Assembly: GCA_903861125.1 (NCBI GenBank)
Contig: CAIOTF010000037.1
Span: forward strand, 1 to 64,000
From: an uncultured Ignavibacteriota bacterium
GTDB lineage: Bacteria; Bacteroidota; Ignavibacteria; UBA10030; UBA8401
Length of the DNA stretch: 64,000 nt
Reading direction: 5' to 3'
Shown here in pieces: positions 1 through 64,000 of this stretch. The position numbers and the translations under genes were made by a program. The first letter of the stretch is position 1; every line of letters begins with the position of its first letter. The notes beneath the pieces are model-generated. The model had not been told where the DNA came from and made no database searches. It saw only the letters and a list, made by a program, of their open reading frames with translations.

Positions 1-126
1 GATCAGTCCCGACAAAAAACATCGGGATGCTAAAAACGCACAATTCACAAACATAGCGACCGCGTAAAAAAGTCGCCACGCAGCCCCCAAAGGGGTCCCT
101 TTGGGATTAGCTCCAGTCCGTTAGGC
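1..126 (+). repeat. Right part of a long attC-like site (attC-0)
   Basis: The window opens inside the same repeat that separates later cassettes. It contains the TCCCGA/TCGGGA hairpin, the hairpin CCAAAGGGGTCCCTTTGG and the L'-like GGATTAGCT, then the core GTTAGGC at 120-126. The cassette with the HigBA-like module starts at 121. The left half of the site lies outside the window. Confidence 0.7.
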
Positions 127-142
127 AGCCTTGAAGTGGCAG

Positions 143-454
143 TTATCGAGGGAGAATACGAGAGAGGGAGTTTTTAGGTGTCTTTAATGTTAGTAAAGAT
201 TTAACAAGAAGATCGATTGTAACCGTTGGGTCGCCGGATTCCATTTTCGCAACACGAGATTGACTCGACTTAATCATTTTGGCAAAGTCTTTTTGAGTAA
301 TCTTTAATGATCTACGCCGTTTTTGAAGGTTTTTGCTCAATGAGAGCTTGAGTTCAATATATTCGGCTTCCTGTTGATTGAGATTAAGGAATTCATCAAC
401 AGTTCCAATTCTCCAACCGGCTGCTTCAAGTTTCTTTTGTTTGTTCTTTTCCAT
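143..454 (-). CDS. XRE/HigA-like antitoxin
   Basis: This 103-residue protein is the likely DNA-binding antitoxin of a toxin-first (HigBA type) module. Residues about 40-95 form a helix-turn-helix of the XRE class, with the recognition segment around KITQKDFAKMIKSSQSRVAKME. The N-terminal part (AAGWRIGTVDEFLNLNQQEA, then YIELK) is typical of antitoxins paired with Gp49/HigB-like toxins. It starts 16 bases after the toxin stop, so the two genes are one transcription unit. In this family the antitoxin neutralises the toxin and represses the shared promoter; a palindrome upstream of the toxin (815-834) is a good operator candidate. The module is antisense to the cassette direction, so it would need its own promoter. 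Family assignment is firm; the exact subfamily name is an inference. Confidence 0.85.
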   Translation of the reverse strand: MEKNKQKKLEAAGWRIGTVDEFLNLNQQEAEYIELKLSLSKNLQKRRRSLKITQKDFAKMIKSSQSRVAKMESGDPTVTIDLLVKSLLTLKTPKNSLSRILPR

Positions 455-470
455 AATTGGCTCCTGTTAA

Positions 471-803
471 TTATTCAGCATCATACAAGCGAATTCTTCT
501 TTTGCATTGATCTATGATATTCTTGGGTGTTTGTTGTGTTTTCTTCTTAAAAACATCAAGAATAATGATAGCATCCGGATCAATACGATAGACTAATCGC
601 CATATCGTTGTTTCATCAGTAATCCGTAATTCATGACAACGTGGGCCTATCGATGGCATTGGACGGCACCAAGGCAATGATATCAATTCGCCGCGTTGCA
701 GTTTGCGGAGAAGGAATCCAGTTTCTATTCTCGCGGCCGGCGACATCGGCGGAGTTTTAACTTCGCCATGAAGCCAGGCAAGGGGTTTGTGATCGTTGCT
801 CAT
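471..803 (-). CDS. RelE/HigB-like toxin (phage-derived Gp49-like)
   Basis: This 110-residue protein precedes the XRE antitoxin on the minus strand. The features PPMSPAARIETGFLLRKLQRGE, GPRCHELRI and WRLVYRIDPDAIIILDVFKKK match the Gp49-like/HigB toxin family, whose members are ribosome-dependent mRNA endonucleases. The conserved LRI, WR..Y and VFKK elements of the fold are present and the length is normal. Its start at 803 lies just downstream of a palindrome and a recognisable promoter. Such modules stabilise large cassette arrays against deletion, which explains their frequent presence in chromosomal integrons. Toxicity here is inferred from family only. Confidence 0.85.
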   Translation of the reverse strand: MSNDHKPLAWLHGEVKTPPMSPAARIETGFLLRKLQRGELISLPWCRPMPSIGPRCHELRITDETTIWRLVYRIDPDAIIILDVFKKKTQQTPKNIIDQCKRRIRLYDAE

Positions 804-811
804 GTTGAAAT

Positions 812-840
812 AAGATATGTCATATCTGACATATAGTCAA
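812..840 (-). promoter_or_regulatory. Promoter and palindromic operator of the HigBA-like module
   Basis: The perfect palindrome ATATGTCA-TATC-TGACATAT (815-834) sits directly upstream of the toxin start. Read on the minus strand, TTGACT (840-835) is followed after 17 bases by TATCTT (817-812), so the palindrome fills the spacer of a sigma-70-like promoter. This is the classic layout for autorepression by an XRE antitoxin. The promoter calls are by eye; this lineage may use other consensus elements. Confidence 0.6.
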
Positions 841-867
841 GAATTAAAATATTCAATAGAACAGGCT

Positions 868-1196
868 GCCTAACCAACGGCTCAAGTTGATCCTTCGACT
901 CGTCCGCTGGTGCGGACTCGCTCAGGATAATCTCTGCAAGCGCTGACCTGCCTGGCGGCAGGCAGGCGCGCAAAAGTTATGAGTGTTGAGATTTCTAAAT
1001 ACAACTTACGAGACGAAACAGCATTTTTAATCCCGCCAAAGAGCGGCGGGATGCAAAGAACGCATTTAAGACTTTAATCAACCCGCTGTAACGCCCGCCA
1101 AACCGCCAAATGGACGGCGGTCAAGAAAGACGGCGGGCAAGTTGCAACGCGGCCCCCCAAAGGGGTCCCTTTGGGATTAGCTCCAGTCCGTTAGGT
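868..1196 (+). repeat. Long attC-like site, attC-1 (329 bp)
   Basis: The core GCCTAAC (868-874) opens the site and GTTAGGT (1190-1196) closes it. Near the ends, AGTTGATCC (885-893) can pair with GGATTAGCT (1174-1182) through seven Watson-Crick and two G-U pairs, like the L boxes of attC. Between them are hairpins also found in the other sites, plus a segment unique to this copy. The cassette-1 start GTTAGGCAGCC (120-130) is the reverse complement of GGCTGCCTAAC (864-874). Confidence 0.72.
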
Positions 1197-1226
1197 GCGA
1201 TTTAATCAGCAGTCAATAAATTAATT

Positions 1227-2261
1227 ATGAAAAGTTATATTCTCTTGTGTGTTTTACTATTTCTGTTCTCGCTATTTTTTTTGCAATGCACAAACGATGC
1301 GAAACCATATCAAAGTAGTCCTCTTGATTATAAATGGAGTGCAGATACTATTGATGGACATTTATATTCCATTTGGGGTGGTTCTTCAAACAATGTATAT
1401 AGCGTGGGTTGGGGAAATATGTATAGATTCGATGGGCACTCATGGACACGTGTAACATTGTCAATTGGAAGTTTTAGTTTATATAAGATACATGGCTTTA
1501 GTAATTCAGATATTTGGGCAGTTGGGAGTCTATCATATTTGGTAAACGATAAAATTCAAGATTCAAGCATAATACTACATAACAATGGTGGGGGTTGGTA
1601 TATCGCGTTGCAAGGTAAATCAAGAATGTTGTTTTCTATTGGCGGTCAACAAAATAATGCCTGGGTAGGTGGTATTAATAAAACATTCTATTCTTACGAC
1701 GGTAAATCTTTCAAGAGAGAGACGCTTCCGAATATGTATTCAGGCAATGACAGTATTTATTCTGATATCGTTTCCATAGCAAAGGGGGAAAATGATATTG
1801 TTTATGCTTTAGTCTACATACACTATCTTAATAGCAATGCTCCTGATATTCGTGAAGTTTATATGAAAAACGGAAATTCTTCATGGATTAAAAGTGATTC
1901 AAACTTAACCTACTTCTCATCGAGATTATGGGTGAATCATTCAAATGAGCTAATTGGACTCGGGAATTACCCCAAAATTAAACGTGGTTCAACTTGGTCA
2001 AATTATTTACCGTTTGATACTGTTTCTGCTATTGCAATAGCTGGTAGTTCAAACAATAATTTGGTCGTGGCTGGAAATACCAAATCATATCCAACTTATT
2101 CTGCGGTGTATTACTACAATGGAACAAATTGGACGTTAATACCTGCGTTGTCATTCCAAGAAGTCCGGCCATTGGATATTGCCTATTTCGATGATCAGAT
2201 ATTTATTCTATGTAGTGTTTCTAACTCTGGAAAGACAGTTATCTTTAAAGGACATCTATAG
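1227..2261 (+). CDS. Lipoprotein with beta-propeller-like repeats
   Basis: This 344-residue protein is the single gene of its cassette. A lipoprotein signal ends at about residue 21 with the lipobox FFLQC, so it is probably exported and lipid-anchored. The mature part carries spaced WGGSSNNVYSVG and FDGHSWTRV-type elements, which recur as IWAVG, AWVGGINKTFYSYDGKSF and YYNGTNWTLI. This resembles bacterial beta-propeller proteins with WG.s..dvyaVG repeats. There are no catalytic motifs that I recognise. Base composition is clearly more AT-rich than that of the right half of the window, as for most genes in the array. Function is unknown; surface binding is only a guess. Confidence 0.7.
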   Translation: MKSYILLCVLLFLFSLFFLQCTNDAKPYQSSPLDYKWSADTIDGHLYSIWGGSSNNVYSVGWGNMYRFDGHSWTRVTLSIGSFSLYKIHGFSNSDIWAVGSLSYLVNDKIQDSSIILHNNGGGWYIALQGKSRMLFSIGGQQNNAWVGGINKTFYSYDGKSFKRETLPNMYSGNDSIYSDIVSIAKGENDIVYALVYIHYLNSNAPDIREVYMKNGNSSWIKSDSNLTYFSSRLWVNHSNELIGLGNYPKIKRGSTWSNYLPFDTVSAIAIAGSSNNNLVVAGNTKSYPTYSAVYYYNGTNWTLIPALSFQEVRPLDIAYFDDQIFILCSVSNSGKTVIFKGHL

Positions 2262-2307
2262 AGCAATTGTAAATATTATTTGATTTAGAGAAATAATCTC
2301 AAATCGC

Positions 2308-2606
2308 ACATCCCACTCGCTCAAGTTGATCCTTCGACTCGTCCGCTGGTGCGGACTCGCTCAGGATAAACTCTGCAAGCGCGACCGCGGTTTGAAAAAT
2401 GTCTCAAGTGTCGTGAAACGAACCGACAACATACGATACGATAAGAGATCAGTCCCGACAAAAAACATCGGGATGTTAAAAAAACGCACAATTCACAAAC
2501 ATAGCGACCGCGGCACAACGTCCGCCAAACCGCCAAATGGACGGCGGTCAAGTCGCCACGCAACCCCCAAAGGGGTCCCTTTGGGATTAGCTCCAGTCCG
2601 TTAGAA
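2308..2606 (+). repeat. Long attC-like site, attC-2 (299 bp), degenerate left core
   Basis: The left core reads ACATCCC (2308-2314) where ACCTAAC is expected from the cassette start GTTAGGTGCGATTT (1190-1203). The flanking AAATCGCAC (2301-2309) still matches exactly, so the core itself has mutated. The right core is GTTAGAA (2600-2606). The interior has the same hairpins as attC-3 and attC-4. Loss of the AAC triplet would be expected to weaken excision of this cassette. Confidence 0.68.
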
Positions 2607-2632
2607 CGCAACCTTTAAGAAAGGATTCCACG

Positions 2633-3220
2633 GTGAAAATAAGATATATTATTATACTTTTTCCCCTGCTTCTGTTGTTTATTATTCCATTGGATACAAT
2701 AATTTCTCAGGTAAATCAGTATGATACTTCAGGATGGATTGATGTATTTGAACCAACGGTAAAGGCATCCTTTAAGCGTCCGGCAAAATGGAAAAAACGG
2801 GAAGATGGATCTGGAAAAGGTATATATTTCAATCCGGATCAGCCAATGTTTGATGATCAAGGTAGATCAATTACTCCGATGATAGGTGTCTCTAATGTTG
2901 AGGACCCAAAAGATGTAGAAATCTACTTGAAAAGTATTAACTCTGGACAGTTTGAAAAGATGAGCACTAAAAACTATGACTATTATGTCGCTATAATTAA
3001 TTGGAAAAACAGACAACAAATGTACATTTATATTGAAGTAGAGAAAGGCAAACGTTATTTAGGATGTTCTTTGGTTCCATACAGTAGTGACCCTTCATCG
3101 AAAAATTTTGAAGTTCAATTACGTGCGATGGTTGAAACATTTAAATTTAATAAATCAACGAATAGTGAAAAAAAAACTGACGACAAAATACAACTTAATG
3201 GACATTGGAAAGTTGATTAA
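2633..3220 (+). CDS. Hypothetical exported protein
   Basis: This 195-residue protein has a hydrophobic N-terminus (residues 4-26) without a lipobox cysteine, so it is probably periplasmic or anchored by an uncleaved signal. The body contains VKASFKRPAKWKKREDGSGKGI and VETFKFN near the end. This is the layout of small periplasmic proteins with a PsbP/DUF1795-like fold, in which a signal is followed by a ~150-residue sandwich ending in a ...F.F segment; that similarity is weak. A lysine-rich tail follows residue 178. It is the only gene of its cassette. No function can be assigned. Confidence 0.65.
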   Translation: MKIRYIIILFPLLLLFIIPLDTIISQVNQYDTSGWIDVFEPTVKASFKRPAKWKKREDGSGKGIYFNPDQPMFDDQGRSITPMIGVSNVEDPKDVEIYLKSINSGQFEKMSTKNYDYYVAIINWKNRQQMYIYIEVEKGKRYLGCSLVPYSSDPSSKNFEVQLRAMVETFKFNKSTNSEKKTDDKIQLNGHWKVD

Positions 3221-3236
3221 TAAATATTTGGTTGCG

Positions 3237-3502
3237 TTCTAACCAGCCCCTCAAGTTGATCCTTCGACTCGTCCGCTGGTGCGGACTCGCTCAGGATAAA
3301 CTCTGCAAGCGTGACCGCGGTTTGAAAAATGTCTCAAGTGTCGTGAAACGAACCGACAACATATGATACGACAAGAGATCAGTCCCGACAAAAAACATCG
3401 GGATGCTAAAAACGCACAATTCACAAACATAGCGACCGCGTAAAAAAGTCGCCACGCAACCCCCAAAGGGGTCCCTTTGGGATTAGCTCCAGTCCGTTAG
3501 GC
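3237..3502 (+). repeat. Long attC-like site, attC-3 (266 bp)
   Basis: TTCTAAC (3237-3243) opens and GTTAGGC (3496-3502) closes the site. The cassette in front starts with GTTAGAACGCAACC (2600-2613), and GGTTGCGTTCTAAC (3230-3243) is its exact 14-base reverse complement. Internal hairpins include TCCGC-TGGT-GCGGA, TCCCGA/TCGGGA and CCCAAAGGGGTCCCTTTGGG. The two cores of this site do not match each other (TTCTAAC versus GTTAGGC); the match is within the cassette. Confidence 0.78.
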
Positions 3503-3526
3503 GTTGCTATAGAAAGAGGTGCTAAA

Positions 3527-4042
3527 ATGAAAATTTTTTTCTTAAAAATACTGCAAGTGTTTTTATTTACTCTTATTCTTGTTGGTTGTAAAGAAGATGA
3601 TGAAGTTGTAACACCAATTCAACCTCTACCAGACAATCAACATAAAGTCACAATTACTCAAGGAGTATGGGGGGATGTATTATTTCTGGAGGGTGATTTC
3701 ATGCCTTCATATGGTGCTCATTCCAACGGAGGCACAATTAAACCCGTTGAGAGAGAAGTGTTTATTTATGAAGCAGCAAAATATGTTGATGTTGTTGGGG
3801 ATACTCTCAGGCCATATTTTTTATATAAGATAGATACGAAATTTATAACTAAAACCGTATCTGATAAAGATGGCTTTTTTCAAGTATCGTTGGATCCTGG
3901 ATTGTATAGTTGTTTTGTTAAAGAGGATTCATTTTACTGGGCAGGTGGAGGTGATGGTAACGGTGTGTATATGGCTGTTAATGTAAAATCGAATTTAGTC
4001 ACCAAAACTCAAATTAATATAGATTACAAAGCAGTTTATTAA
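3527..4042 (+). CDS. Lipoprotein, carboxypeptidase-regulatory-like fold
   Basis: This 171-residue protein has a signal ending in the lipobox ILVGC (cysteine about residue 21) followed by an acidic KEDDE linker, typical of surface or outer-membrane lipoproteins. Near residues 125-150 the pattern SDKDGFFQVSLDPGLYSCFV resembles the end of a carboxypeptidase-regulatory-like beta sandwich, in which a ...DG.F...L.PG.Y pattern is conserved. It is the only gene in its cassette, starting after an AAAGAGGT ribosome-binding site. The role is unknown. Confidence 0.68.
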   Translation: MKIFFLKILQVFLFTLILVGCKEDDEVVTPIQPLPDNQHKVTITQGVWGDVLFLEGDFMPSYGAHSNGGTIKPVEREVFIYEAAKYVDVVGDTLRPYFLYKIDTKFITKTVSDKDGFFQVSLDPGLYSCFVKEDSFYWAGGGDGNGVYMAVNVKSNLVTKTQINIDYKAVY

Positions 4043-4048
4043 CGCAAC

Positions 4049-4314
4049 GCCTAACCAGCCCCTCAAGTTGATCCTTCGACTCGTCCGCTGGTGCGGACTC
4101 GCTCAGGATAAACTCTGCAAGCGTGACCGCGGTTTGAAAAAAGTCTCAAGTGTCGTGAAACGAACCGACAACTTACGATACGACAAGAGATCAGTCCCGA
4201 CAAAAAACATCGGGATGCTAAAAACGCACAATTCACAAACATAGCGACCGCGTAAAAAAGTCGCCACGCAACCCCCAAAGGGGTCCCTTTGGGATTAGCT
4301 CCAGTCCGTTATAC
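4049..4314 (+). repeat. Long attC-like site, attC-4 (266 bp) with non-matching cores
   Basis: The left core is GCCTAAC (4049-4055) and the right core is GTTATAC (4308-4314). They are not complementary, but the left core matches its own cassette start (GTTAGGCGTTGC at 3496-3507 against GCAACGCCTAAC at 4044-4055), and the right core matches the end of the next cassette. The interior is almost identical to attC-3. Confidence 0.78.
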
Positions 4315-4343
4315 GGCACTGCAACAACAGACATAAGGAAGGT

Positions 4344-5165
4344 ATGAAGCAAGTATTTTTGTTGGTTTCTTTTATGTTCTCTTTTTTGCTAGCTGTAAAT
4401 GCTCATGCTCAAAATCTATCACTTCCAGAAGGTGCTCAAACGAAATGGGTTGTGGATGGGCCTGAAGAGATTGTCAGTTATCTAGTATTTGATCCATTAA
4501 CTGTTAAAGAGAAAATTCCATCGTTTCTCCGGTTCATTACAATTAATGAGCTTGCTGTTGAACAAATACCTTGGGCAAAAGAGCATTTAAGTAAATATCC
4601 TGCACATGCGGATTGGGGTATTTCATTTCTTGAAATCGTCAAAATGAAAACATTTGATATAGACGGACGCAGACCCAAATGGCCTGAAAATGGAGCTATG
4701 GCTTTATGGTTTGCTCGCGTAGCACAGTCAGATTCGACAAATGAACTGGGTCAAGGAAAACCATTTCTGGCTTTGGAATTTTGGATGCCCGATAGTATAT
4801 ATGTTAGTTATATGCGCAATAAAGGGCACTACGCTAGCTATGGAGATGTGCGACTTCACAAGAATTCAGAAGGCAAGTGGATGGGATCTATTGATGTCGC
4901 TGGATTGAGTGTAGCCTGCGAGTGTATGCCTTCTCGAAGTGTCGAAGGCTTTGGATCGAACGGTATGCAGGTAATTATTCCACCTGCAAAATCTGGCGTA
5001 ATGAGTATTGTTCGAGTAGCTTTCGCTGGACATCAGGAGCAGTTATGCGAGGAAGATGCCACTTGGAAATTTAAAGGTGTTCATCCCCTGGTTAACGGAA
5101 TGATATTAGGACCTTCAAGTTTTCAGTTTGGATACAGTCTCATAGGAGGTGCTTACCTCCGATGA
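4344..5165 (+). CDS. Hypothetical exported protein
   Basis: This 273-residue protein has a clear signal peptide: a hydrophobic stretch to about residue 20, then a NAHAQ cleavage site. The mature protein has segments such as EIVSYLVFDP, WPENGAMALWFARV and FLALEFWMPDSIYV, and a short cysteine-containing SVACEC motif. I do not recognise the family; an acetoacetate-decarboxylase-like fold came to mind, but the evidence is thin. It is the only gene in its cassette, preceded by AAGGA eight bases before the ATG. Confidence 0.62.
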   Translation: MKQVFLLVSFMFSFLLAVNAHAQNLSLPEGAQTKWVVDGPEEIVSYLVFDPLTVKEKIPSFLRFITINELAVEQIPWAKEHLSKYPAHADWGISFLEIVKMKTFDIDGRRPKWPENGAMALWFARVAQSDSTNELGQGKPFLALEFWMPDSIYVSYMRNKGHYASYGDVRLHKNSEGKWMGSIDVAGLSVACECMPSRSVEGFGSNGMQVIIPPAKSGVMSIVRVAFAGHQEQLCEEDATWKFKGVHPLVNGMILGPSSFQFGYSLIGGAYLR

Positions 5166-5186
5166 GAAGTGATAAATAACAGTGCC

Positions 5187-5470
5187 GTATAACCAGCGGC
5201 TCAAGTTGATCCATCGACTCGTCCGCTGGTGCGGACTCGCTCAGGATAAACTCTGCAACCGCGACTGCGGCTTAAAAATGTCTCAAGTGTCGTGAAACGA
5301 ACATACAACTTACAAAACGAAATATTATAACGAATTCACAATTCGGTGCGCAAGTCCGCAGTAAAACGTCCGCCAAACCGCCAAATGGACGGCGGTAAAG
5401 AAAGACGGCGGACAAGTCGTCACGCAGCCCCCAAAGGGGTCCCTTTGGGATTAGCCGCCATCCGTTAGGC
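5187..5470 (+). repeat. Long attC-like site, attC-5 (284 bp)
   Basis: GTATAAC (5187-5193) opens and GTTAGGC (5464-5470) closes the site. CAGTGCCGTATAAC (5180-5193) is the exact reverse complement of the cassette start GTTATACGGCACTG (4308-4321). This copy has GCGGCT on the left and AGCCGC on the right as a perfect 6-bp L-box pair. It lacks the TCCCGA hairpin but has the GTCCGCC/GGCGG hairpin. Confidence 0.76.
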
Positions 5471-5484
5471 ACTATGGAGGAAAT

Positions 5485-6177
5485 ATGAAATCAATGATTA
5501 AATATTTATCAGTAATTATAATCACAGTTAATATTGTATACAGTCAAACAATTTCAATTGGTTTAGGTTCTGGCATCAATATGATTCAAGGGAATAATTT
5601 TTACACGGAAGATTTTGGCAGAATTGGTTTATATACACAAAAAAACGGTACACAAACAAATTTTGCAGGTTTGGGGTTAAAAAACGAATACGATTTATCA
5701 ATAAATGCAAAAATTGGATTTTCTAGTCTTCCGGTAATATTTATTGCACAATTACACTATTTGCCGATGAGAGGAAATCAGAGTGTTGAAATGTGGGATT
5801 TTTTAGCAACACACAGTCATTATGAAAATGTTAAAACAATAAATGATATTTGGTCGTATGGTTTTGGTTTAAGATATAATGCGGAATTTAATAATCTGTA
5901 TCCATTTTGTAGTGCCTCATTTCTAATAAATAATTGGAACAATGCAATATTGCAATTTGATTATCAGGAACATCTTTCTACGTGGGCACAATATAAAAAT
6001 GGTATCAGGTATGGTTACAATATCAGTATGGGTTTGGGATATAACATTAGCGATCTTTTTGAAATTGAGATTGAAGGAAGTTATAGCTTATTGAATGAAT
6101 ATAACAGAAGAGATGGGGAAGTTAAGATGAATACAGTTAACACACAGTTTAAAACTTATTATACAATTCTCCCATAG
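5485..6177 (+). CDS. Outer-membrane beta-barrel-like protein
   Basis: This 230-residue protein has an N-terminal signal (hydrophobic residues 5-18, cleavage after VYSQ). The mature chain consists of alternating glycine/aromatic beta-strand segments, for example TISIGLGSGINMI, WSYGFGLRYNAEF and YGYNISMGLGYNISDLF. This is the usual look of small 8-10 strand outer-membrane barrels. The ATG follows GGAGG with six bases between. No function can be inferred. Confidence 0.65.
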   Translation: MKSMIKYLSVIIITVNIVYSQTISIGLGSGINMIQGNNFYTEDFGRIGLYTQKNGTQTNFAGLGLKNEYDLSINAKIGFSSLPVIFIAQLHYLPMRGNQSVEMWDFLATHSHYENVKTINDIWSYGFGLRYNAEFNNLYPFCSASFLINNWNNAILQFDYQEHLSTWAQYKNGIRYGYNISMGLGYNISDLFEIEIEGSYSLLNEYNRRDGEVKMNTVNTQFKTYYTILP

Positions 6178-6178
6178 T

Positions 6179-6382
6179 GCCTAACCATATTAAAAAGGAA
6201 CTAGTCAACAAATAAAGTACCCCTGTTCGCATCATGCACTAAAATGATTCTAGTTGCCGCTACAGACGTTCTTTAGAAATAGGAAAGGTTAATAAATACT
6301 GACAACATACGTTCACGATATTTATCCGGAAAGAAAACCACGCACTGGAACGTTTCACGTAATTTAACTCCAGTTGTTATGT
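6179..6382 (+). repeat. attC-like site, attC-6 (204 bp), different interior
   Basis: GCCTAAC (6179-6185) opens and GTTATGT (6376-6382) closes the site. CCATAGTGCCTAAC (6172-6185) is the perfect reverse complement of the cassette start GTTAGGCACTATGG (5464-5477). The interior does not share the long hairpin block of attC-1 to attC-5, so the variable part can be replaced independently of the cores. The right arm TTTAACTCCA matches the usual arm. Confidence 0.66.
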
Positions 6383-6401
6383 TGCTTATCAAAATAATTC
6401 A

Positions 6402-7091
6402 ATGTCAAAATCAGTAATAAATATTATCCTATACGTAGTGTGTTGCAATTACACAATAGGACAAAATAAATATGTAGGCGAAAAAAAAGGAGTGGTAGCA
6501 TATACGGTTTCAACCTTAACAGTGGATACAAGAACAATGATTGGTGCTCAGATTGCATATAACAAAGATGGAAGGAATAGCGTTGGTTTTAGATACTTAT
6601 ACGGTAAAGATCCTTCTTTAGATGGAATTGGCATTTATTATGAAAATGGTCTTATAAGACCAGTAAGCAACACAAGCATAGGTGTAAATTTATTTTTATT
6701 CGGTGCTAAAACATGGACGAAGAATGTTCAAGTACAATCATTTGAAAACATTTACAAAGAAAATGGTGGTGGATATGATCACTCAGTTGCAATAACAAAA
6801 GAAGTAACAATAGAAGGTCAATTTGGAACAGTTGGATTTGAATTTTATTTACATTCAACAGATGAGCCAGTCTTACTTGAACCTAGTATACGATTTGCTC
6901 ACACATTTTCAAAAAATCCTGCAAAATATGGAGATGAACAATCTTCGTATAATTCAATAGTATTGGAATTCGATTTGATATTTAATCGGAGCGGTGACAA
7001 TATTATTTTGTTTACTCCTGGTTTCACATACTTTGATAAATATAAAAGTTCACTGGCATTCAAAAGTTCGTTTATTCATTCATTAAAATAA
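6402..7091 (+). CDS. Hypothetical exported, barrel-like protein
   Basis: This 229-residue protein begins with a signal-like hydrophobic segment (residues 5-17, then NYTIGQ). It continues with strands such as TMIGAQIAYNKDG, SVGFRYLYGKD and GTVGFEFYLHS, which suggests an outer-membrane or surface beta-structure. The start lacks a strong Shine-Dalgarno sequence, as often in this lineage. It shares its general character with the gene of the preceding cassette but no obvious sequence identity. The function is unknown. Confidence 0.6.
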   Translation: MSKSVINIILYVVCCNYTIGQNKYVGEKKGVVAYTVSTLTVDTRTMIGAQIAYNKDGRNSVGFRYLYGKDPSLDGIGIYYENGLIRPVSNTSIGVNLFLFGAKTWTKNVQVQSFENIYKENGGGYDHSVAITKEVTIEGQFGTVGFEFYLHSTDEPVLLEPSIRFAHTFSKNPAKYGDEQSSYNSIVLEFDLIFNRSGDNIILFTPGFTYFDKYKSSLAFKSSFIHSLK

Positions 7092-7098
7092 AATCGCA

Positions 7099-7155
7099 AC
7101 CTAACAGTCGCTCCCCACTACAGAACAGCGGGACAAAAGGCAGCTGATAAAAATG
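7099..7155 (+). repeat. Left half of an attC-like site (attC-7), truncated
   Basis: ACCTAAC (7099-7105) with upstream GCAAC matches the cassette start GTTATGTTGC (6376-6385) at nine of ten bases. It is followed by GTCGCTCCCC, an L-like arm also seen at 11571 and 12972. No right core is visible before the next gene at 7179, so the site looks truncated. A right half of the long type appears at 9520-9610. Confidence 0.5.
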
Positions 7156-7178
7156 TCATTTATTCACATAACAGGATT

Positions 7179-9497
7179 ATGACCTATACGGGAATATCAA
7201 TGGTTAAAAATTGTCTGTTTGCATATTGTATTCGGTGGTGTACCGTTCTCTTCTTAACGTTACCACTTTCTGCACAAACATTTTCGTGGACACCACTCGG
7301 TACGTCCGCAGAAAGAAAATGTTTAAATCTCACCGTTTGCTATGACGGATCAATCCTTGCCGGGACAGATCGCGGATTATTCCGGTCCTTTAATAATGGA
7401 ATAACCTGGCAGCAATGCGGATTAGACTCATTCGAGATCCGTTGTGCTGCAGCCGATTCCACCGGACGCCTTTATGTGGGGGCGGGAAAACAATACGGGC
7501 GCAAAGGAGTGTATTGTTCAACGGACAGCGGGAAATCGTGGAAACAATGTGTTGTGGCGATCGATTCGACCAAACTCAACAACTACTATGCGGTTACCGC
7601 GCTTCTTGTTGTTACAAACGAGATTCTCGTTGCAGGCACCGATGGGATCGGAATTCTTCGGTCCACCGATCACGGCGTTTCATGGAGCAAATATACACTG
7701 CCGGGAGACTACGCTTACCAAAGCGTTAATGCTCTATGTGCAACTGCAGACGGATATCTGTATGCCGGCGCGTATGCAACTGTTCTTCGTTCCACCGACC
7801 TAGGAAATACGTGGGTGACAAAGTTCAAGACAAGTAGTTACAATTATGTGTTAACCCCTGGGCACTATGCCGATGTTTTCGTTTTCGCAATGGCGAACAA
7901 TGGATCTTCTTATCTCAATCATTCGACTGACCAGGGCGAAAGCTGGACAAATCTTGGATTAGGAGGATATAATGTAACCGGAATAGTGCAGGATGTACGC
8001 GGAAAGATATTTGTATCGTTGAATAGTAGTACGTCTGCTGCATTAGTGAAAGAATCAACATCGCAGACATGGGAAACCGTTACTACAGATTCATCGTTCC
8101 GCGACTGTTCATCAATTGTCATAACACCCGATGGGCATTGTCTCGTTGGCATCTATGGATATTTAGGCGGTGGTATATATCGCTCGGTAAGTACCATTGC
8201 TTCTCCTGTTATTCCTTCCATTAACATTGCGCAGGCAATTGCTGATACCGATCATGATTTTAAGCCGGATCGTGTGGGAAAAACGGTAACAATTGTCGGT
8301 GTAGCGAACGGCACAAATCTTCGAGGCACAGAGGCAACCCAATATACCCTTCAGGATGGAAGCGGCGGAATACAACTTTTTAAGGCCGGCAGCGGCGGAC
8401 CAATATTAACAATGGGTGATGCCGTTGTTGTTACCGGAACTATTGCTCAAGAACGCGGAACTACGCAAATTATTCCCGCATCATTCAATGATAGTGTTTT
8501 CCATATTCTTGGATCGAACCTGGTGGTAACACAGACAAAATTAACAGTGCGGCAATTTATGTCTGAGCCCGAACGATACGAAAGTCAGCTGGTAAAAATT
8601 TCCGGAATAGCAAAGCATACACGTTCTTCGGCGTGGCCCGTTTCCGGTGCAGATGCCAATATGGTATTCTGGGATGGATGGGATACAATGATTGTTAACA
8701 TTAATAAAAATACAATTCTCGCTGGTGTAACAGAACCAATTTATCCTGCAAATGTAAGCGGAGTTGTAACACAATATACTTCGTCGGCATTGGTGTACAA
8801 TGATGGATACCAACTCTCTCCGGGCAATCCAACAGACTTTGAGGGCGGAATTCAAGTCTCGCCGAACCCACACTTTGCTTTAGTAACTCCGGCAAAGGGC
8901 GCTACGTTGCTAATTGATTCTACAAATCAAAATTTTTTGTTTACATGGAACAAACCTGTTGATCTTAATGGCGATCCACTTGCGTATCGTTGGGTGCCAA
9001 TTGGTGGAACAGCGGTAGCAACCGGCGGTTCTCCTACCGGTGCTGATAGTTTTCTTGTTCGTACAGGCGCACAACTTCTTACGTTTTTAGGAAGCAAAGA
9101 TACCGCTGTGTTAAAATGGACAGTGCAAACAAAAGATCAATTCCCCGCAATCGTGTCAAATGTCGATACATCCTTTGTGAAACTTATAAAGGGAAAGACC
9201 CTTAATGTTAAAGCTATGGATAATTTATTGCCAACAGTGTTCTCGCTGGCCCAAAATTATCCGAATCCTTTCAACCCGTCAACGACAATCAGTTATCAGC
9301 TACCAATTACCGGTTTTGTTTCTTTGACAGTATATGATGTGTTGGGGAGAGAAGTTGCTACGCTCGTGAAAGAAACGAAAGATGTCGGCGTATATACGAC
9401 AACATTCAACGCACAATCCTTCTCCAGTGGATTATACTTCTATGAAATGCGGTCAGGAAGTTTTGTGAGTGTGAAGAAAATGCTGTTGATGAAATAA
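7179..9497 (+). CDS. T9SS-sorted protein with BNR/propeller repeats and OB-like domain
   Basis: This 772-residue protein has a signal peptide ending near LPLSAQTF. Residues about 40-330 hold repeated GRLYVGA / STDHGVSW / GLFRSFNNGITW units, the Asp-box pattern of sialidase-like and Ycf48-like propellers. Residues about 345-520 resemble an OB-type fold (VGKTVTIVGV, YTLQDGSGGIQLF, GDAVVVTGTI). An Ig-like segment follows. The C-terminus from about residue 690 is a T9SS type A sorting domain (QNYPNPFNPST ... GLYFYEM ... KKMLLMK). It should be exported across the outer membrane and attached or released. A second ATG at 7200 is also possible. It is far larger and more GC-rich than neighbouring cassette genes and is flanked by two half attC sites, so it may be an insertion between cassettes. 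Confidence 0.82.
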   Translation: MTYTGISMVKNCLFAYCIRWCTVLFLTLPLSAQTFSWTPLGTSAERKCLNLTVCYDGSILAGTDRGLFRSFNNGITWQQCGLDSFEIRCAAADSTGRLYVGAGKQYGRKGVYCSTDSGKSWKQCVVAIDSTKLNNYYAVTALLVVTNEILVAGTDGIGILRSTDHGVSWSKYTLPGDYAYQSVNALCATADGYLYAGAYATVLRSTDLGNTWVTKFKTSSYNYVLTPGHYADVFVFAMANNGSSYLNHSTDQGESWTNLGLGGYNVTGIVQDVRGKIFVSLNSSTSAALVKESTSQTWETVTTDSSFRDCSSIVITPDGHCLVGIYGYLGGGIYRSVSTIASPVIPSINIAQAIADTDHDFKPDRVGKTVTIVGVANGTNLRGTEATQYTLQDGSGGIQLFKAGSGGPILTMGDAVVVTGTIAQERGTTQIIPASFNDSVFHILGSNLVVTQTKLTVRQFMSEPERYESQLVKISGIAKHTRSSAWPVSGADANMVFWDGWDTMIVNINKNTILAGVTEPIYPANVSGVVTQYTSSALVYNDGYQLSPGNPTDFEGGIQVSPNPHFALVTPAKGATLLIDSTNQNFLFTWNKPVDLNGDPLAYRWVPIGGTAVATGGSPTGADSFLVRTGAQLLTFLGSKDTAVLKWTVQTKDQFPAIVSNVDTSFVKLIKGKTLNVKAMDNLLPTVFSLAQNYPNPFNPSTTISYQLPITGFVSLTVYDVLGREVATLVKETKDVGVYTTTFNAQSFSSGLYFYEMRSGSFVSVKKMLLMK

Positions 9498-9519
9498 TAT
9501 CAGCAAAATAATAAACAAT

Positions 9520-9610
9520 CGCGGTGCGCTGGAACGCCCGCCAAGAAACCGGCGGGCAAGTTACCACGCAGCCCCCAAAGGGGTCCCTTTGGGATTAGCT
9601 CCAGTTATGG
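9520..9610 (+). repeat. Right half of a long attC-like site
   Basis: The block from GCGGTGCGCTGG through the hairpin CCAAAGGGGTCCCTTTGG and GGATTAGCT ends in the core GTTATGG (9604-9610). No RYYYAAC core is found after the preceding stop at 9497, so only the right part survives. Confidence 0.6.
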
Positions 9611-9632
9611 TGTAAAAACAACGAAGGTACAA

Positions 9633-10235
9633 ATGCGATTTAAAATATTCATTTTTATAGTGGTAGTTACAGTTATTATGTTTTCCTCCTGTTATGCACC
9701 GCCGTATGTATATGATCCATTCCCAAATCCTACCGAAGTAGTTTATTGGTCAGCTATACGGCGATTAGAATGGAAGGATTTTGTTAATAGAATTGCACCA
9801 AATAATCCATTAACAGCTTCAGAAGTATTTATTAGAACCCAATATGATTGGAACAAACCATCTGGTGATTATCCGCCAAAATTCAGAGCGGTTTGTTATG
9901 TTGAAAAATCGTTATGTTGGGCAGATAAACGATACGTAAATGACAATCAACTCTTTTATCACCAAACACTGTTTGATATTTATGAATTGTTTATGCGACG
10001 AATGCGACAGGATTTTAGTAAAATATATTCGTTTGCAAGTTCATCACAAATTAGTAGCAATGTTGCTTCAATTGTACGAGCGAATGAAAATGCTTTAAAC
10101 CTAACACTTCAAAATTATTACCGGGACACCAAAAGAGGTGCGAACTTAACAGAAGTCAACCGCTGGTCGGGTGATGTTTTTGCACAATTGAAAGAATTAG
10201 AATCATTCAAAGCAGATACAGCATTTGCGCCCTAA
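9633..10235 (+). CDS. Lipoprotein, DUF922-like with degenerate active site
   Basis: This 200-residue protein has a lipoprotein signal (MFSSC, cysteine about residue 20). The patterns RRLEWKDFVNR, then LFYHQTLFDIYELFMRRMRQ, resemble DUF922, a family of putative secreted zinc proteases in which the second segment reads HE..H. Here it reads HQTLF, so the glutamate and second histidine are missing and catalysis is unlikely if the assignment is right. The stop codon TAA (10233-10235) lies inside the attC core. It is the single gene of its cassette. Confidence 0.62.
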   Translation: MRFKIFIFIVVVTVIMFSSCYAPPYVYDPFPNPTEVVYWSAIRRLEWKDFVNRIAPNNPLTASEVFIRTQYDWNKPSGDYPPKFRAVCYVEKSLCWADKRYVNDNQLFYHQTLFDIYELFMRRMRQDFSKIYSFASSSQISSNVASIVRANENALNLTLQNYYRDTKRGANLTEVNRWSGDVFAQLKELESFKADTAFAP

Positions 10236-10543
10236 CCGCTCGCTCAAGTTGATCCTTCGACTCGTCCGCTGGTGCGGACTCGCTCAGGATAAACTCTGCA
10301 ACCGCGATCGCGGTTTGAAAAATGTTTCAAGTGTCGCGAAACGAAGCGACAACATACGATTCGTCAAGAGATCAGTCCCGACAAAAAACATCGGGATGCT
10401 AAAAACGCACAATTCACAAACGCAGCGACCGCGTAAAAACGTCCGCCAAACCACCAAATGGACGGCGGTCAAGAAAGACGGCGGATAAGTCGCCACGCAG
10501 TCCCCAAAGGGGTCCCTTTGGGATTAGCTCCAGTCCGTTAAGC
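10230..10543 (+). repeat. Long attC-like site, attC-8 (314 bp), overlapping a stop codon
   Basis: CCCTAAC (10230-10236) opens and GTTAAGC (10537-10543) closes the site. It contains both the TCCCGA hairpin and the GTCCGCC/GGCGG hairpin. It is nearly identical to attC-9, including shared variants (GCGATCGC, GTCGCGAAACGAAGCGAC) not found in the copies to the left. The stop of the preceding gene is built into the left core. Confidence 0.74.
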
Positions 10544-10554
10544 AGCACAAAAAT

Positions 10555-10827
10555 ATGGAAGCACAAATTAAAGACGAAACTCTCAGTCGAAATATCTTTA
10601 AGAGATTTTCAATTGGGCTATTATTTTCAACGGTTGTATTGTATATCCACACCATTTATTGTCCTGGAAATAATTATCCGGCATTACACGGTGGCGCTCT
10701 AATATATGCAATCCCAATGGCGTTTTTATTTTCAATGATTGCTACTGGGGTATCGATGTTTCACGAAAACAAACTATTCGTTTTGGTATACTCAGCAGTT
10801 GTAATAATTCTCTATTTGTTTAAATAA
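10555..10827 (+). CDS. Small membrane protein
   Basis: This 90-residue protein has three predicted membrane segments (about residues 17-36, 46-66 and 70-88) and a charged N-terminus (MEAQIKDETLSRNIFKRF). There is no recognised family. Very small multi-spanning proteins of this kind are common integron cargo. The ATG lies 11 bases after the cassette core, with no clear Shine-Dalgarno sequence. Two near-identical attC sites flank the gene. Confidence 0.6.
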   Translation: MEAQIKDETLSRNIFKRFSIGLLFSTVVLYIHTIYCPGNNYPALHGGALIYAIPMAFLFSMIATGVSMFHENKLFVLVYSAVVIILYLFK

Positions 10828-10842
10828 AACATTGCTTGTGCT

Positions 10843-11157
10843 GCCTATCCGAGTCGCTCAAGTTGATCCTTCGACTCGTCCGCTGGTGCGGACTCGCTCA
10901 GGATAAACTCTGCAACCGCGATCGCGGTTTGAAAAATGGTTCAAGTGTCGCGAAACGAAGCGACAACATACGATTCGTCAAGAGATCAGTCCCGACAAAA
11001 AACATCGGGATGCTAAAAACGCACAATTCACAAACGCAGCGACCGCGTAAAAACGTCCGCCAAACCGCCAAATGGACGGCGGTCAAGAAAGACGGCGGAT
11101 AAGTCGCCACGCAGTCCCCAAAGGGGTCCCTTTGGGATTAGCTCCAGTCCGTTAGGT
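10843..11157 (+). repeat. Long attC-like site, attC-9 (315 bp), degenerate left core
   Basis: The left core reads GCCTATC (10843-10849) and the right core is GTTAGGT (11151-11157). GTGCTGC (10839-10845) still matches the cassette start GTTAAGCAGCAC (10537-10548). The interior is almost identical to attC-8. Confidence 0.7.
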
Positions 11158-11180
11158 GTTTTTTAAAAAAGAATATTAAA

Positions 11181-11567
11181 ATGACATCGGATAAAATTGA
11201 AATCCAATTGATTCGCCAAATTATGTTTGGAGTAATCTTTGGAATTATTGTCGTTGCTGTAGATAATTTTGCATTTGAAGGTGAAGTCAGCCCTATTGTC
11301 ATAGTAGCAATGTTGTTAACGGGTAATTTAATAGTTGGAAGATTGTGGGGTTGGCATGGGTGGTATACTTCAGTTATTGCATGGATATGTGTTCCGATGG
11401 CTCACATAATCAAACACGTACTTGGTTTACCGGATACATTGCATCCCAATACATATATTTCAATTCTAATGTTGGCGGCATTCACTTTTATTATATCGTT
11501 AATAGGTACAGGTTTAGGTGTATTGCTAAGAAGAGTTACAATTAAAATCAAAAATAACAGTTTCTAA
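11181..11567 (+). CDS. Membrane protein of unknown function
   Basis: This 128-residue protein has about four transmembrane segments (residues about 14-30, 38-54, 64-80 and 96-116) and a basic C-terminus (RRVTIKIKNN), which suggests a cytoplasmic end. The segment GRLWGWHGWYTSVIAW is distinctive, but I do not know the family. It is the only gene of its cassette; its stop lies three bases before the left core of attC-10. Confidence 0.6.
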   Translation: MTSDKIEIQLIRQIMFGVIFGIIVVAVDNFAFEGEVSPIVIVAMLLTGNLIVGRLWGWHGWYTSVIAWICVPMAHIIKHVLGLPDTLHPNTYISILMLAAFTFIISLIGTGLGVLLRRVTIKIKNNSF

Positions 11568-11570
11568 ACC

Positions 11571-11647
11571 GCCTAACCGAGTCGCTCCCCGAAGGCCCAA
11601 GGGTCCGGGTGGTCCCTTCGGGGCAGCTTAATTCCAGTCTGTTAGGT
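11571..11647 (+). repeat. Canonical-length attC site, attC-10 (77 bp)
   Basis: GCCTAAC (11571-11577) opens and GTTAGGT (11641-11647) closes the site. The inner arms GCT-CCCCGAAGG and CCTTCGGGG-CAGCTT pair with one extrahelical base, and CAGCTTAATTCCAG precedes the right core. Length, core spacing and arm structure are those of a textbook attC, and this supports reading the longer sites as members of the same class. Confidence 0.82.
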
Positions 11648-11681
11648 GGCAGGAATAACCAGTAGAGGAGGTCCAATAAAA

Positions 11682-12122
11682 ATGAAATCTCTGCTTCGTC
11701 CCAAAGTAATATTACTACTTCTCACAGTTTGGGCAATTTTACAAATACCGCGATTTATTGCGTTGCCTTTAATAAATAGTGTTCTATCGAAACAAGATCC
11801 TGCTGCTTGGCTTTTCCCTGCAATAATTGATATAGTTGTAGCCGTTCTTGCGCCTCTGGTAATATATTTTGTGTGGAAACACCCGAATCTATGGACATGG
11901 TTATTCATACTTAACTGGTTAGTAATATCTACATTTGATCATGCAAGTGCGATAACAGCATTTTCAATTGCTGGAGTACCAACAATATTTAAGGAATTTG
12001 GAAGCTCTGGAAATATTGTCCCAGCAATTCAATCGATTATAGATGGGTTTATATTTTGGTCCTTGTGTCAAGAAAAAGTCCGAACACATTTCTTTACTAT
12101 TAATAACAAATCTGCCACCTAA
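11682..12122 (+). CDS. Membrane protein of unknown function
   Basis: This 146-residue protein starts at the ATG at 11682, which is preceded by AGAGGAGG (11664-11671); an in-frame GTG at 11646 inside the cassette core is less likely. There are about four membrane segments (residues about 8-27, 44-64, 70-90 and 120-136). The family is unknown. The stop codon TAA (12120-12122) lies within the attC-11 core. The gene fills its cassette from core to core. Confidence 0.62.
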   Translation: MKSLLRPKVILLLLTVWAILQIPRFIALPLINSVLSKQDPAAWLFPAIIDIVVAVLAPLVIYFVWKHPNLWTWLFILNWLVISTFDHASAITAFSIAGVPTIFKEFGSSGNIVPAIQSIIDGFIFWSLCQEKVRTHFFTINNKSAT

Positions 12123-12296
12123 TCAATCACTCAACCTGTCGTGGTAACCGCGCCGCGCTTAGGTATAAAGTTAAGTCCTCAAATTACAGTTTACGCTTCA
12201 AATAGTTATCAGCAAATTAAAAAACAATATCCACGTGCTTTAACGCCCTCCAAAAAATGGCGGACAAGTTGCAACGCAACGTAGCTCCTGTTAAGG
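12117..12296 (+). repeat. attC-like site, attC-11 (180 bp)
   Basis: ACCTAAT (12117-12123) opens the site; CTGCCACCTAA (12112-12122) is the exact reverse complement of the cassette start TTAGGTGGCAG (11642-11652). GTTAAGG (12290-12296) closes it after the arm GTAGCTCCT. The last base of the AAC triplet has changed. The interior has only traces of the shared hairpin block. Confidence 0.6.
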
Positions 12297-12332
12297 CAAC
12301 GGGCAAACATTTGTAAAATACTTTGTTATTGG

Positions 12333-12638
12333 TTAGATGAGATGATCGAGATTTCTGGAGGTATGAACAACTCGATGAATTTGAATAGTTTTATCATGGA
12401 TAACATAGAACACGAGATATGTGTCTAATATTAATACTCGATATCCATATTCCCTTAGTTTTGCATTGCGAGGGATTCTTCCAAGGTGGGAAGAATGTGA
12501 AAGTGCCCCAATGCGTTTGTCTATTTTATCAACAAATGCCAATGCTCTCGCAGGACTATCTTTTGCAATCCAGTCGAAGATGTTTTTAAGATCCTCTTGG
12601 GCAATAGGAAGGTATCGTAATACAAATTGCTTACGCAT
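12333..12638 (-). CDS. ParE/RelE-superfamily toxin
   Basis: This 101-residue protein shows the ParE/RelE pattern: LRYLPIAQEDLKNIFDWIAKD at the N-terminus, SHLGRIPRN in the middle, and YGYRVLILDTYLVFYVI then IHRVVHTSRNLDHL at the end. Family members either poison gyrase (ParE) or cut mRNA (RelE); the sequence does not decide between them. It overlaps the antitoxin stop by eight bases, so translation is coupled. The module is antisense to the array direction, like the HigBA-like pair at 143-803. Confidence 0.87.
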   Translation of the reverse strand: MRKQFVLRYLPIAQEDLKNIFDWIAKDSPARALAFVDKIDKRIGALSHSSHLGRIPRNAKLREYGYRVLILDTYLVFYVIHDKTIQIHRVVHTSRNLDHLI

Positions 12639-12897
12639 GGGTTCGGCGTCGTAATGAAGTCATCATTTGAGAATGAGTTACTCCCTTTTTACCAGCGGCA
12701 GATTGGGATTGTGCGACTCCCAATTGTTCGAAAAGTTCAGATTGTGCTTTGAGCCGTTCGTAATGATCAATCGTCATAATAACCATGTCGCCCTCACCAT
12801 TTTTGGTAAGGAAAATAGGCTCATCTTTTTCGCGAGCAAGGATAGATATTTCACGAGTACGATTTCGCATACTGGAGATAGATTTAATAATAGGCAT
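12631..12897 (-). CDS. Phd/YefM-type antitoxin
   Basis: This 88-residue antitoxin lies upstream of and overlaps the ParE/RelE-like toxin. The N-terminal 60 residues have the Phd/YefM DNA-binding and dimerisation fold (SSMRNRTREISILAREKDEP, then IFLTKNGEGDMVIMTIDHYERL). The C-terminal tail should bind the toxin. The palindrome TTTGTT-GA-AACAAA (12915-12928), 17 bases upstream of the start, is a possible operator. Confidence 0.87.
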   Translation of the reverse strand: MPIIKSISSMRNRTREISILAREKDEPIFLTKNGEGDMVIMTIDHYERLKAQSELFEQLGVAQSQSAAGKKGVTHSQMMTSLRRRTHA

Positions 12898-12914
12898 TGT
12901 ATACTTCCGGCTGT

Positions 12915-12928
12915 TTGTTGAAACAAAT
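12915..12928 (-). promoter_or_regulatory. Candidate operator of the Phd/ParE module
   Basis: TTTGTT-GA-AACAAA is a perfect 6-bp inverted repeat 17 bases upstream of the antitoxin start at 12897. Phd/YefM proteins bind short palindromes at such positions. No binding data; the call rests on symmetry and position. Confidence 0.4.
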
Positions 12929-12971
12929 TAGTACAATATAGTGATAAAATCAAGTACGTTATACGCGCGTG

Positions 12972-13326
12972 ATCTAACCGAGCCGCTCCCCGCTAAAGAA
13001 TCCCGCTCTACGTGGTGTCCTATTTTTCGGGATTCCGACAACGGGATTCAAAAAAGCGGAACCGTACAGCGGCGCACAAAAAACGTGCAAGTGGACCCAG
13101 TCGAGAAGTCGCACTACGAGTCATAGACTCACCGGCCTACAGATAGAAGACTCGACTCGTTGAGCAGGCGCGCAAAAGTATTGAATGTTGAGTTTTCTAA
13201 ATATAAATTGCGTTACGAAAGGATCTCAAATCCTGCCAAACCGCCAAATGGACGGCGGTCAAGAAAGACGGCGGAGAAGTTGCACACGCGACAAGTTGTA
13301 GACATCTTAGATCCGGTCAGTTAGGT
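12972..13326 (+). repeat. Very long attC-like site, attC-12 (355 bp)
   Basis: ATCTAAC (12972-12978) opens and GTTAGGT (13320-13326) closes the site. It starts with the arm GCCGCTCCCCGC, also present at 15018 and 16155 in variant form, and includes the GCCAAACCGCCAAATGG/GGCGG hairpin block near the right end. In the middle are segments shared with attC-1 (GTTGAGTTTTCTAAATA) and with attC-14 (GGGATTCCGACAACGGGATT). It looks like a mosaic of several site types. Confidence 0.62.
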
Positions 13327-13349
13327 GGAAATAAAAGGCAGTGTGCAAA

Positions 13350-13430
13350 ATGAACCGAATTATAATTTATTTTTTACCCATATCGATGAATGTCGGCAAA
13401 CAAATAAAACTTCAAGGTAATGTGGTTTAA
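13350..13430 (+). CDS. Possible 26-residue peptide or gene remnant
   Basis: A short reading frame (MNRIIIYFLPISMN...) starts just after the attC-12 core. Its hydrophobic N-terminus resembles a signal segment, and the frame then stops. It may be the remnant of a cassette gene displaced by the next gene, or chance. There is no clear ribosome-binding site. Confidence 0.2.
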   Translation: MNRIIIYFLPISMNVGKQIKLQGNVV

Positions 13431-13516
13431 GTTATCTTTATTGCGGTTGATGGATACGCAGCGGCACTATATGAATAATGGGAAGTTTTGTATAAACAAT
13501 AAAAAAGGGGGCGATT

Positions 13517-14386
13517 ATGGTTTCACATATTCAAAAAGATAAAGCCGAACTGTTCTTGAAATATCATCATAACAATGAAATTCTAGTTTTGTTGAACTCG
13601 TGGGACGTAGGAAGTTCTAAATTAATAGAAGCAAGCGGCTATAAGGCCATCGCAACAACAAGTATGGGAATAGCCGCCTCGTTAGGGTATCCTGACTGCC
13701 AGATAATTCAATTGTCAGAAATGATTGAAGTTATAACTGGAATAGTCAATGGAGTACAAGTTCCGGTAACTGTGGATATAGAATCCGGATATGGAAATAA
13801 TATAAATGAAATAATGGATTCAGTTAAAAAGATAATTGCAACAGGAATTGTTGGAGTAAACATTGAAGACAGCATTGATTTAAGTCCTCTGTTAATTGAC
13901 GAGATAGAATTTTGTGAAAGAATATCCGCCATTCGCTCATTATCAGATTCACTGGGCTTTCATTTAGTAATCAATGCAAGAACGGATTCATTTTATACTT
14001 CGTCAGGTTCAACACGAGAAAAATTATCTGAATCAATTAAGCGTGGCAATAAATACCGGGAAGCAGGAGCCGATTGTATATTTGTTCAGCCTGTAGGGGA
14101 AAAAGAAACGATTTCAACATTGGTTAAGGAAATTAATGCCCCAATAAATATTCTTTCAAACCCTACGATTGGAGCAGGATCTCCTCTTTCCGTAAGGGAA
14201 CTGCAGGATTTAGGTGTAGCCCGTGTAAGTCTGGGTTCGAGTTTGATGAAAGCTACTTTGGCTTTAATAAAAAAAGTTGCCGACGAACTGTCTGAAAAAG
14301 GGACTTACAATATTTTGTTAGATACGTTAACACCGCTTCCCGATGCTGCAATGGCCTATAAAATGGCAATAGGGCTGAATAAATGA
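13517..14386 (+). CDS. Isocitrate lyase/PEP mutase family protein
   Basis: This 289-residue protein belongs to the ICL/PEP mutase superfamily, which cleaves or rearranges C-C or P-C bonds in 2-oxo or phosphonate substrates on a metal-binding TIM barrel. Visible markers are KAIATTSMGIAASLGYPD (residues about 43-60), VPVTVDIESGYGN (metal-binding acidic residues), GVNIEDS, LVINARTDSFY and GADCIFVQPV. The isocitrate-lyase KKCGH motif is absent, so it is not a true ICL; the substrate is unknown, with oxaloacetate hydrolase or methylisocitrate-like activity possible. AGGGGG seven bases before the ATG supports the start. This is a full-length enzyme inside the cassette array. Confidence 0.85.
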   Translation: MVSHIQKDKAELFLKYHHNNEILVLLNSWDVGSSKLIEASGYKAIATTSMGIAASLGYPDCQIIQLSEMIEVITGIVNGVQVPVTVDIESGYGNNINEIMDSVKKIIATGIVGVNIEDSIDLSPLLIDEIEFCERISAIRSLSDSLGFHLVINARTDSFYTSSGSTREKLSESIKRGNKYREAGADCIFVQPVGEKETISTLVKEINAPINILSNPTIGAGSPLSVRELQDLGVARVSLGSSLMKATLALIKKVADELSEKGTYNILLDTLTPLPDAAMAYKMAIGLNK

Positions 14387-14474
14387 AAATTAGCCATTAA
14401 CACAGTTTGGATTAAGTGAAAAAATAAAGGAAGAAATAAAAACGATCAATGTGTATATTCTTTCGAAAAGTTAC

Positions 14475-14580
14475 ACATAACCATATTAATAAAGAACCCG
14501 CCAATCAGTCGTAGATCAAACGGGTTGTAGACCTAAAAACGGCAGGCAGCATACAACGCTGCTTAACTCAAGTATTTAGC
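14475..14580 (+). repeat. attC-like site, attC-13 (106 bp), weak cores
   Basis: ACATAAC (14475-14481), followed by CATATTAATAAAG as in attC-6, opens the site. GCTTAACTCAAG then ATTTAGC (14574-14580) closes it; GCTTAACTCAAG is the classical right arm of attC sites. TTTAGCCAGCATT (14575-14587) matches AATGCTGGCTAA (14995-15006), the end of the next cassette. Confidence 0.55.
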
Positions 14581-14604
14581 CAGCATTGAAAGAAGGAGAA
14601 ATAT

Positions 14605-15006
14605 ATGCAGATCAAGTTCGTTAGCGTTATGGTCCCTGACCAAGAAGCCGCACTGCAGTTTTACACGAATGTTCTTGGATTCAATAAGATGGCAGACATT
14701 TCAATGGGAGAGTATCGTTGGTTGACAGTGACTTCTCCTGATGGAATTGACGGCGTCGAACTTGTTCTAGAACCATTGGGTTTTCCACCTGCTCAAATAT
14801 ACCAAAAAGCACTTTTTGAGGCAGGCATTCCAGCTACTGCGCTTATCAGCAATGACATTGAAAGTGATTTCAAACGACTGAAGGAGCGAGGTGTTGTGTT
14901 CCGTGGCGAACCGCAGCGAATGGGAATAATTTCTGTGGTTGTGTTCGAGGATACGTGCGGGAATCTGATCAATCTTGTTCAACCACATAGTAATAATGCT
15001 GGCTAA
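14605..15006 (+). CDS. Glyoxalase/bleomycin-resistance-fold (VOC) protein
   Basis: This 133-residue protein is a single VOC domain made of two beta-alpha-beta-beta-beta modules. Module one has KFVSVMVPDQEAALQFYTNVLGF; module two has DIESDFKRLKERGVVF and ends in VVVFEDTCGNLINLVQ. VOC proteins bind a divalent metal and act as lyases, dioxygenases or drug-binding proteins; the substrate cannot be read from the sequence. The ATG follows AAGGAGA with seven bases between, a strong ribosome-binding site. The stop codon is embedded in the attC-14 core GGCTAAC. Confidence 0.85.
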   Translation: MQIKFVSVMVPDQEAALQFYTNVLGFNKMADISMGEYRWLTVTSPDGIDGVELVLEPLGFPPAQIYQKALFEAGIPATALISNDIESDFKRLKERGVVFRGEPQRMGIISVVVFEDTCGNLINLVQPHSNNAG

Positions 15007-15313
15007 CTAAATTTTCCCCGCTAAAAAAATCATGCTTTTCGGGATGTCCCGCATTTCGGGATTCCGACAACGGGATTCAAAAAAGCGGAACCGTACAGAG
15101 GGACACAAAAAAACGTGCAAGCTGCCGCCGTTTAGGAGCATAACGAGGCAAGTGTGCAAAAGTTTTGAGTGTTGAGATTTCTTAATACAACGTACGTTAT
15201 GATAGCTGATTTTAAATTTATAAACATTTTTCATTAACGCGTACCGCCAAAAAGCGGCGGACACGTTGCAATGCTCTACGCATCGTAGAAAGTTATAGTC
15301 CAGTCCGTTTATA
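15001..15313 (+). repeat. Long attC-like site, attC-14 (313 bp)
   Basis: GGCTAAC (15001-15007) opens the site and matches its own cassette start (14575-14587) over 12 bases. GTTTATA (15307-15313) closes it after the arm TTATAGTCCAGTCC. It shares GGGATTCCGACAACGGGATT (about 15058-15077) with attC-12. Confidence 0.6.
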
Positions 15314-15350
15314 AACAGTTTACCATGTTGCGCTTTTAAGAGGCACATAT

Positions 15351-16136
15351 ATGACAACGAAATACGCTCCCAAACGGACACCCACTCGCGGGCATACTGT
15401 TCAAATCAATGACATTGAGATGTACTACGAGGAGTACGGAGTCGGAGAGCCTCTTGTGCTATTGCATGGGTTTGGCGGTTGTGGAAAGAACTGGCATCCC
15501 TTTACCGCCAAGCTTTCAGAGCGCCATCGACTGATTGTTGTGGATCTGCGCGGCCATGGTCATTCCACCAATCCCGAGAACACGTTCACTCATCGGGAAG
15601 CAGCCGGTGACGTGTTTCTCTTGCTTGATACGTTGGGGATCGGTCACTTTTCGGCTATGGGTATCAGTTCTGGCGGGATGACGCTGCTTCACATGGCAAC
15701 GAGCCAACCCAAGCGCATCGATTCAATGGTATTAATCAGTGCAACGTCCTATTTCCCCGATCAAGCAAGAGCAATCATGCGCGGAGTTTCGTATGATAAA
15801 ATGCCACAACAAGTGCAAGAGATGTATCGGGAGTGCGCCACACGCGGTGATGCACAGATTCGTCAACTTATTGCACAGTTCAACGCGTTCCACAAAGATT
15901 ACGACGATATGAATTTCAATGAAAATAGTTTATCTGCCATTACTGCTCGTACGCTCGTTGTGCATGGTGATCGCGACCGCTTTTTTCCTGTTGATATTCC
16001 TGTAAGCATCTACCGTTCTATACCGGAGGCCGCGTTATGGATTATTCCCGGCGGAGACCATGTTCCAATTTATGATTCTACGGTTCCATTTGTCTCAACA
16101 GCACTGCGATTCCTTGATGGGCCGGATAGAAAGTAG
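15351..16136 (+). CDS. Alpha/beta hydrolase
   Basis: This 261-residue alpha/beta-hydrolase-fold enzyme has the oxyanion-hole segment VLLHGFGGCGKNW (residues about 37-49), DLRGHGHST, the nucleophile elbow GISSGGM with the catalytic serine near residue 105, the acid loop VHGDRDRFFP and the catalytic histidine in GGDHVP. All three triad positions appear intact. There is no signal peptide, so it is cytoplasmic. The substrate is an ester, amide or related bond and cannot be told from sequence. The gene follows attC-14 and is followed by a relic arm of another site, so it probably arrived as a cassette. Confidence 0.88.
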   Translation: MTTKYAPKRTPTRGHTVQINDIEMYYEEYGVGEPLVLLHGFGGCGKNWHPFTAKLSERHRLIVVDLRGHGHSTNPENTFTHREAAGDVFLLLDTLGIGHFSAMGISSGGMTLLHMATSQPKRIDSMVLISATSYFPDQARAIMRGVSYDKMPQQVQEMYRECATRGDAQIRQLIAQFNAFHKDYDDMNFNENSLSAITARTLVVHGDRDRFFPVDIPVSIYRSIPEAALWIIPGGDHVPIYDSTVPFVSTALRFLDGPDRK

Positions 16137-16149
16137 CAAGCAGCGGCTT

Positions 16150-16195
16150 TTCCAGCCGCTCCCCGCTAAAGAACAGCTGTAGCGACAGCGGTATC
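16150..16195 (+). repeat. Relic of an attC-like left arm
   Basis: CCAGCCGCTCCCCGCTAAAGAACAGC resembles the left arms at 7105 and 12979, but no RYYYAAC or GTTRRRY core is recognisable. It suggests a decayed site behind the hydrolase cassette. Confidence 0.4.
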
Positions 16196-16212
16196 AAAAT
16201 ATTCTAAGTATC

Positions 16213-16695
16213 GTGAAAAAAAGCTCAACAATATTTCTTCAGATCGTCATTGTGCTCGTCGGCATCGGTGCCATTGCCTTCATGCTGTGGGAGCCCCAGA
16301 TCGAAGGGAGGAATGTGCATGCCACGATCTTTGAGATTTATTTCCAAGATCTATTTTTGGCGTATGCGTATGTAGCGTCCATTCCGTTTTTCGCAGCACT
16401 CTATCAGGCTTTCAAGGTATTAGGATATGCCAAACACGAAAAGATGTTCTCGCAACCGGCGGTGAAAGCTTTGCAGATCATAAAATATTGCGCAATAATT
16501 ATTATCGGTTTTGTTGCGGCAGGAGAAATCTTCATTATGTTGCAAGAGTCAGATGACCGGGCTGGTGGGGTATTCATGGGAATTCTTATCACATTCGGTT
16601 CGATCATCATCGCCGCCACGGCGAAGAAGTTTGAACGGAAATTGCAGAATACTATAAATCCCAAACCCGATAACAACGTAACGGAACAGGCATGA
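16213..16695 (+). CDS. DUF2975 family membrane protein
   Basis: This 160-residue protein starts with GTG and has four transmembrane segments (about residues 8-26, 46-68, 92-112 and 118-138). Segments AALYQAFKVLGY, FSQPAVKALQIIKYCAII and ITFGSIIIAATAKKFERKLQ are characteristic of DUF2975, small membrane proteins often encoded next to XRE regulators. No such regulator is next to it here. The function is unknown. The start has no strong ribosome-binding site. Confidence 0.75.
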   Translation: MKKSSTIFLQIVIVLVGIGAIAFMLWEPQIEGRNVHATIFEIYFQDLFLAYAYVASIPFFAALYQAFKVLGYAKHEKMFSQPAVKALQIIKYCAIIIIGFVAAGEIFIMLQESDDRAGGVFMGILITFGSIIIAATAKKFERKLQNTINPKPDNNVTEQA

Positions 16696-16744
16696 CATTG
16701 ATTATTACCATCGACGCACTGTTAAACATTAAATGGAACCTGTC

Positions 16745-16840
16745 AAAGAATTTACGGGCAAGTTGCCGTGTAATTTCTGAGGGTCCCATGGACTCTGCAA
16801 GGATCAATTTGGGAATAGCTTTAGTCCTGGGGGGTAAAAG
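16745..16840 (+). repeat. Degenerate right part of a long attC-like site
   Basis: The block GGCAAGTTGCCGTG ... GGTCCCATGG ... TTTGGGAATAGCTTTAGTCC follows the order of the long sites (GGGCAAGTTGC ... GGTCCCTTTGGGATTAGCTCCAGTCC) with many substitutions. No core is left. Confidence 0.45.
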
Positions 16841-16849
16841 AATGGCATT

Positions 16850-17113
16850 CTACTTTAATTTGTAAACGTCTTTGCGGTGGCCGACGAAATGCACAATAAT
16901 TATTTTGTCTTTGCGATCGATCTGGTAGATAATTCTGTATGAACCATCACGAAGTTAAAAAAGACCGGTAAGTTCACCCTTGAGGGGGAAAAGATTAGTT
17001 GTATCGAGGTTTGCTGAAAGCCATTTGATGTGGTCGACTAAACGTTTTGCAATTAGTTTGTCGATTTTTCTTAAATCTTTAATCGCAGGTTTAAGGAAAG
17101 ATATTGCGTACAA
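16850..17113 (-). pseudogene. RelE/ParE-type toxin with internal stop
   Basis: Read on the minus strand from TTG (17113), the frame gives YAISFLKPAIKDLRKIDK, then LFPLKGELTGLF, then an in-frame TAA (16955-16957), then LRDGSYRIIYQIDRKDKII and FVGHRKDVYKL. Joined, this is a normal-length RelE/ParE toxin of about 87 residues, with the stop replacing the residue between GLF and LRDGSYR. The canonical ATG is also gone. The toxin is therefore most likely inactive, while its antitoxin frame upstream is intact. Confidence 0.75.
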
Positions 17114-17182
17114 GATTTATTTCCATCCAATCTGTTTCAATGCGGTCGACAAATCGACACCGCGATTTTTTTTTAACGTTGA

Positions 17183-17338
17183 CTATTTTTGACGAATCAA
17201 TCTTTTTCTTAATTGATCTTTAATATTGAGCCCTTCATCTGGGTCGCCGTAAAGTTCAACCAGTTTTTGTTCAACAATATTGGAAAGAATTCCGGTGAAT
17301 TCTTTTTTAGTCATTCGCGCTACAGTTGAAGCTGCCAT
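17183..17338 (-). CDS. Small antitoxin of the decayed RelE module
   Basis: This 51-residue protein (MAASTVARMTKKEFTGILSN...) is encoded 69 bases upstream of the broken RelE-type toxin on the same strand. It includes LYGDPDEGLNIKDQLRKRL, typical of short antitoxins of RelE-like pairs that resemble RelB/ParD tails. AGGAACAAAT precedes the ATG. It could still be expressed and protect against related toxins. Confidence 0.6.
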   Translation of the reverse strand: MAASTVARMTKKEFTGILSNIVEQKLVELYGDPDEGLNIKDQLRKRLIRQK

Positions 17339-17390
17339 TTATTTGTTCCTTTCTACTTCAATTATTATGAATCTTACAGAGACTTTCAAT

Positions 17391-17510
17391 GCGCCTATGT
17401 TTCCAAAGTCGTTCTCCGCTATATAATCCCGTGTTGCGTTATCCGGAAAGGCGGGATGTCCCGTCTTTTGGGATAACGGAAGACGGAACAAAAAACGCAC
17501 ATTAAAAAAA
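17391..17510 (+). repeat. Degenerate attC-like relic
   Basis: GCGCCTATGT followed by CGTTCTCCGCTATATAATCCCG resembles the left side of attC-12 (GATCTAACC...CGCTCCCCGCTAAAGAATCCCG). Downstream, AAGGCGGGATGTCCCGTCTTTTGGGATAACGGAAGACGG carries hairpins. The right core is lost. The remainder of 17339-17622 shows nothing else. Confidence 0.4.
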
Positions 17511-17622
17511 AACAATCGTGGCGACAAAAACATCGTATATTATGCTTAAATTTATTTCTACAGTAAGTTTGTTATAAAGCTCCACTATCCATCAACTTCA
17601 ATTATAATAGCGAGGTAGAATT

Positions 17623-18042
17623 ATGAAAACATACGTTCGCATTTCTGTCTCTGTTTTTATTGCTGTAATGCTTGCAGGCTGCGCTTCAGGCGGAATGTTC
17701 ACCGCAAGCAACATTACCGAGGTTCAGCTTCAAAAAAACAATTTCATCATCGTAGCGAAAAATGTTTCCGGTGAGGCGGAAGCCGGTTATCTTTTTGGCT
17801 CAACATTATCCCTTGGTATGATGACCAATACTGTAGCAGTTCTCCGTGTCAGCGGAACAGGAATGCTTTACAAAGAAGCGCTGGAAGACCTCTGGAAAAA
17901 TTACGAGGCGGTTCACGGTCCGGCTGAGGGGAAAAAACTTGCACTTGTCAATGTCCGCTACGATGCCGATGCGCTAAATTTAGTTGTCTATACGCGCCCG
18001 AAGGTGATGATCCGTGCGGATGTTGTTGAATTTATTAATTGA
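17623..18042 (+). CDS. Hypothetical lipoprotein
   Basis: This 139-residue protein has a signal ending in the lipobox MLAGC (cysteine about residue 20), followed by ASGG. The mature part includes ITEVQLQKNNFIIVAKNVSGEAEAGY, LFGSTLSLGM and KKLALVNVRYDADALNLVVYTRP. This resembles small outer-membrane-associated lipoproteins of Bacteroidota whose function is not known (DUF6567-like). There are no catalytic residues. AGCGAGGTAG precedes the ATG by about ten bases. Confidence 0.65.
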   Translation: MKTYVRISVSVFIAVMLAGCASGGMFTASNITEVQLQKNNFIIVAKNVSGEAEAGYLFGSTLSLGMMTNTVAVLRVSGTGMLYKEALEDLWKNYEAVHGPAEGKKLALVNVRYDADALNLVVYTRPKVMIRADVVEFIN

Positions 18043-18059
18043 AATATCTGATAATATTG

Positions 18060-18123
18060 TTACCCCGGAGGTCCAAAGGACTCATCGATAGATTTTATTC
18101 GATTTTGTCCAGTCCGATATGCA
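18060..18123 (+). repeat. Degenerate attC-like right half
   Basis: TACCCCGGAGGTCC ... TTTTGTCCAGTCCGATATGCAGC keeps the CCAGTCCG arm of the other sites, but the core GTTAGGC has become GATATGC (18117-18123). Confidence 0.4.
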
Positions 18124-18151
18124 GCACCCATATACTAAGGATTAACTAATT

Positions 18152-18622
18152 ATGAATATAGAAGCATCTAAAAAAACACCCCCTCCTCCATTGTTGTATC
18201 TTGGCGGCTTTGGCATCGGTTGGCTGATTGACCGAATATTGCCGCTTTCCATCGTCTCAGATAATCTAAAGTCTGTTGAAGTGGTTATCGGTGGGACCTT
18301 AATTGTGACAGGACTTTTTATTATGATAACAGGTCTATACACATTTAAAAAGGCACACACGTCAATAACACCGAATTTAAAAACGAAACAACTGATTACA
18401 TCAGGTCCATACAGGTTTTCACGAAATCCTTTGTATACAGGCTGGGCAGTTACATACATTGGTGTATTATTGGTCATGAATATCATTTGGTGCATTTTCA
18501 CATTGGCTATAATCATGGTAATATTTAACAAGGTTATCATACCACGCGAGGAAGAATATCTAAGGAACGAATTTGGAGAATCTTATCTATTGTATAGCAA
18601 ACAAGTACGGCGATGGTTGTAA
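18152..18622 (+). CDS. Isoprenylcysteine carboxyl methyltransferase-family protein
   Basis: This 156-residue integral membrane protein is of the ICMT/PEMT type. The C-terminal half carries the family signature: LITSGPYRFSRNPLYTG (residues about 85-101, part of the SAM site) and IIPREEEYLRNEFGESYLLYSKQVRRWL. Four or five transmembrane segments are visible. Bacterial members are SAM-dependent methyltransferases acting on small hydrophobic molecules or lipids; the natural substrate is usually unknown. The gene lies among cassette-like small genes. Confidence 0.85.
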   Translation: MNIEASKKTPPPPLLYLGGFGIGWLIDRILPLSIVSDNLKSVEVVIGGTLIVTGLFIMITGLYTFKKAHTSITPNLKTKQLITSGPYRFSRNPLYTGWAVTYIGVLLVMNIIWCIFTLAIIMVIFNKVIIPREEEYLRNEFGESYLLYSKQVRRWL

Positions 18623-18697
18623 ATATTATTTATCGGTGTTTCTTCTAACTATATAAAAAAATTAAAAAGGAACCCGCTCAATAGGAGTTTTCTTTTT

Positions 18698-19183
18698 ATG
18701 AACGTCCAAATCGTTATTTTCCCCAGCACAAAGGTTGCTGCCATTGAACATTTCGGATCACCCACACTTGAACACAACACAGTACAAAAGCTAATCGCTT
18801 GGAAACTTGAGAATCATCTCTTGGATCCATTGAAACACAGAAGCTATGGCGTTCACTATACTGATCCACTCCATACACCGCCATCCGAGCATCGGGTTGA
18901 TTTCTGCCTTTCTATAGAAGTAGAGATTGGTTCAAATCCTTACGGCATAGTCAATAAGACAATCCCGAGAGTCCGGTGTGCCCGAGCCCAAGACGTTGGC
19001 TCCCGTATGAACAACAAGGCCGCGGTCTATCTGCATGAAATATGGTTACCTCAAAGTGGTGAATCAATCGGAACTTATCCAATGTTCTTTCACTATGTTA
19101 ATGTCGGGCCGAATGTGCGTGAAGAAGAAATGATTACCGATGTGTATTTGCCGTTAAAGGACGTGCATTCCGCTGCAAGTTAA
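18698..19183 (+). CDS. GyrI-like small-molecule-binding protein
   Basis: This 161-residue protein consists of a GyrI/AraC effector-binding domain without a DNA-binding part. Typical elements are IVIFPSTKVAAIEHFGSP at the start, SYGVHYTDP, HRVDFCLSIEVE and YPMFFHYVNVGP. Such stand-alone domains bind hydrophobic cations or inhibit gyrase (SbmC type). AGGAG before the ATG supports the start. A second, unrelated GyrI-like protein is encoded at 24145-24753. Confidence 0.8.
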   Translation: MNVQIVIFPSTKVAAIEHFGSPTLEHNTVQKLIAWKLENHLLDPLKHRSYGVHYTDPLHTPPSEHRVDFCLSIEVEIGSNPYGIVNKTIPRVRCARAQDVGSRMNNKAAVYLHEIWLPQSGESIGTYPMFFHYVNVGPNVREEEMITDVYLPLKDVHSAAS

Positions 19184-19199
19184 TTCCGGTCCGTTTGGC
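19170..19199 (+). repeat. attC-like right arm with core GTTTGGC
   Basis: TTCCGCTGCAAGTTAATTCCGGTCCGTTTGGC overlaps the end of the GyrI gene and has the arm TTAATTCC.GTCC and the core-like GTTTGGC (19193-19199). GCCAAAC follows at 19208-19214 as its reverse complement, seven bases from the core. Confidence 0.4.
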
Positions 19200-19240
19200 G
19201 GAGGTATGCCAAACGATTAAAATATGAAAAGGATATCGAG

Positions 19241-20275
19241 ATGAAACACACAATCTCCGTTTTAATGATTCTTCTCGCATCGCTGATAATGCAATGCTCT
19301 GCGGATGAAACAGAAGCAGAAGTCTTTGTTAAGAATGCGGCACAAACGGCATCGAGAGAACACAAAGTGCTTGTTATAGAGTTCTGGGCGCCATCGTGTT
19401 TTCCTTGTATCGGATTGAAACGGGATATCTTCGAGAACAAGATGCAGCAGGCATTTGTGGACCAATACTTCCATGTGGTGAAGGTTTCTCCGGCAGACTC
19501 GATCTATACAATGTTGTGGGACTACTTCAATCTTGTCTTTCAGTCTTCCATTATCTATCTGGATTATAATGGAATTGAAGTTGACCGCACGGTGGCATAC
19601 GACGGTGACCGGGATGCGTATCTCAAAGTGATGAAGGATATCTCTTTCGGCAAGAACCAGTATTTAGATGTTGTCAAGAATTACCGCCGGGATACATCGA
19701 ACGTTGTCAATCGCTTTCTTTTGGCAAGAAAATTTGCAAGCAGATATGAATTGACCGAAGCTGAACGCTTGTACAGAAAAGTTCTGATAGCCGATTCAGC
19801 ACACAGTTACAAATTTCAGGATGAATGTTTGTTCAAAATAACAGAAATAGATTTTATACGGACTGGTGCACTTACCAAAATGCAAGAATTTGTTGATCTT
19901 GCCTCGAAGAATACCTTTGCCCCGAAGGCATACGTATACCTAATAAACAACCTCATCAGCAAAAAGGATAAATCCGGCTGCCTGGCAATGTGCGAGAGAG
20001 GTTTCAGAATGTATCCTGACAGCTGGGAAATATTGAACAAGTATGCCTGGGCGCTTTATTCATTCAAAGTGCAGGAAGAGTATCCGAAAGCCCTTTCGAT
20101 GGTTCAGAAGTCCATTTCCTTGAATCCCAGCAGAGCCGCGACTTATTCGACGGAAGCATGGATACATTTCGAAATGGGTGACACGCAAAAGGCCATTCAA
20201 CTATTGAAGAAGGGAAAAGAAATTTACACCGACCGTTCATTTGTTAAAGATCTTGAAACATTCGAGAAGAAATAG
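19241..20275 (+). CDS. Thioredoxin-fold lipoprotein with TPR repeats
   Basis: This 344-residue protein has a lipoprotein signal (LIMQC, cysteine about residue 19). Residues about 30-130 form a thioredoxin-like domain with a redox motif CFPC in WAPSCFPCIGLKRDIF. From about residue 170, helical TPR units follow (LTEAERLYRKVLIADSAHSY; PKALSMVQKSISLNPSRAAT; DTQKAIQLLKKGKEIY). It should act in the periplasm as a thiol-disulfide protein that also binds a partner through the TPRs. At just over 1 kb it is larger than neighbouring genes. Confidence 0.78.
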   Translation: MKHTISVLMILLASLIMQCSADETEAEVFVKNAAQTASREHKVLVIEFWAPSCFPCIGLKRDIFENKMQQAFVDQYFHVVKVSPADSIYTMLWDYFNLVFQSSIIYLDYNGIEVDRTVAYDGDRDAYLKVMKDISFGKNQYLDVVKNYRRDTSNVVNRFLLARKFASRYELTEAERLYRKVLIADSAHSYKFQDECLFKITEIDFIRTGALTKMQEFVDLASKNTFAPKAYVYLINNLISKKDKSGCLAMCERGFRMYPDSWEILNKYAWALYSFKVQEEYPKALSMVQKSISLNPSRAATYSTEAWIHFEMGDTQKAIQLLKKGKEIYTDRSFVKDLETFEKK

Positions 20276-20276
20276 A

Positions 20277-20504
20277 ATGCGACAATCAAAAAATAAATAC
20301 GATATGAAACAATCCGGTAAAATATTTATTACACTCATTCTAACGTATGGATTCAGAAAGCTGGGATATTGGTTCATTAATTATGAACCATTCTTATATC
20401 ATCCTCAATATGTCGGAATCGCCATAGACATTACCATATGGATTAGTTTGTTCTATCTAATAGCGTGGGTGCTCGACAAAGTTATTCAGACAAAAGAGAG
20501 TTGA
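20277..20504 (+). CDS. Small membrane protein
   Basis: A 75-residue protein if translation starts at ATG 20277, one base after the preceding stop; ATG 20304 is an alternative. Two hydrophobic segments (about residues 14-30 and 42-64) surround a loop with two tyrosines and prolines. The close spacing suggests cotranslation with the thioredoxin/TPR protein. The family is unknown. Confidence 0.5.
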   Translation: MRQSKNKYDMKQSGKIFITLILTYGFRKLGYWFINYEPFLYHPQYVGIAIDITIWISLFYLIAWVLDKVIQTKES

Positions 20505-20622
20505 AAACAAAATAAAATCTTTGCGAAACAGTGTCGCTTAACTAATCGCCCCAGGTATAAAAACATTACGCGGCGATTATGTTTCCGTCTGTGAGGCGGA
20601 CAAACAGAAAGGTCATAGATTT

Positions 20623-21066
20623 ATGAAATACCTTTTAACAAAAATTCGATGGATTCGCATTTTTGTTTCTTCAATATTAGTCATTGTTTTTAGCTTCCTC
20701 GTGGTAACATTAATAACTTCCGGCTATGCCTTTGTACTTGCATTTAATGCACAAGGCAAGCCTGACTCAGCTGAAATTAGTCATTTTGCTACTACAATTA
20801 GCCGGTGGCTGATGCCGTTGCTTGAAATGTTCTTCACTTTAATTATTGTGTTTATCAGCGCCAAGAAAATCGAAAATAATATTTCTTTTCATGGTCTTCT
20901 TATTGGTGTACTAGCAGGAATATTCAGTGCCCTAATGAAAATAGCTTTTGGTGGTCAACATAATTACCGCACCTATATTTTTCTTTTGACCATAATTGGA
21001 CTCGGATACATAGGCGGTTATTTAAATCAAAGGAAACGTGCAAATAAAACGATGTCGCCAGTTTAG
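20623..21066 (+). CDS. Four-helix membrane protein of unknown family
   Basis: This 147-residue protein has four transmembrane segments (about residues 10-35, 62-82, 88-108 and 114-134) and a basic C-terminal tail (QRKRANKTM). AAAGG lies 13 bases before the ATG. I do not recognise the family. The region before it (20505-20622) holds GCTTAAC and GAGGCGGACAAAC fragments that may be attC traces, but they are not convincing. Confidence 0.58.
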   Translation: MKYLLTKIRWIRIFVSSILVIVFSFLVVTLITSGYAFVLAFNAQGKPDSAEISHFATTISRWLMPLLEMFFTLIIVFISAKKIENNISFHGLLIGVLAGIFSALMKIAFGGQHNYRTYIFLLTIIGLGYIGGYLNQRKRANKTMSPV

Positions 21067-21108
21067 CCGGCACATTGTTTCAACAAAATATTAAGGAAGA
21101 GGCAAAAG

Positions 21109-21708
21109 ATGAATCCAAAGGTTGAGGTGTTTTTCAGTAAAGCCAAAAAGTGGCCGGAAGAAATGAAAAAAATGAGGGCGATCATTCTTGATTGCGGGCT
21201 GAACGAAGAATTAAAGTGGGGTAAGCCCTGTTACACCTTTCAGGAAAATAATGTCGTTATTATTCAAGGATTTAAGGAATATTGTGCGCTGATGTTTTTC
21301 AAAGGTGCTCTGTTAAAAGACTCCAAAGGTCTGCTTGCCAAACCGGGGGAGAATACGCAGGCGGGGCGTCTGATTAAGTTCACCAATGTTCGGGAAATAA
21401 CCGATAAGAGAACCGTCTTGAAAGCATATATATTTGAAGCTATTGAAGTGGAAAAAGCCGGTTTGAAAGTGGAATATAAAAAGAATCCAAAGCCTATTCC
21501 TGAAGAATTTCAACGCGCATTAGATAAAAATCCTGCACTGAAAACTGCATTTGATACGTTAACACCGGGACGGCAAAGATTATACATCCTCCATTTCTCC
21601 GCGCCCAAACAATCCAAAACCCGGGAGTCAAGGATTGAAAAAAATATACAGCACATTCTCAATGGTAAAGGGTTAAACGATCATTACATTCAAAGGAAAA
21701 AAAGATAA
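21109..21708 (+). CDS. YdeI/OmdA-type DUF1801 protein
   Basis: This 199-residue cytoplasmic protein has an N-terminal DUF1801 domain (KVEVFFSKAKKWPEEMKKMR, LKWGKPCYTF, GFKEYCALMFFKGALLKD). Its C-terminal part (EFQRALDKNPALKTAFDTLTPGRQRLYILHFSAPKQSKTRESRIEKN) is of the bacteriocin-protection OmdA type, giving the YdeI arrangement. The DUF1801 fold resembles the iron chaperone frataxin-like proteins; the biochemical role is unclear. AAGGAAGAGG precedes the ATG. The next gene also encodes a DUF1801 protein. Confidence 0.82.
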   Translation: MNPKVEVFFSKAKKWPEEMKKMRAIILDCGLNEELKWGKPCYTFQENNVVIIQGFKEYCALMFFKGALLKDSKGLLAKPGENTQAGRLIKFTNVREITDKRTVLKAYIFEAIEVEKAGLKVEYKKNPKPIPEEFQRALDKNPALKTAFDTLTPGRQRLYILHFSAPKQSKTRESRIEKNIQHILNGKGLNDHYIQRKKR

Positions 21709-21808
21709 TCAATATGAATGATAGTAACGTATGCTTTGTTCGAATGGTTTTCAGATACGTAGTATCATTCACACTATAAGGTTGCATGGACAGACAAATG
21801 GAGAAGAT

Positions 21809-22189
21809 ATGAAAGGAATTAAATCAAAAAATCATTCCATTGATGATTATATTTACTCTTTCTCTAAAGATGTGCAGAAACAGTTGCGGACCATTCGCAA
21901 CGCAATAAGCGAACAAGCGTCTGAGGCCGAAGAGAAGATAAGCTACCAAATGCCGACGTTTTACCTGAATGGTAATCTTGTCCACTTTGCTGCTCACAAA
22001 AACCATATTGGATTCTATCCGACGCCTGGTGCCATTAAATATTTTAAGAAAAAATTGACAAAATATAAGACGTCGAAGGGTGCGATCCAATTTCCAATGG
22101 AGGAGCCATTGCCGATTACGCTGATCAAACAAATAGTACGCTACAGAGTTGCTGAAGCTAAACTAAAGAGCAGAAAGAAAAAAGGATAG
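21809..22189 (+). CDS. DUF1801 protein (YdhG-like)
   Basis: This 126-residue protein starts at 21809, just after GGAGAAG; an upstream in-frame ATG at 21731 lacks family sequence. The pattern SIDDYIYSFSKDVQKQLRTIRNAI, then ISYQMPTFYLNGNLVHFAAHKNHIGFYP, then GAIQFPMEEPLP is that of the YdhG-type DUF1801 domain. Members are small cytoplasmic proteins sometimes linked to iron delivery. Tandem placement with another DUF1801 gene may reflect separate acquisitions because the sequences are far apart. Confidence 0.83.
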   Translation: MKGIKSKNHSIDDYIYSFSKDVQKQLRTIRNAISEQASEAEEKISYQMPTFYLNGNLVHFAAHKNHIGFYPTPGAIKYFKKKLTKYKTSKGAIQFPMEEPLPITLIKQIVRYRVAEAKLKSRKKKG

Positions 22190-22261
22190 CGGTACGGTGA
22201 AACAGGCGCCACGGTTTCGGTCAAGTTGTTTTAAAGGCATTACGATTTAGGTCAAATACAT

Positions 22262-22663
22262 ATGAAGAAAATTATATTCTATATCTCTATTATAAGTTTC
22301 ATCTCGCAAACAGGTTGTAAACAAACGACGGAATCCACACCTCAAAGTGCATCAGATATGTATATGAGTTATGAAATAGAATCAGCTTTTGAAAATGACT
22401 CTGTTACATTTTCGGTGGACAACAAAACTCTATTGGAATCACGAATCACCACAGACTATACAGTAAATCTTGCCTGGTCCAGTGGATTGCAAAGAATATC
22501 ACGAAACAGCCATACATTGCATTTAGCAGTTGTTGAATATGCAGTTCAGAAGGATTACACAGTTGATACCATATACGATACATCGACTGTTCTATTGCGT
22601 TTCGATAAAGCAGCAAAACAAATTAGCGTTCAACAAATTAAAGGGAGATTACTACGCGATTAA
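22262..22663 (+). CDS. Hypothetical lipoprotein
   Basis: This 133-residue protein has a lipoprotein signal (SQTGC, cysteine about residue 19). The mature part shows alternating beta-strand character (VTFSVDNKTLLES, HTLHLAVVEYAVQ, STVLLRFDKAAKQISV) and no cysteine after the lipid site. The family is unknown. The following stretch 22664-22825 has GCCGGCTGATAAGTCGCCCCC, possibly an attC trace, and no gene. Confidence 0.58.
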   Translation: MKKIIFYISIISFISQTGCKQTTESTPQSASDMYMSYEIESAFENDSVTFSVDNKTLLESRITTDYTVNLAWSSGLQRISRNSHTLHLAVVEYAVQKDYTVDTIYDTSTVLLRFDKAAKQISVQQIKGRLLRD

Positions 22664-22825
22664 ATACAATGCCGGCTGATAAGTCGCCCCCGGCTCATGA
22701 ACCAAAATACCCAATTCTAAGGTTCAGCTTTTTTGGAATTCTGCCGAACTGGATCAGAAAGTTGGAACAAAGAGTTCGAATTCAGTCAGCACACTTTAAC
22801 TAAACAATCATTAAACAAGTGACTC

Positions 22826-23335
22826 ATGGTTAATCCGGTTCTTTCACTTATTAGCTCAATCCTTATTGGGATAGGCGCAACACTCACTTTTGATCTTTGG
22901 GCCCAGTTCCTTAAACATGCATTTAAGATCACTCCATCCAACATCTGTCTGGTCGGGCGGTGGTTTCGATACATGCCGGAAGGTATCTTTTCGCATTCAA
23001 ATATTGTTTCAACTCCGCCCAAGAGCGGAGAATGTATAACTGGATGGATCGCCCACTACATGATCGGCATTATGTTCGCCATCGTTTTCGTTACAATCGC
23101 AGGCGACAATTGGCTTCAGCACCCGACGCTGATCCCTGCTTTCGTTTTCGGGATCGTTACGGTAATGGGGCCATTCTTCATCATGCAGCCTTTATTCGGA
23201 TTTGGATTTGCTGCATCAAAGAGTGCAAATCCTACGCAGGCAAGAGTTCGTAGTGTAATGAATCATACAGCGTTTGGCGCAGGTCTTTATTGTTTTGCAT
23301 TGTTGTTGAATTTGCTGCTTTTGAATTTGAAGTAA
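22826..23335 (+). CDS. DUF2938 family membrane protein
   Basis: This 169-residue membrane protein has four transmembrane segments. The pattern IGIGATLTFDLWAQFLK, GWIAHYMIGIMFAIVF, PAFVFGIVTVMGPFFIMQP and GFGFAASKSANPTQARVRS identifies DUF2938, a family of unknown function found across Proteobacteria and Bacteroidota. Family members have about 160 residues, so this copy is complete. It stands alone, with no clear operon partners. Confidence 0.85.
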   Translation: MVNPVLSLISSILIGIGATLTFDLWAQFLKHAFKITPSNICLVGRWFRYMPEGIFSHSNIVSTPPKSGECITGWIAHYMIGIMFAIVFVTIAGDNWLQHPTLIPAFVFGIVTVMGPFFIMQPLFGFGFAASKSANPTQARVRSVMNHTAFGAGLYCFALLLNLLLLNLK

Positions 23336-23438
23336 CGGAAATTTGGTGAATCATAGATATCTTCGCCTGTTAAGACGGCATCAAATAATTAAATAATTGG
23401 AATTACATTGAAATAATAGATGGAAGGAACATCTCAAA

Positions 23439-23951
23439 ATGAAAACAGTAACAGTACATCTGCTGCAATTCCTCATTATATGCATACTAACGGTGATATC
23501 AGAAAAAGCAGCGGTTGCACAAACAGCTCAACAGGGAGCAGATGTCCGGCAAGATCAATCATCCGATCATGAAATACTGAAATGGTTTTACCGGATGAAC
23601 GAAGTATTGGCCACAAAAGATCTTGAAACTGTCATGACTATGTATGATGATACCGAAGATATTATTGTTATTGGATCAGATTCCGGTGAAGTATTCGTCG
23701 GTCGGGACAGGGTTAAATTATTTATGAAGATGATCGTTTCAATGCCGTTTGTTTTTTCATTTGAGATGGATAGACCAGTCATTACTCAGCGTCAAAATAT
23801 TGCATGGATGTTTAGTGATGGTAATATGGTCCACACACGCAGTAACGGGAAAGTATCGAAAGTGCCGTACCGTATCACCGCAGTATTGATCAAGAAAGGG
23901 AATGAATGGAAGTGGAAAATGTTCTCGGGTTCAATACCGCGTTCAGAATGA
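23439..23951 (+). CDS. Exported SnoaL/NTF2-like protein
   Basis: This 170-residue protein has a signal peptide (hydrophobic residues 6-22, cleavage near AVAQ). It continues with a SnoaL/DUF4440-type cone fold: ILKWFYRMNEVLATKDLETVMTMYDDTEDIIVIG, then VFVGRDRVKLFMK, and VLIKKGNEWKWKMFSGSIPR at the end. The fold serves as ketosteroid-isomerase-like enzymes or small-ligand binders. Export is less usual for this family. AAGGAAC precedes the ATG. Confidence 0.78.
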   Translation: MKTVTVHLLQFLIICILTVISEKAAVAQTAQQGADVRQDQSSDHEILKWFYRMNEVLATKDLETVMTMYDDTEDIIVIGSDSGEVFVGRDRVKLFMKMIVSMPFVFSFEMDRPVITQRQNIAWMFSDGNMVHTRSNGKVSKVPYRITAVLIKKGNEWKWKMFSGSIPRSE

Positions 23952-24096
23952 TTATCTCTTTGGTAAATATCCATAGAAGTCAGACGAATTTCTAACACCG
24001 ACGTAATTGTTTTATGCTATTGCTGGTAAACTGTGAACGTAGGATTGCGGATGAAATATTACAATCGCTGCGGTTATTTTGAATGTGCAATTTATC

Positions 24097-24129
24097 GCTT
24101 CCATACAACTTAATCCGAATCCGTTAATT
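24097..24129 (+). repeat. attC-like right arm with core GTTAATT
   Basis: TTCCATACAACTTAATCCGAATCCGTTAATT has the arm CTTAATCCGAATCC and the core GTTAATT (24123-24129). It is close to GCTTAATTCCAGTC.GTTAGGT at 11641 and lies directly in front of the next gene. The left side is not recognisable. Confidence 0.42.
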
Positions 24130-24144
24130 ATTGCGAGAAATATT

Positions 24145-24753
24145 ATGAAAAAAATTGATTTCAAGAAGGATTTAAATCATTTATATCAGCCCTCAGCAAA
24201 AGAGGTTATTCAGGTTGATGTGCCTACGATGAACTACCTTATGGTAGATGGCGAAGGAGATCCGAATACTTCACAGGCATACAAAAACGCCGTCGAAGTT
24301 TTATTTATGGTTTCCTACGCAGTGAAGTTCATGATCAAGAAGGGATCATCAGCAATTGATTATGGAGTGTTGCCCCTGGAAGGTTTGTGGTGGGCTGATG
24401 ACATGTCCAGTTTTTCTACCACAGATAAGTCCACCTGGAAATGGACGTCGATGATCATGCAGCCTTCCTTTGTCATCCCGGAAATTATTGAACGTGCGAT
24501 CGCCGATGTGAAAAAAAAGAAAAATCCACCGGCAATATCCAAGATTCGCTTCGAATCTTTGTCGGAAGGACCATGCGCTCAAATCATGCATATTGGACCG
24601 TTTACTGAAGAAGGTCCTACGATCGAAAAGGTTCACCTGTTTATTGACTCCCGGAGTCGCCGCAAAGGTAAGCATCATGAAATATACTTAAGCGACATTC
24701 GTAAAGCGGATCCATCGAAATGGAAGACAATCATCAGGCAGCCGATGGAATGA
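24145..24753 (+). CDS. GyrI-like domain protein
   Basis: This 202-residue protein starts at ATG 24145, where family members begin (MKKIDFKKDLNHLYQPSAKE). The order VDVPTMNYLMVDGEGDPN, VLFMVSYAVKF, YGVLPLEGLWW, and PCAQIMHIGPFTEEGPTI is typical of the longer GyrI-like small-molecule-binding proteins. Ligands in this family are unknown or hydrophobic drugs. It is cytoplasmic. The ATG is 15 bases after an attC-like core, matching cassette spacing. Confidence 0.82.
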   Translation: MKKIDFKKDLNHLYQPSAKEVIQVDVPTMNYLMVDGEGDPNTSQAYKNAVEVLFMVSYAVKFMIKKGSSAIDYGVLPLEGLWWADDMSSFSTTDKSTWKWTSMIMQPSFVIPEIIERAIADVKKKKNPPAISKIRFESLSEGPCAQIMHIGPFTEEGPTIEKVHLFIDSRSRRKGKHHEIYLSDIRKADPSKWKTIIRQPME

Positions 24754-24881
24754 CGCGTAGCCGCTCTCCGCAAAAACGCTGCAAGCTAATTGATATTTGA
24801 GTCTTTTTGATTGAGCATTAGTTCCGGATAGTAAAATGAAAAAATAAATACCAATGAACAATAAACTATTGAGGTAATAGT

Positions 24882-25265
24882 ATGCGAAATAAATATGGTA
24901 AAAATATTTTGTACGGGTTTTTGGCATGGCTTATACCTTTTGTAATATCGGTCTTCTTTTACTCGAAAGAAGGAAAACTCTCCATAGATCTCTTACTCTT
25001 CAAGTCCATAATGATCGCTGTCGGTTCTATTTCCGCCGCGTTTCTGTTGGTCTCGTATTTCAAAATAATCAATACGGAGTATTTTAAGGAAGGAATTATT
25101 GTCGGCGCAACATGGTTCGGAATAAACATTCTCTTAGACCTGCTGATTTTGCTTCCAATGTCCGGGATGTCATTTGCAGATTACGTTGCTCAGATAGGAC
25201 TGAGGTATCTTGCAATACCCGCGATGTGCATTGCAGTTGGAACTGCACTTGAAAACAAAAAGTAA
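24882..25265 (+). CDS. Four-helix membrane protein
   Basis: This 127-residue protein has four predicted transmembrane helices (about residues 8-26, 42-60, 72-92 and 104-122). FKEGIIVGATWFGINILLDLLILLPM occupies the third helix and its approach. Similar small inner-membrane proteins are widespread and uncharacterised. The ATG follows TTGAGGTAATAGT. Five bases after its stop the esterase gene starts, so the two are probably cotranscribed. Confidence 0.62.
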   Translation: MRNKYGKNILYGFLAWLIPFVISVFFYSKEGKLSIDLLLFKSIMIAVGSISAAFLLVSYFKIINTEYFKEGIIVGATWFGINILLDLLILLPMSGMSFADYVAQIGLRYLAIPAMCIAVGTALENKK

Positions 25266-25270
25266 AATGA

Positions 25271-26113
25271 ATGAAACATACATTCGGTAGAATAAATATT
25301 ATAGCGGTGATATTGTTGTGTGCATTTTCGATTCCATTTGCGCAGACAGAATATGAAGCGCGGGTACAATATTTCCCAAAAGCAGAACTGAAAGCGGTTA
25401 ATACGACGGGGAAAGAAAATACATGGGCGTTCATTCTTGCAGGTCAATCCAACATGGCGGGGCGCGGACTTGTTGAAGTGCAAGACACTCTGCCATCCGA
25501 AAGAATATTAACGGTTAACAAAAAAGGGGAATTAGTCATTGCAAAAGAACCGCTCCATTTTTATGAACCGTCGAGAACCGGTTTAGATTGCGGTTTGTCA
25601 TTCGCTAAAGAGCTGCTCAGGCAAATACCGGACAGTATCAATATTCTATTGCTTCCGGCAGCTGTCGGGGGGAGTTCCGTGAGTCAATGGCTCGGCGATT
25701 CGATACACCGAAATGTGCAGCTTCTTACTAATTTCAAAGAGAAAATCCAAATTGCAAAAAAGTTCGGCGTCGTAAAAGGAATTTTATGGCATCAGGGAGA
25801 AAATGATGCCAATACTGATGATATTCCTCTATATAAAAAGAGGCTGAAAGAATTATTAGCAAAATTTAGAACCATAGCCGGCAACGACAGACTGCCGATA
25901 TTTGTAGGAGAACTTGGTTCGTATTCCGAAACAAATGCATTGTGGCAGATGATCAACGAACAAATAACTCTTTATGCCCGAAGCGATAATAATGTTTTTG
26001 TCGTCAGAACATCAGATCTTACTGACAATGGAGACAAAGTACATTTTAATTCCGAAGGACAGAGAGTGCTTGGACAGCGGTTTGCAAATGAATATATTAA
26101 AAACAAAAGATAG
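25271..26113 (+). CDS. Exported SASA-type carbohydrate acetylesterase
   Basis: This 280-residue protein has a signal peptide (residues 8-24, then FAQTE) and a SASA/DUF303 (SGNH hydrolase-like) domain. Visible blocks are FILAGQSNMAGRG with the catalytic serine at about residue 60, LPAAVGGSSVSQW, ILWHQGENDAN, and NGDKVHFNSEGQRVLGQRFA supplying the catalytic Asp-His pair. Family members remove acetyl groups from sialic acids or xylans in the periplasm. Substrate choice here is open. The gene follows a membrane protein gene by five bases. Confidence 0.86.
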   Translation: MKHTFGRINIIAVILLCAFSIPFAQTEYEARVQYFPKAELKAVNTTGKENTWAFILAGQSNMAGRGLVEVQDTLPSERILTVNKKGELVIAKEPLHFYEPSRTGLDCGLSFAKELLRQIPDSINILLLPAAVGGSSVSQWLGDSIHRNVQLLTNFKEKIQIAKKFGVVKGILWHQGENDANTDDIPLYKKRLKELLAKFRTIAGNDRLPIFVGELGSYSETNALWQMINEQITLYARSDNNVFVVRTSDLTDNGDKVHFNSEGQRVLGQRFANEYIKNKR

Positions 26114-26186
26114 CGAGTCCACGGTCTGCGTGGAGTATATATAGGTTTGCATATTTGCAACGCAATGTCACCAACAGTCAATCATA

Positions 26187-26555
26187 ATGAAAATACAGCG
26201 CGATATTAAGAGAGAGTACATGGAACGAAAAAAACCGTCAGGTATCTTTCAGGTGAAGAATACCGTAAACGGCAAGGTGCTTCTTGGAAGCAGTTTGAAC
26301 CTTGAAGGTCCATTAAACGGCGCCAAATTCATGCTGAAAATCGGACGTCATGTTAACGAAGCGCTTCAAAAAGAGTGGAATGAATACGGAGCAGATTCAT
26401 TTGTTTTTGAAATTCTTGAAGTTGTCAAGGTCAGCGAAGATCCGAACTTCAACCTTAAGGATGAATTAACGCTTCTTGAAGAAATCTGGATCGAGAAACT
26501 TCAGCCTTTTGGAGAACGGGGATACAATACCGACTCAAAAATCCGTCAGGCATAG
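26187..26555 (+). CDS. GIY-YIG nuclease family protein
   Basis: This 122-residue protein has the stand-alone GIY-YIG domain arrangement. GIFQVKNTVNGKVLLGSSLNL takes the place of GIY and YIG, with LLG instead of YIG. HVNEALQKEWNEYGADSFVFEILE supplies helix one and the arginine/glutamate region, and LLEEIWIEKLQPFGERGYN the C-terminal part. The long N-terminus (MKIQRDIKREY) fits family members that begin at this point. The catalytic tyrosines are partly replaced, so nuclease activity is uncertain. Confidence 0.8.
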   Translation: MKIQRDIKREYMERKKPSGIFQVKNTVNGKVLLGSSLNLEGPLNGAKFMLKIGRHVNEALQKEWNEYGADSFVFEILEVVKVSEDPNFNLKDELTLLEEIWIEKLQPFGERGYNTDSKIRQA

Positions 26556-26594
26556 TGCGGGAACAAACCAATCAATTTCAACAATAGGCACTAT

Positions 26595-26804
26595 ACGGAA
26601 ATAATACTCACATCTATACTGACCTGTCCGAAGTGCGGTTTCCAAAAAGAAGAAACGATGCCGACGGATTCGTGCCAGTTCTTTTACGAATGCACAAAAT
26701 GTAAAACAATACTGCGTCCGAAATCCGGAGATTGCTGTGTGTTTTGTTCGTATGCAACCGTGCGCTGTCCGAGCAAACAGCAAAACAGTGAACAGTGCTG
26801 CTGA
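26595..26804 (+). CDS. GDCCVxC-type small cysteine-rich protein lacking an ATG start
   Basis: In the same frame as the preceding GIY-YIG gene and 39 bases after its stop, a frame reads TEIILTSILTCPKCGFQKEE, TMPTDSCQFFYECTKC and KSGDCCVFCSYATVRCP, ending at TGA 26802. This is the GDCCVxC-domain family of small metal-binding or redox proteins, often encoded near mercury or arsenic genes. The expected start is occupied by ACG (26595-26597); there is no ATG, GTG or TTG nearby. It is either a start-codon mutant (pseudogene), translated from a non-standard codon, or reached by readthrough. Confidence 0.62.
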   Translation, partial: TEIILTSILTCPKCGFQKEETMPTDSCQFFYECTKCKTILRPKSGDCCVFCSYATVRCPSKQQNSEQCC

Positions 26805-26982
26805 AATCGTAACGTCCCGGCAAAATTGTAGATCGACTCCGTTCGGCGCGGCAACATTTGATATATTTTAAAGAGAGAGTTTAGTTTGAAACAGCACAAG
26901 AAGGTAATGTTGATTATCTTGTTCCTGTTGCCGATCCGACAGGTAATGTCACTATAAATTTAATGTCTCCGGAGTTATCAGC

Positions 26983-27828
26983 ATGAAAGCAGTTCGATTA
27001 ATATTCTTTTTAATTGTAGTTGTTTCCCTAACAGAGGCACAAGTAACAACACAGACGCCGCTGCCATCGTATCAGCAAGAGATAGAACGGTGGCATGAAG
27101 GGAGAGTGCAAAACTTAAAGAAAGAGCAGGGTTGGTTAAGTTTAACCTCACTTCAGTGGATCCGCGAAGGGAAAAATAATATCAAATCCATTGGAACCAT
27201 TACACTCCGGAAAGGAACGGTGTCTCTTTCGCTTGACCGCAGAATGAAAGGCACACTGGGGGGAAAGACATTCAGATCGGGAAGAGTTATGGCAGATAAA
27301 GATAAAGTGCTGATCGGATCGAAAGCTGTATCGGTGATTAAGCGCGGGGACAAATTTGCTGTCCGCGTGTGGGATTCGGAATATCCTGCCCGGAAACATT
27401 TCAAAACAATTGACCGGTATCCGGTTTCGGACGCATGGAAGATTGAGGCACGCTGGACGCAATATGCAGAGCCGAAAAAAATACAGATTGCGACTGTCGT
27501 ACCCGGACTGCTTCAGGAAGGGTCCGTTCCCGGCGTAGCGGTGTTCACGCTTCAGGGAAAAGAGTGCAGGCTTGAACCGACAGTGGAAGAGGGAGAAAAA
27601 GATTACTTCTTTGTCTTTGGTGATAAGACGAACGGAAAAGAGACATACGGTGCAGGAAGGTTCCTGTATGCAGAATCACCGGCAAACGGCACAATCATTC
27701 TTGATTTTAACAAATCGTATAATCCGCCCTGTGCATTCACCGATTTTGCCACTTGTCCTGTTCCATCGCGGGAGAACAGGCTTTCTGTGAGGATCGAAGC
27801 GGGGGAAAAAAATTATCAGCGACATTGA
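26983..27828 (+). CDS. Exported DUF1684 protein
   Basis: This 281-residue protein has a signal peptide (residues 4-20, cleavage near TEAQ) and a full DUF1684 domain. Diagnostic segments are YQQEIERWHEGRVQNLKKEQG, WLSLTSLQWI, FAVRVWDSEYP, FFVFGDKTNGKETYGAGRFLYAE and ILDFNKSYNPPCAFTDFATCPVP ending in AGEKNY. The family is widespread, periplasmic or cytoplasmic, and of unknown function. It is the last gene before the tmk strand switch. A short frame at 26891 beginning TTG is not convincing as a gene. Confidence 0.88.
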   Translation: MKAVRLIFFLIVVVSLTEAQVTTQTPLPSYQQEIERWHEGRVQNLKKEQGWLSLTSLQWIREGKNNIKSIGTITLRKGTVSLSLDRRMKGTLGGKTFRSGRVMADKDKVLIGSKAVSVIKRGDKFAVRVWDSEYPARKHFKTIDRYPVSDAWKIEARWTQYAEPKKIQIATVVPGLLQEGSVPGVAVFTLQGKECRLEPTVEEGEKDYFFVFGDKTNGKETYGAGRFLYAESPANGTIILDFNKSYNPPCAFTDFATCPVPSRENRLSVRIEAGEKNYQRH

Positions 27829-27912
27829 ACCGCAACGACAATCATGTGATGTTCCATTGTACACTCAATGCGTGCGGTACATAATTGCGGAAGACGTTCT
27901 CTAAAATGGCGG

Positions 27913-28539
27913 TTATTCGTCGCCGGTTGGCAGCAGTCCGTCAACCTCTTTCCATATGACGGTGTGGATCGCATCAATCGGCTGTTTTCCGTCGATCACT
28001 ACAAAGCGGGATGGTTCTTCTTTTGCAAGCTGGTGGTAACCGTCGCGTACCCGGTTATAAAAATCCTCATTGCTCATCTCCATCCGGTCTGTTTCCTGAT
28101 GGCTTGCCTGGCGCCGCGCGTACATTTCGTGTGCGGTAATATCAATCAAGAAAGTTTTCTTCGGCATCAATCCGTTGGTGGCAATGGCATTGATCCCTTT
28201 CACTCCGCCGTGATGCAGCCCTCTGCCGTATCCCTGATACGCTGATGTTGAATCAACAAATCTATCCGTGATCACAACAGTACCTTTTGCCAGCGCCGGT
28301 TTAATCACTTCGGTCACCAATTGTGCGCGGCTGGCGGAAAAGAGGAGCAGTTCGGTAATCTGAGTCATTTTCAAATTCTTCTTGTTCAGAAGGATCTGGC
28401 GGATTTGTTCGGAAATCTCCGTGCCGCCCGGTTCGCGCAAAAACAGCACCTCGCGGTTCTCGGCTTTCAGTTTTTCCACAAGCAGTTTTGCCTGGGTTGT
28501 TTTTCCGCAGCAATCAATACCTTCGAACGATAAGAACAT
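27913..28539 (-). CDS. tmk: Thymidylate kinase
   Basis: This 208-residue enzyme phosphorylates dTMP to dTDP with ATP in the dTTP pathway. The P-loop reads EGIDCCGKTTQ (residues 6-16) where most relatives have GIDGSGKST. The dTMP-site signature TDRFVDSTSAYQGYGRGL follows at about residues 91-108, and LFLREPGGT gives the DR.P region. Length is normal and all key residues are present. It is the only minus-strand chromosomal gene in the middle of the window and marks the end of the cassette-like region. Confidence 0.95.
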   Translation of the reverse strand: MFLSFEGIDCCGKTTQAKLLVEKLKAENREVLFLREPGGTEISEQIRQILLNKKNLKMTQITELLLFSASRAQLVTEVIKPALAKGTVVITDRFVDSTSAYQGYGRGLHHGGVKGINAIATNGLMPKKTFLIDITAHEMYARRQASHQETDRMEMSNEDFYNRVRDGYHQLAKEEPSRFVVIDGKQPIDAIHTVIWKEVDGLLPTGDE

Positions 28540-29228
28540 TACTTAGCTCCTAAATTTTCTTTCTCTATGTACGATTATTTATGGTGTAATTCAACTTGTT
28601 GAAACAGACGGACAAGGTGAGAAAAACGGAACGTTCATGTGAAGGTTATGCACATATATTCCATAACTCATGCGGTAAAAATTTCGTCAGCAACGATCGC
28701 GCGACACCTGCTAACGAAACGACCGGCAAATGAGCCATGGTAAGCCGTAAGGATTCAGACCGCAATACTATTCCACGTTTCATCAGCGTTAGTAATGTAT
28801 CTGCAATTTATACGTGAAAAGCACTCAACGATGGAATGAATAATTTTCATTCCATGCTGCCTATTATCCGTCCTATATGAACCGGCAAAATTTTCATGCA
28901 GAAATTGCACGGGCTGCGCAAAAAATGCATTATTGATACTGATTTTCTTCAATTTTTGGCAGTTTTGCGGTCCATTCTATGGCACACTGATTGTAGTATA
29001 AATAGAAACATATGCAGACAATAATCCGGGAACAGCATATTGCCATAAGTGTTCAATGAATTCACGAGACCAATCGACTATGAACTGTAAAAATACTTTG
29101 CTTCAAAACGATTTCTATTATTTCTCTTCAGTCATTAGTATCTTACCCAAATAAAAACCATATAGCCGAATTTCTACTATCGTATCATTCCATCGTTTTC
29201 TAACTTATGATAAAAAAGGTGCCGTTCT
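28540..29228. other. Long intergenic region between tmk and the RRE operon
   Basis: About 690 bases with no convincing gene on either strand. It contains the perfect hairpin ATGGAATGAA-TAATT-TTCATTCCAT (28831-28855). The rest is AT-rich and must hold the divergent promoters of tmk and of the operon starting at 29229; no promoter is clear enough to mark. Confidence 0.55.
28831..28855. repeat. Perfect 10-bp inverted repeat
   Basis: ATGGAATGAA and TTCATTCCAT are separated by TAATT in the tmk/RRE intergenic region. It could be an operator or an RNA hairpin. No T-run follows on either strand, so it is not a typical terminator. Confidence 0.5.
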
Positions 29229-29483
29229 ATGGGTAAGCAAAAGATCTCATCCTCTCTTGCGTTAAGTGAAAACGGCTTTCTCTTTCTTCCAACGACCGGG
29301 GAAACATTCACGGTCAATGAAATGGGGAAGCTGATTCTGAAATATCTGCAGGAAGGGAAAGACCAGCAGTCGATCGTCGATGCCATTACGGAAGAATACG
29401 ATGTCGAAGCCGAAGATCTTCAGCGGGATTATCTCGATTTCATGGGACAATTAAAACAATTCCAACTGGTGGTGGAAGGATGA
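29229..29483 (+). CDS. PqqD-like RiPP recognition element protein
   Basis: This 84-residue protein is a single PqqD domain: three beta strands followed by three helices (ALSENGFLFLPTTGETFTVNEMGKLILKYLQEGKDQQSIVDAITEEYDVEAEDLQRDYLDFMGQL). Free-standing PqqD proteins bind precursor peptides and hand them to modifying enzymes. Its last four bases overlap the ATP-grasp start (ATGA), so it is the first gene of a coupled operon. AAAAAAGGTG precedes the start. No precursor peptide gene was recognised; the role is inferred from the family and the neighbours. Confidence 0.78.
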   Translation: MGKQKISSSLALSENGFLFLPTTGETFTVNEMGKLILKYLQEGKDQQSIVDAITEEYDVEAEDLQRDYLDFMGQLKQFQLVVEG

Positions 29484-30520
29484 ATATTGCCGTAACAGGA
29501 CTGAACAATGTCGATAATCCGGCGCCGGGTGTTCCGGTAATACGCGCCATTAAAGAATCAGGAGAATTTTCCGGTCGGATCATCGGACTGCTCTATGACA
29601 CGCTTGAGCCCGGCGCATATCTGCCGGACGTTGCCGATATCAGTTATGTGATTCCATATCCTTCGGCAGGACTTGAACATCTTTTTCAGCGGATTGCCAT
29701 AATCCACGAAAAAGAAAAGATCGATGTGATCATTCCGACGCTTGATTCCGAATTGAACGGTTTCATTAAACTTGCTCCGCGGCTGAAGGAACTTGGGATT
29801 GCAACATATCTTCCTACGGCGGACCAGCTTACACTTCGTGCGAAGGACAAACTTGCCGATTTCTGTAAAAAATTTGATATCCGTGTACCGAAAAACATTC
29901 TTGCAACATCGGTACAGGATCTCTATAAAATACAATCGCATTTCGAATATCCGGTTGTTGTGAAAGGCATTTTCTATGATGCGGCTGTTGTTAATAATCT
30001 TGAGGAAGCAAGTACCGCATTCCACAAACTGAGCGCGAAATGGGGATTGCCGATCATCATTCAGGAATTCATTACCGGCGATGAGTACAACGTCTGTGCA
30101 TTGGGAAGCGGATCAGAAATGATCGGCGCAGTGGCAATGAAGAAGATGTATATCACCGACAAGGGGAAAGGATGGTCCGGAATTACCATTCATGACCCAT
30201 CATTGCTCGAACTCTCCAAAAAAACAATCACTGCGCTGCAATGGAAGAGCGGACTTGAACTGGAATTTGTTAAGGATAAAGAAACGAACGAGTATTATCT
30301 GATTGAAATCAATCCGCGGTTTCCCGCCTGGGTTTATCTTCCTGCGGCGGCCGGACAGAATTTGCCGTATGCACTGCTGCAGCTTGCTCTGGGAAAAACA
30401 GTGCGTCCATTTACCACGTATGATATCGGTAAGATGTTTATCCGTTATTCGTGGGACTGGATCACCGACATTAAGGAATTTGAAACCATCACCGTACACG
30501 GAGAACTGAACCATGGGTAA
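29480..30520 (+). CDS. ATP-grasp ligase
   Basis: This 346-residue protein has the CarB-like ATP-grasp fold: an N-terminal Rossmann-like part (MNIAVTGLNNVDNPAPGVPV), the lysine-containing ATP strand YPVVVKGIFYDAAVV, a hinge-type IIIQEFITGDEYNV and the metal-binding end YLIEINPRFPAWVYLPAAAG (glutamate and asparagine ligands). ATP-grasp enzymes join a carboxylate to an amine through an acyl phosphate. It overlaps the RRE gene by four bases and the next gene by eight, so all three are translationally coupled. The substrate is unknown; the RRE partner suggests a peptide. Confidence 0.88.
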   Translation: MNIAVTGLNNVDNPAPGVPVIRAIKESGEFSGRIIGLLYDTLEPGAYLPDVADISYVIPYPSAGLEHLFQRIAIIHEKEKIDVIIPTLDSELNGFIKLAPRLKELGIATYLPTADQLTLRAKDKLADFCKKFDIRVPKNILATSVQDLYKIQSHFEYPVVVKGIFYDAAVVNNLEEASTAFHKLSAKWGLPIIIQEFITGDEYNVCALGSGSEMIGAVAMKKMYITDKGKGWSGITIHDPSLLELSKKTITALQWKSGLELEFVKDKETNEYYLIEINPRFPAWVYLPAAAGQNLPYALLQLALGKTVRPFTTYDIGKMFIRYSWDWITDIKEFETITVHGELNHG

Positions 30521-31874
30521 AAAACAATACGAACGGCCGATCATCAACAAACAGTATTCCGGATTCATGAACAAGTTCGGAAATGCGACGGTCAGTCAGC
30601 CGAAAACGGAGATCGAAAATATACCGGTGAAGGATCTTGTTGCGCAGTATGGTTCGCCGCTGTTCGTCATGTCCGAACGAGTGATGCGGGAGAATCAAAG
30701 AAATGTTGCACGTATTTTCCGCACGCGGTACCCGAAGGTGCAGTTTGCCTGGTCGTACAAGACCAACTACATGAATGCAGTCTGCTCGGTGTTCCATCAG
30801 GAAGGATCATGGGCAGAGGTTGTGTCGGAATTTGAGTATGACCGCGCGCGCCGCCTTGGTGTGCAGGGAGAACATATTATTTTCAACGGTCCCGATAAAT
30901 CCACGGAAGGATTGGAACGAGCGATCCGCGAAAAAGCGAAGATCCATATCGATCATTACGATGAACTGTATGAACTTATCGAGATCACGGAACGGCTCGG
31001 CCTCACTGCTCAGGTAGCCATCCGCGTAAATTATGATGTTGGTGTCTATCCGAAATGGGACCGGTTTGGATTTAATTACGAGAACGGCGAAGCACGTGAA
31101 GCGCTGAAGCGTATTGTTGTGAATAAAAAATTGAAGCTTGTCGGACTGCATTCCCATATCGGTACCTATATGATGAGTCCGGAACCGTACCGCATTGCAA
31201 TGACGAAGATGGTCGCGCTCGCCAACTGGCTGAAATCGCAGCATCATGTTCACCTTGAGTATCTCGATGCCGGCGGCGGGCTGCCCTCGCACAACACGCT
31301 GAAAGGGCAGTATCTTCAGGCCGAAGAAGCACTTCCGGCGCTCGATCAATATGCCGATGCCATAACCGGACCGCTGTTCGAACTGGAATCGTACGGCGAT
31401 TCCATGCCGACCCTTATCCTTGAATCCGGCAGGGCGCTGATCGATAATGCCGGATTTCTCATCAGCACGATCTCCGCACTGAAACGACTTTCGGACGGGA
31501 AACGGGCATATATTATCGATGCAGGGATCAATCTTCTTTTTACAAGTTTTTGGTACAAGCATAAACTGGTTCCGGCGCAGGCAACAGGAGTGATCAAGGA
31601 AAATGCATCGGTCTTCGGTCCGCTCTGCATGAACATCGACTGCATCCACGAAGACATTTCGCTGCCGGCGATGAAAAAAGGGGAACACGTTGTTCTCTTC
31701 AATGTAGGTGCATATACGATGACGCAATGGATGCAGTTCATCACGTTGCGTCCGTCGGTTGTGATGATTATGGAAAAAGGAGGAGTTGAAGTGATTCGTA
31801 AAGGGGAATCGCTCGACTATGTGATGCAGTTGGAACAGACACCGGATTCGTTAAAAAAATTCTCTCTGGTATGA
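30513..31874 (+). CDS. PLP-dependent decarboxylase, LysA-like (fold type III)
   Basis: This 453-residue protein resembles diaminopimelate decarboxylase. FAWSYKTNYMNAV carries the PLP lysine (K83), GLHSHIGTYMMS is the barrel histidine region, DAGGGLPSHN is the phosphate-binding glycine loop, and ESGRALIDNAG follows. SFWYKHKLVP and FGPLCMNIDCI replace the usual substrate-binding stretches, so it is probably not the ordinary LysA. Position between an ATP-grasp ligase and a transporter-peptidase fusion suggests that it decarboxylates an amino acid or a peptide-linked residue to supply or trim a product. Confidence 0.87.
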   Translation: MGKKQYERPIINKQYSGFMNKFGNATVSQPKTEIENIPVKDLVAQYGSPLFVMSERVMRENQRNVARIFRTRYPKVQFAWSYKTNYMNAVCSVFHQEGSWAEVVSEFEYDRARRLGVQGEHIIFNGPDKSTEGLERAIREKAKIHIDHYDELYELIEITERLGLTAQVAIRVNYDVGVYPKWDRFGFNYENGEAREALKRIVVNKKLKLVGLHSHIGTYMMSPEPYRIAMTKMVALANWLKSQHHVHLEYLDAGGGLPSHNTLKGQYLQAEEALPALDQYADAITGPLFELESYGDSMPTLILESGRALIDNAGFLISTISALKRLSDGKRAYIIDAGINLLFTSFWYKHKLVPAQATGVIKENASVFGPLCMNIDCIHEDISLPAMKKGEHVVLFNVGAYTMTQWMQFITLRPSVVMIMEKGGVEVIRKGESLDYVMQLEQTPDSLKKFSLV

Positions 31875-34024
31875 ATATTTTGACACTGCGCACTTTCATC
31901 GACACCATACTCTACAGCTATGCGCAGATATTTTTCAGCAACCGGCGTTGGGTTGGAGCTGCTTTGCTCATCGCGGCATTTGTCAGCCCGGTCATCGGGT
32001 TGTTTGCGCTGCTCGGCGCGGTTATTTCCACACTGCTGGCGCAGGCGTTGAAATACAATGCCGAACGGATCCGTACGGGATTCTACGGCTTCAACGGAAT
32101 TCTGTTCGGTGCGGCCGGTGCATATTATTGCGAACTTACGCCGCTGTATGTGGGATTCATCCTCGTCTTTATTTTCGTTACGTTTTTTGCCTCCACATCG
32201 CTTGAGCATTATCTTGCGTCGTCGTTCAATCTTCCGGGTTTAAGTTTACCATTCATTCTTTCGCTGGATATTTTTCTTACGTTCATCAAAACATTCGACT
32301 GGGTGCACTTCAAGACGAACAGTGTGCAGCCGGGATTTTTCGAAGTCATTCCGGAATACATCCGGCTGTATTTCCATTCATTCGGATTCATTTTGTTCCA
32401 GACTGACGTGCTTGCCGGTATGATCATTGCCGTTGCTATCCTGTTCTTTTCCCGCGTCCTGTTCGTAAACAGTATCATCGCCTATGCATTGAATTATTTT
32501 TTGGTAAAAAATCTCTTTCCCGATCCCACTCCGGCACTCTATATCCAGACATCGTTGAACGCAATCCTTGTTGCCTTTGCGCTGGGTGGAAGCCTGATCA
32601 TTATCTCCCGAAAAACGATCATTCTGATTGTTCTTGCAACGGTCATGACCCTGATCTTTAATATTTTTTTTACGAGCGTTTTCGGCGTACACGGTTTGCC
32701 GATCTTTGTGCTGCCGTTCAATGTTGTTGTTCTCGCAACGATCTATTCGTTGAAATTCAGGCAGGAACAATCCGATCTTGTTTTATTGTACTTTGCTCCC
32801 GGTTCGCCCGAGGAGAATTATTATTATCACCAGAACAGGAAATCACGTTTTGACAAGTTCCGCTTCGTTTTTCCGGAACTTCCGTTCTTCGGCGAGTGGA
32901 AAGTTTCGCAGGGAATCAATGGTTCCATTACGCATAAAACAGATTGGCGGCACGCGTGGGATTTTGTCATTACGGACGAGTCCGGTAAAGAATACCGGGG
33001 GAACGGTTTGTCGCCCGAAGATTATTTCTGCTATAACACTCCCGTTGTTGCGCCGCTTGACGGAGAAGTTGTCCGCATTGTTGATAACATCCCCGATAAT
33101 GAAATTAATAATCCGAACCTGAAAAATAATTGGGGAAATACGATCATCATCAATCACGGTTACGGATTATTCTCTTCCATTTCCCATATCAAACCGGGTT
33201 CGTTTGAGGTAAAAAAAGGGGATCATGTTCTGAAAGGCCAGACAGTGGCCCGGTGCGGCAACAGCGGCAGATCGCCCGTGCCGCATCTTCATTTTCAATT
33301 TCAGCTGACAGATCGGCTTGGTGAAAAGACATATCTGTTCCCACTATCGCAATATTTTCAACGAAATGCCGGCGAAACAACATTGTGCACGTTCGATTAT
33401 CCGAATGAAGGGGATCTCGTCCGAAATATCGAAGCACATTCTACAATCCGTCGCGCGTTTGACTTCCGCATCGGCCAGGAGTTTGAACTATCCTGGACGT
33501 TGAACGGGAAACAGTACACTGAACATTGGGATGTAAAAGCAGATAGCACGAATGCCGTCTATATCGAATCGTCCATTGGTACGGTAGCCTATATCCATCC
33601 GAAAGAAAAAGTATTTTTTATGGCCAATGTACTTGGAAGCAAAAAATCCGCCTTATATTATTTTTATCTGTTGTCTATCAGCGTGCCGCTTGGTTACGGT
33701 GAGAGGCTGCGCTGGACTGATACGTTCCCCATTTCAGCGACGATAGGAAAAGCAGTAAGGTTTGTGTCCGAATTTATGCTTGTCTTTACCAACCTTCTTT
33801 CTTCCTCCGCTGTGTTGTGGTTCGAGAAACAGGATGACCCGAAAAAACAATTCATCGTACGGTCAACGCATACGCGTTTAGGACGAGGTGTGCTGGGTTG
33901 GTTCAAGGCGAACGGGACAGGTTCTATCGTCATCGATTCCGACGCCAGAATCAGTGAACTATATTTTGAAACAGGAAAAACAAACTTTCAGGCAACAATT
34001 AGAGAAAAGGAAATGCCCGTATGA
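31871..34024 (+). CDS. Urea-transporter-like protein fused to M23 peptidase
   Basis: This 717-residue protein has two parts. Residues 1-300 form about ten transmembrane segments of the urea transporter family, with TGFYGFNGILFGAAGAYY and VLPFNVVVLATIYSL as paired repeats. Residues about 330-490 are an M23/LytM zinc-peptidase domain with metal ligands in RHAWDF (H361, D364), VVAPLDGEVV, TIIINHGYGLFSSISHIKPGS and PHLHFQFQ (H472, H474). A beta-rich tail follows. M23 domains cut peptidoglycan or related peptides outside the membrane, so transport and hydrolysis would be linked. It overlaps both neighbours by four bases (ATGA). Confidence 0.85.
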   Translation: MNILTLRTFIDTILYSYAQIFFSNRRWVGAALLIAAFVSPVIGLFALLGAVISTLLAQALKYNAERIRTGFYGFNGILFGAAGAYYCELTPLYVGFILVFIFVTFFASTSLEHYLASSFNLPGLSLPFILSLDIFLTFIKTFDWVHFKTNSVQPGFFEVIPEYIRLYFHSFGFILFQTDVLAGMIIAVAILFFSRVLFVNSIIAYALNYFLVKNLFPDPTPALYIQTSLNAILVAFALGGSLIIISRKTIILIVLATVMTLIFNIFFTSVFGVHGLPIFVLPFNVVVLATIYSLKFRQEQSDLVLLYFAPGSPEENYYYHQNRKSRFDKFRFVFPELPFFGEWKVSQGINGSITHKTDWRHAWDFVITDESGKEYRGNGLSPEDYFCYNTPVVAPLDGEVVRIVDNIPDNEINNPNLKNNWGNTIIINHGYGLFSSISHIKPGSFEVKKGDHVLKGQTVARCGNSGRSPVPHLHFQFQLTDRLGEKTYLFPLSQYFQRNAGETTLCTFDYPNEGDLVRNIEAHSTIRRAFDFRIGQEFELSWTLNGKQYTEHWDVKADSTNAVYIESSIGTVAYIHPKEKVFFMANVLGSKKSALYYFYLLSISVPLGYGERLRWTDTFPISATIGKAVRFVSEFMLVFTNLLSSSAVLWFEKQDDPKKQFIVRSTHTRLGRGVLGWFKANGTGSIVIDSDARISELYFETGKTNFQATIREKEMPV

Positions 34025-34647
34025 TTAAGAACACTTTTTGCACAATTCTTCTGTCTCTCTTTTTCGTCACTCTGGCGCTACCGGGACAAAAAGGTGATGA
34101 TAAGATGCGGGCCTTTACAGTATCCATCCAGGATGAAACTTCGAAGAATTATGCCAAAGCGATACAGGGAATGATGGATATTAAGGAAGCATATAAGAAT
34201 GATTATCTCGTCCATCTGCGTTTGGGATGGCTCTATTATCTGGCGAAAGAATATGAGACATCTGTAAAATATTATCAGGAAGCGGTCCGATTAAGCGATA
34301 ACAGCATTGAATCGATGTTGGGGATTACGATGCCGTATGCAGAATTGAAGAAATGGGATAATGTTCAGGAGATGTATAAGAACATTATTGCGAAGGATAA
34401 ATACCACTACACGGCAAATTTACGGTTGGGACAGATGTATTACAATGTTGGAAATTATGTTATTGCAAAAAAATATTTTGAAACTGTGTACGAAAACTAT
34501 CCGGGCGATTATGAAATCAACCTTTATATGGGATGGACGTTTTATTATCTGGGAAGCCGGACAAAGGCGCAATATTATTTTGTAAATGCTATTGTGCTCA
34601 ATGCATCGGATACCAGTGCGAAGGATGGATTGGAATTAACGAAATGA
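34021..34647 (+). CDS. Exported TPR protein
   Basis: This 208-residue protein has a signal peptide (residues 3-20, cleavage near ALPGQ) and four to five TPR units from about residue 40 to 200. Examples are YLVHLRLGWLYYLAKEYETSVKYYQEAVRLSD and YTANLRLGQMYYNVGNYVIAKKYFETV. It most likely sits in the periplasm as a scaffold. It overlaps the upstream UT/M23 gene and the downstream outer-membrane gene by ATGA, so it belongs to the same operon. Confidence 0.85.
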   Translation: MIKNTFCTILLSLFFVTLALPGQKGDDKMRAFTVSIQDETSKNYAKAIQGMMDIKEAYKNDYLVHLRLGWLYYLAKEYETSVKYYQEAVRLSDNSIESMLGITMPYAELKKWDNVQEMYKNIIAKDKYHYTANLRLGQMYYNVGNYVIAKKYFETVYENYPGDYEINLYMGWTFYYLGSRTKAQYYFVNAIVLNASDTSAKDGLELTK

Positions 34648-35462
34648 CAAAAAAGATAGTAATCCTTGTCTTGGTTCTGATTACCGCCAATGTGTATTCC
34701 CAAAAAATATCCGGCTCCGTTTCGCCATCTCTTTATTACACCAACGGCACATATTCGAACACGATGACCTCCGACGGGTATGATGCGTTTACCTCACTAG
34801 GATTATCCGGCGGTGACTATATGATCGCCGGTTTCAGTACGATGAATATCGATTCATCCACCTGGAAATACGTGCAAAAAACCATTGTTCTCGGCGCACT
34901 TGGAAATTACTATCCGTTTTATCTTAAGGCTAACTATGCATTTGTCTCTGGGACGTATGAACGAAAAGATGTTCAATATGTGTACGACGACAAGACAAAT
35001 ATTTTCAATGCATCGGCAATCTATAATTGGGACCTTTTCTATTTTGGAATTCATGGATCGTATGTGAACGGCACAGGGTATAAGAATATTCATTCGGTTC
35101 AGGCGGGACTGCGGACGGAGTGGCTGCTTTCGCCGACGATGTCAATGTCAATTGATCCGCTCTACTCGTACGTTTCCGACGGAAGGAAATTATTCTCGGT
35201 CGGCGGAGAATTTGTTGCTGTTCCATTTACATCGTTCAAGATTCAGGCTTCCGGTTCTGTCGGCCGGCGTGCATACTATTTCAATCCGGATCTGTTGACG
35301 ATCTTTAACCAGGACCAGACGCAATCACTGCTATGGGGCGGCCGGATTGAATACGGAGTATGGGGTCCCATCACGCTCGTGGGATCGTATCAATCCACAA
35401 CGTTTACCGGATATACCATACACTATGCAACTGCCGGCATAAAAGGGTTTTTCACTTTTTAA
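34644..35462 (+). CDS. Outer-membrane beta-barrel protein (YaiO-like layout)
   Basis: This 272-residue protein starts at ATG 34644, overlapping the TPR stop; longer in-frame starts would run through the TPR gene. After a signal peptide (cleavage near NVYSQ) the chain is a series of antiparallel strands ending in HYATAGIKGFFTF, with a terminal phenylalanine as in barrel proteins recognised by BamA. A TPR protein followed by a barrel resembles YaiO proteins, in which both parts are fused. It likely forms the outer-membrane end of the operon's pathway. Confidence 0.75.
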   Translation: MTKKIVILVLVLITANVYSQKISGSVSPSLYYTNGTYSNTMTSDGYDAFTSLGLSGGDYMIAGFSTMNIDSSTWKYVQKTIVLGALGNYYPFYLKANYAFVSGTYERKDVQYVYDDKTNIFNASAIYNWDLFYFGIHGSYVNGTGYKNIHSVQAGLRTEWLLSPTMSMSIDPLYSYVSDGRKLFSVGGEFVAVPFTSFKIQASGSVGRRAYYFNPDLLTIFNQDQTQSLLWGGRIEYGVWGPITLVGSYQSTTFTGYTIHYATAGIKGFFTF

Positions 35463-35487
35463 ATCAATACGAGAAAAGGACAATTCA

Positions 35488-36306
35488 TTGATGAAATCAT
35501 TTAATAAAATAATTCTGATGACGCTCATGTTTTTGTTCATGCGCACCGTCGGTAATGCACAAGTAACATCTTTGTGGGAATCGTCAAGCACATATGGCGA
35601 TAAAGGGACACTGTATATGTTCGGGAATACAGCCGTACAATATTATTTCGTTCTGGATACCGTTGCAAAACAATGCAAAATATATAACAGTGATAATTTT
35701 GGAGTGGTATCAACAATGACATTGTCCAGCTCCCTCGAATATCCGCATATCCTTGTTCCGGATATGAACGGGAATGGTCAGCCTGAAATCGTCTTTCAGG
35801 ATTATTCCACTGCGGGATATTCTGTGAGGATCCGCGACGCTGTTACGGGAGCAGAGATCAAGGCGTGGAAGGAAACGGCAAACTCCTATTATTTATGGAG
35901 CGTCTTCAAGTCAACCGGAAATTCAACGGTAAAAATCTCGATGTATAAAACAAACATGACAACATACCTCTCTTCGCTGGTTATATTTTCTCTTGGCGTT
36001 ACGTCGACAACTGTGCAGGCCGATAGTTGGGATATTACGAAAAGTTCATTCCGTCTCGATCAGAATTACCCGAATCCTTTCAATCCTTCTACAACGATCT
36101 CGTTCGACATCCCTGAAGATGCCACAGTGAAACTGATTATATATGACGAGCTCGGGCGCGTTGTTGAAACGCTTATCAATGATCGGCGGGCTGCAGGACA
36201 TTATGACGTTCCGTTCAACAGCCGAAGTCTTGCGAGCGGGTCATATTATTATGAGGTTGCGGCCGGAAAATTCACATCTGCAAAAAAAATGCTGATAGTT
36301 AAATAA
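35488..36306 (+). CDS. T9SS-sorted surface protein
   Basis: This 272-residue protein has a signal peptide (cleavage near GNAQV), about 160 residues with the VCBS/FG-GAP-like segment ILVPDMNGNGQPEIVFQDYS, and a T9SS type A sorting domain from about residue 190 (DQNYPNPFNPST ... GSYYYEV ... KKMLIVK). It is exported to the cell surface. It follows the RRE/ATP-grasp operon by 25 bases and may be its last gene, possibly the partner or target of the system. Confidence 0.8.
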   Translation: MMKSFNKIILMTLMFLFMRTVGNAQVTSLWESSSTYGDKGTLYMFGNTAVQYYFVLDTVAKQCKIYNSDNFGVVSTMTLSSSLEYPHILVPDMNGNGQPEIVFQDYSTAGYSVRIRDAVTGAEIKAWKETANSYYLWSVFKSTGNSTVKISMYKTNMTTYLSSLVIFSLGVTSTTVQADSWDITKSSFRLDQNYPNPFNPSTTISFDIPEDATVKLIIYDELGRVVETLINDRRAAGHYDVPFNSRSLASGSYYYEVAAGKFTSAKKMLIVK

Positions 36307-36474
36307 AAATTTTGATTCCATCATAACACCTGTTATCGTCACACTGCTGTCCAAAATACCGTGAGTGAAAGATCAATAATAGTTTAAGTTCGGCAGATTG
36401 GGCAAGTTTTTGAGTGAAACAAAAAGTAGGCCGCTTCTTAACTTATGTCAGAGTTATTTGAACAGTGGGTGGGA

Positions 36475-36591
36475 GCGAAATTTAGGAGGATTGAGCGAAT
36501 GGGAAAGCGATGAATGACGGGACTTTTGATGGCGTTTTTTGCCATCAACGGGCATGAGCGAACGGGATTCATCGCGAGCGTTAAATTTCGC
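36475..36591. repeat. Nested palindromic element, ~117 bp
   Basis: Outer arms GCGAAATTTA (36475-36484) and TAAATTTCGC (36582-36591), middle arms GCGATGAAT (36507-36515) and ATTCATCGC (36567-36575), and inner hairpin GATGGC/GCCATC (36528-36546) are nested on one axis. Such order suggests a folded RNA or a REP/MITE-like DNA element. It has no terminator T-run at its end. Confidence 0.65.
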
Positions 36592-36605
36592 AAGGGGTTC
36601 TTTTG

Positions 36606-36635
36606 CTTCTTTTCTTGCCCCTTCAAGAAAAGAAG
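36606..36635. repeat. 12-bp inverted repeat next to the palindromic element
   Basis: CTTCTTTTCTTG and CAAGAAAAGAAG are perfectly complementary around CCCCTT. It lies 15 bases from the nested palindrome. Similar purine/pyrimidine-rich hairpins are dispersed in many Bacteroidota-related genomes (from memory). Confidence 0.6.
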
Positions 36636-36833
36636 AGAGAAAGTTTTTTAGATTTATTTTGGACAAGAATGTTAAAGTCTATAATTTCAAAAAATGCCAA
36701 GAGCAACCGTTATTCCTCAGCCTTTTCGGCATACGATTCTGAGTAATCACGAGAGTTTTCTGCGCTTTGCAAGAAAAATGAATAAAAAGGGCTTTTTTGT
36801 ATGTGGCCAATATTAATTCCCACCCCAAAAACA

Positions 36834-36864
36834 ACGCAAGTTTTGTCGCCAAAAGTTGTCAAAT
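36834..36864 (+). promoter_or_regulatory. Candidate ECF-type promoter of the sigma operon
   Basis: ACGCAAGTTTT, then 11 bases, then TTGTCAAAT ends 22 bases before the sigma-factor ATG. The same pair occurs at 38754-38785 with a 12-base gap in front of the T9SS phosphoesterase gene. ECF promoters have paired motifs of roughly this spacing and often a GTC in the -10 element; autoregulation is usual. Confidence 0.42.
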
Positions 36865-36885
36865 AATACAGAAGCATAAGACTGA

Positions 36886-37461
36886 ATGGGTGATCCCGAA
36901 ATACTTAATGAACTTAAAAATGGAAATGAAGATGCTTTCCGGATGGTTGTGGAAAAGTATCAAAAGTTCGTTTTAAATTGTTCATTCAAGTTCGTACGGA
37001 ACAGAGAGTCGGCCGAAGACATCACTCAGGAAGTTTTTCTGGAGGTATTTGAATCGATCCATTCGTTCAGAGGGGATTCGCAATTATCCACTTGGATCTA
37101 TCGCATCGCGGTTGCTAAATCACTGAATTATCTTAAAAGTCAAAAAAGAAAAAAACGCTTTGCCAATATGGTGAATATTTTTGACGACAAAAACGCAGAA
37201 CTGGAACGCCTTGCTACAGAAAAGCGCGATCCGCACCAGGAGATGGAAAATCAGGACAGAATAAAGGTGCTTACCTGGGCTCTTGACAGGATACCGGAAA
37301 ACCAACGAGTGGCCTTCACGTTAAGCAAGTATAAAGAATTGAGTTATGAAGAAATATCGCAGATCATGGGAACCGGAATACCGTCGGTTGAATCGTTGAT
37401 ACACAGGGCAAAAACGAACCTGAAGAAAATTCTTACGTCGTACTATGAAAAACATCTGTAA
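36886..37461 (+). CDS. ECF-type RNA polymerase sigma factor
   Basis: This 191-residue protein has sigma region 2 (FRMVVEKYQKFVLNCSFKFVRNRESAEDITQEVFLEVFESIHSFRGDSQLSTWIYRIAVAKSLNYL) at residues 15-85 and region 4 (ILTWALDRIPENQRVAFTLSKYKELSYEEISQIMGTGIPSVESLIHRAKTNLKKIL) at residues 120-180, with no region 3. It is therefore a group IV (ECF) sigma factor of the RpoE/SigW type. The next gene has one transmembrane segment and the following one a Spy-like periplasmic domain, a typical signal-sensing layout. It starts 22 bases after a candidate promoter. Confidence 0.93.
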   Translation: MGDPEILNELKNGNEDAFRMVVEKYQKFVLNCSFKFVRNRESAEDITQEVFLEVFESIHSFRGDSQLSTWIYRIAVAKSLNYLKSQKRKKRFANMVNIFDDKNAELERLATEKRDPHQEMENQDRIKVLTWALDRIPENQRVAFTLSKYKELSYEEISQIMGTGIPSVESLIHRAKTNLKKILTSYYEKHL

Positions 37462-37479
37462 CAGTTTAATGGTGCATCT

Positions 37480-37791
37480 ATGATCAAAAAAAATAAGATA
37501 ACGGAAGAAGTTGAAAAGACCCTGGCGTCGTTCGATGATGACATCGTTCAGCAAATAAATCCTTTCCTGATCACCCGCATACGGGCCGCAAGAAGTCAGC
37601 GTATGTCCAAAGCAAAAAAAGGATTGTCCATGGTTTTTGGACTGAACCAGATGCTCATCATCTTCATTCTTTTGATCAATATGGTTACCGTTTTTTATTA
37701 TGTGGACCGAAGTGCACAATACAGTCAGCGGGAGGAGCTCGTTTCAGAACTTGAGGCTGAATATCATATCGATCAATCTCAATACAATTAA
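37480..37791 (+). CDS. Single-pass membrane protein, possible anti-sigma factor
   Basis: This 103-residue protein has a cytoplasmic N-terminus of about 60 residues (EEVEKTLASFDDDIVQQINPFLITRIRA), one transmembrane segment (about residues 67-87) and a short outside tail. Its position directly after an ECF sigma gene and its topology fit an anti-sigma factor, but there is no recognised zinc-binding (ZAS) motif. It lies 18 bases after the sigma gene. Confidence 0.6.
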   Translation: MIKKNKITEEVEKTLASFDDDIVQQINPFLITRIRAARSQRMSKAKKGLSMVFGLNQMLIIFILLINMVTVFYYVDRSAQYSQREELVSELEAEYHIDQSQYN

Positions 37792-37805
37792 AAAGTGAGA
37801 GTGAA

Positions 37806-38660
37806 ATGGACTGGATAAATCAAAATAGATTCAAGAACATCCTCATCGTGATCCTGCTGTTTGTCAACATAGCAGCCGTTTCCGTGTTATGGATGCAGAC
37901 TGCAGCAAAAACAGATGCTCAGCCAAAAGCACAGGAAAACCGTCAGGGTGAATCGGTGCGTCTGTTAGAGAAAGCACTTGATCTAACGAAAGAACAGGCA
38001 GAGCAATTTAAAAGCCTGCAGGCGAAGTATCAGGAGCAAACGAAAGAATACAACAATCGATTAAGTGCATTAAAAAGAAAAATCGCCGAAGAATTGTTTG
38101 CCGATTCATATGATTCCGTTTTGATGAATGCAAATGTGAAGGAAATTGGGGAGCTGCAATCGAAAGTTGAGATGATGCGATTTATGCATTTTAATGAATT
38201 GCTCTCGCAATGCACACCGGCTCAAAAAGAAAAATTCAAGCCGATCTTATTCGAGTTGTTTGGCCGCAGACCTCCGAAATACGAACCGGTAGAGATACAG
38301 AATTCCGGCGATACGGAAAAAAAGAAAAATCCGGATGTGCGAAAGATGAAAGAGCGTGAAAACAATAAATATCAAGAACCGGAAAAAGAAAATAACGGAC
38401 CGCCAACTATAGAAGAAAAATTGACGAAGTATTCCGATCGTTTATCTCTTTCCGACGATCAGAAGAAACGTATTCGCAAAGTAATGCAGGATGCTATGAA
38501 CAAAGGGGAAGAGCTTCGGAAGCGCAAAAATCCGGACCGGGATGAAATTGAATCGGAAAAAGCGAGAATTCAGAAAGAAGAAGAAAAAAGCATTATACAA
38601 TATCTTACAGATGAGCAAAAAACCGAGTACGAAAAAATGTTGAAGAACAGAAAACGGTGA
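37806..38660 (+). CDS. Membrane-anchored Spy/CpxP-like protein with coiled coil
   Basis: This 284-residue protein has an N-terminal transmembrane anchor (residues about 12-32). The rest is a highly charged helical region, including two LTKEQAEQFKSL / LSLSDDQKKRIRKVM units, each resembling the LTxxQ helices of Spy/CpxP/ZraP proteins. The middle is rich in proline and charged residues. By family it may act as a periplasmic chaperone or metal sensor. As third gene of the sigma operon it likely supplies the signal input. Confidence 0.65.
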   Translation: MDWINQNRFKNILIVILLFVNIAAVSVLWMQTAAKTDAQPKAQENRQGESVRLLEKALDLTKEQAEQFKSLQAKYQEQTKEYNNRLSALKRKIAEELFADSYDSVLMNANVKEIGELQSKVEMMRFMHFNELLSQCTPAQKEKFKPILFELFGRRPPKYEPVEIQNSGDTEKKKNPDVRKMKERENNKYQEPEKENNGPPTIEEKLTKYSDRLSLSDDQKKRIRKVMQDAMNKGEELRKRKNPDRDEIESEKARIQKEEEKSIIQYLTDEQKTEYEKMLKNRKR

Positions 38661-38685
38661 CCGACCGCTGCTGGCAAAGCCGGTA

Positions 38686-38722
38686 AACCCTTCCCTTTCG
38701 ATAGAAACGGAGGGGTTTTTTG
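38686..38722 (+). terminator. Rho-independent terminator after the sigma operon
   Basis: AACCCTTCC and GGAGGGGTT pair with an additional inner CTTTC-GATA-GAAA stem and are followed by TTTTT. It separates the sigma operon from the exported phosphoesterase genes, so the latter need their own promoter. Confidence 0.82.
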
Positions 38723-38753
38723 TGATACCGCCCACACTTTTTACATCGCTCTG

Positions 38754-38785
38754 ACGCAAGTTTTACACCTGCAATGTTGTCCAAT
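38754..38785 (+). promoter_or_regulatory. Candidate ECF-type promoter of the exported-enzyme cluster
   Basis: ACGCAAGTTTT, 12 bases, TTGTCCAAT repeats the motif pair found upstream of the sigma gene (36834-36864). It lies after the terminator at 38686-38722 and about 110 bases before the phosphoesterase start. Confidence 0.42.
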
Positions 38786-38897
38786 TTAATAGAAAAAGTA
38801 TTTGTCGGGTACAGACGCATTATAATTCACCTATGTATTAAATATGTGCCGATTTTTTATGTGTGACGTTTACCGTAGCTCAAGCGAAAGAATATTT

Positions 38898-40568
38898 ATG
38901 TTTCAGAAAACAAATATCTGGCTGATTGTTTTTGTCGTATCAAGCGTTGTATGCAGTGGCCAAACATTCACTGAAATCTTGGGCAGGCCTGCCGATTCGA
39001 CGATGACGATTAGCGTTTTGTTCGACCAGCAGTCGGATCTGTTTTGGGAATATGGCACCGCAACGGGTGTTTATCCTTTCTCCACTGTACAATCAGTGGC
39101 CGCAAAGGATATTCCCTTTGAGTATACATTTGCCGGTCTTCATCCCAATACAAAATATTTTTACCGTACACAGTATCGCACGAGCGGATCGACGTCAGCA
39201 TTTTCATCCGGAACGGAGCATTCTTTTCACACGCAGCGCTCAAAAGGAAGCACGTTCAAATTTACGATCGAAGCGGATCCTCATCCGTATGATAAAAAAG
39301 GGAGTCATGCGCTGTGGTATATCGCATTAAAAAATCAGCTCAATGATAATCCTGATTTTCTTATTGATCTCGGTGATACGTTCGGCGATGATCATAACCC
39401 GTTTACTATCACAAGTGCCGAAATACGTCAATTGCATCTGGATTGCCGTCCATTATTTGGATCTGTCAGCCACAGCGTGCCGTTGTTTTTATGTATTGGG
39501 AACCATGAAGGGGAGAGCGGATATTATTTACTTCAAACTCCTCCGAACAATCTTGGCATCTATGGTACGCTGTGGAGAAAACTCTATTATCCGAATCCTT
39601 TCCCCAACAGGTTTTACTCCGGCAACAAAACGGTGGAAGAATTTGGCATGGGACTTCCTCAAAATTACTACGCCTGGGAGTGGGGCGATGCGCTGTTCGT
39701 TGTGCTTGATGCATATCGAGGTTACACGGTGAACGCCAAACCCCGCGGATGGGAATGGACTATCGGAAAAGAACAATATGATTGGCTGAAGCAAACATTG
39801 GAAAACAGTAAGGCTACGTTCAAATTTGTTTTTACACATCACACATTGGGCGAAACTCGCGGCGGTAAAATAACAGCCAACCTTTTTGAATGGGGCGGCT
39901 ATGAAACAAACGGTACCACCTGGGGATTTACGGCAAACCGTCCCGGATGGGCTATGCCGATTCATCAGCTGATGGTAAAGACCGGCGTGAATATTTTCTT
40001 TCAGGGCCATGACCATCTGTATGCAAAAGAGGAAGTTGACGGTATTGTCTATCAGGAGGTTCCTATGCCGTCCGATTCCACCTACATCATTGGAACGAGG
40101 GATAATGGCGATGCGTATACCGATTTGAAAATCGATGCATCGGGTCATATTCGCGTAACCGTGTCGGCAACGAACACTACAGTCGATTACGTACGCGCAT
40201 GGCTCCCGGCCGATGAAACAGCCCAGCATACGAACGGTGAAATAGCACACTCATATACCGTTGAACCTAAAACTACCGGCGTGCAATTCGGCGGATCTGT
40301 ACCGGCTGCGTTTGCACTTGAACAGAATTATCCTAACCCGTTCAATCCTTCAACCGTGATACGTTATCATATACAAGAAAGCGGATTCATTTCGCTTAAA
40401 GTTTATAATGTGCTTGGTGTGGAAGTGAAGAGACTGGTAAACGATTGGAAAGAAGCGGGTTCCTATGAAGTGTCATTCCTTGCGGAGAATCTTTCAAGCG
40501 GCATCTACTACTATCGCCTGAATGCTCAGGGGACTGTTATTACAAAGAAGGCAGTTCTGTTAAAATAA
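38898..40568 (+). CDS. T9SS-exported calcineurin-type phosphoesterase
   Basis: This 556-residue protein starts at ATG 38898, where the signal peptide begins (cleavage near VCSGQTF). After an FN3-like purple-acid-phosphatase N-domain (NTKYFYRTQYRTSG), the metallophosphatase motifs appear in order: EADPHPYDKKG, LIDLGDTFGDD, CIGNHEGES, FVFTHHTLGE and FFQGHDHLYAKE. All metal ligands are present. The C-terminus is a T9SS type A sorting domain. It should hydrolyse phosphoesters at the cell surface. The next gene is a diverged paralogue ten bases downstream. Confidence 0.9.
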   Translation: MFQKTNIWLIVFVVSSVVCSGQTFTEILGRPADSTMTISVLFDQQSDLFWEYGTATGVYPFSTVQSVAAKDIPFEYTFAGLHPNTKYFYRTQYRTSGSTSAFSSGTEHSFHTQRSKGSTFKFTIEADPHPYDKKGSHALWYIALKNQLNDNPDFLIDLGDTFGDDHNPFTITSAEIRQLHLDCRPLFGSVSHSVPLFLCIGNHEGESGYYLLQTPPNNLGIYGTLWRKLYYPNPFPNRFYSGNKTVEEFGMGLPQNYYAWEWGDALFVVLDAYRGYTVNAKPRGWEWTIGKEQYDWLKQTLENSKATFKFVFTHHTLGETRGGKITANLFEWGGYETNGTTWGFTANRPGWAMPIHQLMVKTGVNIFFQGHDHLYAKEEVDGIVYQEVPMPSDSTYIIGTRDNGDAYTDLKIDASGHIRVTVSATNTTVDYVRAWLPADETAQHTNGEIAHSYTVEPKTTGVQFGGSVPAAFALEQNYPNPFNPSTVIRYHIQESGFISLKVYNVLGVEVKRLVNDWKEAGSYEVSFLAENLSSGIYYYRLNAQGTVITKKAVLLK

Positions 40569-40577
40569 TTTTGTCCT

Positions 40578-42317
40578 ATGATGAATTCAAAAATACATAT
40601 TGCTTTGTTCGGTGTTTTTATGTTCTTCATCCAGCCGATGGTCGCTGCAGATCATTCGCCGGTTGCTGACACGGTGCAATTTATCTGCAACGAACTATTA
40701 GGCCGTCCAACCGACAAGTCGATTGCATTGAACATCTGTGTCGATAAGGATATTGAAGCATATGTGGAATATGGCATTCAGAAAGGTTCCTACGCATTTC
40801 AGACGCCGGTCAATGCATTGAACATCAGCAAGCCGTTTACGATCCAGCTGAACGATCTGGCCGGGGATACCAAATATTTTTACCGGGTGCGTTACCGTGT
40901 TGTCGGGACAACCGAATTTCTTGCACGACAGGAGCATTCATTCCATACAGCGCGTCCGAAAGGGAAAGAATTTGTCTTTGCGATCGAAGCCGATCCTCAT
41001 CTTGATACGAGCACGAGTCCGATTCTGTACAAGCGGACTCTCGTGAATATCCTTAACAGTAATCCTGATTTTCTGATCGATCTTGGTGACACGTTCATGT
41101 CGGAAAAACTTCCGGTCATCAATCAAAATATTGTTGAGCAGCGCAATCTTCTTCTCCGTTCATTTTTTGACACAGTAGCCCATTCCGTACCGCTGATGCT
41201 GGTGCAGGGAAATCACGACGGTGAACTTGGATGGCTGCTGAAAGCGACGGCAGATAATCTGGCGGTGTGGGCGGCGAACATCAGAAAATCGTATTATCCC
41301 AATCCGATTCCGGGCGATTTTTATACCGGTGATACTTCCAACGTACTGTTTGTGGGACAGAGGCAGAACTATTATGCATGGGAATGGGGAAGTGCGCTAT
41401 TCATCGTCTTAGACCCGTATTGGTATACATTAAAAAAACCGGGTGCAACAAAAAATAACTGGGATTGGTCGATCGGCAAGACGCAATATGACTGGTTAGC
41501 GAAGACGCTGCAAAGCAGTAAGGCTGATTATAAATTTGTCTTTGCCCATCAGGTTGTTGGCGGAAGTGATACCGAAGGACGCGGCGGAATTGAAGCAGTA
41601 CCTTATTATGAAATGGGAGGCTTGAATGGTGATGGCACGCCCGGTTTTGCGATAAATCGTCCGGGCTGGCCCATGCCGATACATCAACTGATGGTGCAGA
41701 ATCACGTGTCGGCGTATTTCCACGGTCATGATCATGTGTTTGTTAAACAGGATCTTGATGGTGTCGTGTATCATGAAGTGCCACAACCGGCATATTACAT
41801 CTTTACCAATCCGGAGAAAAGTTATAGCAACATAGCTCTCGCAGCTCAGTATGGATATACCCATGGTAATATTTTACCGAGTTCCGGGTATCTGAGAGTA
41901 ACGGTTCGCGACACAGGAGCAACAGTTGATTATATCCGGTCCTATATGCCTGAACATGAGAATGCGCTGCAGAAGAATGGAGCCACGGCATTTTCCTATA
42001 CCATTAAAAAATTTGTCACCGGTGTGCCGCAGTTTCACGCCGATGCGGCTCCGTATCAATTTTCGTTAAGTCAAAATTATCCTAATCCGTTTAATCCGGT
42101 AACGACAATTCAATATTCCGTACCGGGGACTTTGCCTGTAACATTGAAGGTAATGAACATGCTTGGCCAGGAAATGGCGCGATTGGTCGACGAAGTGCAG
42201 GAACCGGGAAAGTATTCGGTTACGTGGAATGGAAGTACCGCGGCGAGCGGCCTCTATTTCTGTACGGTATCTGCCGGAGCGTATCAGTCAACAAAGAAAA
42301 TGATCCTAATAAAATAA
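40578..42317 (+). CDS. T9SS-exported calcineurin-type phosphoesterase (paralogue)
   Basis: This 579-residue protein has the same plan as its upstream neighbour: signal peptide (cleavage near MVAAD), FN3-like N-domain, motifs EADPHLDTSTS, LIDLGDTFMSE, VQGNHDGELG, FVFAHQVVGG and FHGHDHVFVKQ, then a T9SS sorting domain ending ...KKMILIK. Sequence identity between the two is moderate, so the duplication is old. It lies ten bases after the first copy and is likely cotranscribed. Confidence 0.9.
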   Translation: MMNSKIHIALFGVFMFFIQPMVAADHSPVADTVQFICNELLGRPTDKSIALNICVDKDIEAYVEYGIQKGSYAFQTPVNALNISKPFTIQLNDLAGDTKYFYRVRYRVVGTTEFLARQEHSFHTARPKGKEFVFAIEADPHLDTSTSPILYKRTLVNILNSNPDFLIDLGDTFMSEKLPVINQNIVEQRNLLLRSFFDTVAHSVPLMLVQGNHDGELGWLLKATADNLAVWAANIRKSYYPNPIPGDFYTGDTSNVLFVGQRQNYYAWEWGSALFIVLDPYWYTLKKPGATKNNWDWSIGKTQYDWLAKTLQSSKADYKFVFAHQVVGGSDTEGRGGIEAVPYYEMGGLNGDGTPGFAINRPGWPMPIHQLMVQNHVSAYFHGHDHVFVKQDLDGVVYHEVPQPAYYIFTNPEKSYSNIALAAQYGYTHGNILPSSGYLRVTVRDTGATVDYIRSYMPEHENALQKNGATAFSYTIKKFVTGVPQFHADAAPYQFSLSQNYPNPFNPVTTIQYSVPGTLPVTLKVMNMLGQEMARLVDEVQEPGKYSVTWNGSTAASGLYFCTVSAGAYQSTKKMILIK

Positions 42318-42345
42318 TTTCCATAATATCACATCTGGGGAACAT

Positions 42346-44055
42346 ATGAAAAACACAAAACTTATCATCGCATTAATTATTTTTTGCCTGTCAGCTCTTG
42401 TCGGACAGACGAGAACGGTCGGTGTGTTTGTGAACGACACCGCAAAGGTTTTTAAGGGATATACTCTGTTTGCTCCTAAACAAAACACTATGACATATTT
42501 AATCAATAATGAGGGAAGAATCGTCCATCAATGGACAACAAGTGCGTTACCGCCCGGACAATCCGTATACCTTCTTGAGAATGGAAATCTTTTGCGTACC
42601 TGCATGACCAAGGGTAATCTCAGCAGCGGCGGCGGTGAAGGGGGAAGGATTGAAGAGTATAACTGGAACGACAGTCTTGTCTGGTCGATGGATTATTCAA
42701 CTACCACGTACATGCAGCACCATGACATCCACCGTTTACCGAACGGAAATATCATCATGCTGGTGATCGAGAAAAAAACCTACGCAGAAGCGATAGCAGC
42801 AGGTTTCAATCCGACTAAATTTCAGCCGGAGATCGCACAGAAACAAATGATGCTTCCCGATTATGTTGTTGAAATCAAACCGACATATCCGTCGGGCGGA
42901 ACAGTTGTGTGGGAATGGCATACGTGGGATCATCTGATCCAGGATTATGATGCGACCAAACTAAATTATGGAGTTGTGAAAGATCATCCGGAATTGGTTG
43001 ATGCAGCGGGTGATCAAAAAGCCCTTCCGGCGTTTTGGAACCACATGAATTCCATTGATTACAATCCGGCATTCGATCAGATCGCGTTAAGTGTACGAGG
43101 GAACAGCGAAGTATGGATCATCGATCACAGTACAACCACAGCAGAAGCAAAAAGTCATGCGGGAGGAAAAAGAGGCAAAGGAGGCGATCTGCTGTATCGC
43201 TGGGGTAATCCCGCGGCATTCCGCAGCGGCACCGTCGCAAACCAGAGATATTTTCAGCAGCATGATGTGGAATGGGTGAATCCGGGATCTCCCGGAGCAG
43301 GAAACCTGACCTGCTTCAATAATGGACTCGGGCGCGGTAATTATTCGACTGTTGATGAATTTACTCCCGCTGTTGATACGGCCGGAAATTACACGATGGT
43401 GGCTGGAAATGCGACAAGCCCTGCAAATTTTACCTGGACATACAAAAATACAACGGTCGGCGATACAATGTATTCCGAAAATATTTCCGGAGCCTATCGT
43501 CTTGCAAACGGTAATACGATCATCTGCTCGGGCACGGTTGGACTGTTCCTTGAAGTAACGTCCGCAGGACAGATAGCCTGGAGATATGTATGTCCCGTCG
43601 ATCAATACGGACGGATTACGCAGGGAAATAAACCGCCGATCGATGTCGCGCGACCGCCGGAATTGATGAATTCTGTTTTCAGAGTTTATAAATATCCTCT
43701 CGATTATGCGGCATTTAAAGGACGGGATTTGACTCCGGGAAGTTTTGTGGAACTGTATCCTACAGCAGTAGGTGAAACGCAAGATGTTCCGCAGTCATTC
43801 CGGCTTGAACAAAATTATCCCAATCCGTTTAATCCGTCAACAGTCATCAATTATTCGCTTCACGTGAATTCTCACGTTCGGCTTTCTGTCTTCGATCTGC
43901 TCGGCCGTGAGGTTGCGCAGTTAGTGAATACCGAAAAACCTGCCGGATCATACTCGGTAACGTGGAATGCACTTAATGTTCCTTCCGGCGTGTATTTCTA
44001 CCGTCTCTCGGCAGGGAACTTTACGGAAACAAAAAAAATGCTGCTTGAAAAATAA
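42346..44055 (+). CDS. T9SS-exported arylsulfotransferase-like protein
   Basis: This 569-residue protein has a signal peptide (cleavage near LVGQT) and a six-bladed propeller-like domain with HHDIHRLPNGNIIM, WEWHTWDHLIQDYD, HMNSIDYNPAFDQI and FQQHDVEWVN, matching the arylsulfotransferase (ASST) families that move sulfate between phenols or hold electron carriers. The family histidines are visible, but I cannot assign the individual catalytic ones. A T9SS type A domain follows from about residue 485. A paralogue follows 36 bases later. Confidence 0.85.
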   Translation: MKNTKLIIALIIFCLSALVGQTRTVGVFVNDTAKVFKGYTLFAPKQNTMTYLINNEGRIVHQWTTSALPPGQSVYLLENGNLLRTCMTKGNLSSGGGEGGRIEEYNWNDSLVWSMDYSTTTYMQHHDIHRLPNGNIIMLVIEKKTYAEAIAAGFNPTKFQPEIAQKQMMLPDYVVEIKPTYPSGGTVVWEWHTWDHLIQDYDATKLNYGVVKDHPELVDAAGDQKALPAFWNHMNSIDYNPAFDQIALSVRGNSEVWIIDHSTTTAEAKSHAGGKRGKGGDLLYRWGNPAAFRSGTVANQRYFQQHDVEWVNPGSPGAGNLTCFNNGLGRGNYSTVDEFTPAVDTAGNYTMVAGNATSPANFTWTYKNTTVGDTMYSENISGAYRLANGNTIICSGTVGLFLEVTSAGQIAWRYVCPVDQYGRITQGNKPPIDVARPPELMNSVFRVYKYPLDYAAFKGRDLTPGSFVELYPTAVGETQDVPQSFRLEQNYPNPFNPSTVINYSLHVNSHVRLSVFDLLGREVAQLVNTEKPAGSYSVTWNALNVPSGVYFYRLSAGNFTETKKMLLEK

Positions 44056-44091
44056 AAACGCGGTCATAAAATTATCAATCGGAGTTTTATA

Positions 44092-45909
44092 ATGAAAACT
44101 AAAATTTATGTTCTTCTCGTGATGACATTGCTCAGCACAATGTCCCTCATATCTCAAAAAACGCAAGCCCCTTTCGATTCACCTACCGGCGAGGGGATAT
44201 TTGTCATAACAGAAACTCGATACTGGGATTCGTTGAGAGCCAACAACGGCTATACATTGTTTGCGGCCTCCGGGAAATCCTATTTGGTCGACATGGAAGG
44301 ATATGTGTTAAAACAATGGAATCTCGGCACAAATCCGCGGCTGCTTGATAATGGAAATATACTCGATGCAACCAAATCTGACCCGAGCGGTTTTGGTGGA
44401 TTTCAGGAGCTTGACTGGGACGGAAACACGGTGTGGACATATACCGAAAAACGATCGAATTATTTTCCGCATCATGACTGGACCAGGATCTATAACAAAA
44501 AATTGAAAGCGTACACAACACTGTACATTGCGAACAAAAATGTTCCCAAAGATTCCGTTCTTGCCGCTGGTGCAAATCCGGCGAATGGAACATATACCAA
44601 TGTTCAACTGGATGCTCTTGTTGAAGTTGATTCAAGCGGCACGATTGTTTGGGAATGGAACTTTTTCGACCACATTATTCAGGATTTCGATGCAACGAAA
44701 CCAAATTACGTGGGGAGCGGAAAGACGGTTGCCAATTACCCCAACAAAATAAATATAAACATGCCCGGCAATCCGCTGAAAAACGACTGGCTGCACTGCA
44801 ACTCGATTGATTACAACGACAGTCTCGGTCAGATCGTAACAAACAGCGTGCAGGGAGAATTCTACATTATCGATCATGACAACACGTTTCTGGCAGGGAA
44901 CCCGGCCGGTAGTATTGCGCTTGCCGCCACCAGTGCCGGCGATTTTCTTTATCGTTTCGGAGATCCTGCGCGCTATAATCAGGGAAGTTCGCCGACAACC
45001 TCATCTACCGGCAACAAGCAGATCGGCGGAAGCCACGATGTGCATTGGATAAAACCGGGACTGCCCGGTGCGGGGAATATTCAGATCTTCAATAATGGAG
45101 AGTATCTTGTAGAACGAGTATCGCAATCATACATCTTTGAAGTTAATCCGTACTATAATTCATCAAAAGTGAATACCGGCGCGTATGTTAATCCGCCAAC
45201 GGCAGGATATTACACATGGACGTATCCGAACAAGGATGCCATGAAGGCGAACAAGTTGATCTCCAATCAGGTTGTGTGGATCTATTCTTCCAAGAACGAC
45301 CAGAATTTTTATAGTACAATCGGCGGAAGTGAACAGAGACTTCCGAATGGAAATACATTGATCTGTTCCGACACGCAGGGGCACTTTTTTGAAGTCACCG
45401 CGGGCGACACAAGCATTGTGTGGGAATATATCAATCCCGTTACCAAGGACGGTATCAAGACGGTCTTCGCCGATCAGTATCCTATGTACAATTCCGTTTT
45501 CAGGGCGGCCCGTTATTCGGCCGATCATCCTGCATTTAAGGGAAGAACGTTGACAAGAGCAAAAACGATCACGGGAAAAACCCCGCAATATTTTAAACCG
45601 TCCGATTTTATTACGGGAATCCGATCTTCCGAAACAGATCTGCCGAAAGAGTTTGCTCTTCATCAGAACTATCCGAATCCGTTTAATCCTTCAACGACAA
45701 TAGCGTTCTATCTTCCTGTCGGAGGAAACGTGCGGATTGAAATTTACACCCCTCTTGGTCAATTGGTGAGAACGTTGGTGAATCAAAATATGACCGAGGG
45801 TTCTCATTCGATTCTGTTCGATGCATCGCAATTGCCGTCTGGCGTGTATTTTTGCCGGTTGATTGCAAGCAACCGTACCGAAATTAAGAAAATGATCCTT
45901 CAAAAATAA
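44092..45909 (+). CDS. T9SS-exported arylsulfotransferase-like protein (paralogue)
   Basis: This 605-residue protein repeats the plan of the previous gene: signal peptide, propeller with FPHHDWTRIY, WEWNFFDHIIQDFDATKPNY, HCNSIDYNDSLGQIV and SHDVHWIKPG, and a T9SS sorting domain (HQNYPNPFNPST ... GVYFCRL ... KKMILQK). Shared segments with its neighbour (DATKxNY, HxNSIDYN) show common ancestry. Substrate preference may differ from the first copy. Confidence 0.85.
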   Translation: MKTKIYVLLVMTLLSTMSLISQKTQAPFDSPTGEGIFVITETRYWDSLRANNGYTLFAASGKSYLVDMEGYVLKQWNLGTNPRLLDNGNILDATKSDPSGFGGFQELDWDGNTVWTYTEKRSNYFPHHDWTRIYNKKLKAYTTLYIANKNVPKDSVLAAGANPANGTYTNVQLDALVEVDSSGTIVWEWNFFDHIIQDFDATKPNYVGSGKTVANYPNKININMPGNPLKNDWLHCNSIDYNDSLGQIVTNSVQGEFYIIDHDNTFLAGNPAGSIALAATSAGDFLYRFGDPARYNQGSSPTTSSTGNKQIGGSHDVHWIKPGLPGAGNIQIFNNGEYLVERVSQSYIFEVNPYYNSSKVNTGAYVNPPTAGYYTWTYPNKDAMKANKLISNQVVWIYSSKNDQNFYSTIGGSEQRLPNGNTLICSDTQGHFFEVTAGDTSIVWEYINPVTKDGIKTVFADQYPMYNSVFRAARYSADHPAFKGRTLTRAKTITGKTPQYFKPSDFITGIRSSETDLPKEFALHQNYPNPFNPSTTIAFYLPVGGNVRIEIYTPLGQLVRTLVNQNMTEGSHSILFDASQLPSGVYFCRLIASNRTEIKKMILQK

Positions 45910-45948
45910 ACAACACATTATATTGAATTAAGTCACAAAGGATGTACT

Positions 45949-48240
45949 ATGAAACCCGGGATCTATCATTATTGTATTTTGACGTTCGTCATGATGTGTG
46001 TTTCGATTGGATTGAGCCAAAATCTTTCGACTTTACAAAAGACGAATTCTACTATCACCATCAGCAAATTGCCAGACACAGGCCAAAGCACAAGTTATAC
46101 GGCAACATTCGGCGAAGATGCGGACTACAACTTAAACGTTCCGTCATTAACGGTGAAAGGAGACGGGACGGTCATAGACAATAATACCGGATTAATGTGG
46201 CAGCAGAGCGATGGCGGTGAAATGACAATTGAGAAGGCCGCGATCTATTGTGATACGCTGACGCTTGCCGGATACAGCGACTGGCGGCTTCCCACAGGTA
46301 TTGAATCATTCGGCATCCTCAACCACGACAAACTGAATCCGGCAATGGACGTCACCTATTTCCCCAAAACGCTCGCTGAATATTGGTGGACAAGTGAACT
46401 GCGTGCCGATGATGCTACAAAAGTGTGGGCAACCAATTCCGGCGGCGGGATCGGCGCACATCCAAAATCGGAAACAATCAGCGCAGGAGGAGTCAAACAT
46501 TTTCATGTTCGTGCAGTAAGAAATATATCCACACCCGCTGCTGCCGTTCCGCGGTTTTTGGATAACGGCAATGGAACGGTCACGGACCGTGCATTGGGAC
46601 TGATCTGGCAAAAAATTCAGCCATCGCTGACAATGACATGGGAAAATGCTCTTACGTTTAGTGATTCGCTTTCATTGGCAGGATACACAGACTGGCGGCT
46701 TCCGAACATTAAGGAACTGCAGTCGCTCAACGATGCCGGACTGACGAAACCGTCAATAGACAAAACAATTTTCACATCTATGGCCATAGGAAAGTATTGG
46801 TCGTCAACAACACAATTCAATTCGGCAACCCGCGCCTGGTATTTGGATTGCGAGTACGGCATTGTTACGTACGAATTGAAAACAGTCCAATACAATGTTC
46901 TATGCGTGCGCGGTTTGGCTGATGGGAAAGTTGGAGCAGTGAACGACGTGCTGATACCCGGGGGCGAATATGAAATGGGCGATCATTTTGGTTTTGTCGA
47001 TCCAAGTCATCCAAGCGACGAACTACCGGTCCACCTTGTAAAAGTGAATTCTTTTTATATGGCAACCACCGAGACATCAAACAAACAATGCATCGACCTT
47101 CTCAATTTTGCCTATGCAAAAGGCGCAATCGAAGTGCGCAGCAATGTTGTCTTTCTCACCGGAGGAACAGATACGCTCTGTTATTTATATCCGTTTGCAT
47201 CGTACAGCAGCATCACATGGGACGGAAAAATATTCTCCATCTCAGACTTCCGTTTAAATCATCCGATGGTCGGCGTACTGTGGAACGGTGCTGCCGCGAT
47301 GTGCAATTGGTTCAGTCTGCAGAATGGTCTTCAGGAATGTTACAATCTGAAAACATGGGAATGCGATTTCACAAAGAACGGATATCGAATGCCGACCGAA
47401 GCAGAGTGGGAGTACGCAGGCCGCGGCGGAAAACTCAGTCCGTATCTGAATTATCCCACCGGAAACACCATAGACATTTCTTCTGTTAACCTTCCCGCTT
47501 CAGGTGATCCGTATGAAACCGGTTCCTATCCAAATACAACGCCGGTAGGATTTTACGATGGTACTTTGAAATTGAAATCGGTCTATAACTGGCCGGGAAG
47601 TGCCGTAAGTTATCAGACATCCAACGGTGCAAACGCGTACGGCTTATATGACATGCAGGGTAACATTTGGGAATTTGTGAACGATTGGTACGGTCAAAAT
47701 TATTACAGTACAAGTCCATACGACAATCCCAAAGGACCAACCTCCGGTTTTATTATGCCGGACGGAAAGCCGTACCGCGGCATGCGGGGCGGTAATTGGT
47801 ATAATGGTCTTGTTGTAAGCGGTGTGAACGACGGACATTCGAGAGTATCCAATCGTAATCCATCGTACTATCGCGGACCGCAAGACCCCAATCATCCCTA
47901 TTACCATTTAGGATTCCGTATTGCCAGAAATTTTTCGTCGTCGACCGGAGTGAACGAGACAAACACGGTTCTGCCGGAATCGTTTCATCTGTCGCAGAAT
48001 TATCCCAATCCGTTTAATCCTTCAACGATGATCAGTTATCAGATTCCGGCGGATTGCCGCGTCTCCCTGAATGTATACGACATTCTCGGAAACAACGTGA
48101 AAACTCTTGTGGATCAGTACCAAACCAAAGGTCGATACACTGTTACGTTTAATGCGGCGCATAGTGCAAGCGGGATTTATTTTTATCGGATTTCTGCTGC
48201 TGAATATTCCGAAGTAAAGAAAATGCTTTTTCTCAAATAA
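45949..48240 (+). CDS. T9SS-exported DUF1566 / FGE-like protein
   Basis: This 763-residue protein contains, after a signal peptide, two DUF1566 domains (about residues 65-190 and 200-322). Both show GDGTVIDNNTGLMWQQ / GNGTVTDRALGLIWQK and AGYSDWRLP / AGYTDWRLPNIKEL. A sulfatase-modifying-factor (FGE)-like domain follows (about residues 330-665: PGGEYEMGDHF, NGYRMPTEAEWEYAGRGG, YGLYDMQGNIWEFVNDWYG, YRGMRGGNWYNG, HLGFRIAR), then a T9SS sorting domain. The cysteine pair of true formylglycine-generating enzymes is absent near GHSRVSNRNPSYYRG, so the domain is probably a binding module, perhaps of the C-type-lectin-like class. Confidence 0.85.
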   Translation: MKPGIYHYCILTFVMMCVSIGLSQNLSTLQKTNSTITISKLPDTGQSTSYTATFGEDADYNLNVPSLTVKGDGTVIDNNTGLMWQQSDGGEMTIEKAAIYCDTLTLAGYSDWRLPTGIESFGILNHDKLNPAMDVTYFPKTLAEYWWTSELRADDATKVWATNSGGGIGAHPKSETISAGGVKHFHVRAVRNISTPAAAVPRFLDNGNGTVTDRALGLIWQKIQPSLTMTWENALTFSDSLSLAGYTDWRLPNIKELQSLNDAGLTKPSIDKTIFTSMAIGKYWSSTTQFNSATRAWYLDCEYGIVTYELKTVQYNVLCVRGLADGKVGAVNDVLIPGGEYEMGDHFGFVDPSHPSDELPVHLVKVNSFYMATTETSNKQCIDLLNFAYAKGAIEVRSNVVFLTGGTDTLCYLYPFASYSSITWDGKIFSISDFRLNHPMVGVLWNGAAAMCNWFSLQNGLQECYNLKTWECDFTKNGYRMPTEAEWEYAGRGGKLSPYLNYPTGNTIDISSVNLPASGDPYETGSYPNTTPVGFYDGTLKLKSVYNWPGSAVSYQTSNGANAYGLYDMQGNIWEFVNDWYGQNYYSTSPYDNPKGPTSGFIMPDGKPYRGMRGGNWYNGLVVSGVNDGHSRVSNRNPSYYRGPQDPNHPYYHLGFRIARNFSSSTGVNETNTVLPESFHLSQNYPNPFNPSTMISYQIPADCRVSLNVYDILGNNVKTLVDQYQTKGRYTVTFNAAHSASGIYFYRISAAEYSEVKKMLFLK

Positions 48241-48280
48241 GTGCCGGGAGCACCGGTATACCTTGATTCTTCCGAGCCGC

Positions 48281-48331
48281 ATGGTCCTTCATTCATCAGT
48301 TTCGTTGATAAATGGAGGACCATTTTTTTTG
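48281..48331 (+). terminator. Rho-independent terminator after the exported-enzyme cluster
   Basis: ATGGTCCT and AGGACCAT form the outer stem with an inner ATCA/TGAT pairing, followed by TTTTTTTT. It lies 40 bases after the last stop of the cluster and closes the operon. The rest of 48241-48524 shows no gene. Confidence 0.85.
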
Positions 48332-48524
48332 TCATATTCCCCATTGAAATCACCTCTGACAGTCGCTCGAACTCATTAGAGTTTCTTAAAAAATGTATTT
48401 CCCGCATGAAATATGCAAGGGATTGTGCACTTCTAATGATTAACTCTGCTTTCGGTATTGCTTCTCATTGACTTGCTTCATAACTTTCAGAACAGTGCCA
48501 TTACCAGAAGAAAGTTAGGGATTA

Positions 48525-48899
48525 ATGTCAAAAAAAATCCTGTTAGCCGAAGATGATGAAGATAACCGCGACCTGATCGTCTTTATGGTGAAGCGTAGCG
48601 GTTTGGAAATAGAATTACTGCTTGCAGAGAACGGAAAAGAAGCGGTCGAACTTACGGAACGGCACCGTCCCGAACTTGTCCTGATGGATATGCAGATGCC
48701 GGTGATGGACGGTTTCACAGCCGTGAAGTTGATCAAAACAAATCCTGCTCTTCAGAACATTCCGATCGTTGCGTTTACGGCACAGGCTCGCGCCGAAGAT
48801 AAGGCGCTGACCAAATCAATTGGTTGTATTGAACATTGCACGAAACCGATTGATCCGCTTGAGTTGACAAATTTGATTCGTAAGTACACCAACATTTAA
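48525..48899 (+). CDS. Single-domain response regulator (CheY-like)
   Basis: This 124-residue protein is one receiver domain: acidic pocket KKILLAEDDEDNRD, phosphoacceptor D55 in LVLMDMQMPVMDG, threonine in IVAFTAQA and lysine K107 in TKPIDPLEL. There is no output domain, so it passes phosphate on or binds a target protein. It is nine bases upstream of a hybrid kinase gene and likely its partner. Confidence 0.93.
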   Translation: MSKKILLAEDDEDNRDLIVFMVKRSGLEIELLLAENGKEAVELTERHRPELVLMDMQMPVMDGFTAVKLIKTNPALQNIPIVAFTAQARAEDKALTKSIGCIEHCTKPIDPLELTNLIRKYTNI

Positions 48900-48908
48900 C
48901 CAAACCCT

Positions 48909-51791
48909 ATGTTCCGTTCGAAAGTTTATTATAAGGTCCTGACCTACTTTGGATTTTTGCTGATCGTATTGATCGCTATGACTGCGATTGTTACCACGCG
49001 GCAATTGCAGATTGAAAAGGAATATAAATCGTCCAGTTCGGAAGTAAAATTTTTGAACAACCTCGAACGCCTTCGTGCGGATCTGGTTGATGTTCCGGAA
49101 TATTTGGATATGTATTCGAAGACCAGGAACGCGCAGCATAAAACAGCTTTCGTCAATGGTTTAACCGGATTTGAAAGCCTGATCAATGATATTAAAGGGC
49201 CGGTGAGCGATTCGTCTGTGCTTGCGACGTTGGATCAGGTTGAGATATTATTTTTTGATTGGACGCACTTTGTCGGTGAACCCAGGATGAAGGTCATCGA
49301 TGGTCTTATTCGAAAAGACTCCGCCGCCATTTTTGCTGCCAATATAGACAAGTTGGAGGCCGACCGCTTTTATCTTTCCCAGGCACGCTTTCTGACGGCG
49401 ATAATCTATGAAAAATCACTCCTCTCCCAATCGCAGCGTATTGATCACGCAAAAAAATTAGGATCCGAACTGACCCAGTTCATCCTGTTCGTCAATATTT
49501 TGTTTGCAATTTTTGCTATTACACTCGGTTTTGTACTCAGCCGTTCGATCACGAAACCCCTTCTTCAGCTTCGCGAAGGGACTCGCAGCATTATGGAATC
49601 CAAATTTGTTACCATCGATATTGATCGGATCGATGAGTTTGGCCAACTGGCCGGCGAATTCAACCGGATGTCGATGATGCTGAATGAAAATTATACCAGA
49701 GTGAAATCGTATTCCGACATGATGACCACTCTCAATCGGAACGATACATTCAGCGGTGTTGTTACGGAAAGTCTCGATCTTTTGTGTCAGCAAACAAAGT
49801 CCGGTATTGGCGCCCTGTACATCTATAATAAGGAGACTGAAAAACTTACGCTGACGGGAAAATTTGCATTGCCGAAGAACTATCCTTCGGTTGCATCGTT
49901 CTCGATTGGTGAAGGAATCGTAGGAGAATGCGGCAGATTAAAACAGTCGTTGGAGATATCCGACACCGCTATGAATGCGGCATTCACTGTCGATACGGGT
50001 ATTCAAACTTCCGTTCCGTCGTTTACATATGCATTCCCAATCCTTTTTCAGGAAAATTTGATTGGCGTTCTAATGCTCGGTTCGATGCAGAGATTCACCG
50101 ATCTGACACGTGATCTGCTGGAAAGTGCGCTTCCGCAAATGGGCGTTGCCATCACCAACGTGCAGAACTATGAAGCAACACAGGAACTGTCCAGAGAAAT
50201 CTCAAAAAAACATGACGAATTGAACACCAAGACGCAGGAATTGGAAAAAGCATACCGAGTGAAGTCGGACTTCCTTTCCAACATGTCGCATGAACTTCGA
50301 ACGCCGCTTAATTCTATTATCGGTTTCTCGTCGATCCTGCTAGGAGACCGAGGCGATCCGTTAACTGCGGACCAGCGGAAAGCACTGGAAAAAGTTCTGA
50401 AGAACGGAAAACATCTTCTGCAGCTTATCAATGACATTCTTGATTTTTCGAAGATCGAGTCCGGCAGGATGCATGTCAGCATTGAATCGGAATCGGTTGA
50501 GGGAGTTATCAACGGCGCAGTAATGACGGCAGAATCGTTGATACGGCAGAAGAACATTATCCTCAAAGAAGACATTGCACCGGACATCCCGATGATCAAC
50601 TCGGATGTACTGAAGATGAAGCAGATCCTTGTGAATTTGCTCAGTAACGCCGCAAAATTCACCGATGAAAATGGAACAATCACGATCCGGGCCCGGTTTG
50701 AGTCGCCGATGGTGAAAATATCGGTGATCGATACCGGTATCGGCATCGAGGCGAAGAACATAGAAAAAGTTTTTGAGGAATTTTCCCAGGTAGACAACAG
50801 TCACTCGCGGAAATATCAGGGGACCGGTCTTGGACTTCCGATTGCTCGAAGACTTGCGCAGTTACTCGGCGGCGATCTTTCGGCAGAAAGTGTGTCCGGA
50901 AAAGGTTCAACGTTTACGCTCTCCGTACCTCCGCAGTTCCAAAACAATGACAAAGCCGAAGTGCTGACACCCGCTCCCGTTTCTGCACCGGCGCCGAAAG
51001 AAATACCGATTGCTAAAAAGATACAGCAACTGGATATTCCCATTTTGAAAAACGGCGGCGAAACGAGGGTCTTGTGTATCGACGATGAACCGGATGTTAT
51101 CGAAATTCTTCGCAATTATCTTGTGCCGGAAGGATTCTCCGTTTTTGGTGCAAACTCGGGCGACGACGGAATAAAACTTGCGGAAAAACTTCAGCCGTCC
51201 GTTATCACGCTTGATATAATGATGCCGAAAAAGGACGGATGGCAAGTGCTGCGGGAACTGAAAGCGAATCCGTTGACACAAAATATTCCTGTGCTCATTC
51301 ATTCCATGGTGGACAATATTCCGCTGGCATTTTCACTGGGAGCAATTGACTATTTGCCGAAACCTGCCGATGTTTCGCTTGTCTTGAAGACAGTGCGGAA
51401 AGCAGCCTCTATAGATGACAAACATGTGCTGGTGGTGGATGATAACGAGGACTTCCGGTCATTGCTGGTGAAAGTACTGCAGGATGAAGGATATAAAGTT
51501 CAGTCGGCAAACAACGGCAAAGTGGCATTGTCGACCATTGAATCGAGCAAACCCTCGTTGATATTATTGGATTTAAGCATGCCGGTGATGGATGGTTTTG
51601 AGTTGCTCCGGAAACTGAAACAGTCGGACCAATGGCATTCTATTCCCGTGATTATTTTGACGGGCATTGAATTGTCGGAAGCGCAAGTTGCCGAGATCAA
51701 TCAGATGACCGCCGAGTTATTAAAAAAGAAAGATTATTCAGCTGATACGATCGCTTCAGCCATTAAGAAAGCGATTTACCACGTTAAGTAA
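48909..51791 (+). CDS. Hybrid sensor histidine kinase with two receiver domains
   Basis: This 960-residue protein has two transmembrane segments (about residues 10-30 and 190-210) flanking a helical periplasmic sensor. HAMP (about 212-262), GAF (about 285-430) and a coiled coil follow. Then come HisKA with phosphoacceptor H461 (FLSNMSHELRTPLNSI), HATPase with NLLSNAAKFTDENG, DTGIGI and GTGLGLP, and two receiver domains with D769 and D888. Full motifs suggest an active kinase with internal phosphorelay. It sits between a CheY-like protein and another sensor kinase. Confidence 0.94.
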   Translation: MFRSKVYYKVLTYFGFLLIVLIAMTAIVTTRQLQIEKEYKSSSSEVKFLNNLERLRADLVDVPEYLDMYSKTRNAQHKTAFVNGLTGFESLINDIKGPVSDSSVLATLDQVEILFFDWTHFVGEPRMKVIDGLIRKDSAAIFAANIDKLEADRFYLSQARFLTAIIYEKSLLSQSQRIDHAKKLGSELTQFILFVNILFAIFAITLGFVLSRSITKPLLQLREGTRSIMESKFVTIDIDRIDEFGQLAGEFNRMSMMLNENYTRVKSYSDMMTTLNRNDTFSGVVTESLDLLCQQTKSGIGALYIYNKETEKLTLTGKFALPKNYPSVASFSIGEGIVGECGRLKQSLEISDTAMNAAFTVDTGIQTSVPSFTYAFPILFQENLIGVLMLGSMQRFTDLTRDLLESALPQMGVAITNVQNYEATQELSREISKKHDELNTKTQELEKAYRVKSDFLSNMSHELRTPLNSIIGFSSILLGDRGDPLTADQRKALEKVLKNGKHLLQLINDILDFSKIESGRMHVSIESESVEGVINGAVMTAESLIRQKNIILKEDIAPDIPMINSDVLKMKQILVNLLSNAAKFTDENGTITIRARFESPMVKISVIDTGIGIEAKNIEKVFEEFSQVDNSHSRKYQGTGLGLPIARRLAQLLGGDLSAESVSGKGSTFTLSVPPQFQNNDKAEVLTPAPVSAPAPKEIPIAKKIQQLDIPILKNGGETRVLCIDDEPDVIEILRNYLVPEGFSVFGANSGDDGIKLAEKLQPSVITLDIMMPKKDGWQVLRELKANPLTQNIPVLIHSMVDNIPLAFSLGAIDYLPKPADVSLVLKTVRKAASIDDKHVLVVDDNEDFRSLLVKVLQDEGYKVQSANNGKVALSTIESSKPSLILLDLSMPVMDGFELLRKLKQSDQWHSIPVIILTGIELSEAQVAEINQMTAELLKKKDYSADTIASAIKKAIYHVK

Positions 51792-51806
51792 CAGAAAGAA
51801 AACATT

Positions 51807-52937
51807 ATGCTCGAAAATAATGAAACGATACCAACAATTCCCCGCGTCCTTTTTGTTGATGATACGGAAGACAATCTCGATCTGCTGGAATTTGCCTTAA
51901 AGAAAAAACCGATCACCATGTACCGTGCATCAAGCGGTAAAGAATGTCTTGCTATAGCCGAAGAGCAGCAGCCGGATATGATCGTGCTGGACATTCAAAT
52001 GCCCGAGATGGATGGTTTCGAAACCCTTCGCCGCCTTCGCGCAAATCCGGAAACAGCAAAAATTCCCGTCATTTTCCTGACGGCAATCAAACGTGATCCG
52101 CAAAGCATTGCCGAAGGTATTTTGCTCGGCGCCGAAGAATATTTAACAAAGCCGATTGATCTGGAGGAACTTTTTGCACGCGTGCGTTCCATCTATCGCG
52201 TAATGGCTGTTCAGCGTGAATTGGAACAGGTGAAATCGCAGTTCATGGCAATGCTGGTGCACGATCTCCGCACTCCGCTCACTATTGTTATAAGTAGTAT
52301 CGACTATCTCGTACGGCATCACGGAGGAGGTAAGGCGCTGGATACGGACAGTATCAAATTAATGGAAACGGTGCTTGCTTCGAGCCGGGGGATGTCGAAC
52401 CTGGTGAACGATCTTCTCGATCTGTCCAAATATCAGGCCGGACAGATGCTTCTGAATAAACAAACGATCACCATTCATGAGATGATCGAAGAATCTCTGC
52501 AGCCGTTTTTGCTTCAGTACAAACAAAAGAATATTGACCTTCATACTGACATTGATCCGGACCTTCCGCGCGTCGACGCTGATTCCGGAAAGATCGTCCA
52601 GTTAATGACGAATCTGCTTTCCAATGCGATGAAATTCACCCCCGACAATGGCACCGTGAATATCAAAGTAGAAAAGGAAACTGTGTCGGATAAGATTTCT
52701 TTCATTAAAGTCTCTGTGAGTGACTCCGGTGTCGGCATTAAGACCGAAGAAATTTCCTTGTTATTTGAACAATACCGCCAGGTTTCATCATCCAATAGGA
52801 CCAAGGAAAAAGGGACAGGGCTTGGCCTGGCTATCTGTAAACTGATTGTCCAGGCACATGGCGGGGCGATTACGGTGAACAGCGAAGTGAATAAGGGAAC
52901 TACCTTTACATTTACGCTTCCGGCCCAGCAGGAATAA
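51807..52937 (+). CDS. Receiver-histidine kinase protein
   Basis: This 376-residue soluble protein has an N-terminal receiver (D62 in MIVLDIQMPEMDG, lysine in LTKPIDLEE) followed by HisKA (H152 in FMAMLVHDLRTPLTIV) and HATPase (NLLSNAMKFTPDNG, DSGVGI, GTGLGLAI). Receiver-first kinases take phosphate or signal from an upstream kinase. It starts 16 bases after the hybrid kinase stop and is in the same transcription unit. A terminator follows. Confidence 0.93.
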   Translation: MLENNETIPTIPRVLFVDDTEDNLDLLEFALKKKPITMYRASSGKECLAIAEEQQPDMIVLDIQMPEMDGFETLRRLRANPETAKIPVIFLTAIKRDPQSIAEGILLGAEEYLTKPIDLEELFARVRSIYRVMAVQRELEQVKSQFMAMLVHDLRTPLTIVISSIDYLVRHHGGGKALDTDSIKLMETVLASSRGMSNLVNDLLDLSKYQAGQMLLNKQTITIHEMIEESLQPFLLQYKQKNIDLHTDIDPDLPRVDADSGKIVQLMTNLLSNAMKFTPDNGTVNIKVEKETVSDKISFIKVSVSDSGVGIKTEEISLLFEQYRQVSSSNRTKEKGTGLGLAICKLIVQAHGGAITVNSEVNKGTTFTFTLPAQQE

Positions 52938-52964
52938 TGATGCCGGAATGCACCAGGAACCGAA

Positions 52965-53010
52965 AAGACCTTGCAGAAAGCTGTTGTTCTGCAAGGTCTT
53001 ATTGTTTTTG
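52965..53010 (+). terminator. Rho-independent terminator after the phosphorelay genes
   Basis: AAGACCTTGCAGAA and TTCTGCAAGGTCTT form a perfect 14-bp stem with an 8-base loop, followed by ATTGTTTTT. It could also serve from the other strand. Confidence 0.88.
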
Positions 53011-53101
53011 CCTGAAATCTTTTTCGTAACATTCCCTTGCTTCATTTTTTTTCATCGGTTATATTGTGTCAGCAACAGATTTGCTTCTTTAACATTGTGG
53101 T

Positions 53102-54094
53102 TTGCCAATGCTCAATTATGTATGGATTTCCCTTCTTCTCATCGGTATTTTTACCGCTGTCGGAAGGGATATCAACGATGAAGTAACGAATACCTACCGA
53201 AATGGTGTCCCGCTCACTTCACACTTTGAATCTCATCGAAAACTTGCCGCAGTACATCCTGCAATTGAAGGGGATATTGTCATTCCGGCGGCTCTCTTCA
53301 ACCAATTTTATAATATCTCTTCAGCGAAAGCCGACGTGAGGCAGCCTGCAACAATGACCACACTTTCATCCGGCAAACAAAGGCTGGAAATAAAGATCTC
53401 CGATGCTTCTCCGGTATTTTGGCAGGAAATGGCAAAAGCGGCAGGAGGGAAAGAGAAACTGGAAGCTGATATCAATTCTTTCAATGACGGCAAGCAAGAG
53501 ATCACCTTCACTCTTGAAAAAGTGAGATATGTGAAGATCAAAGCGGTGACGAAGGCAGCGCTCGATTTTGCCGATACGGCAGTGACGATTTCACTAGGAC
53601 TGATTGGAGTTATGGCGCTCTGGCTTGGCATTATGAAGGTAGGAGAAGCAGCCGGTCTGCTTGAACAACTGACCAAATTAATGACGCCGATCACCCGGCA
53701 ATTATTTCCCGATGTTCCTCCCAATCATCCGGCTGTTGCGGCAATGATAATGAATATAGCGGCGAACATGTTCGGCCTTAACAATGCAGCCACGCCGATG
53801 GGATTAAAAGCAATGGAAGAGCTGAACAAGCTGAATCCAAAAGCAGGAACGGCAACAAATGCAATGTGCACATTTCTTGTTGTGAACACTGCAGGACTTA
53901 CCCTCATTCCGGCGACCGCTATTGCTATACGCGCTGGACTCGGTTCTGCCGATCCGGGAATGATTATCGGTACATCAATCTTTGGTGCCGGCTGTGCAAC
54001 GTTCGGCGGTTTGGTTGCCGTGAAATTACTGCAGCGGCTGCCAAAATATAAAAAAGAAATGGAAGTGACGGAAACGGAGGAGAAGAATGGCTGA
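53102..54094 (+). CDS. spmA: Spore maturation protein A-like membrane protein
   Basis: This 330-residue protein is of the SpmA/nucleoside-recognition (Gate) family. It has about six transmembrane segments with SLGLIGVMALWLGIMKVGEAAGLLEQLTKLMTPITRQLFPDVP and MNIAANMFGLNNAATPMGLKAMEELNKLNP, the family's best conserved stretch. Residues about 35-155 form an extracytoplasmic insertion not present in Bacillus SpmA. The gene overlaps spmB by eight bases. The pair is common in non-sporulating bacteria, where its transport role is unknown. Confidence 0.88.
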   Translation: MPMLNYVWISLLLIGIFTAVGRDINDEVTNTYRNGVPLTSHFESHRKLAAVHPAIEGDIVIPAALFNQFYNISSAKADVRQPATMTTLSSGKQRLEIKISDASPVFWQEMAKAAGGKEKLEADINSFNDGKQEITFTLEKVRYVKIKAVTKAALDFADTAVTISLGLIGVMALWLGIMKVGEAAGLLEQLTKLMTPITRQLFPDVPPNHPAVAAMIMNIAANMFGLNNAATPMGLKAMEELNKLNPKAGTATNAMCTFLVVNTAGLTLIPATAIAIRAGLGSADPGMIIGTSIFGAGCATFGGLVAVKLLQRLPKYKKEMEVTETEEKNG

Positions 54095-54635
54095 GATATT
54101 CAAGTCGGTCGTTAATCTGATTTCTGCCATTGCAATTCCTACGTTCATCCTGGTATTTCTCGGATGGGGTTTGATTAAAAAGGTAAAAGTCTACGAAGTG
54201 TTCGTTGAAGGTGCAAAGGATGGCTTCAATACAGCAGTGAAGATCATTCCGTATCTGGTGGCGATGTTGTTTGCTATTGGGGTCTTCCGCGCCAGCGGTG
54301 CAATGGATGTTGTGGTTGCACTCCTGTCGCCGGTAACCAATCTTATCGGCATGCCGGCCGATGTTCTTCCCCTTGCATTGCTCCGTCCTCTTTCCGGCAG
54401 CGGATCGATGGGACTGATGACGGAATTGATGAAAACAAACGGTCCGGATTCATTTATTGGTGTTCTTGCATCCACAATGTTCGGAAGCAGCGAGACCACG
54501 TTCTATATCCTCGCCGTATATTTCGGATCGGTAGGAATCAAGAACACGCGGCATGCTCTTCCCGCCGGCTTGATCGCAGATCTCTTCGGAATGCTGGGTG
54601 CAGTATTTATTGTTCGAATGTTGTTCAGTCTATAA
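54087..54635 (+). CDS. spmB: Spore maturation protein B-like membrane protein
   Basis: This 182-residue partner of SpmA has four transmembrane segments and the conserved FVEGAKDGFNTAVKIIPYLVAMLFAIGVFRASGAMD, LLRPLSGSGSMGLMTELMKTNGPDSFIGVLASTMFGSSETTFYILAVYFG. The two probably form one transporter-like complex. Length agrees with Bacillus SpmB. The gene overlaps spmA and is followed 18 bases later by a porin-like gene. Confidence 0.9.
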   Translation: MAEIFKSVVNLISAIAIPTFILVFLGWGLIKKVKVYEVFVEGAKDGFNTAVKIIPYLVAMLFAIGVFRASGAMDVVVALLSPVTNLIGMPADVLPLALLRPLSGSGSMGLMTELMKTNGPDSFIGVLASTMFGSSETTFYILAVYFGSVGIKNTRHALPAGLIADLFGMLGAVFIVRMLFSL

Positions 54636-54652
54636 TATTTCAAAGGAAAAAA

Positions 54653-56002
54653 ATGAAAAAATATCTGTTTCTTGTTCTTGCTGTAACAATGCTGGTTACT
54701 TCGTCTGCACAAAAAAAATCTGCTCCTGATGCAAAAGGGGGTGCCGAAAGTGCTGTAAAAGGGGGCGTTGGTATGACGTGGATCGACGGTGAAGCATATT
54801 ACCTGGTTTCTCTTGCGCCCGAAATTGCATTTGGTAACTGGGGTATGGGCTTGGACCTGAATCTCCACATCAGTAGCAAGGATCAAAAAATACGCAAGCA
54901 GGATTTTGATGAAACGTACGACTACCTTCGCATCATCCGGTATTTACGCTACGGCACCAAAGGTGATGAGATTTACGTACGGGTTGGCGCACTTGATTAT
55001 TCGAAACTGGGTCACGGATTTATCTTGTATAATTACAAGAACAGTCCGAGTTATGATACCAGAAAAATCGGTGCGGAATTCGATCTTGATTTCGGACAGT
55101 GGGGATTGGAAACGGTGTATGGCGATTTTGCAAGTTCAAGTGTTCTTGGTATGCGTGGTTATACACGTCCGCTTCAATTTACACCGGCGGCATCAATTCC
55201 GGTGATCGGCGGATTGGAAGTCGGCGCTACATTTGCAAGCGACATGCGCAGCGATTCGCGTGACACCGGCGTTGTTGTGAAAGCAAACGGAACAAAATTC
55301 GATACAACCACATACAATACAGGCTCTCTCTCCATTATCGGACTTGACCTTGGGTTGCCCCTGTTTAATTTTCCGGTTGCAGATGCGACATTGTATTTGG
55401 ATTATGCAAAGATCTTCAATTTTGGAAGCGGATTTGCCACTGGTATCGATCTTAATTTTTCAGCAGTGGGTGTATTGAAAGTGTATTCTAAATTTGAACG
55501 ACGTTTCGGACAGACCGATAAATTCATCCCGGCCTATTTCGATGCATTCTACGAGTTGGAACGTTATCAGCTTTCATCGGGTAGTTTCCATAGTAAAGCA
55601 AAGACCCTTGAACAGACGATCTCTCCCGGACCGGGATATTTCGGCAGCCTGTTGGTGGATGTGCTCGGCACACTTCAGATTGAAGGTTCGTATCAAAAGC
55701 TCGATCTTAATCCGACCAGCGGAGTTCTGCATCTCGGCACGAATACCGGAGATAAAATTCCGCTTGTATCGCTCAGCGCAGGATACGATAAACGGAATAT
55801 TCAAAATAATAAGGATGTCTTTACGCTCGATGGACGTTCGCTTCTCTATGCCGAAGTGGGATATAAACCGTACCCGTTCATGATTGTTTCGACGCTCTAT
55901 ACGTGGACGTTTGCTCCGGTAAAAGATTCAGGCGGAAACATAACCGGTTACCAGCCGCAAAAGCGTATTACGCCCAAAGTGAGCTTTGTGTTCCCGTTAT
56001 AA
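54653..56002 (+). CDS. Outer-membrane porin-like protein
   Basis: This 449-residue protein has a signal peptide (cleavage near SSAQK) and a glycine-rich linker, then beta strands of a barrel of moderate size, ending in RITPKVSFVFPL. Strand pairs such as YVRVGALDYSKLGHGFILYNY and IGAEFDLDFGQWGLETVYGDF are regular. It is conserved in this lineage without known substrate. AAAGGAAAAAA precedes the ATG. It may be cotranscribed with spmAB. Confidence 0.75.
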   Translation: MKKYLFLVLAVTMLVTSSAQKKSAPDAKGGAESAVKGGVGMTWIDGEAYYLVSLAPEIAFGNWGMGLDLNLHISSKDQKIRKQDFDETYDYLRIIRYLRYGTKGDEIYVRVGALDYSKLGHGFILYNYKNSPSYDTRKIGAEFDLDFGQWGLETVYGDFASSSVLGMRGYTRPLQFTPAASIPVIGGLEVGATFASDMRSDSRDTGVVVKANGTKFDTTTYNTGSLSIIGLDLGLPLFNFPVADATLYLDYAKIFNFGSGFATGIDLNFSAVGVLKVYSKFERRFGQTDKFIPAYFDAFYELERYQLSSGSFHSKAKTLEQTISPGPGYFGSLLVDVLGTLQIEGSYQKLDLNPTSGVLHLGTNTGDKIPLVSLSAGYDKRNIQNNKDVFTLDGRSLLYAEVGYKPYPFMIVSTLYTWTFAPVKDSGGNITGYQPQKRITPKVSFVFPL

Positions 56003-56060
56003 TTCATTTACCCAAAGACCGGCAGAATAAAACATATTGTGCCGGTCCAATAGCTGAAAT

Positions 56061-56963
56061 ATGAATTTATTAAATGATCTGATCGTCGGAACGCTGCCGT
56101 ATGTTCCCAAACCAATAGTTGCAAAGTTTGCCGGAAAATATATTGCCGGAGCCACGCTGACCGATGCTGTTTCGACCGTCAGAAATCTCAATGGTCAAAG
56201 GACAATGACAACCATTGACGTGCTGGGGGAAGACATCATCACAAAAGATCAGGCCGTTGAAAGCCGGAACGGCAGCACAGTCGTTCTAAAAGCAATTGCA
56301 GAACACTCGCTCGATTCGAATTTATCCATAAAACTTACCTCGCTTGGTTTGAAAATGGATAACCAATTCTGTGTGGACAATACCAATACGATCATCGAAA
56401 CTGCAAAGCAGTTCGGCAACTTCGTCCGTATTGATATGGAGGATCGAACGTGCACGGATGACACGATCGCAATTTATCGTGTCATGAAATCCCGGTATGA
56501 AAAAGTCGGTATCGCCATTCAGGCATATCTGCACCGAAGTGAAAAAGATATTCGTGGGCTGGCTGCCGAAAAAGCAAATGTCCGCCTCTGTAAAGGCATT
56601 TACGTAGAACCTGCCGATGCTGCCATCAAAGACCGATTAGGAATTCAGGATAATTATCTTAAACTTCTCAGGATTCTTTTTGAGGGGGGAAGTTATGTCG
56701 GCATTGCAACGCATGATGATGTGCTGATTAACGGCGCAAAAAAAATGATTGCTGAAATGAATCTGGCAAAAGACCGGTATGAATTCCAGATGCTTCTCGG
56801 TGTGCGGGATGAGACACGGAAGAAGTTGGTAGAAGAAGGACACCGGTTGAGAGTGTACGTACCATTCGGTAAAGATTGGTACGGATATTCTGTCCGACGC
56901 CTGAAGGAAAATCCGCAGATGGCCGGTCATGTTTTTAAGGCGATATTCGGTATTGGTCAATAA
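56061..56963 (+). CDS. Proline dehydrogenase
   Basis: This 300-residue monofunctional proline dehydrogenase oxidises proline to pyrroline-5-carboxylate with FAD at the membrane. Motifs include IKLTSLGL, FVRIDMEDRTCTDDT, GIAIQAYLHRSEKDIR, VRLCKGIYVEP, IATHDD, FQMLLGVRDETR and, at the end, LRVYVPFGKDWYGYSVRRLKENP with the substrate-binding YSVRR. The protein is of normal length for the PutB type. No P5C dehydrogenase gene is adjacent. Confidence 0.93.
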   Translation: MNLLNDLIVGTLPYVPKPIVAKFAGKYIAGATLTDAVSTVRNLNGQRTMTTIDVLGEDIITKDQAVESRNGSTVVLKAIAEHSLDSNLSIKLTSLGLKMDNQFCVDNTNTIIETAKQFGNFVRIDMEDRTCTDDTIAIYRVMKSRYEKVGIAIQAYLHRSEKDIRGLAAEKANVRLCKGIYVEPADAAIKDRLGIQDNYLKLLRILFEGGSYVGIATHDDVLINGAKKMIAEMNLAKDRYEFQMLLGVRDETRKKLVEEGHRLRVYVPFGKDWYGYSVRRLKENPQMAGHVFKAIFGIGQ

Positions 56964-57095
56964 GCAGAACCACCCTTCATCACTGATACGTGGTTGAACA
57001 GAAAAGTCTTGCTGTGATAAAACATGTAATAAAGAACGTGACGCATACATAGTTGAAATACATCAACGATCGATAAAACTAATAAGGAGAGTCTT

Positions 57096-59117
57096 ATGGC
57101 TGAAATGAAAACAGGCGGCGGATTGAAATATGTTCCGTATGTCTCCGCTCAAACCGATATGAAAGAATTCACATTGCGTGCCGTTCTAATCGGTCTCGTA
57201 ATGTCGGTAATTCTCGGCGCGGCAAACGCTTATCTCGGTTTGAAAGCCGGTATGACAATTGCGGCAACCTATCCCGCTGCCGTTATTGGTATGGCATTAC
57301 TTCGGGTTCTAAAAGGAACGATTCTGGAAGAGAATATTGCGCGAACGGTCGGTTCGATAGGCGAATCGGTTGCCGCAGGCGCCATCTTCACCATTCCGGC
57401 ATTTCTTATTGCCGGTGTCTGGACCGATCTTGCAAGCCACTATTTTGAAGCAACGGCCATAATGATGGTTGGTGGAATCATGGGTGTGTTATTTGTAACG
57501 CTTCTTCGGCGCGTAATGGTCGAAGATGTCGATCTTCCATTTCCGGAATCTGTTGCAGCCGGAGAAATTCATAAAGCAGGTCAACGCGGAGGCAGCGGTG
57601 CGGTCTATCTTATGATCGCCGGCGGCGTTGGTGCTGTGATCCAGGCATTCAAACAGATGTCGTTGTTCGCTTCATCGTGGGAAAAATTTATTCCGTTTGC
57701 AAAAGGTCCGGTTGCTCTTGGTAAAACGGGAACAACGTTGAACGCAAGTGGAGGATTTGTTCTTTCAACGCCCGGCGTCAGCCCGGCCTATATGGGTGTC
57801 GGTTACATTATCGGACCCCGTCTTGCATCACTGAACTTTGCCGGCGGACTGCTTGCTTGGGGATTGTTTGTTCCGCTCTTATTGTTCTGGCTTGGACCCA
57901 GCCTTGAAGCAGCGCATCCTGAAGGATTAACGGATCAAACGTGGTTAGCTCAGGCAACGATCGTATGGAGATTTATAGTTCGTCCGATCGCCATCGGCGG
58001 CATGTTGATGAGTGCGGCGTTCACATTGTTCCGCATGCGGAAAAATCTTATTGGCGGATTGACGCGCTCTATTCATGATGTGAAAAAAGCAGCAACAAGC
58101 GGTGCGGAAACGAATCGTACTGAATCTGATCTCAGCATCACAAAAGTTTTGTTAGGAATTGCCGGTGCGGCCGTTCTCACGTTCTTCCTCTATAATCATT
58201 TTGCGCAGGATGTTGTTGCTGCATTAACAGCTACTGTTGTTATGATCATTGCAGGATTTTTCTTTGCAGCAGTCTCCGGATATCTCGTTGGTATGATCGG
58301 TTCCTCCAACAACCCTATCAGCGGTCTCACACTCTCAACGGTGATTATCGCCGCGTTGCTCATGGTTGCTCTCGGTCAAAAAGGGATCACCGGCATTGCA
58401 ACTGTACTGGGCGTTGCTGGTGTTATCTGTGTTTCCGCAGCGGTAGCAGGTGAAATGTTGCAGGATCTTAAAGTCGGCCACATTCTCGGCGGAACGCCGT
58501 GGAAAATGCAGCTCGGTGATCTTATCGGTGTGATTGTTTCTTCAGCCGTGATGATCTTCCCGATTATTGTTCTGCATGAAGGCGATCTGAAAATGGGCGG
58601 AATGGGACTTGGCGGAAGCGCATTACCGGCACCGCAGGCAAGTCTTATGGCACTTGTTTCTCAGGGAATCGTCGGCGGACAAATGGCATGGCCCTTGATC
58701 ATCGTCGGTATTCTAATGGCGATCGGTTTCATCCTGGTCCAGGTAAAAAGTCCGATGCTTATTTGTGTTGGAATGTATCTTCCTCTGGAAACAACGTTCG
58801 CAATTTTTGTCGGCGGTCTCATTAAAGGAATTGTTGACAAAATGGTAGCAAAACGTCAATTCAATGAAGCACAAAAGATCCGTGTAGAAAACAATGGAAC
58901 ACTTATCGCAGCCGGTTTGATCGCAGGTGAAGCGCTCGTCGGTCTTGTTTTTGCGGCGATGGCGTTCAAGGAAATACCGACGCCGGTGATATTCCAGGAA
59001 CCTTCGTTCCTCGGAAGTTTGGCTGTCTTCCTTATTGTTGGTTATGTTTTGGTAATGATCCCGGTAAAAAATGCGGGCAGCCCGGATGAACCGGCTCCGC
59101 CAAGTGCTATGATGTAA
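57096..59117 (+). CDS. OPT-family oligopeptide transporter
   Basis: This 673-residue membrane protein belongs to the oligopeptide transporter family, which takes up peptides or metal-peptide complexes by proton symport. About 14-16 transmembrane segments are visible, with ANAYLGLKAGMTIAATYPAA, NIARTVGSIGESVAAGAIFTIP, FPESVAAGEIHKAGQ and GSSNNPISGLTLST as the conserved family stretches. AAGGAGAGTC precedes the ATG. Nearby peptidase genes suggest peptide use. Confidence 0.93.
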   Translation: MAEMKTGGGLKYVPYVSAQTDMKEFTLRAVLIGLVMSVILGAANAYLGLKAGMTIAATYPAAVIGMALLRVLKGTILEENIARTVGSIGESVAAGAIFTIPAFLIAGVWTDLASHYFEATAIMMVGGIMGVLFVTLLRRVMVEDVDLPFPESVAAGEIHKAGQRGGSGAVYLMIAGGVGAVIQAFKQMSLFASSWEKFIPFAKGPVALGKTGTTLNASGGFVLSTPGVSPAYMGVGYIIGPRLASLNFAGGLLAWGLFVPLLLFWLGPSLEAAHPEGLTDQTWLAQATIVWRFIVRPIAIGGMLMSAAFTLFRMRKNLIGGLTRSIHDVKKAATSGAETNRTESDLSITKVLLGIAGAAVLTFFLYNHFAQDVVAALTATVVMIIAGFFFAAVSGYLVGMIGSSNNPISGLTLSTVIIAALLMVALGQKGITGIATVLGVAGVICVSAAVAGEMLQDLKVGHILGGTPWKMQLGDLIGVIVSSAVMIFPIIVLHEGDLKMGGMGLGGSALPAPQASLMALVSQGIVGGQMAWPLIIVGILMAIGFILVQVKSPMLICVGMYLPLETTFAIFVGGLIKGIVDKMVAKRQFNEAQKIRVENNGTLIAAGLIAGEALVGLVFAAMAFKEIPTPVIFQEPSFLGSLAVFLIVGYVLVMIPVKNAGSPDEPAPPSAMM

Positions 59118-59133
59118 CATGATCCTCTATTGC

Positions 59134-59160
59134 AAATCCCGATACATTGTATCGGGATTT
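59134..59160. terminator. 12-bp hairpin after the OPT gene
   Basis: AAATCCCGATAC and GTATCGGGATTT pair perfectly around ATT. The T-run is weak on the plus side (TTTGTAATCTT), so it may attenuate or protect rather than end transcription. It overlaps an upstream ATG (59130) and therefore argues against that start for the next gene. Confidence 0.6.
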
Positions 59161-59183
59161 GTAATCTTAACGGGAGCAGAACC

Positions 59184-59558
59184 TTGGACAAACAGGAAAA
59201 AGTAGAAGTAAATCTTTGGGAAATGAAACCGCTTCGCATCGCGAAATGGGAAACAACCGAAGATGGAAAAGTAGTAGTGCTTGTCCCCAAATTCAAGAAT
59301 CAATTTCTTGCAAAATGGATTTTACCGTATTTAGCAAAACCATTCTTCCGCATCAAACTTGACGATATCGGCAGTGCAATCTGGCAGCAGTGCGATGGCG
59401 CCACATCGGTGGCAGCGATCGCACAATCATTGAAAGAAAAATTTGGAGGTTCGGTTGAACCTGTTGATGAACGAATCAATAAATTTCTCAATCACCTGGA
59501 ACGGGGCGATCTTCTGTCGGTAAATAGAATGGAAACAACAACCCTTCACAATAATTAA
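59184..59558 (+). CDS. PqqD-family protein
   Basis: This 124-residue protein probably starts at TTG 59184 after GGGAG; an ATG at 59130 would begin inside the hairpin. The PqqD domain is visible from about residue 50: FFRIKLDDIGSAIWQQCDGATSVAAIAQSLKEKFGGSVEPVDERINKFLNHLERGDLL. The N-terminal 45 residues are basic. It sits between an oligopeptide transporter and a dipeptidase, which links it to peptide handling rather than to PQQ. It is different from the smaller PqqD protein at 29229. Confidence 0.75.
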   Translation: MDKQEKVEVNLWEMKPLRIAKWETTEDGKVVVLVPKFKNQFLAKWILPYLAKPFFRIKLDDIGSAIWQQCDGATSVAAIAQSLKEKFGGSVEPVDERINKFLNHLERGDLLSVNRMETTTLHNN

Positions 59559-59581
59559 TAAACTGAAAAACGAGGTATGTC

Positions 59582-61036
59582 ATGTCAGAAGCAATTAAAG
59601 GATTAAAACCGGAACTGGTGTGGAAATATTTTGCCGAGATCAGCAAAATTCCGCGTCCGTCGAAACACGAAAAACGTATCTCCGATTACATTATGGAGAC
59701 GGCAAAAAAACTGGGACTTGAGGCGAAACGGGATAAGTTTTTAAATGTTGTCGTTAAGAAAAAAGCGTCGCCGGGAAAAGAGAATGCAAAGATGATCTGC
59801 CTGCAGGGCCATCTCGACATGGTTCCGGAAAAGAACAAGGAAAAGGTCCACGATTTTATGAAGGATCCCATTGAACTTGTCCGCAGCGGTAATATGCTAA
59901 TGGCAAACGGTACTACGCTTGGCGCCGATAATGGCGTTGCCGTTGCAACAAATCTTGCCATCATGGAAGATTCCACACTAGTGCATGGTCCGGTGGAATT
60001 TCTCTTTACTGTTGACGAAGAGACCGGATTGACTGGTGCAAATAATTTGAAACCGGGATTCCTTGAAAGCACAACGTTAATGAACCTCGATTCCGAAGAA
60101 GAGGGTTCGCTGTATGTCGGATGTTCCGGCGGACGAAACACAATTGGCACATGGAAGCTTGCTGTGGAAAATGCGCCGAGAGGTGCTGTTGCTTTGAAAG
60201 TGATTGTTAAAGGATTAAAAGGGGGACATTCCGGACTTGAAATTGATAAAGGACGCGGAAATTCCGTCAAGATCATTACGCGTGTATTAATTGCTTTAGA
60301 TAAAGTAAAAGCCCGGCTTTCGCATATCGAAGGAGGAAACAAGAGCAATGCAATTCCGCGCGAAGCTGAAGCAATCGTGTTCGTTGCAAAAAAAGATAGC
60401 GGTAAGGCAAAAAAGATTGTTGATCAATGGTGCGCAACAGTAAAAGCAGAACTTGCCAGTGTGGAACCGGATATGCTGATTATTGTCGAACCGGTTGTCG
60501 TAAAGAAAGCAAAAGTCCTGAAGAAGGCACTGCAAGCGTCGCTGTATAACACAATATCTGCATTGCCGCACGGTGTGCTGAAAATGAGTGCGGATATTTC
60601 CGAACTTGTTGAAACATCCACTAACGTTGCAATTATCACCACAGGAAAAAAAGCGATTGAACTGATCACCAGTCAGCGCAGTTCTGTTGCAACGGAAACG
60701 GAAGAAGCATTGCAGACAATGAATGCGATCTTTACACTCGGCGGAGCAAAAGCAGTCCACACCGAAGGATATCCGGGCTGGAAACCCAATCTCGCGTCGC
60801 CGATTTTAAAAGTGGCAAAAGAATCATACAAGCAGTTGTACGGAAAAGAACCTCGGGTCAAGGCAATCCACGCCGGACTGGAATGCGGCATTATCGGTGA
60901 GAAATATCCCGGTATGGATATGGTCTCATTCGGCCCGACGCTGGAAGGGGTTCATTCTCCGGACGAAAAAATTCACATTGATACTGTTGAGAAATATTAT
61001 GCTCTGGTCCTGGCGATTCTGAAAAATCAGAATTGA
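59582..61036 (+). CDS. pepD: Aminoacyl-histidine dipeptidase (M20C)
   Basis: This 484-residue cytosolic zinc dipeptidase belongs to the PepD/carnosinase family. Metal ligands and catalytic residues are visible in LQGHLDMVPEKN (His, Asp), GADNGVAVATNLAIME, FTVDEETGLTGANNL (catalytic Glu pair), LDSEEEGSLYVGCSGG, GLKGGHSGLEIDKGRGN in the lid domain and HAGLECGIIGEKYPGMDMVSFGP with the last ligand. The C-terminal THSPDEKI-like part reads EGVHSPDEKIHI. Length is normal. It is downstream of an oligopeptide transporter, as expected for peptide use. Confidence 0.94.
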   Translation: MSEAIKGLKPELVWKYFAEISKIPRPSKHEKRISDYIMETAKKLGLEAKRDKFLNVVVKKKASPGKENAKMICLQGHLDMVPEKNKEKVHDFMKDPIELVRSGNMLMANGTTLGADNGVAVATNLAIMEDSTLVHGPVEFLFTVDEETGLTGANNLKPGFLESTTLMNLDSEEEGSLYVGCSGGRNTIGTWKLAVENAPRGAVALKVIVKGLKGGHSGLEIDKGRGNSVKIITRVLIALDKVKARLSHIEGGNKSNAIPREAEAIVFVAKKDSGKAKKIVDQWCATVKAELASVEPDMLIIVEPVVVKKAKVLKKALQASLYNTISALPHGVLKMSADISELVETSTNVAIITTGKKAIELITSQRSSVATETEEALQTMNAIFTLGGAKAVHTEGYPGWKPNLASPILKVAKESYKQLYGKEPRVKAIHAGLECGIIGEKYPGMDMVSFGPTLEGVHSPDEKIHIDTVEKYYALVLAILKNQN

Positions 61037-61067
61037 AAAAAGGAATAGAAAAATACTTGTAATACGT

Positions 61068-61103
61068 GAAAGCACTGGATATATTTCAGTGCTTTCTTTT
61101 TCT
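61068..61103 (+). terminator. Rho-independent terminator after pepD
   Basis: GAAAGCACTG and CAGTGCTTTC pair around GATATATTT and are followed by TTTTTCTT. It is 32 bases after the pepD stop and before the MFS gene. Confidence 0.85.
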
Positions 61104-61123
61104 TATCACATCTCAATATCATT

Positions 61124-62398
61124 ATGACTGAACAACCAACTACCCTGCCGCCTCCGCCGCGGGCATTTCGCTGGCTCGTGCTCATCTGTATTTCATTTGC
61201 GATGTTCGGCAATTATTACATTTATGATGCCATCAGTCCGCTGGCCGACGTTCTTGTTAAACAGTTGAACTTCACCGATTCGGATATCGGTCTTCTGCAG
61301 GGAATCTACAGCTTGCCGAATATTTTTATGGTGCTCATCGGCGGATTCATCATTGACCGGCTTGGTACGAAAAAATCAACATTCATTTTTGCATTGCTGT
61401 GTCTGCTTGGCGCCGTCATCACCGTTTCCAGCGGAACACTTTTAGTCATGGCTACCGGACGCCTTGTATTCGGTCTCGGCGCAGAATCTCTGATCGTAGC
61501 CGTGACAACGGCAATTGCCCGGTGGTTCAAAGGGAAGGAACTAAGTTTTGCATTCGGCATTAATCTTACCATTGCGCGTCTCGGTTCATTTGCCGCATTG
61601 AATTCGCCGTCGTGGGCATCAAAATATTATGAACATTGGCAGGCGGCATTGATGATCTCGGTTGTCTTCGGCGTTGTGTGCGTTGCGGGTGCAATAATCT
61701 ACTGGATGCTGGAATCGAATGCGGAAAAAAAATATCAGATCGGAACACCCGGCGCAACCGACAAAGTGGTGTTCTCCGATATCTGGAAATTCGGCATGTC
61801 ATACTGGTACATTGTTGCATTATGTATAACATTCTATTCCGCAATATTTCCGTTCCAGACATTTGCGGTCAAATTTTTTATGGAAGCGCACGGAACATCT
61901 CGCGAAATGGGTGGATTCCTTTCCAGCATGCTTACGCTCTTTGCCATGATCGCAACGCCGTTGTTCGGATTAATGGTGGACAAGATCGGTAAACGCTCTC
62001 TGTTCATGATGTTCGGATCGATTCTTCTTGTTCCGGTCTATTTAATGATGGCGTATTCTCATATTCCTCTCTACGTGCCCATGGCCATGATGGGAATTGC
62101 TTTCTCGCTGATTCCCGGCATCATGTGGCCCTCCGTCAGTTATCTGGTGGAAGAATCGAAACTCGGTACGGCATACGGATTGATGACATTGATACAAAAT
62201 ATCGGTCTTGCCGGATTTAATTTTCTTATCGGCTGGGCGAATGATTTTTCGGCGGCCAGTGCTACGAATCCCGGCGGCTATACGATGGGAATGTGGATCT
62301 TTTCATCGCTCGGACTTGTCGGGTTTGTTTTCGCATATCTTTTGCGCAGGCAGGAGACCGGACCCAAAGCTCACGGACTGGAAACAATAAAGGCATAA
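61124..62398 (+). CDS. MFS transporter
   Basis: This 424-residue protein of the major facilitator superfamily has twelve predicted transmembrane segments. Markers are FIDRLGTKKS in loop 2-3 (the G-x-x-x-D-R-x-G-R-R-like motif), GLGAESLIVAVTTAIARWFKGKELSFA (motif C region), GLMVDKIGKRSLFM in loop 8-9, and SVSYLVEESKLGTAYGLMTLIQNIG. The substrate is unknown; relatives move sugars, nitrate or organic acids. It is followed by the aminopeptidase two bases downstream. Confidence 0.9.
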   Translation: MTEQPTTLPPPPRAFRWLVLICISFAMFGNYYIYDAISPLADVLVKQLNFTDSDIGLLQGIYSLPNIFMVLIGGFIIDRLGTKKSTFIFALLCLLGAVITVSSGTLLVMATGRLVFGLGAESLIVAVTTAIARWFKGKELSFAFGINLTIARLGSFAALNSPSWASKYYEHWQAALMISVVFGVVCVAGAIIYWMLESNAEKKYQIGTPGATDKVVFSDIWKFGMSYWYIVALCITFYSAIFPFQTFAVKFFMEAHGTSREMGGFLSSMLTLFAMIATPLFGLMVDKIGKRSLFMMFGSILLVPVYLMMAYSHIPLYVPMAMMGIAFSLIPGIMWPSVSYLVEESKLGTAYGLMTLIQNIGLAGFNFLIGWANDFSAASATNPGGYTMGMWIFSSLGLVGFVFAYLLRRQETGPKAHGLETIKA

Positions 62399-62400
62399 CA

Positions 62401-63369
62401 ATGAATATCTCCGGTGAATTATATTCCGCTTCTCAGATCGCAATCCGCGATTGCATGGGAACAAAGGTGAATGAAAAAATTCTCATTATCACCGATGAAC
62501 CTCTCCGAACGCTCGGGTATGCCCTGTGGAAAGCGGCAAAAGAATTAGGGAACGAAGTTATCCTCACGGAAATCCTGCCGCGCACATCAAACGGTGAAGA
62601 ACCTCCGGCTGAAATAGCGGAACTGATGAAAAAGTTTGATGTGGTGTTTTGTCCCACATCGAAATCGCTTACGCATACCGACGCACGTCGCGCTGCAAGT
62701 GCTTTGGGAGTTCGCATAGCAACACTTCCCGGCGTAACGGAAGAGATCATGGTCCGTTGTATGAATGCCGATTATATCGCTATTGCACGGCGGACTCACG
62801 CTCTCTGCGCATTGATGGAAAAAACCGGGGTCATTCGTGTTACAGCTCCGGCCGGAACCGATATTTCTATGCCGATAAAAGGGAGAACCGCTCATGCAAG
62901 TTCAGGATTATTCCTTGAGAAAGGTCAATCCGGAAACCTTCCCACCGGAGAAGCATATCTTGCGCCGTTGGAGCACCAATCAAACGGTGTTGTGGTCGTT
63001 GACGGTTCGATGGCAAGTGTCGGTATCGTGAAGACACCAATACGAATTGTTGTGAAGGACGGATATGCTGCCGGGATTTCCGGCGGAACGGAAGCGGATC
63101 AGTTGAAAAAACTTCTCGAACCGCACGGTAAGGATGCATACAATGTTGCAGAATTCGGTATCGGCACGAACGACAAAGCGATCATTACCGGAAAGATCAT
63201 CGAAGATGAAAAAGTGATGGGAACGATCCATATTGCCTTCGGTGACAATAAATCAATGGGAGGATCCGTTCGCGTAGCAAGCCATTTGGATGGACTCGTT
63301 ACATCACCAACGGTCTGGTTCGATGATCAGGTGATCATGCGTGACGGAAAATTCGTTATTGAGATATAA
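62401..63369 (+). CDS. M29-like aminopeptidase
   Basis: This 322-residue protein starts at ATG 62401. It resembles thermophilic aminopeptidases (M29/leucyl-aminopeptidase-like): ALWKAAKELGNEVILTEILPR in the N-domain, and the C-domain segments LPTGEAYLAPLEHQSNGVVVVDGSM, AEFGIGTNDKAIITGKIIEDEKVMGTIHIAFGDN and GGSVRVASHLDGLV, which supply acidic and histidine metal ligands. Cleavage of N-terminal residues from peptides is the expected function. It begins two bases after the MFS stop. Confidence 0.87.
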   Translation: MNISGELYSASQIAIRDCMGTKVNEKILIITDEPLRTLGYALWKAAKELGNEVILTEILPRTSNGEEPPAEIAELMKKFDVVFCPTSKSLTHTDARRAASALGVRIATLPGVTEEIMVRCMNADYIAIARRTHALCALMEKTGVIRVTAPAGTDISMPIKGRTAHASSGLFLEKGQSGNLPTGEAYLAPLEHQSNGVVVVDGSMASVGIVKTPIRIVVKDGYAAGISGGTEADQLKKLLEPHGKDAYNVAEFGIGTNDKAIITGKIIEDEKVMGTIHIAFGDNKSMGGSVRVASHLDGLVTSPTVWFDDQVIMRDGKFVIEI

Positions 63370-63375
63370 AATAAT

Positions 63376-63819
63376 ATGAATGATAATCTTGCTGTATTGA
63401 ACGCCGAATTCGATTTCTTGGCCAAACAATATCCCGATGTGCAGCTGCCGCCGGAATGTTTTGCGATGATGAAAGCGGAATATATCGATTATGAATCGCG
63501 GATGATGCTGAAGATCTCGTTTCCTGTCCTTCCGGAATATCTCAATCCGATGAAATCCATGCAGGGGGGATTTATTTCTGCCGCATTTGATAATGTCATA
63601 GGTCCTCTCAGTTATCTTTCGGCACGGGCATCATGTGTCAGTCTTGATATGCATACAAACTTTATCCGTCCGATCTACGCAGGAGATCTGCTGACGATTA
63701 CTGCGCGGGTGGTTATTCGCGGACGCTCCACAATGAATATTGCGGCAGAAGGGGTGAATGGAAAAGGCAAACTGGTTGCTTCCTGTTCCTCGCATCTGAT
63801 CATCGTCAAAAAAGAGTAG
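63376..63819 (+). CDS. PaaI-type hotdog thioesterase
   Basis: This 147-residue protein has the hotdog fold of PaaI thioesterases: EYLNPMKSMQGGFISAAFDNVIGPL (catalytic region with a Gln-Gly-Gly in place of the usual His-Gly-Gly), then VSLDMHTNFIRPIYAGDLLTITARVVIRGRSTMNIAAEGVNGKGKLVASCSSHLII. Members hydrolyse acyl-CoA in degradation pathways. It begins six bases after the aminopeptidase stop and may be cotranscribed. Confidence 0.88.
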   Translation: MNDNLAVLNAEFDFLAKQYPDVQLPPECFAMMKAEYIDYESRMMLKISFPVLPEYLNPMKSMQGGFISAAFDNVIGPLSYLSARASCVSLDMHTNFIRPIYAGDLLTITARVVIRGRSTMNIAAEGVNGKGKLVASCSSHLIIVKKE

Positions 63820-63873
63820 AGCTTTCACAGTTCGACAAATATTTTTTCCGATCCTTAAACAGACAAAGGTACC

Positions 63874-64000
63874 ATGTCTTCATCAAATAAATGGTGGCAT
63901 CTTTCATTAACGAAACAAATTCTTCTCGGACTTGTGTTCGGAGTCTTGCTTGGCTGGCTTGCGCCTGAGGTCTCCAAAGAGACGGCGTTTATCCGGACAA
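63874..64000 (+). CDS. Dicarboxylate/amino acid:cation symporter (start only)
   Basis: The first 42 residues of a transporter run to the window edge. After a short N-terminus, WWHLSLTKQILLGLVFGVLLGWLAPEVSKE is the beginning of the GltP/DctA family, whose members import glutamate, aspartate or C4-dicarboxylates with sodium or protons. ACAAAGGTACC before the ATG provides the ribosome-binding site. Confidence 0.8.
   Translation, partial: MSSSNKWWHLSLTKQILLGLVFGVLLGWLAPEVSKETAFIRT

Follow-up and report, generated by a model that had tools for sequence, protein, structure and literature searches.

The window, the whole 64,000-nt stretch of DNA that was analysed, very probably begins in a chromosomal (sedentary) integron, in which seven of nine long attC sites are made up of a backbone of ~160 nt and palindromes inserted at recurrent spots. 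The features are listed in Table 1.

The cassette array

When starts and lengths were recomputed, nine long attC sites of 266–355 nt and one of 77 nt were present where the preliminary description had placed them; eight of the nine long sites start exactly as given there, and one was a base off (2307 rather than 2308). The normal attC cores ascribed to these sites are not found everywhere, the exceptions being R'' of W2 and W10 and R' of W15. Decayed sites near 6179, 7099, 9545–9605 and 12117 had been absent from that first list. The window corresponds to contig C37 from base 1 and starts at a contig end that falls inside another attC; the array is therefore truncated on the left. Distally it fades, and relics of 3' ends are left near 18116 and 24831.

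Each cassette start was matched over 12 nt to its own R'' region, reverse-complemented. The mean was 10.6/12; swapped pairs averaged 7.6 and pairs with the neighbouring cassette 7.4, and the own-pair total was reached in 0 of 100,000 permutations (16 cassettes, eight from the window and eight from contig C7 of the same genome). This comparison covers the sites other than W9, W13 and W15, whose cassette start stayed unassigned, and retains the weak rows W2 (3/12) and C7_3 (6/12). Across the 4.19-Mb genome, the 3' motif TTAGCTCCAGTCCGTTAG has 18 matches with at most 3 mismatches; 16 lie on contigs C37 and C7, and the reversed-motif control has 2. An Rfam search of window positions 1–20000 returned nothing up to E 1. 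A general array caller relying on own-arm inverted repeats was dropped as noisy (182 links on own and family loci combined, where reversed controls gave 218); on 80 named IntI loci its control chains matched the real ones in length, and its output is unused as evidence.

Table 1 Features of the array, in window coordinates (A–D, inserted palindromes).
Feature	Position	Strand	Support or remark
W0, attC 3' part cut by contig start, palindromes B + C	1-126	+	99% to window 3377-3502
Cassette 1	121-1190	+	start and R'' pair 12/12
HTH antitoxin-like gene, cassette 1	143-454	-	Pfam HTH_3
Gp49 toxin-like gene, cassette 1 (which we take to be HigB-like)	471-803	-	Pfam Gp49
attC W1, 329 nt, with five blocks inserted (A, two unique to W1, D, C)	868-1196	+	backbone 139/163 identical to C7_6; z 24 vs shuffles
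Cassette 2, 344-aa ORF 1227-2261	1191-2600	+	without Pfam match
attC W2, 300 nt, with palindromes A, B, a short D and C; decayed R'' (3/12)	2307-2606	+	
Cassette 3, 195-aa ORF 2633-3220	2601-3496	+	own pairing 12/12; without Pfam match
attC W3, 266 nt, C7_4-type backbone + A + B + C	3237-3502	+	backbone identity to C7_4 146/160 in alignment
Palindrome A, example copy in W3, 51-nt match	3258-3308	+	good matches in G000 confined to window array
Palindrome C, example copy in W3, 22 nt, splits L' box	3461-3482	+	
Cassette 4, 171-aa ORF 3527-4042	3497-4308	+	own pairing 12/12
attC W4, 266 nt, interior 99% to W3, R arms differ	4049-4314	+	
Cassette 5, 273-aa ORF 4344-5165, common to congeneric G021	4309-5464	+	98.8%
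attC W5, 284 nt, A + D + C in a backbone type of its own (CGGC/GCCGCC)	5187-5470	+	module-free backbone in G016
Decayed attC of second type (CCTAACCATATTAAAAAGGAAC...), end of cassette 6	6179-6383	+	28-nt inverted repeat with cassette start at 5464
attC 3'-end relic with palindrome C, R' lost	9545-9605	+	D4 repeat
attC W9, 314 nt, backbone + A + B + D + C	10230-10543	+	
attC W10, 315 nt, interior 99% to W9; R'' GCCTATC	10843-11157	+	
attC W11, 77 nt, stem is palindrome	11571-11647	+	R box pairing weak in fold (P 0.40)
ParE toxin / Phd-YefM antitoxin pair within array	12333-12897	-	Pfam PF05016, PF02604
attC W13, 355 nt, backbone weakly related (120/158)	12972-13326	+	z 6.3
PEP-mutase-like cassette gene	13517-14386	+	88% homologue in G010, different genus
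attC W15, 313 nt, weak backbone (123/163), R' GTTTATA	15001-15313	+	z 11.6
Alpha/beta-hydrolase cassette gene	15351-16136	+	90.8% in G021, preceded there by different cassettes

Integrase and cassette turnover

A full-length IntI is encoded in the same genome on a short contig (G000:C5:8075-9019; TIGR02249, 453 bits, cut-off 265). It aligns to the solved IntI4 structure 2a3v over residues 4–317 (E 1.7e-88), and the nearest named IntI is 59% identical. An attI-like ACTAGTT motif lies upstream of intI here and in the relatives G018 and G014, as read by eye, automatic flank alignment being poor; the same motif precedes the C7 array, there without intI. The intI gene and the window array sit on separate contigs: C5 ends 439 bp beyond the intI match, and C37 begins inside an attC. 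In G014, IntI, the attI-like motif and the same attC type occur in cis, as they do in G018 up to a contig end inside the first attC.

Cassette content was compared between the window and contig C170 of the congeneric G021. The outer cassettes are shared, with 85.6–88.3% identity in the distal blocks. Cassette 5 is identical at 891 of 902 positions (window 4308–5209), and its left homology edge coincides with a contig start. Between cassette 5 and the hydrolase gene, no match longer than 71 nt is found between these two sequences. The borders are approximate, as the hydrolase homology begins 19 nt past the GTT core in both genomes. Cassette gain or loss, which the preliminary description had sought between strains, is thus seen at the species level, as a difference in content between two congeneric species. 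Other parts of the array also recur elsewhere: the G010 homologue of the PEP-mutase-like gene is the second gene behind an attC-like 3' end, and the CCTAACCATATTAAAAAGGAAC motif of the second attC type is also present in C7 and G021. What had been called an integron-like array can be called an integron, given an IntI above the curated cut-off and an attI-like motif, relatives in which IntI and this attC type are in cis, and cassette content that differs between congeneric species.

Backbone, inserted palindromes and attC length

The second array of the same genome, on C7, holds eight attC sites of 163–168 nt. W1–W5, W9 and W10 consist of the lineage backbone (85–92% identity; z 24–32 against shuffles) and palindromic blocks of ~20–50 nt, and W13 and W15 fit this backbone weakly. 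Length minus insertions comes to ~163 nt by construction of the alignment, and the evidence is the identity together with the shuffle control. In another of the alignments, two rows, L038:800-965 (mis-chosen, not an attC) and L037:19919-20000 (cut at the piece end), only depress the conservation line. Insertions, judged by position and palindromic form, recur where the unpaired spacer meets the L box, at CTC^AAG for L'' or at CAG^CTTAG for L'; the remaining ones sit higher in the terminal part of attC. These comparisons indicate that the 266- to 355-nt sites are not a primary attC type but derivatives of the ~160-nt form that arose by palindrome insertion.

Different backbones bear the same blocks. 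Within G000, good matches to palindrome A are confined to the window array, and five dispersed A-like matches occur in the relative G005 (four inspected). B-like copies lie outside attC at 13 other places (E < 0.1; 12 inspected), and three weak C-like copies do so as well (E 0.05–0.3). In family f5, unrelated palindromes occupy both of these junctions, at L'' and at L'. Hairpin insertions at L', as read by eye, occur in 6/62 sites of the window's own family (5 genomes, 4 genera) and in 4/61 f5 sites (2 genomes). The folding energy of the sequence immediately upstream of the L' junction separates non-canonical from canonical sites in f5 (-6.7 kcal/mol, n = 9, against -1.5, n = 52) and does not do so in the own family (-3.5 kcal/mol, n = 16, against -3.4, n = 46). 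Many of the non-canonical L' sites in the latter are point changes.

For cassette 5, a sequence of empty site then filled site is not proved, because the module-free G021 version has decayed cores (GTATATC, CTCTAGG); G016 offers a cleaner module-free comparison, but in a different cassette. The 77-nt W11, formerly taken as canonical, is probably better read as a derived site with a hairpin stem.

Published attC lengths are given as 57–142 nt (PMC2727003) or 57–141 nt (PMC3053210). Only W11 fits the 57- to 142-nt range, and the nine long window sites and eight C7 sites exceed it. Sites of the own family span 111–256 nt, the 256-nt one being carried by G004, and 13 of the 31 that could be delimited are 160–164 nt (R'' was assigned in 31 of 60 sites; doubtful rows of 245 and 71 nt are uncounted). 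The f5 median is 159 nt, and a site with 9/10 own pairing measures 284 nt; these values come from the 25 of 41 measured sites with own pairing of at least 9/10, the other 16 being left out, on contigs chosen for many matches from 4 of the 6 genomes of genus g28. The "distinctive long-attC type" of the preliminary description thus survives as a ~160-nt form, common in the two families measured and longer than published, and not as a 266- to 355-nt type, which appears derived via inserted palindromes.

The 57- to 142-nt description shapes both detection tools and ideas on IntI recognition. With a default maximum attC size in IntegronFinder that we take to be 200 nt, under-reporting by length-capped tools is plausible, and a lineage with ordinary sites of ~160 nt (two families, one order) and variants up to 355 nt may be partly under-counted. 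The intI gene and the 163- to 168-nt array of G000 should still be findable by IntegronFinder.

Folding, competing explanations and known systems

The attC bottom-strand fold with R and L boxes and extrahelical bases is seen in the C7 sites. Among the long sites, R boxes pair in 4 of 6 testable ones, being kept in W1, W3, W4 and W5 (P 0.88–0.99) and lost in W2 (P 0.00) and W10 (P 0.10). L stems are disrupted, and no regular L stem is seen in minimum-energy folds of long sites. A fold with both R and L boxes and the palindrome C extruded lies 2.7 kcal/mol above the minimum in W3 and 2.3 in W4; elsewhere the R and L fold costs 6.4 (W5), 10.8 (W10), 11.7 (W1) and 15.4 kcal/mol (W9 in array form, where the constrained fold, like the folds of W9, W13 and W15, borrowed R' of the next cassette). 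W3 and W4 seem the best candidates for sites that can still be used, and W2, W9, W10, W13 and W15 look weakened or decayed.

These observations suggest how a palindrome-laden site might operate. Once single-stranded, the bottom strand would fold through its cassette-specific R arms, the inserted palindromes would then extrude as side hairpins, and IntI would recombine at G^TT of R'. Since near-identical interiors lie between different R arms, the blocks may have spread between attC sites of the array by copying or gene conversion of the interior.

There is a considerable chance, somewhat short of even, that the long sites are instead fossils, with an L box destroyed by palindromes and no longer used by IntI, the window array being frozen and decaying and only module-free sites recombining. 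This reading concerns activity and is compatible with integron identity and the palindrome origin. The lack of a regular L stem in the minimum-energy folds is consistent with it, as are the decayed cores of W2, W10 and W15, the distal fading of the array, and the attC motif in 18 of 22 family genomes against a detected intI in 7, although missing intI may reflect fragmented assemblies. However, W1, W3, W4 and W5 keep 12/12 cassette-specific R pairing even though the interiors of W3 and W4 are alike, the R and L fold of W3 and W4 lies <3 kcal/mol above the minimum, and a second species holds cassette 5, which has a long site in the window, at 98.8% identity. For a Vibrio attC, moreover, the terminal structure was reported to be nearly dispensable (PMC2727003).

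The derivation of long sites from a ~160-nt form by palindrome insertion must also be weighed against the reverse, in which very long attC are ancestral in the lineage and ~160-nt sites are deletion derivatives. Long sites do appear in both families (f5, 284 nt; G004, 256 nt), but what is added to them consists of discrete palindromes whose relatives also lie outside attC, the same blocks sit on different backbones, the same spots hold unrelated blocks in f5, and lengths near 160 nt are common in both families, which makes this order of events very unlikely. Dispersal of palindromes B (and weakly C) in G000 and of A in G005 would suit a dispersed non-integron element, a REP/MITE-like array mimicking attC. 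This is extremely improbable, given an IntI with an attI-like site beside it, R arms specific to each cassette, turnover of cassettes, and IntI in cis with the same attC type in G014 and G018; a dispersed non-cassette element is refuted for the array as a whole and holds only for the inserted palindromes.

More tentatively, and with the balance against it, the palindromes could be hairpin parasites of the integron. They would insert preferentially at the foot of the L stem in attC that has folded as a single strand, would be tolerated via side-hairpin extrusion and would then spread through the array with the attC interior. If so, they would tag attC lineages and help to trace how an attC core reaches new genes, the unsolved problem of cassette origin. 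The long sites also provide natural material for testing the amount and the position of extra DNA that IntI will accept, and the inserted palindromes are markers: cassettes with different genes carry the same derived insertions, and the cassette common to two species shows its difference immediately inside the L box. Movement of attC interiors between cassettes is therefore testable by sequencing.

Like the system described here, the Vibrio superintegron (VCR) has IntI, many one-gene cassettes and a large branched terminal structure, and toxin-antitoxin cassettes occur in it as they do here; its attI has a putative counterpart here in the attI-like motif. The VCR terminal structure is a branched 65-bp VTS (PMC2727003). 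In contrast to VCR and published attC, the module-free C7 sites measure 163–168 nt, and the window sites, at 266–355 nt, carry separate inserted palindromes. Chromosomal integrons of Treponema share varied attC lengths within a genome (T. succinifaciens has sites of 63, 68 and 132 nt; PMC3607928), but those sites are under half as long as the long ones described here, and inserted palindromes are unmentioned in the relevant part of that report. In a literature search covering mainly titles and abstract openings, no attC >142 nt and no palindromes within attC are described. As a preferred landing place, attC is known from IS1111-attC elements and group IIC-attC introns. These are gene-bearing, whereas here gene-less palindromes of 20–50 nt lie inside the site and R boxes still pair in four of the six testable long sites. 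The attC 3' motif (at most 2 mismatches) is absent from 80 named IntI loci, including the named Ignavibacteria L065 and L083. Complete integrons in Chlorobi and Ignavibacteriae have already been reported, in a passage that leaves attC size unmentioned (PMC9024848). The T9SS sorting domain found in the window would fit this part of the tree.

Integrase, cassette boundaries and cassette turnover

In an integron cassette, the terminal R'' box pairs with the first bases of the same cassette. Across 16 cassettes, weak ones included, the 12-nt match of own pairs averages 10.6/12, compared with 7.6 for swapped pairs and 7.4 for neighbours, and the own-pair total was reached in none of 100,000 permutations. 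Own pairing is 12/12 for the long sites W1, W3, W4 and W5, 10/12 for W10 and 3/12 for W2; W9, W13 and W15, whose cassette starts were not identified, stand outside these figures.

The preliminary description proposed an integron-like system and raised the question of intI. An integrase gene is present in the same genome (G000) on a contig other than the window's (C5:8075-9019; TIGR02249, 453 bits, cut-off 265), and residues 4-317 of its 318-aa product align with solved IntI4 (2a3v). C5 is 9458 bp long and only 439 bp remain past the match; the flank bears ...CCGTCTAATAACTAGTTGAAC, and no cassette could be delimited in it up to the contig end. Because a comparable motif, with a cassette start after it, adjoins intI in the relatives G018 and G014, the attI-like site, intI and this attC type are, as read from sequence, in cis there. 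Among the 22 genomes of the family, intI exceeds threshold in 7, and in G000, G003, G004, G005 and G018 no more than about 1.3 kb separates its array side from the end of the contig, as would be expected if attC repeats break assemblies. A similar motif without intI precedes a second G000 array (contig C7, 58362 to about 66184); this attI-like site with its own array lies at 18300-18375 of locus L037 (C7 about 58300-58375). The usual layout of intI and array is divergent. G009:C52 (L139, L204) has the reverse of the divergent layout in G014 and G018, with intI (23889-24833, +) and, beyond its 3' end, an attC 3' end (25376, +) on the same strand.

Cassette gain or loss was compared at the species level, and cassettes between shared outer ones differ between the window and relative G021. 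Window 4308-5209 (cassette 5) is identical to G021:C170:1-902 at 891/902 positions, the hydrolase cassette (15326-16161) is 90.8% identical, and distal blocks within 18118-25266 are 85.6-88.3% identical with order kept, except for one at 75% located elsewhere. The stretch separating cassette 5 from the hydrolase (window 5465-15307, G021 about 1037-5905) yields matches of 71 nt at most. Most of these are attC-like, and one that falls in the antitoxin region has 81% identity over 57 nt. Hydrolase homology begins 19 nt past the GTT core in both. A PEP-mutase-like cassette gene matches at 88% in G010, of another genus, where an attC-like 3' end is followed by one other gene and then by the homologue. 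Homology of cassette 5 ends inside L'' (CTCAAGYTGA); the G021 interior is different and shorter, and TTAGCCGC is kept at the right of the site in both. We read this as replacement of the attC interior in one lineage; either direction may apply, since the G021 site also has decayed cores.

With IntI in the genome, own-start pairing and cassette differences from G021, the integron reading is borne out: all testable features fit an integron, except attC length and, in long sites, the L stem, with a putative attI and with intI-array contiguity seen in relatives.

Architecture and spread of the long attC sites

Relocating the sites from sequence confirmed the coordinates first proposed, a single start being one base off, and the nine long sites again measure 266-355 nt. 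The window, being contig C37 from base 1, opens within a further attC (bases 1-126, 99% to 3377-3502).

Window attC sites, located anew from sequence, and palindromic blocks, from alignment with C7 sites
Feature	Window position	Length (nt)	Place in site
attC W1	868-1196
attC W2	2307-2606
attC W3	3237-3502
attC W4	4049-4314
attC W5	5187-5470
attC W9	10230-10543
attC W10	10843-11157
attC W11	11571-11647	77
attC W13	12972-13326
attC W15	15001-15313
Block A		41-50	near L''
Block B		34-36	mid-site
Block C		22-23	inside L'
Block D		48 (32 in W2)

The C7 sites are 163-168 nt long (eight measured). In their predicted bottom-strand folds, the R stem is followed by an unpaired spacer and then by a long L stem, which carries one or two extrahelical bases and is topped by one to four hairpin loops. 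Aligned with them, window sites resolve into a common backbone and discrete blocks, each hairpin-capable; W1 has two further palindromes. Backbone identity is 85-92% in W1-W5, W9 and W10, with matches 24-32 standard deviations over shuffled interiors; W13 and W15, at only 6.3 and 11.6, would belong to it weakly. The W5 backbone is a different type, with a block-free version in G016; despite this, blocks A and C take up the same positions in W5.

Of the 22 family genomes, 18 carry the attC 3' motif (reversed pattern: 0 matches in all 22), as do 34/98 genomes of the order (reversed: once each in 4). Family sites span 111-256 nt (31/60 delimitable), 13 of the 31 being 160-164 nt by manual count. 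In g28, a genus of f5, another family of the order, the median is 159 nt (range 156-284; 25 well-paired sites, omitting 16/41 rows with weaker pairing). A length of about 160 nt is therefore common in the two families measured. The proposed distinctive long-attC type holds to that extent; the 266-355 nt lengths are that backbone plus blocks, with W13 and W15 assigned weakly.

Recurrent insertions and predicted folding

B-like copies occur at 13 further places in G000 (E below 0.1), and the 12 viewed lie outside attC, apparently in a larger dispersed repeat. C-like copies are three and weak (E 0.05-0.3), and good A matches in G000 are restricted to the window array; G005, of another genus, has A-related dispersed copies (five matches, four inspected). 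Read by eye, a hairpin splits the L' box in 6/62 family sites (G017, G010, G015, G003 twice, G004) and 4/61 f5 sites (G053 three times, G049), counts that leave out other non-canonical rows with point changes, N runs or unclear reading. Since the f5 palindromes are unrelated to the window's, and L''-side hairpins (CTC^AAG) are found in G016, G019, G021, G004 and f5, the alignments indicate that insertions recur at the spacer/L-box junction with differing palindromes. Folding energy at the L' spot distinguishes canonical from non-canonical sites in f5 and does not separate them in the window's family.

Predicted R stem probability is 0.88-0.99 for W1, W3, W4 and W5, 0.10 for W10 and 0.00 for W2. 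Minimum-energy folds of W1-W5, W9 and W10 contain 6-11 hairpins, and no regular L stem was seen in them by eye. A fold that keeps the R and L pairs and extrudes C is less stable than the minimum by 2.3-2.7 kcal/mol in W3 and W4, by 6.4 in W5 and by 10.8-15.4 in W10, W1 and W9. In PMC2727003, exchanging the large terminal structure in a Vibrio attC altered recombination only 1.6-2.4-fold, so extra hairpins higher in the site may be harmless, but the same does not follow for an interrupted L box. The chances that W3 and W4 would recombine are judged roughly balanced. Complete Chlorobi/Ignavibacteriae integrons are already described in PMC9024848, and a T9SS sorting domain tentatively places the window's genome in the same part of the tree; attC size and recurrent palindrome insertions appear new, as far as literature searches showed.

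Other genes and elements in the arrays

In the relative G005, a rifampin ADP-ribosyltransferase (Arr; L138:570-1004, -; NF033144 equivalog cut-off passed) is encoded by the cassette nearest to intI. This cassette begins with GTTAGAACGCAC and has a 152-nt attC of its own; on this sequence evidence, a chromosomal integron here carries arr. Large chromosomal integrons usually hold toxin-antitoxin pairs, and the window array contains toxin-antitoxin-like HTH/Gp49 (143-803, -) and Phd-YefM/ParE (12333-12897, -) pairs. A second conserved attC type, CCTAACCATATTAAAAAGGAACTAGTCAA...CTGTTCGCATCATGCA (window 6179-6248; L149 1745-1813 and 2473-2543; L027 about 11184), is 93-94% identical between the window and G021, closes the C7 array and recurs within other arrays.

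Short, mostly (+) ORFs run on to about 28 kb (window 16150-27800), accompanied by fading attC remnants near 18116, 19193 and 24752-24833, which suggests gradual decay towards the distal end of the array. The cassettes also collect insertion sequences, since one on C7 holds a DDE transposase (PF01609 with DUF4372; L027 7428-8714, -). A protein of 772 aa that carries a T9SS sorting tail is also encoded in the array (window 9231-9514), and DNA of its C-terminal part has matches in at least 19/22 family genomes, among the matches listed.
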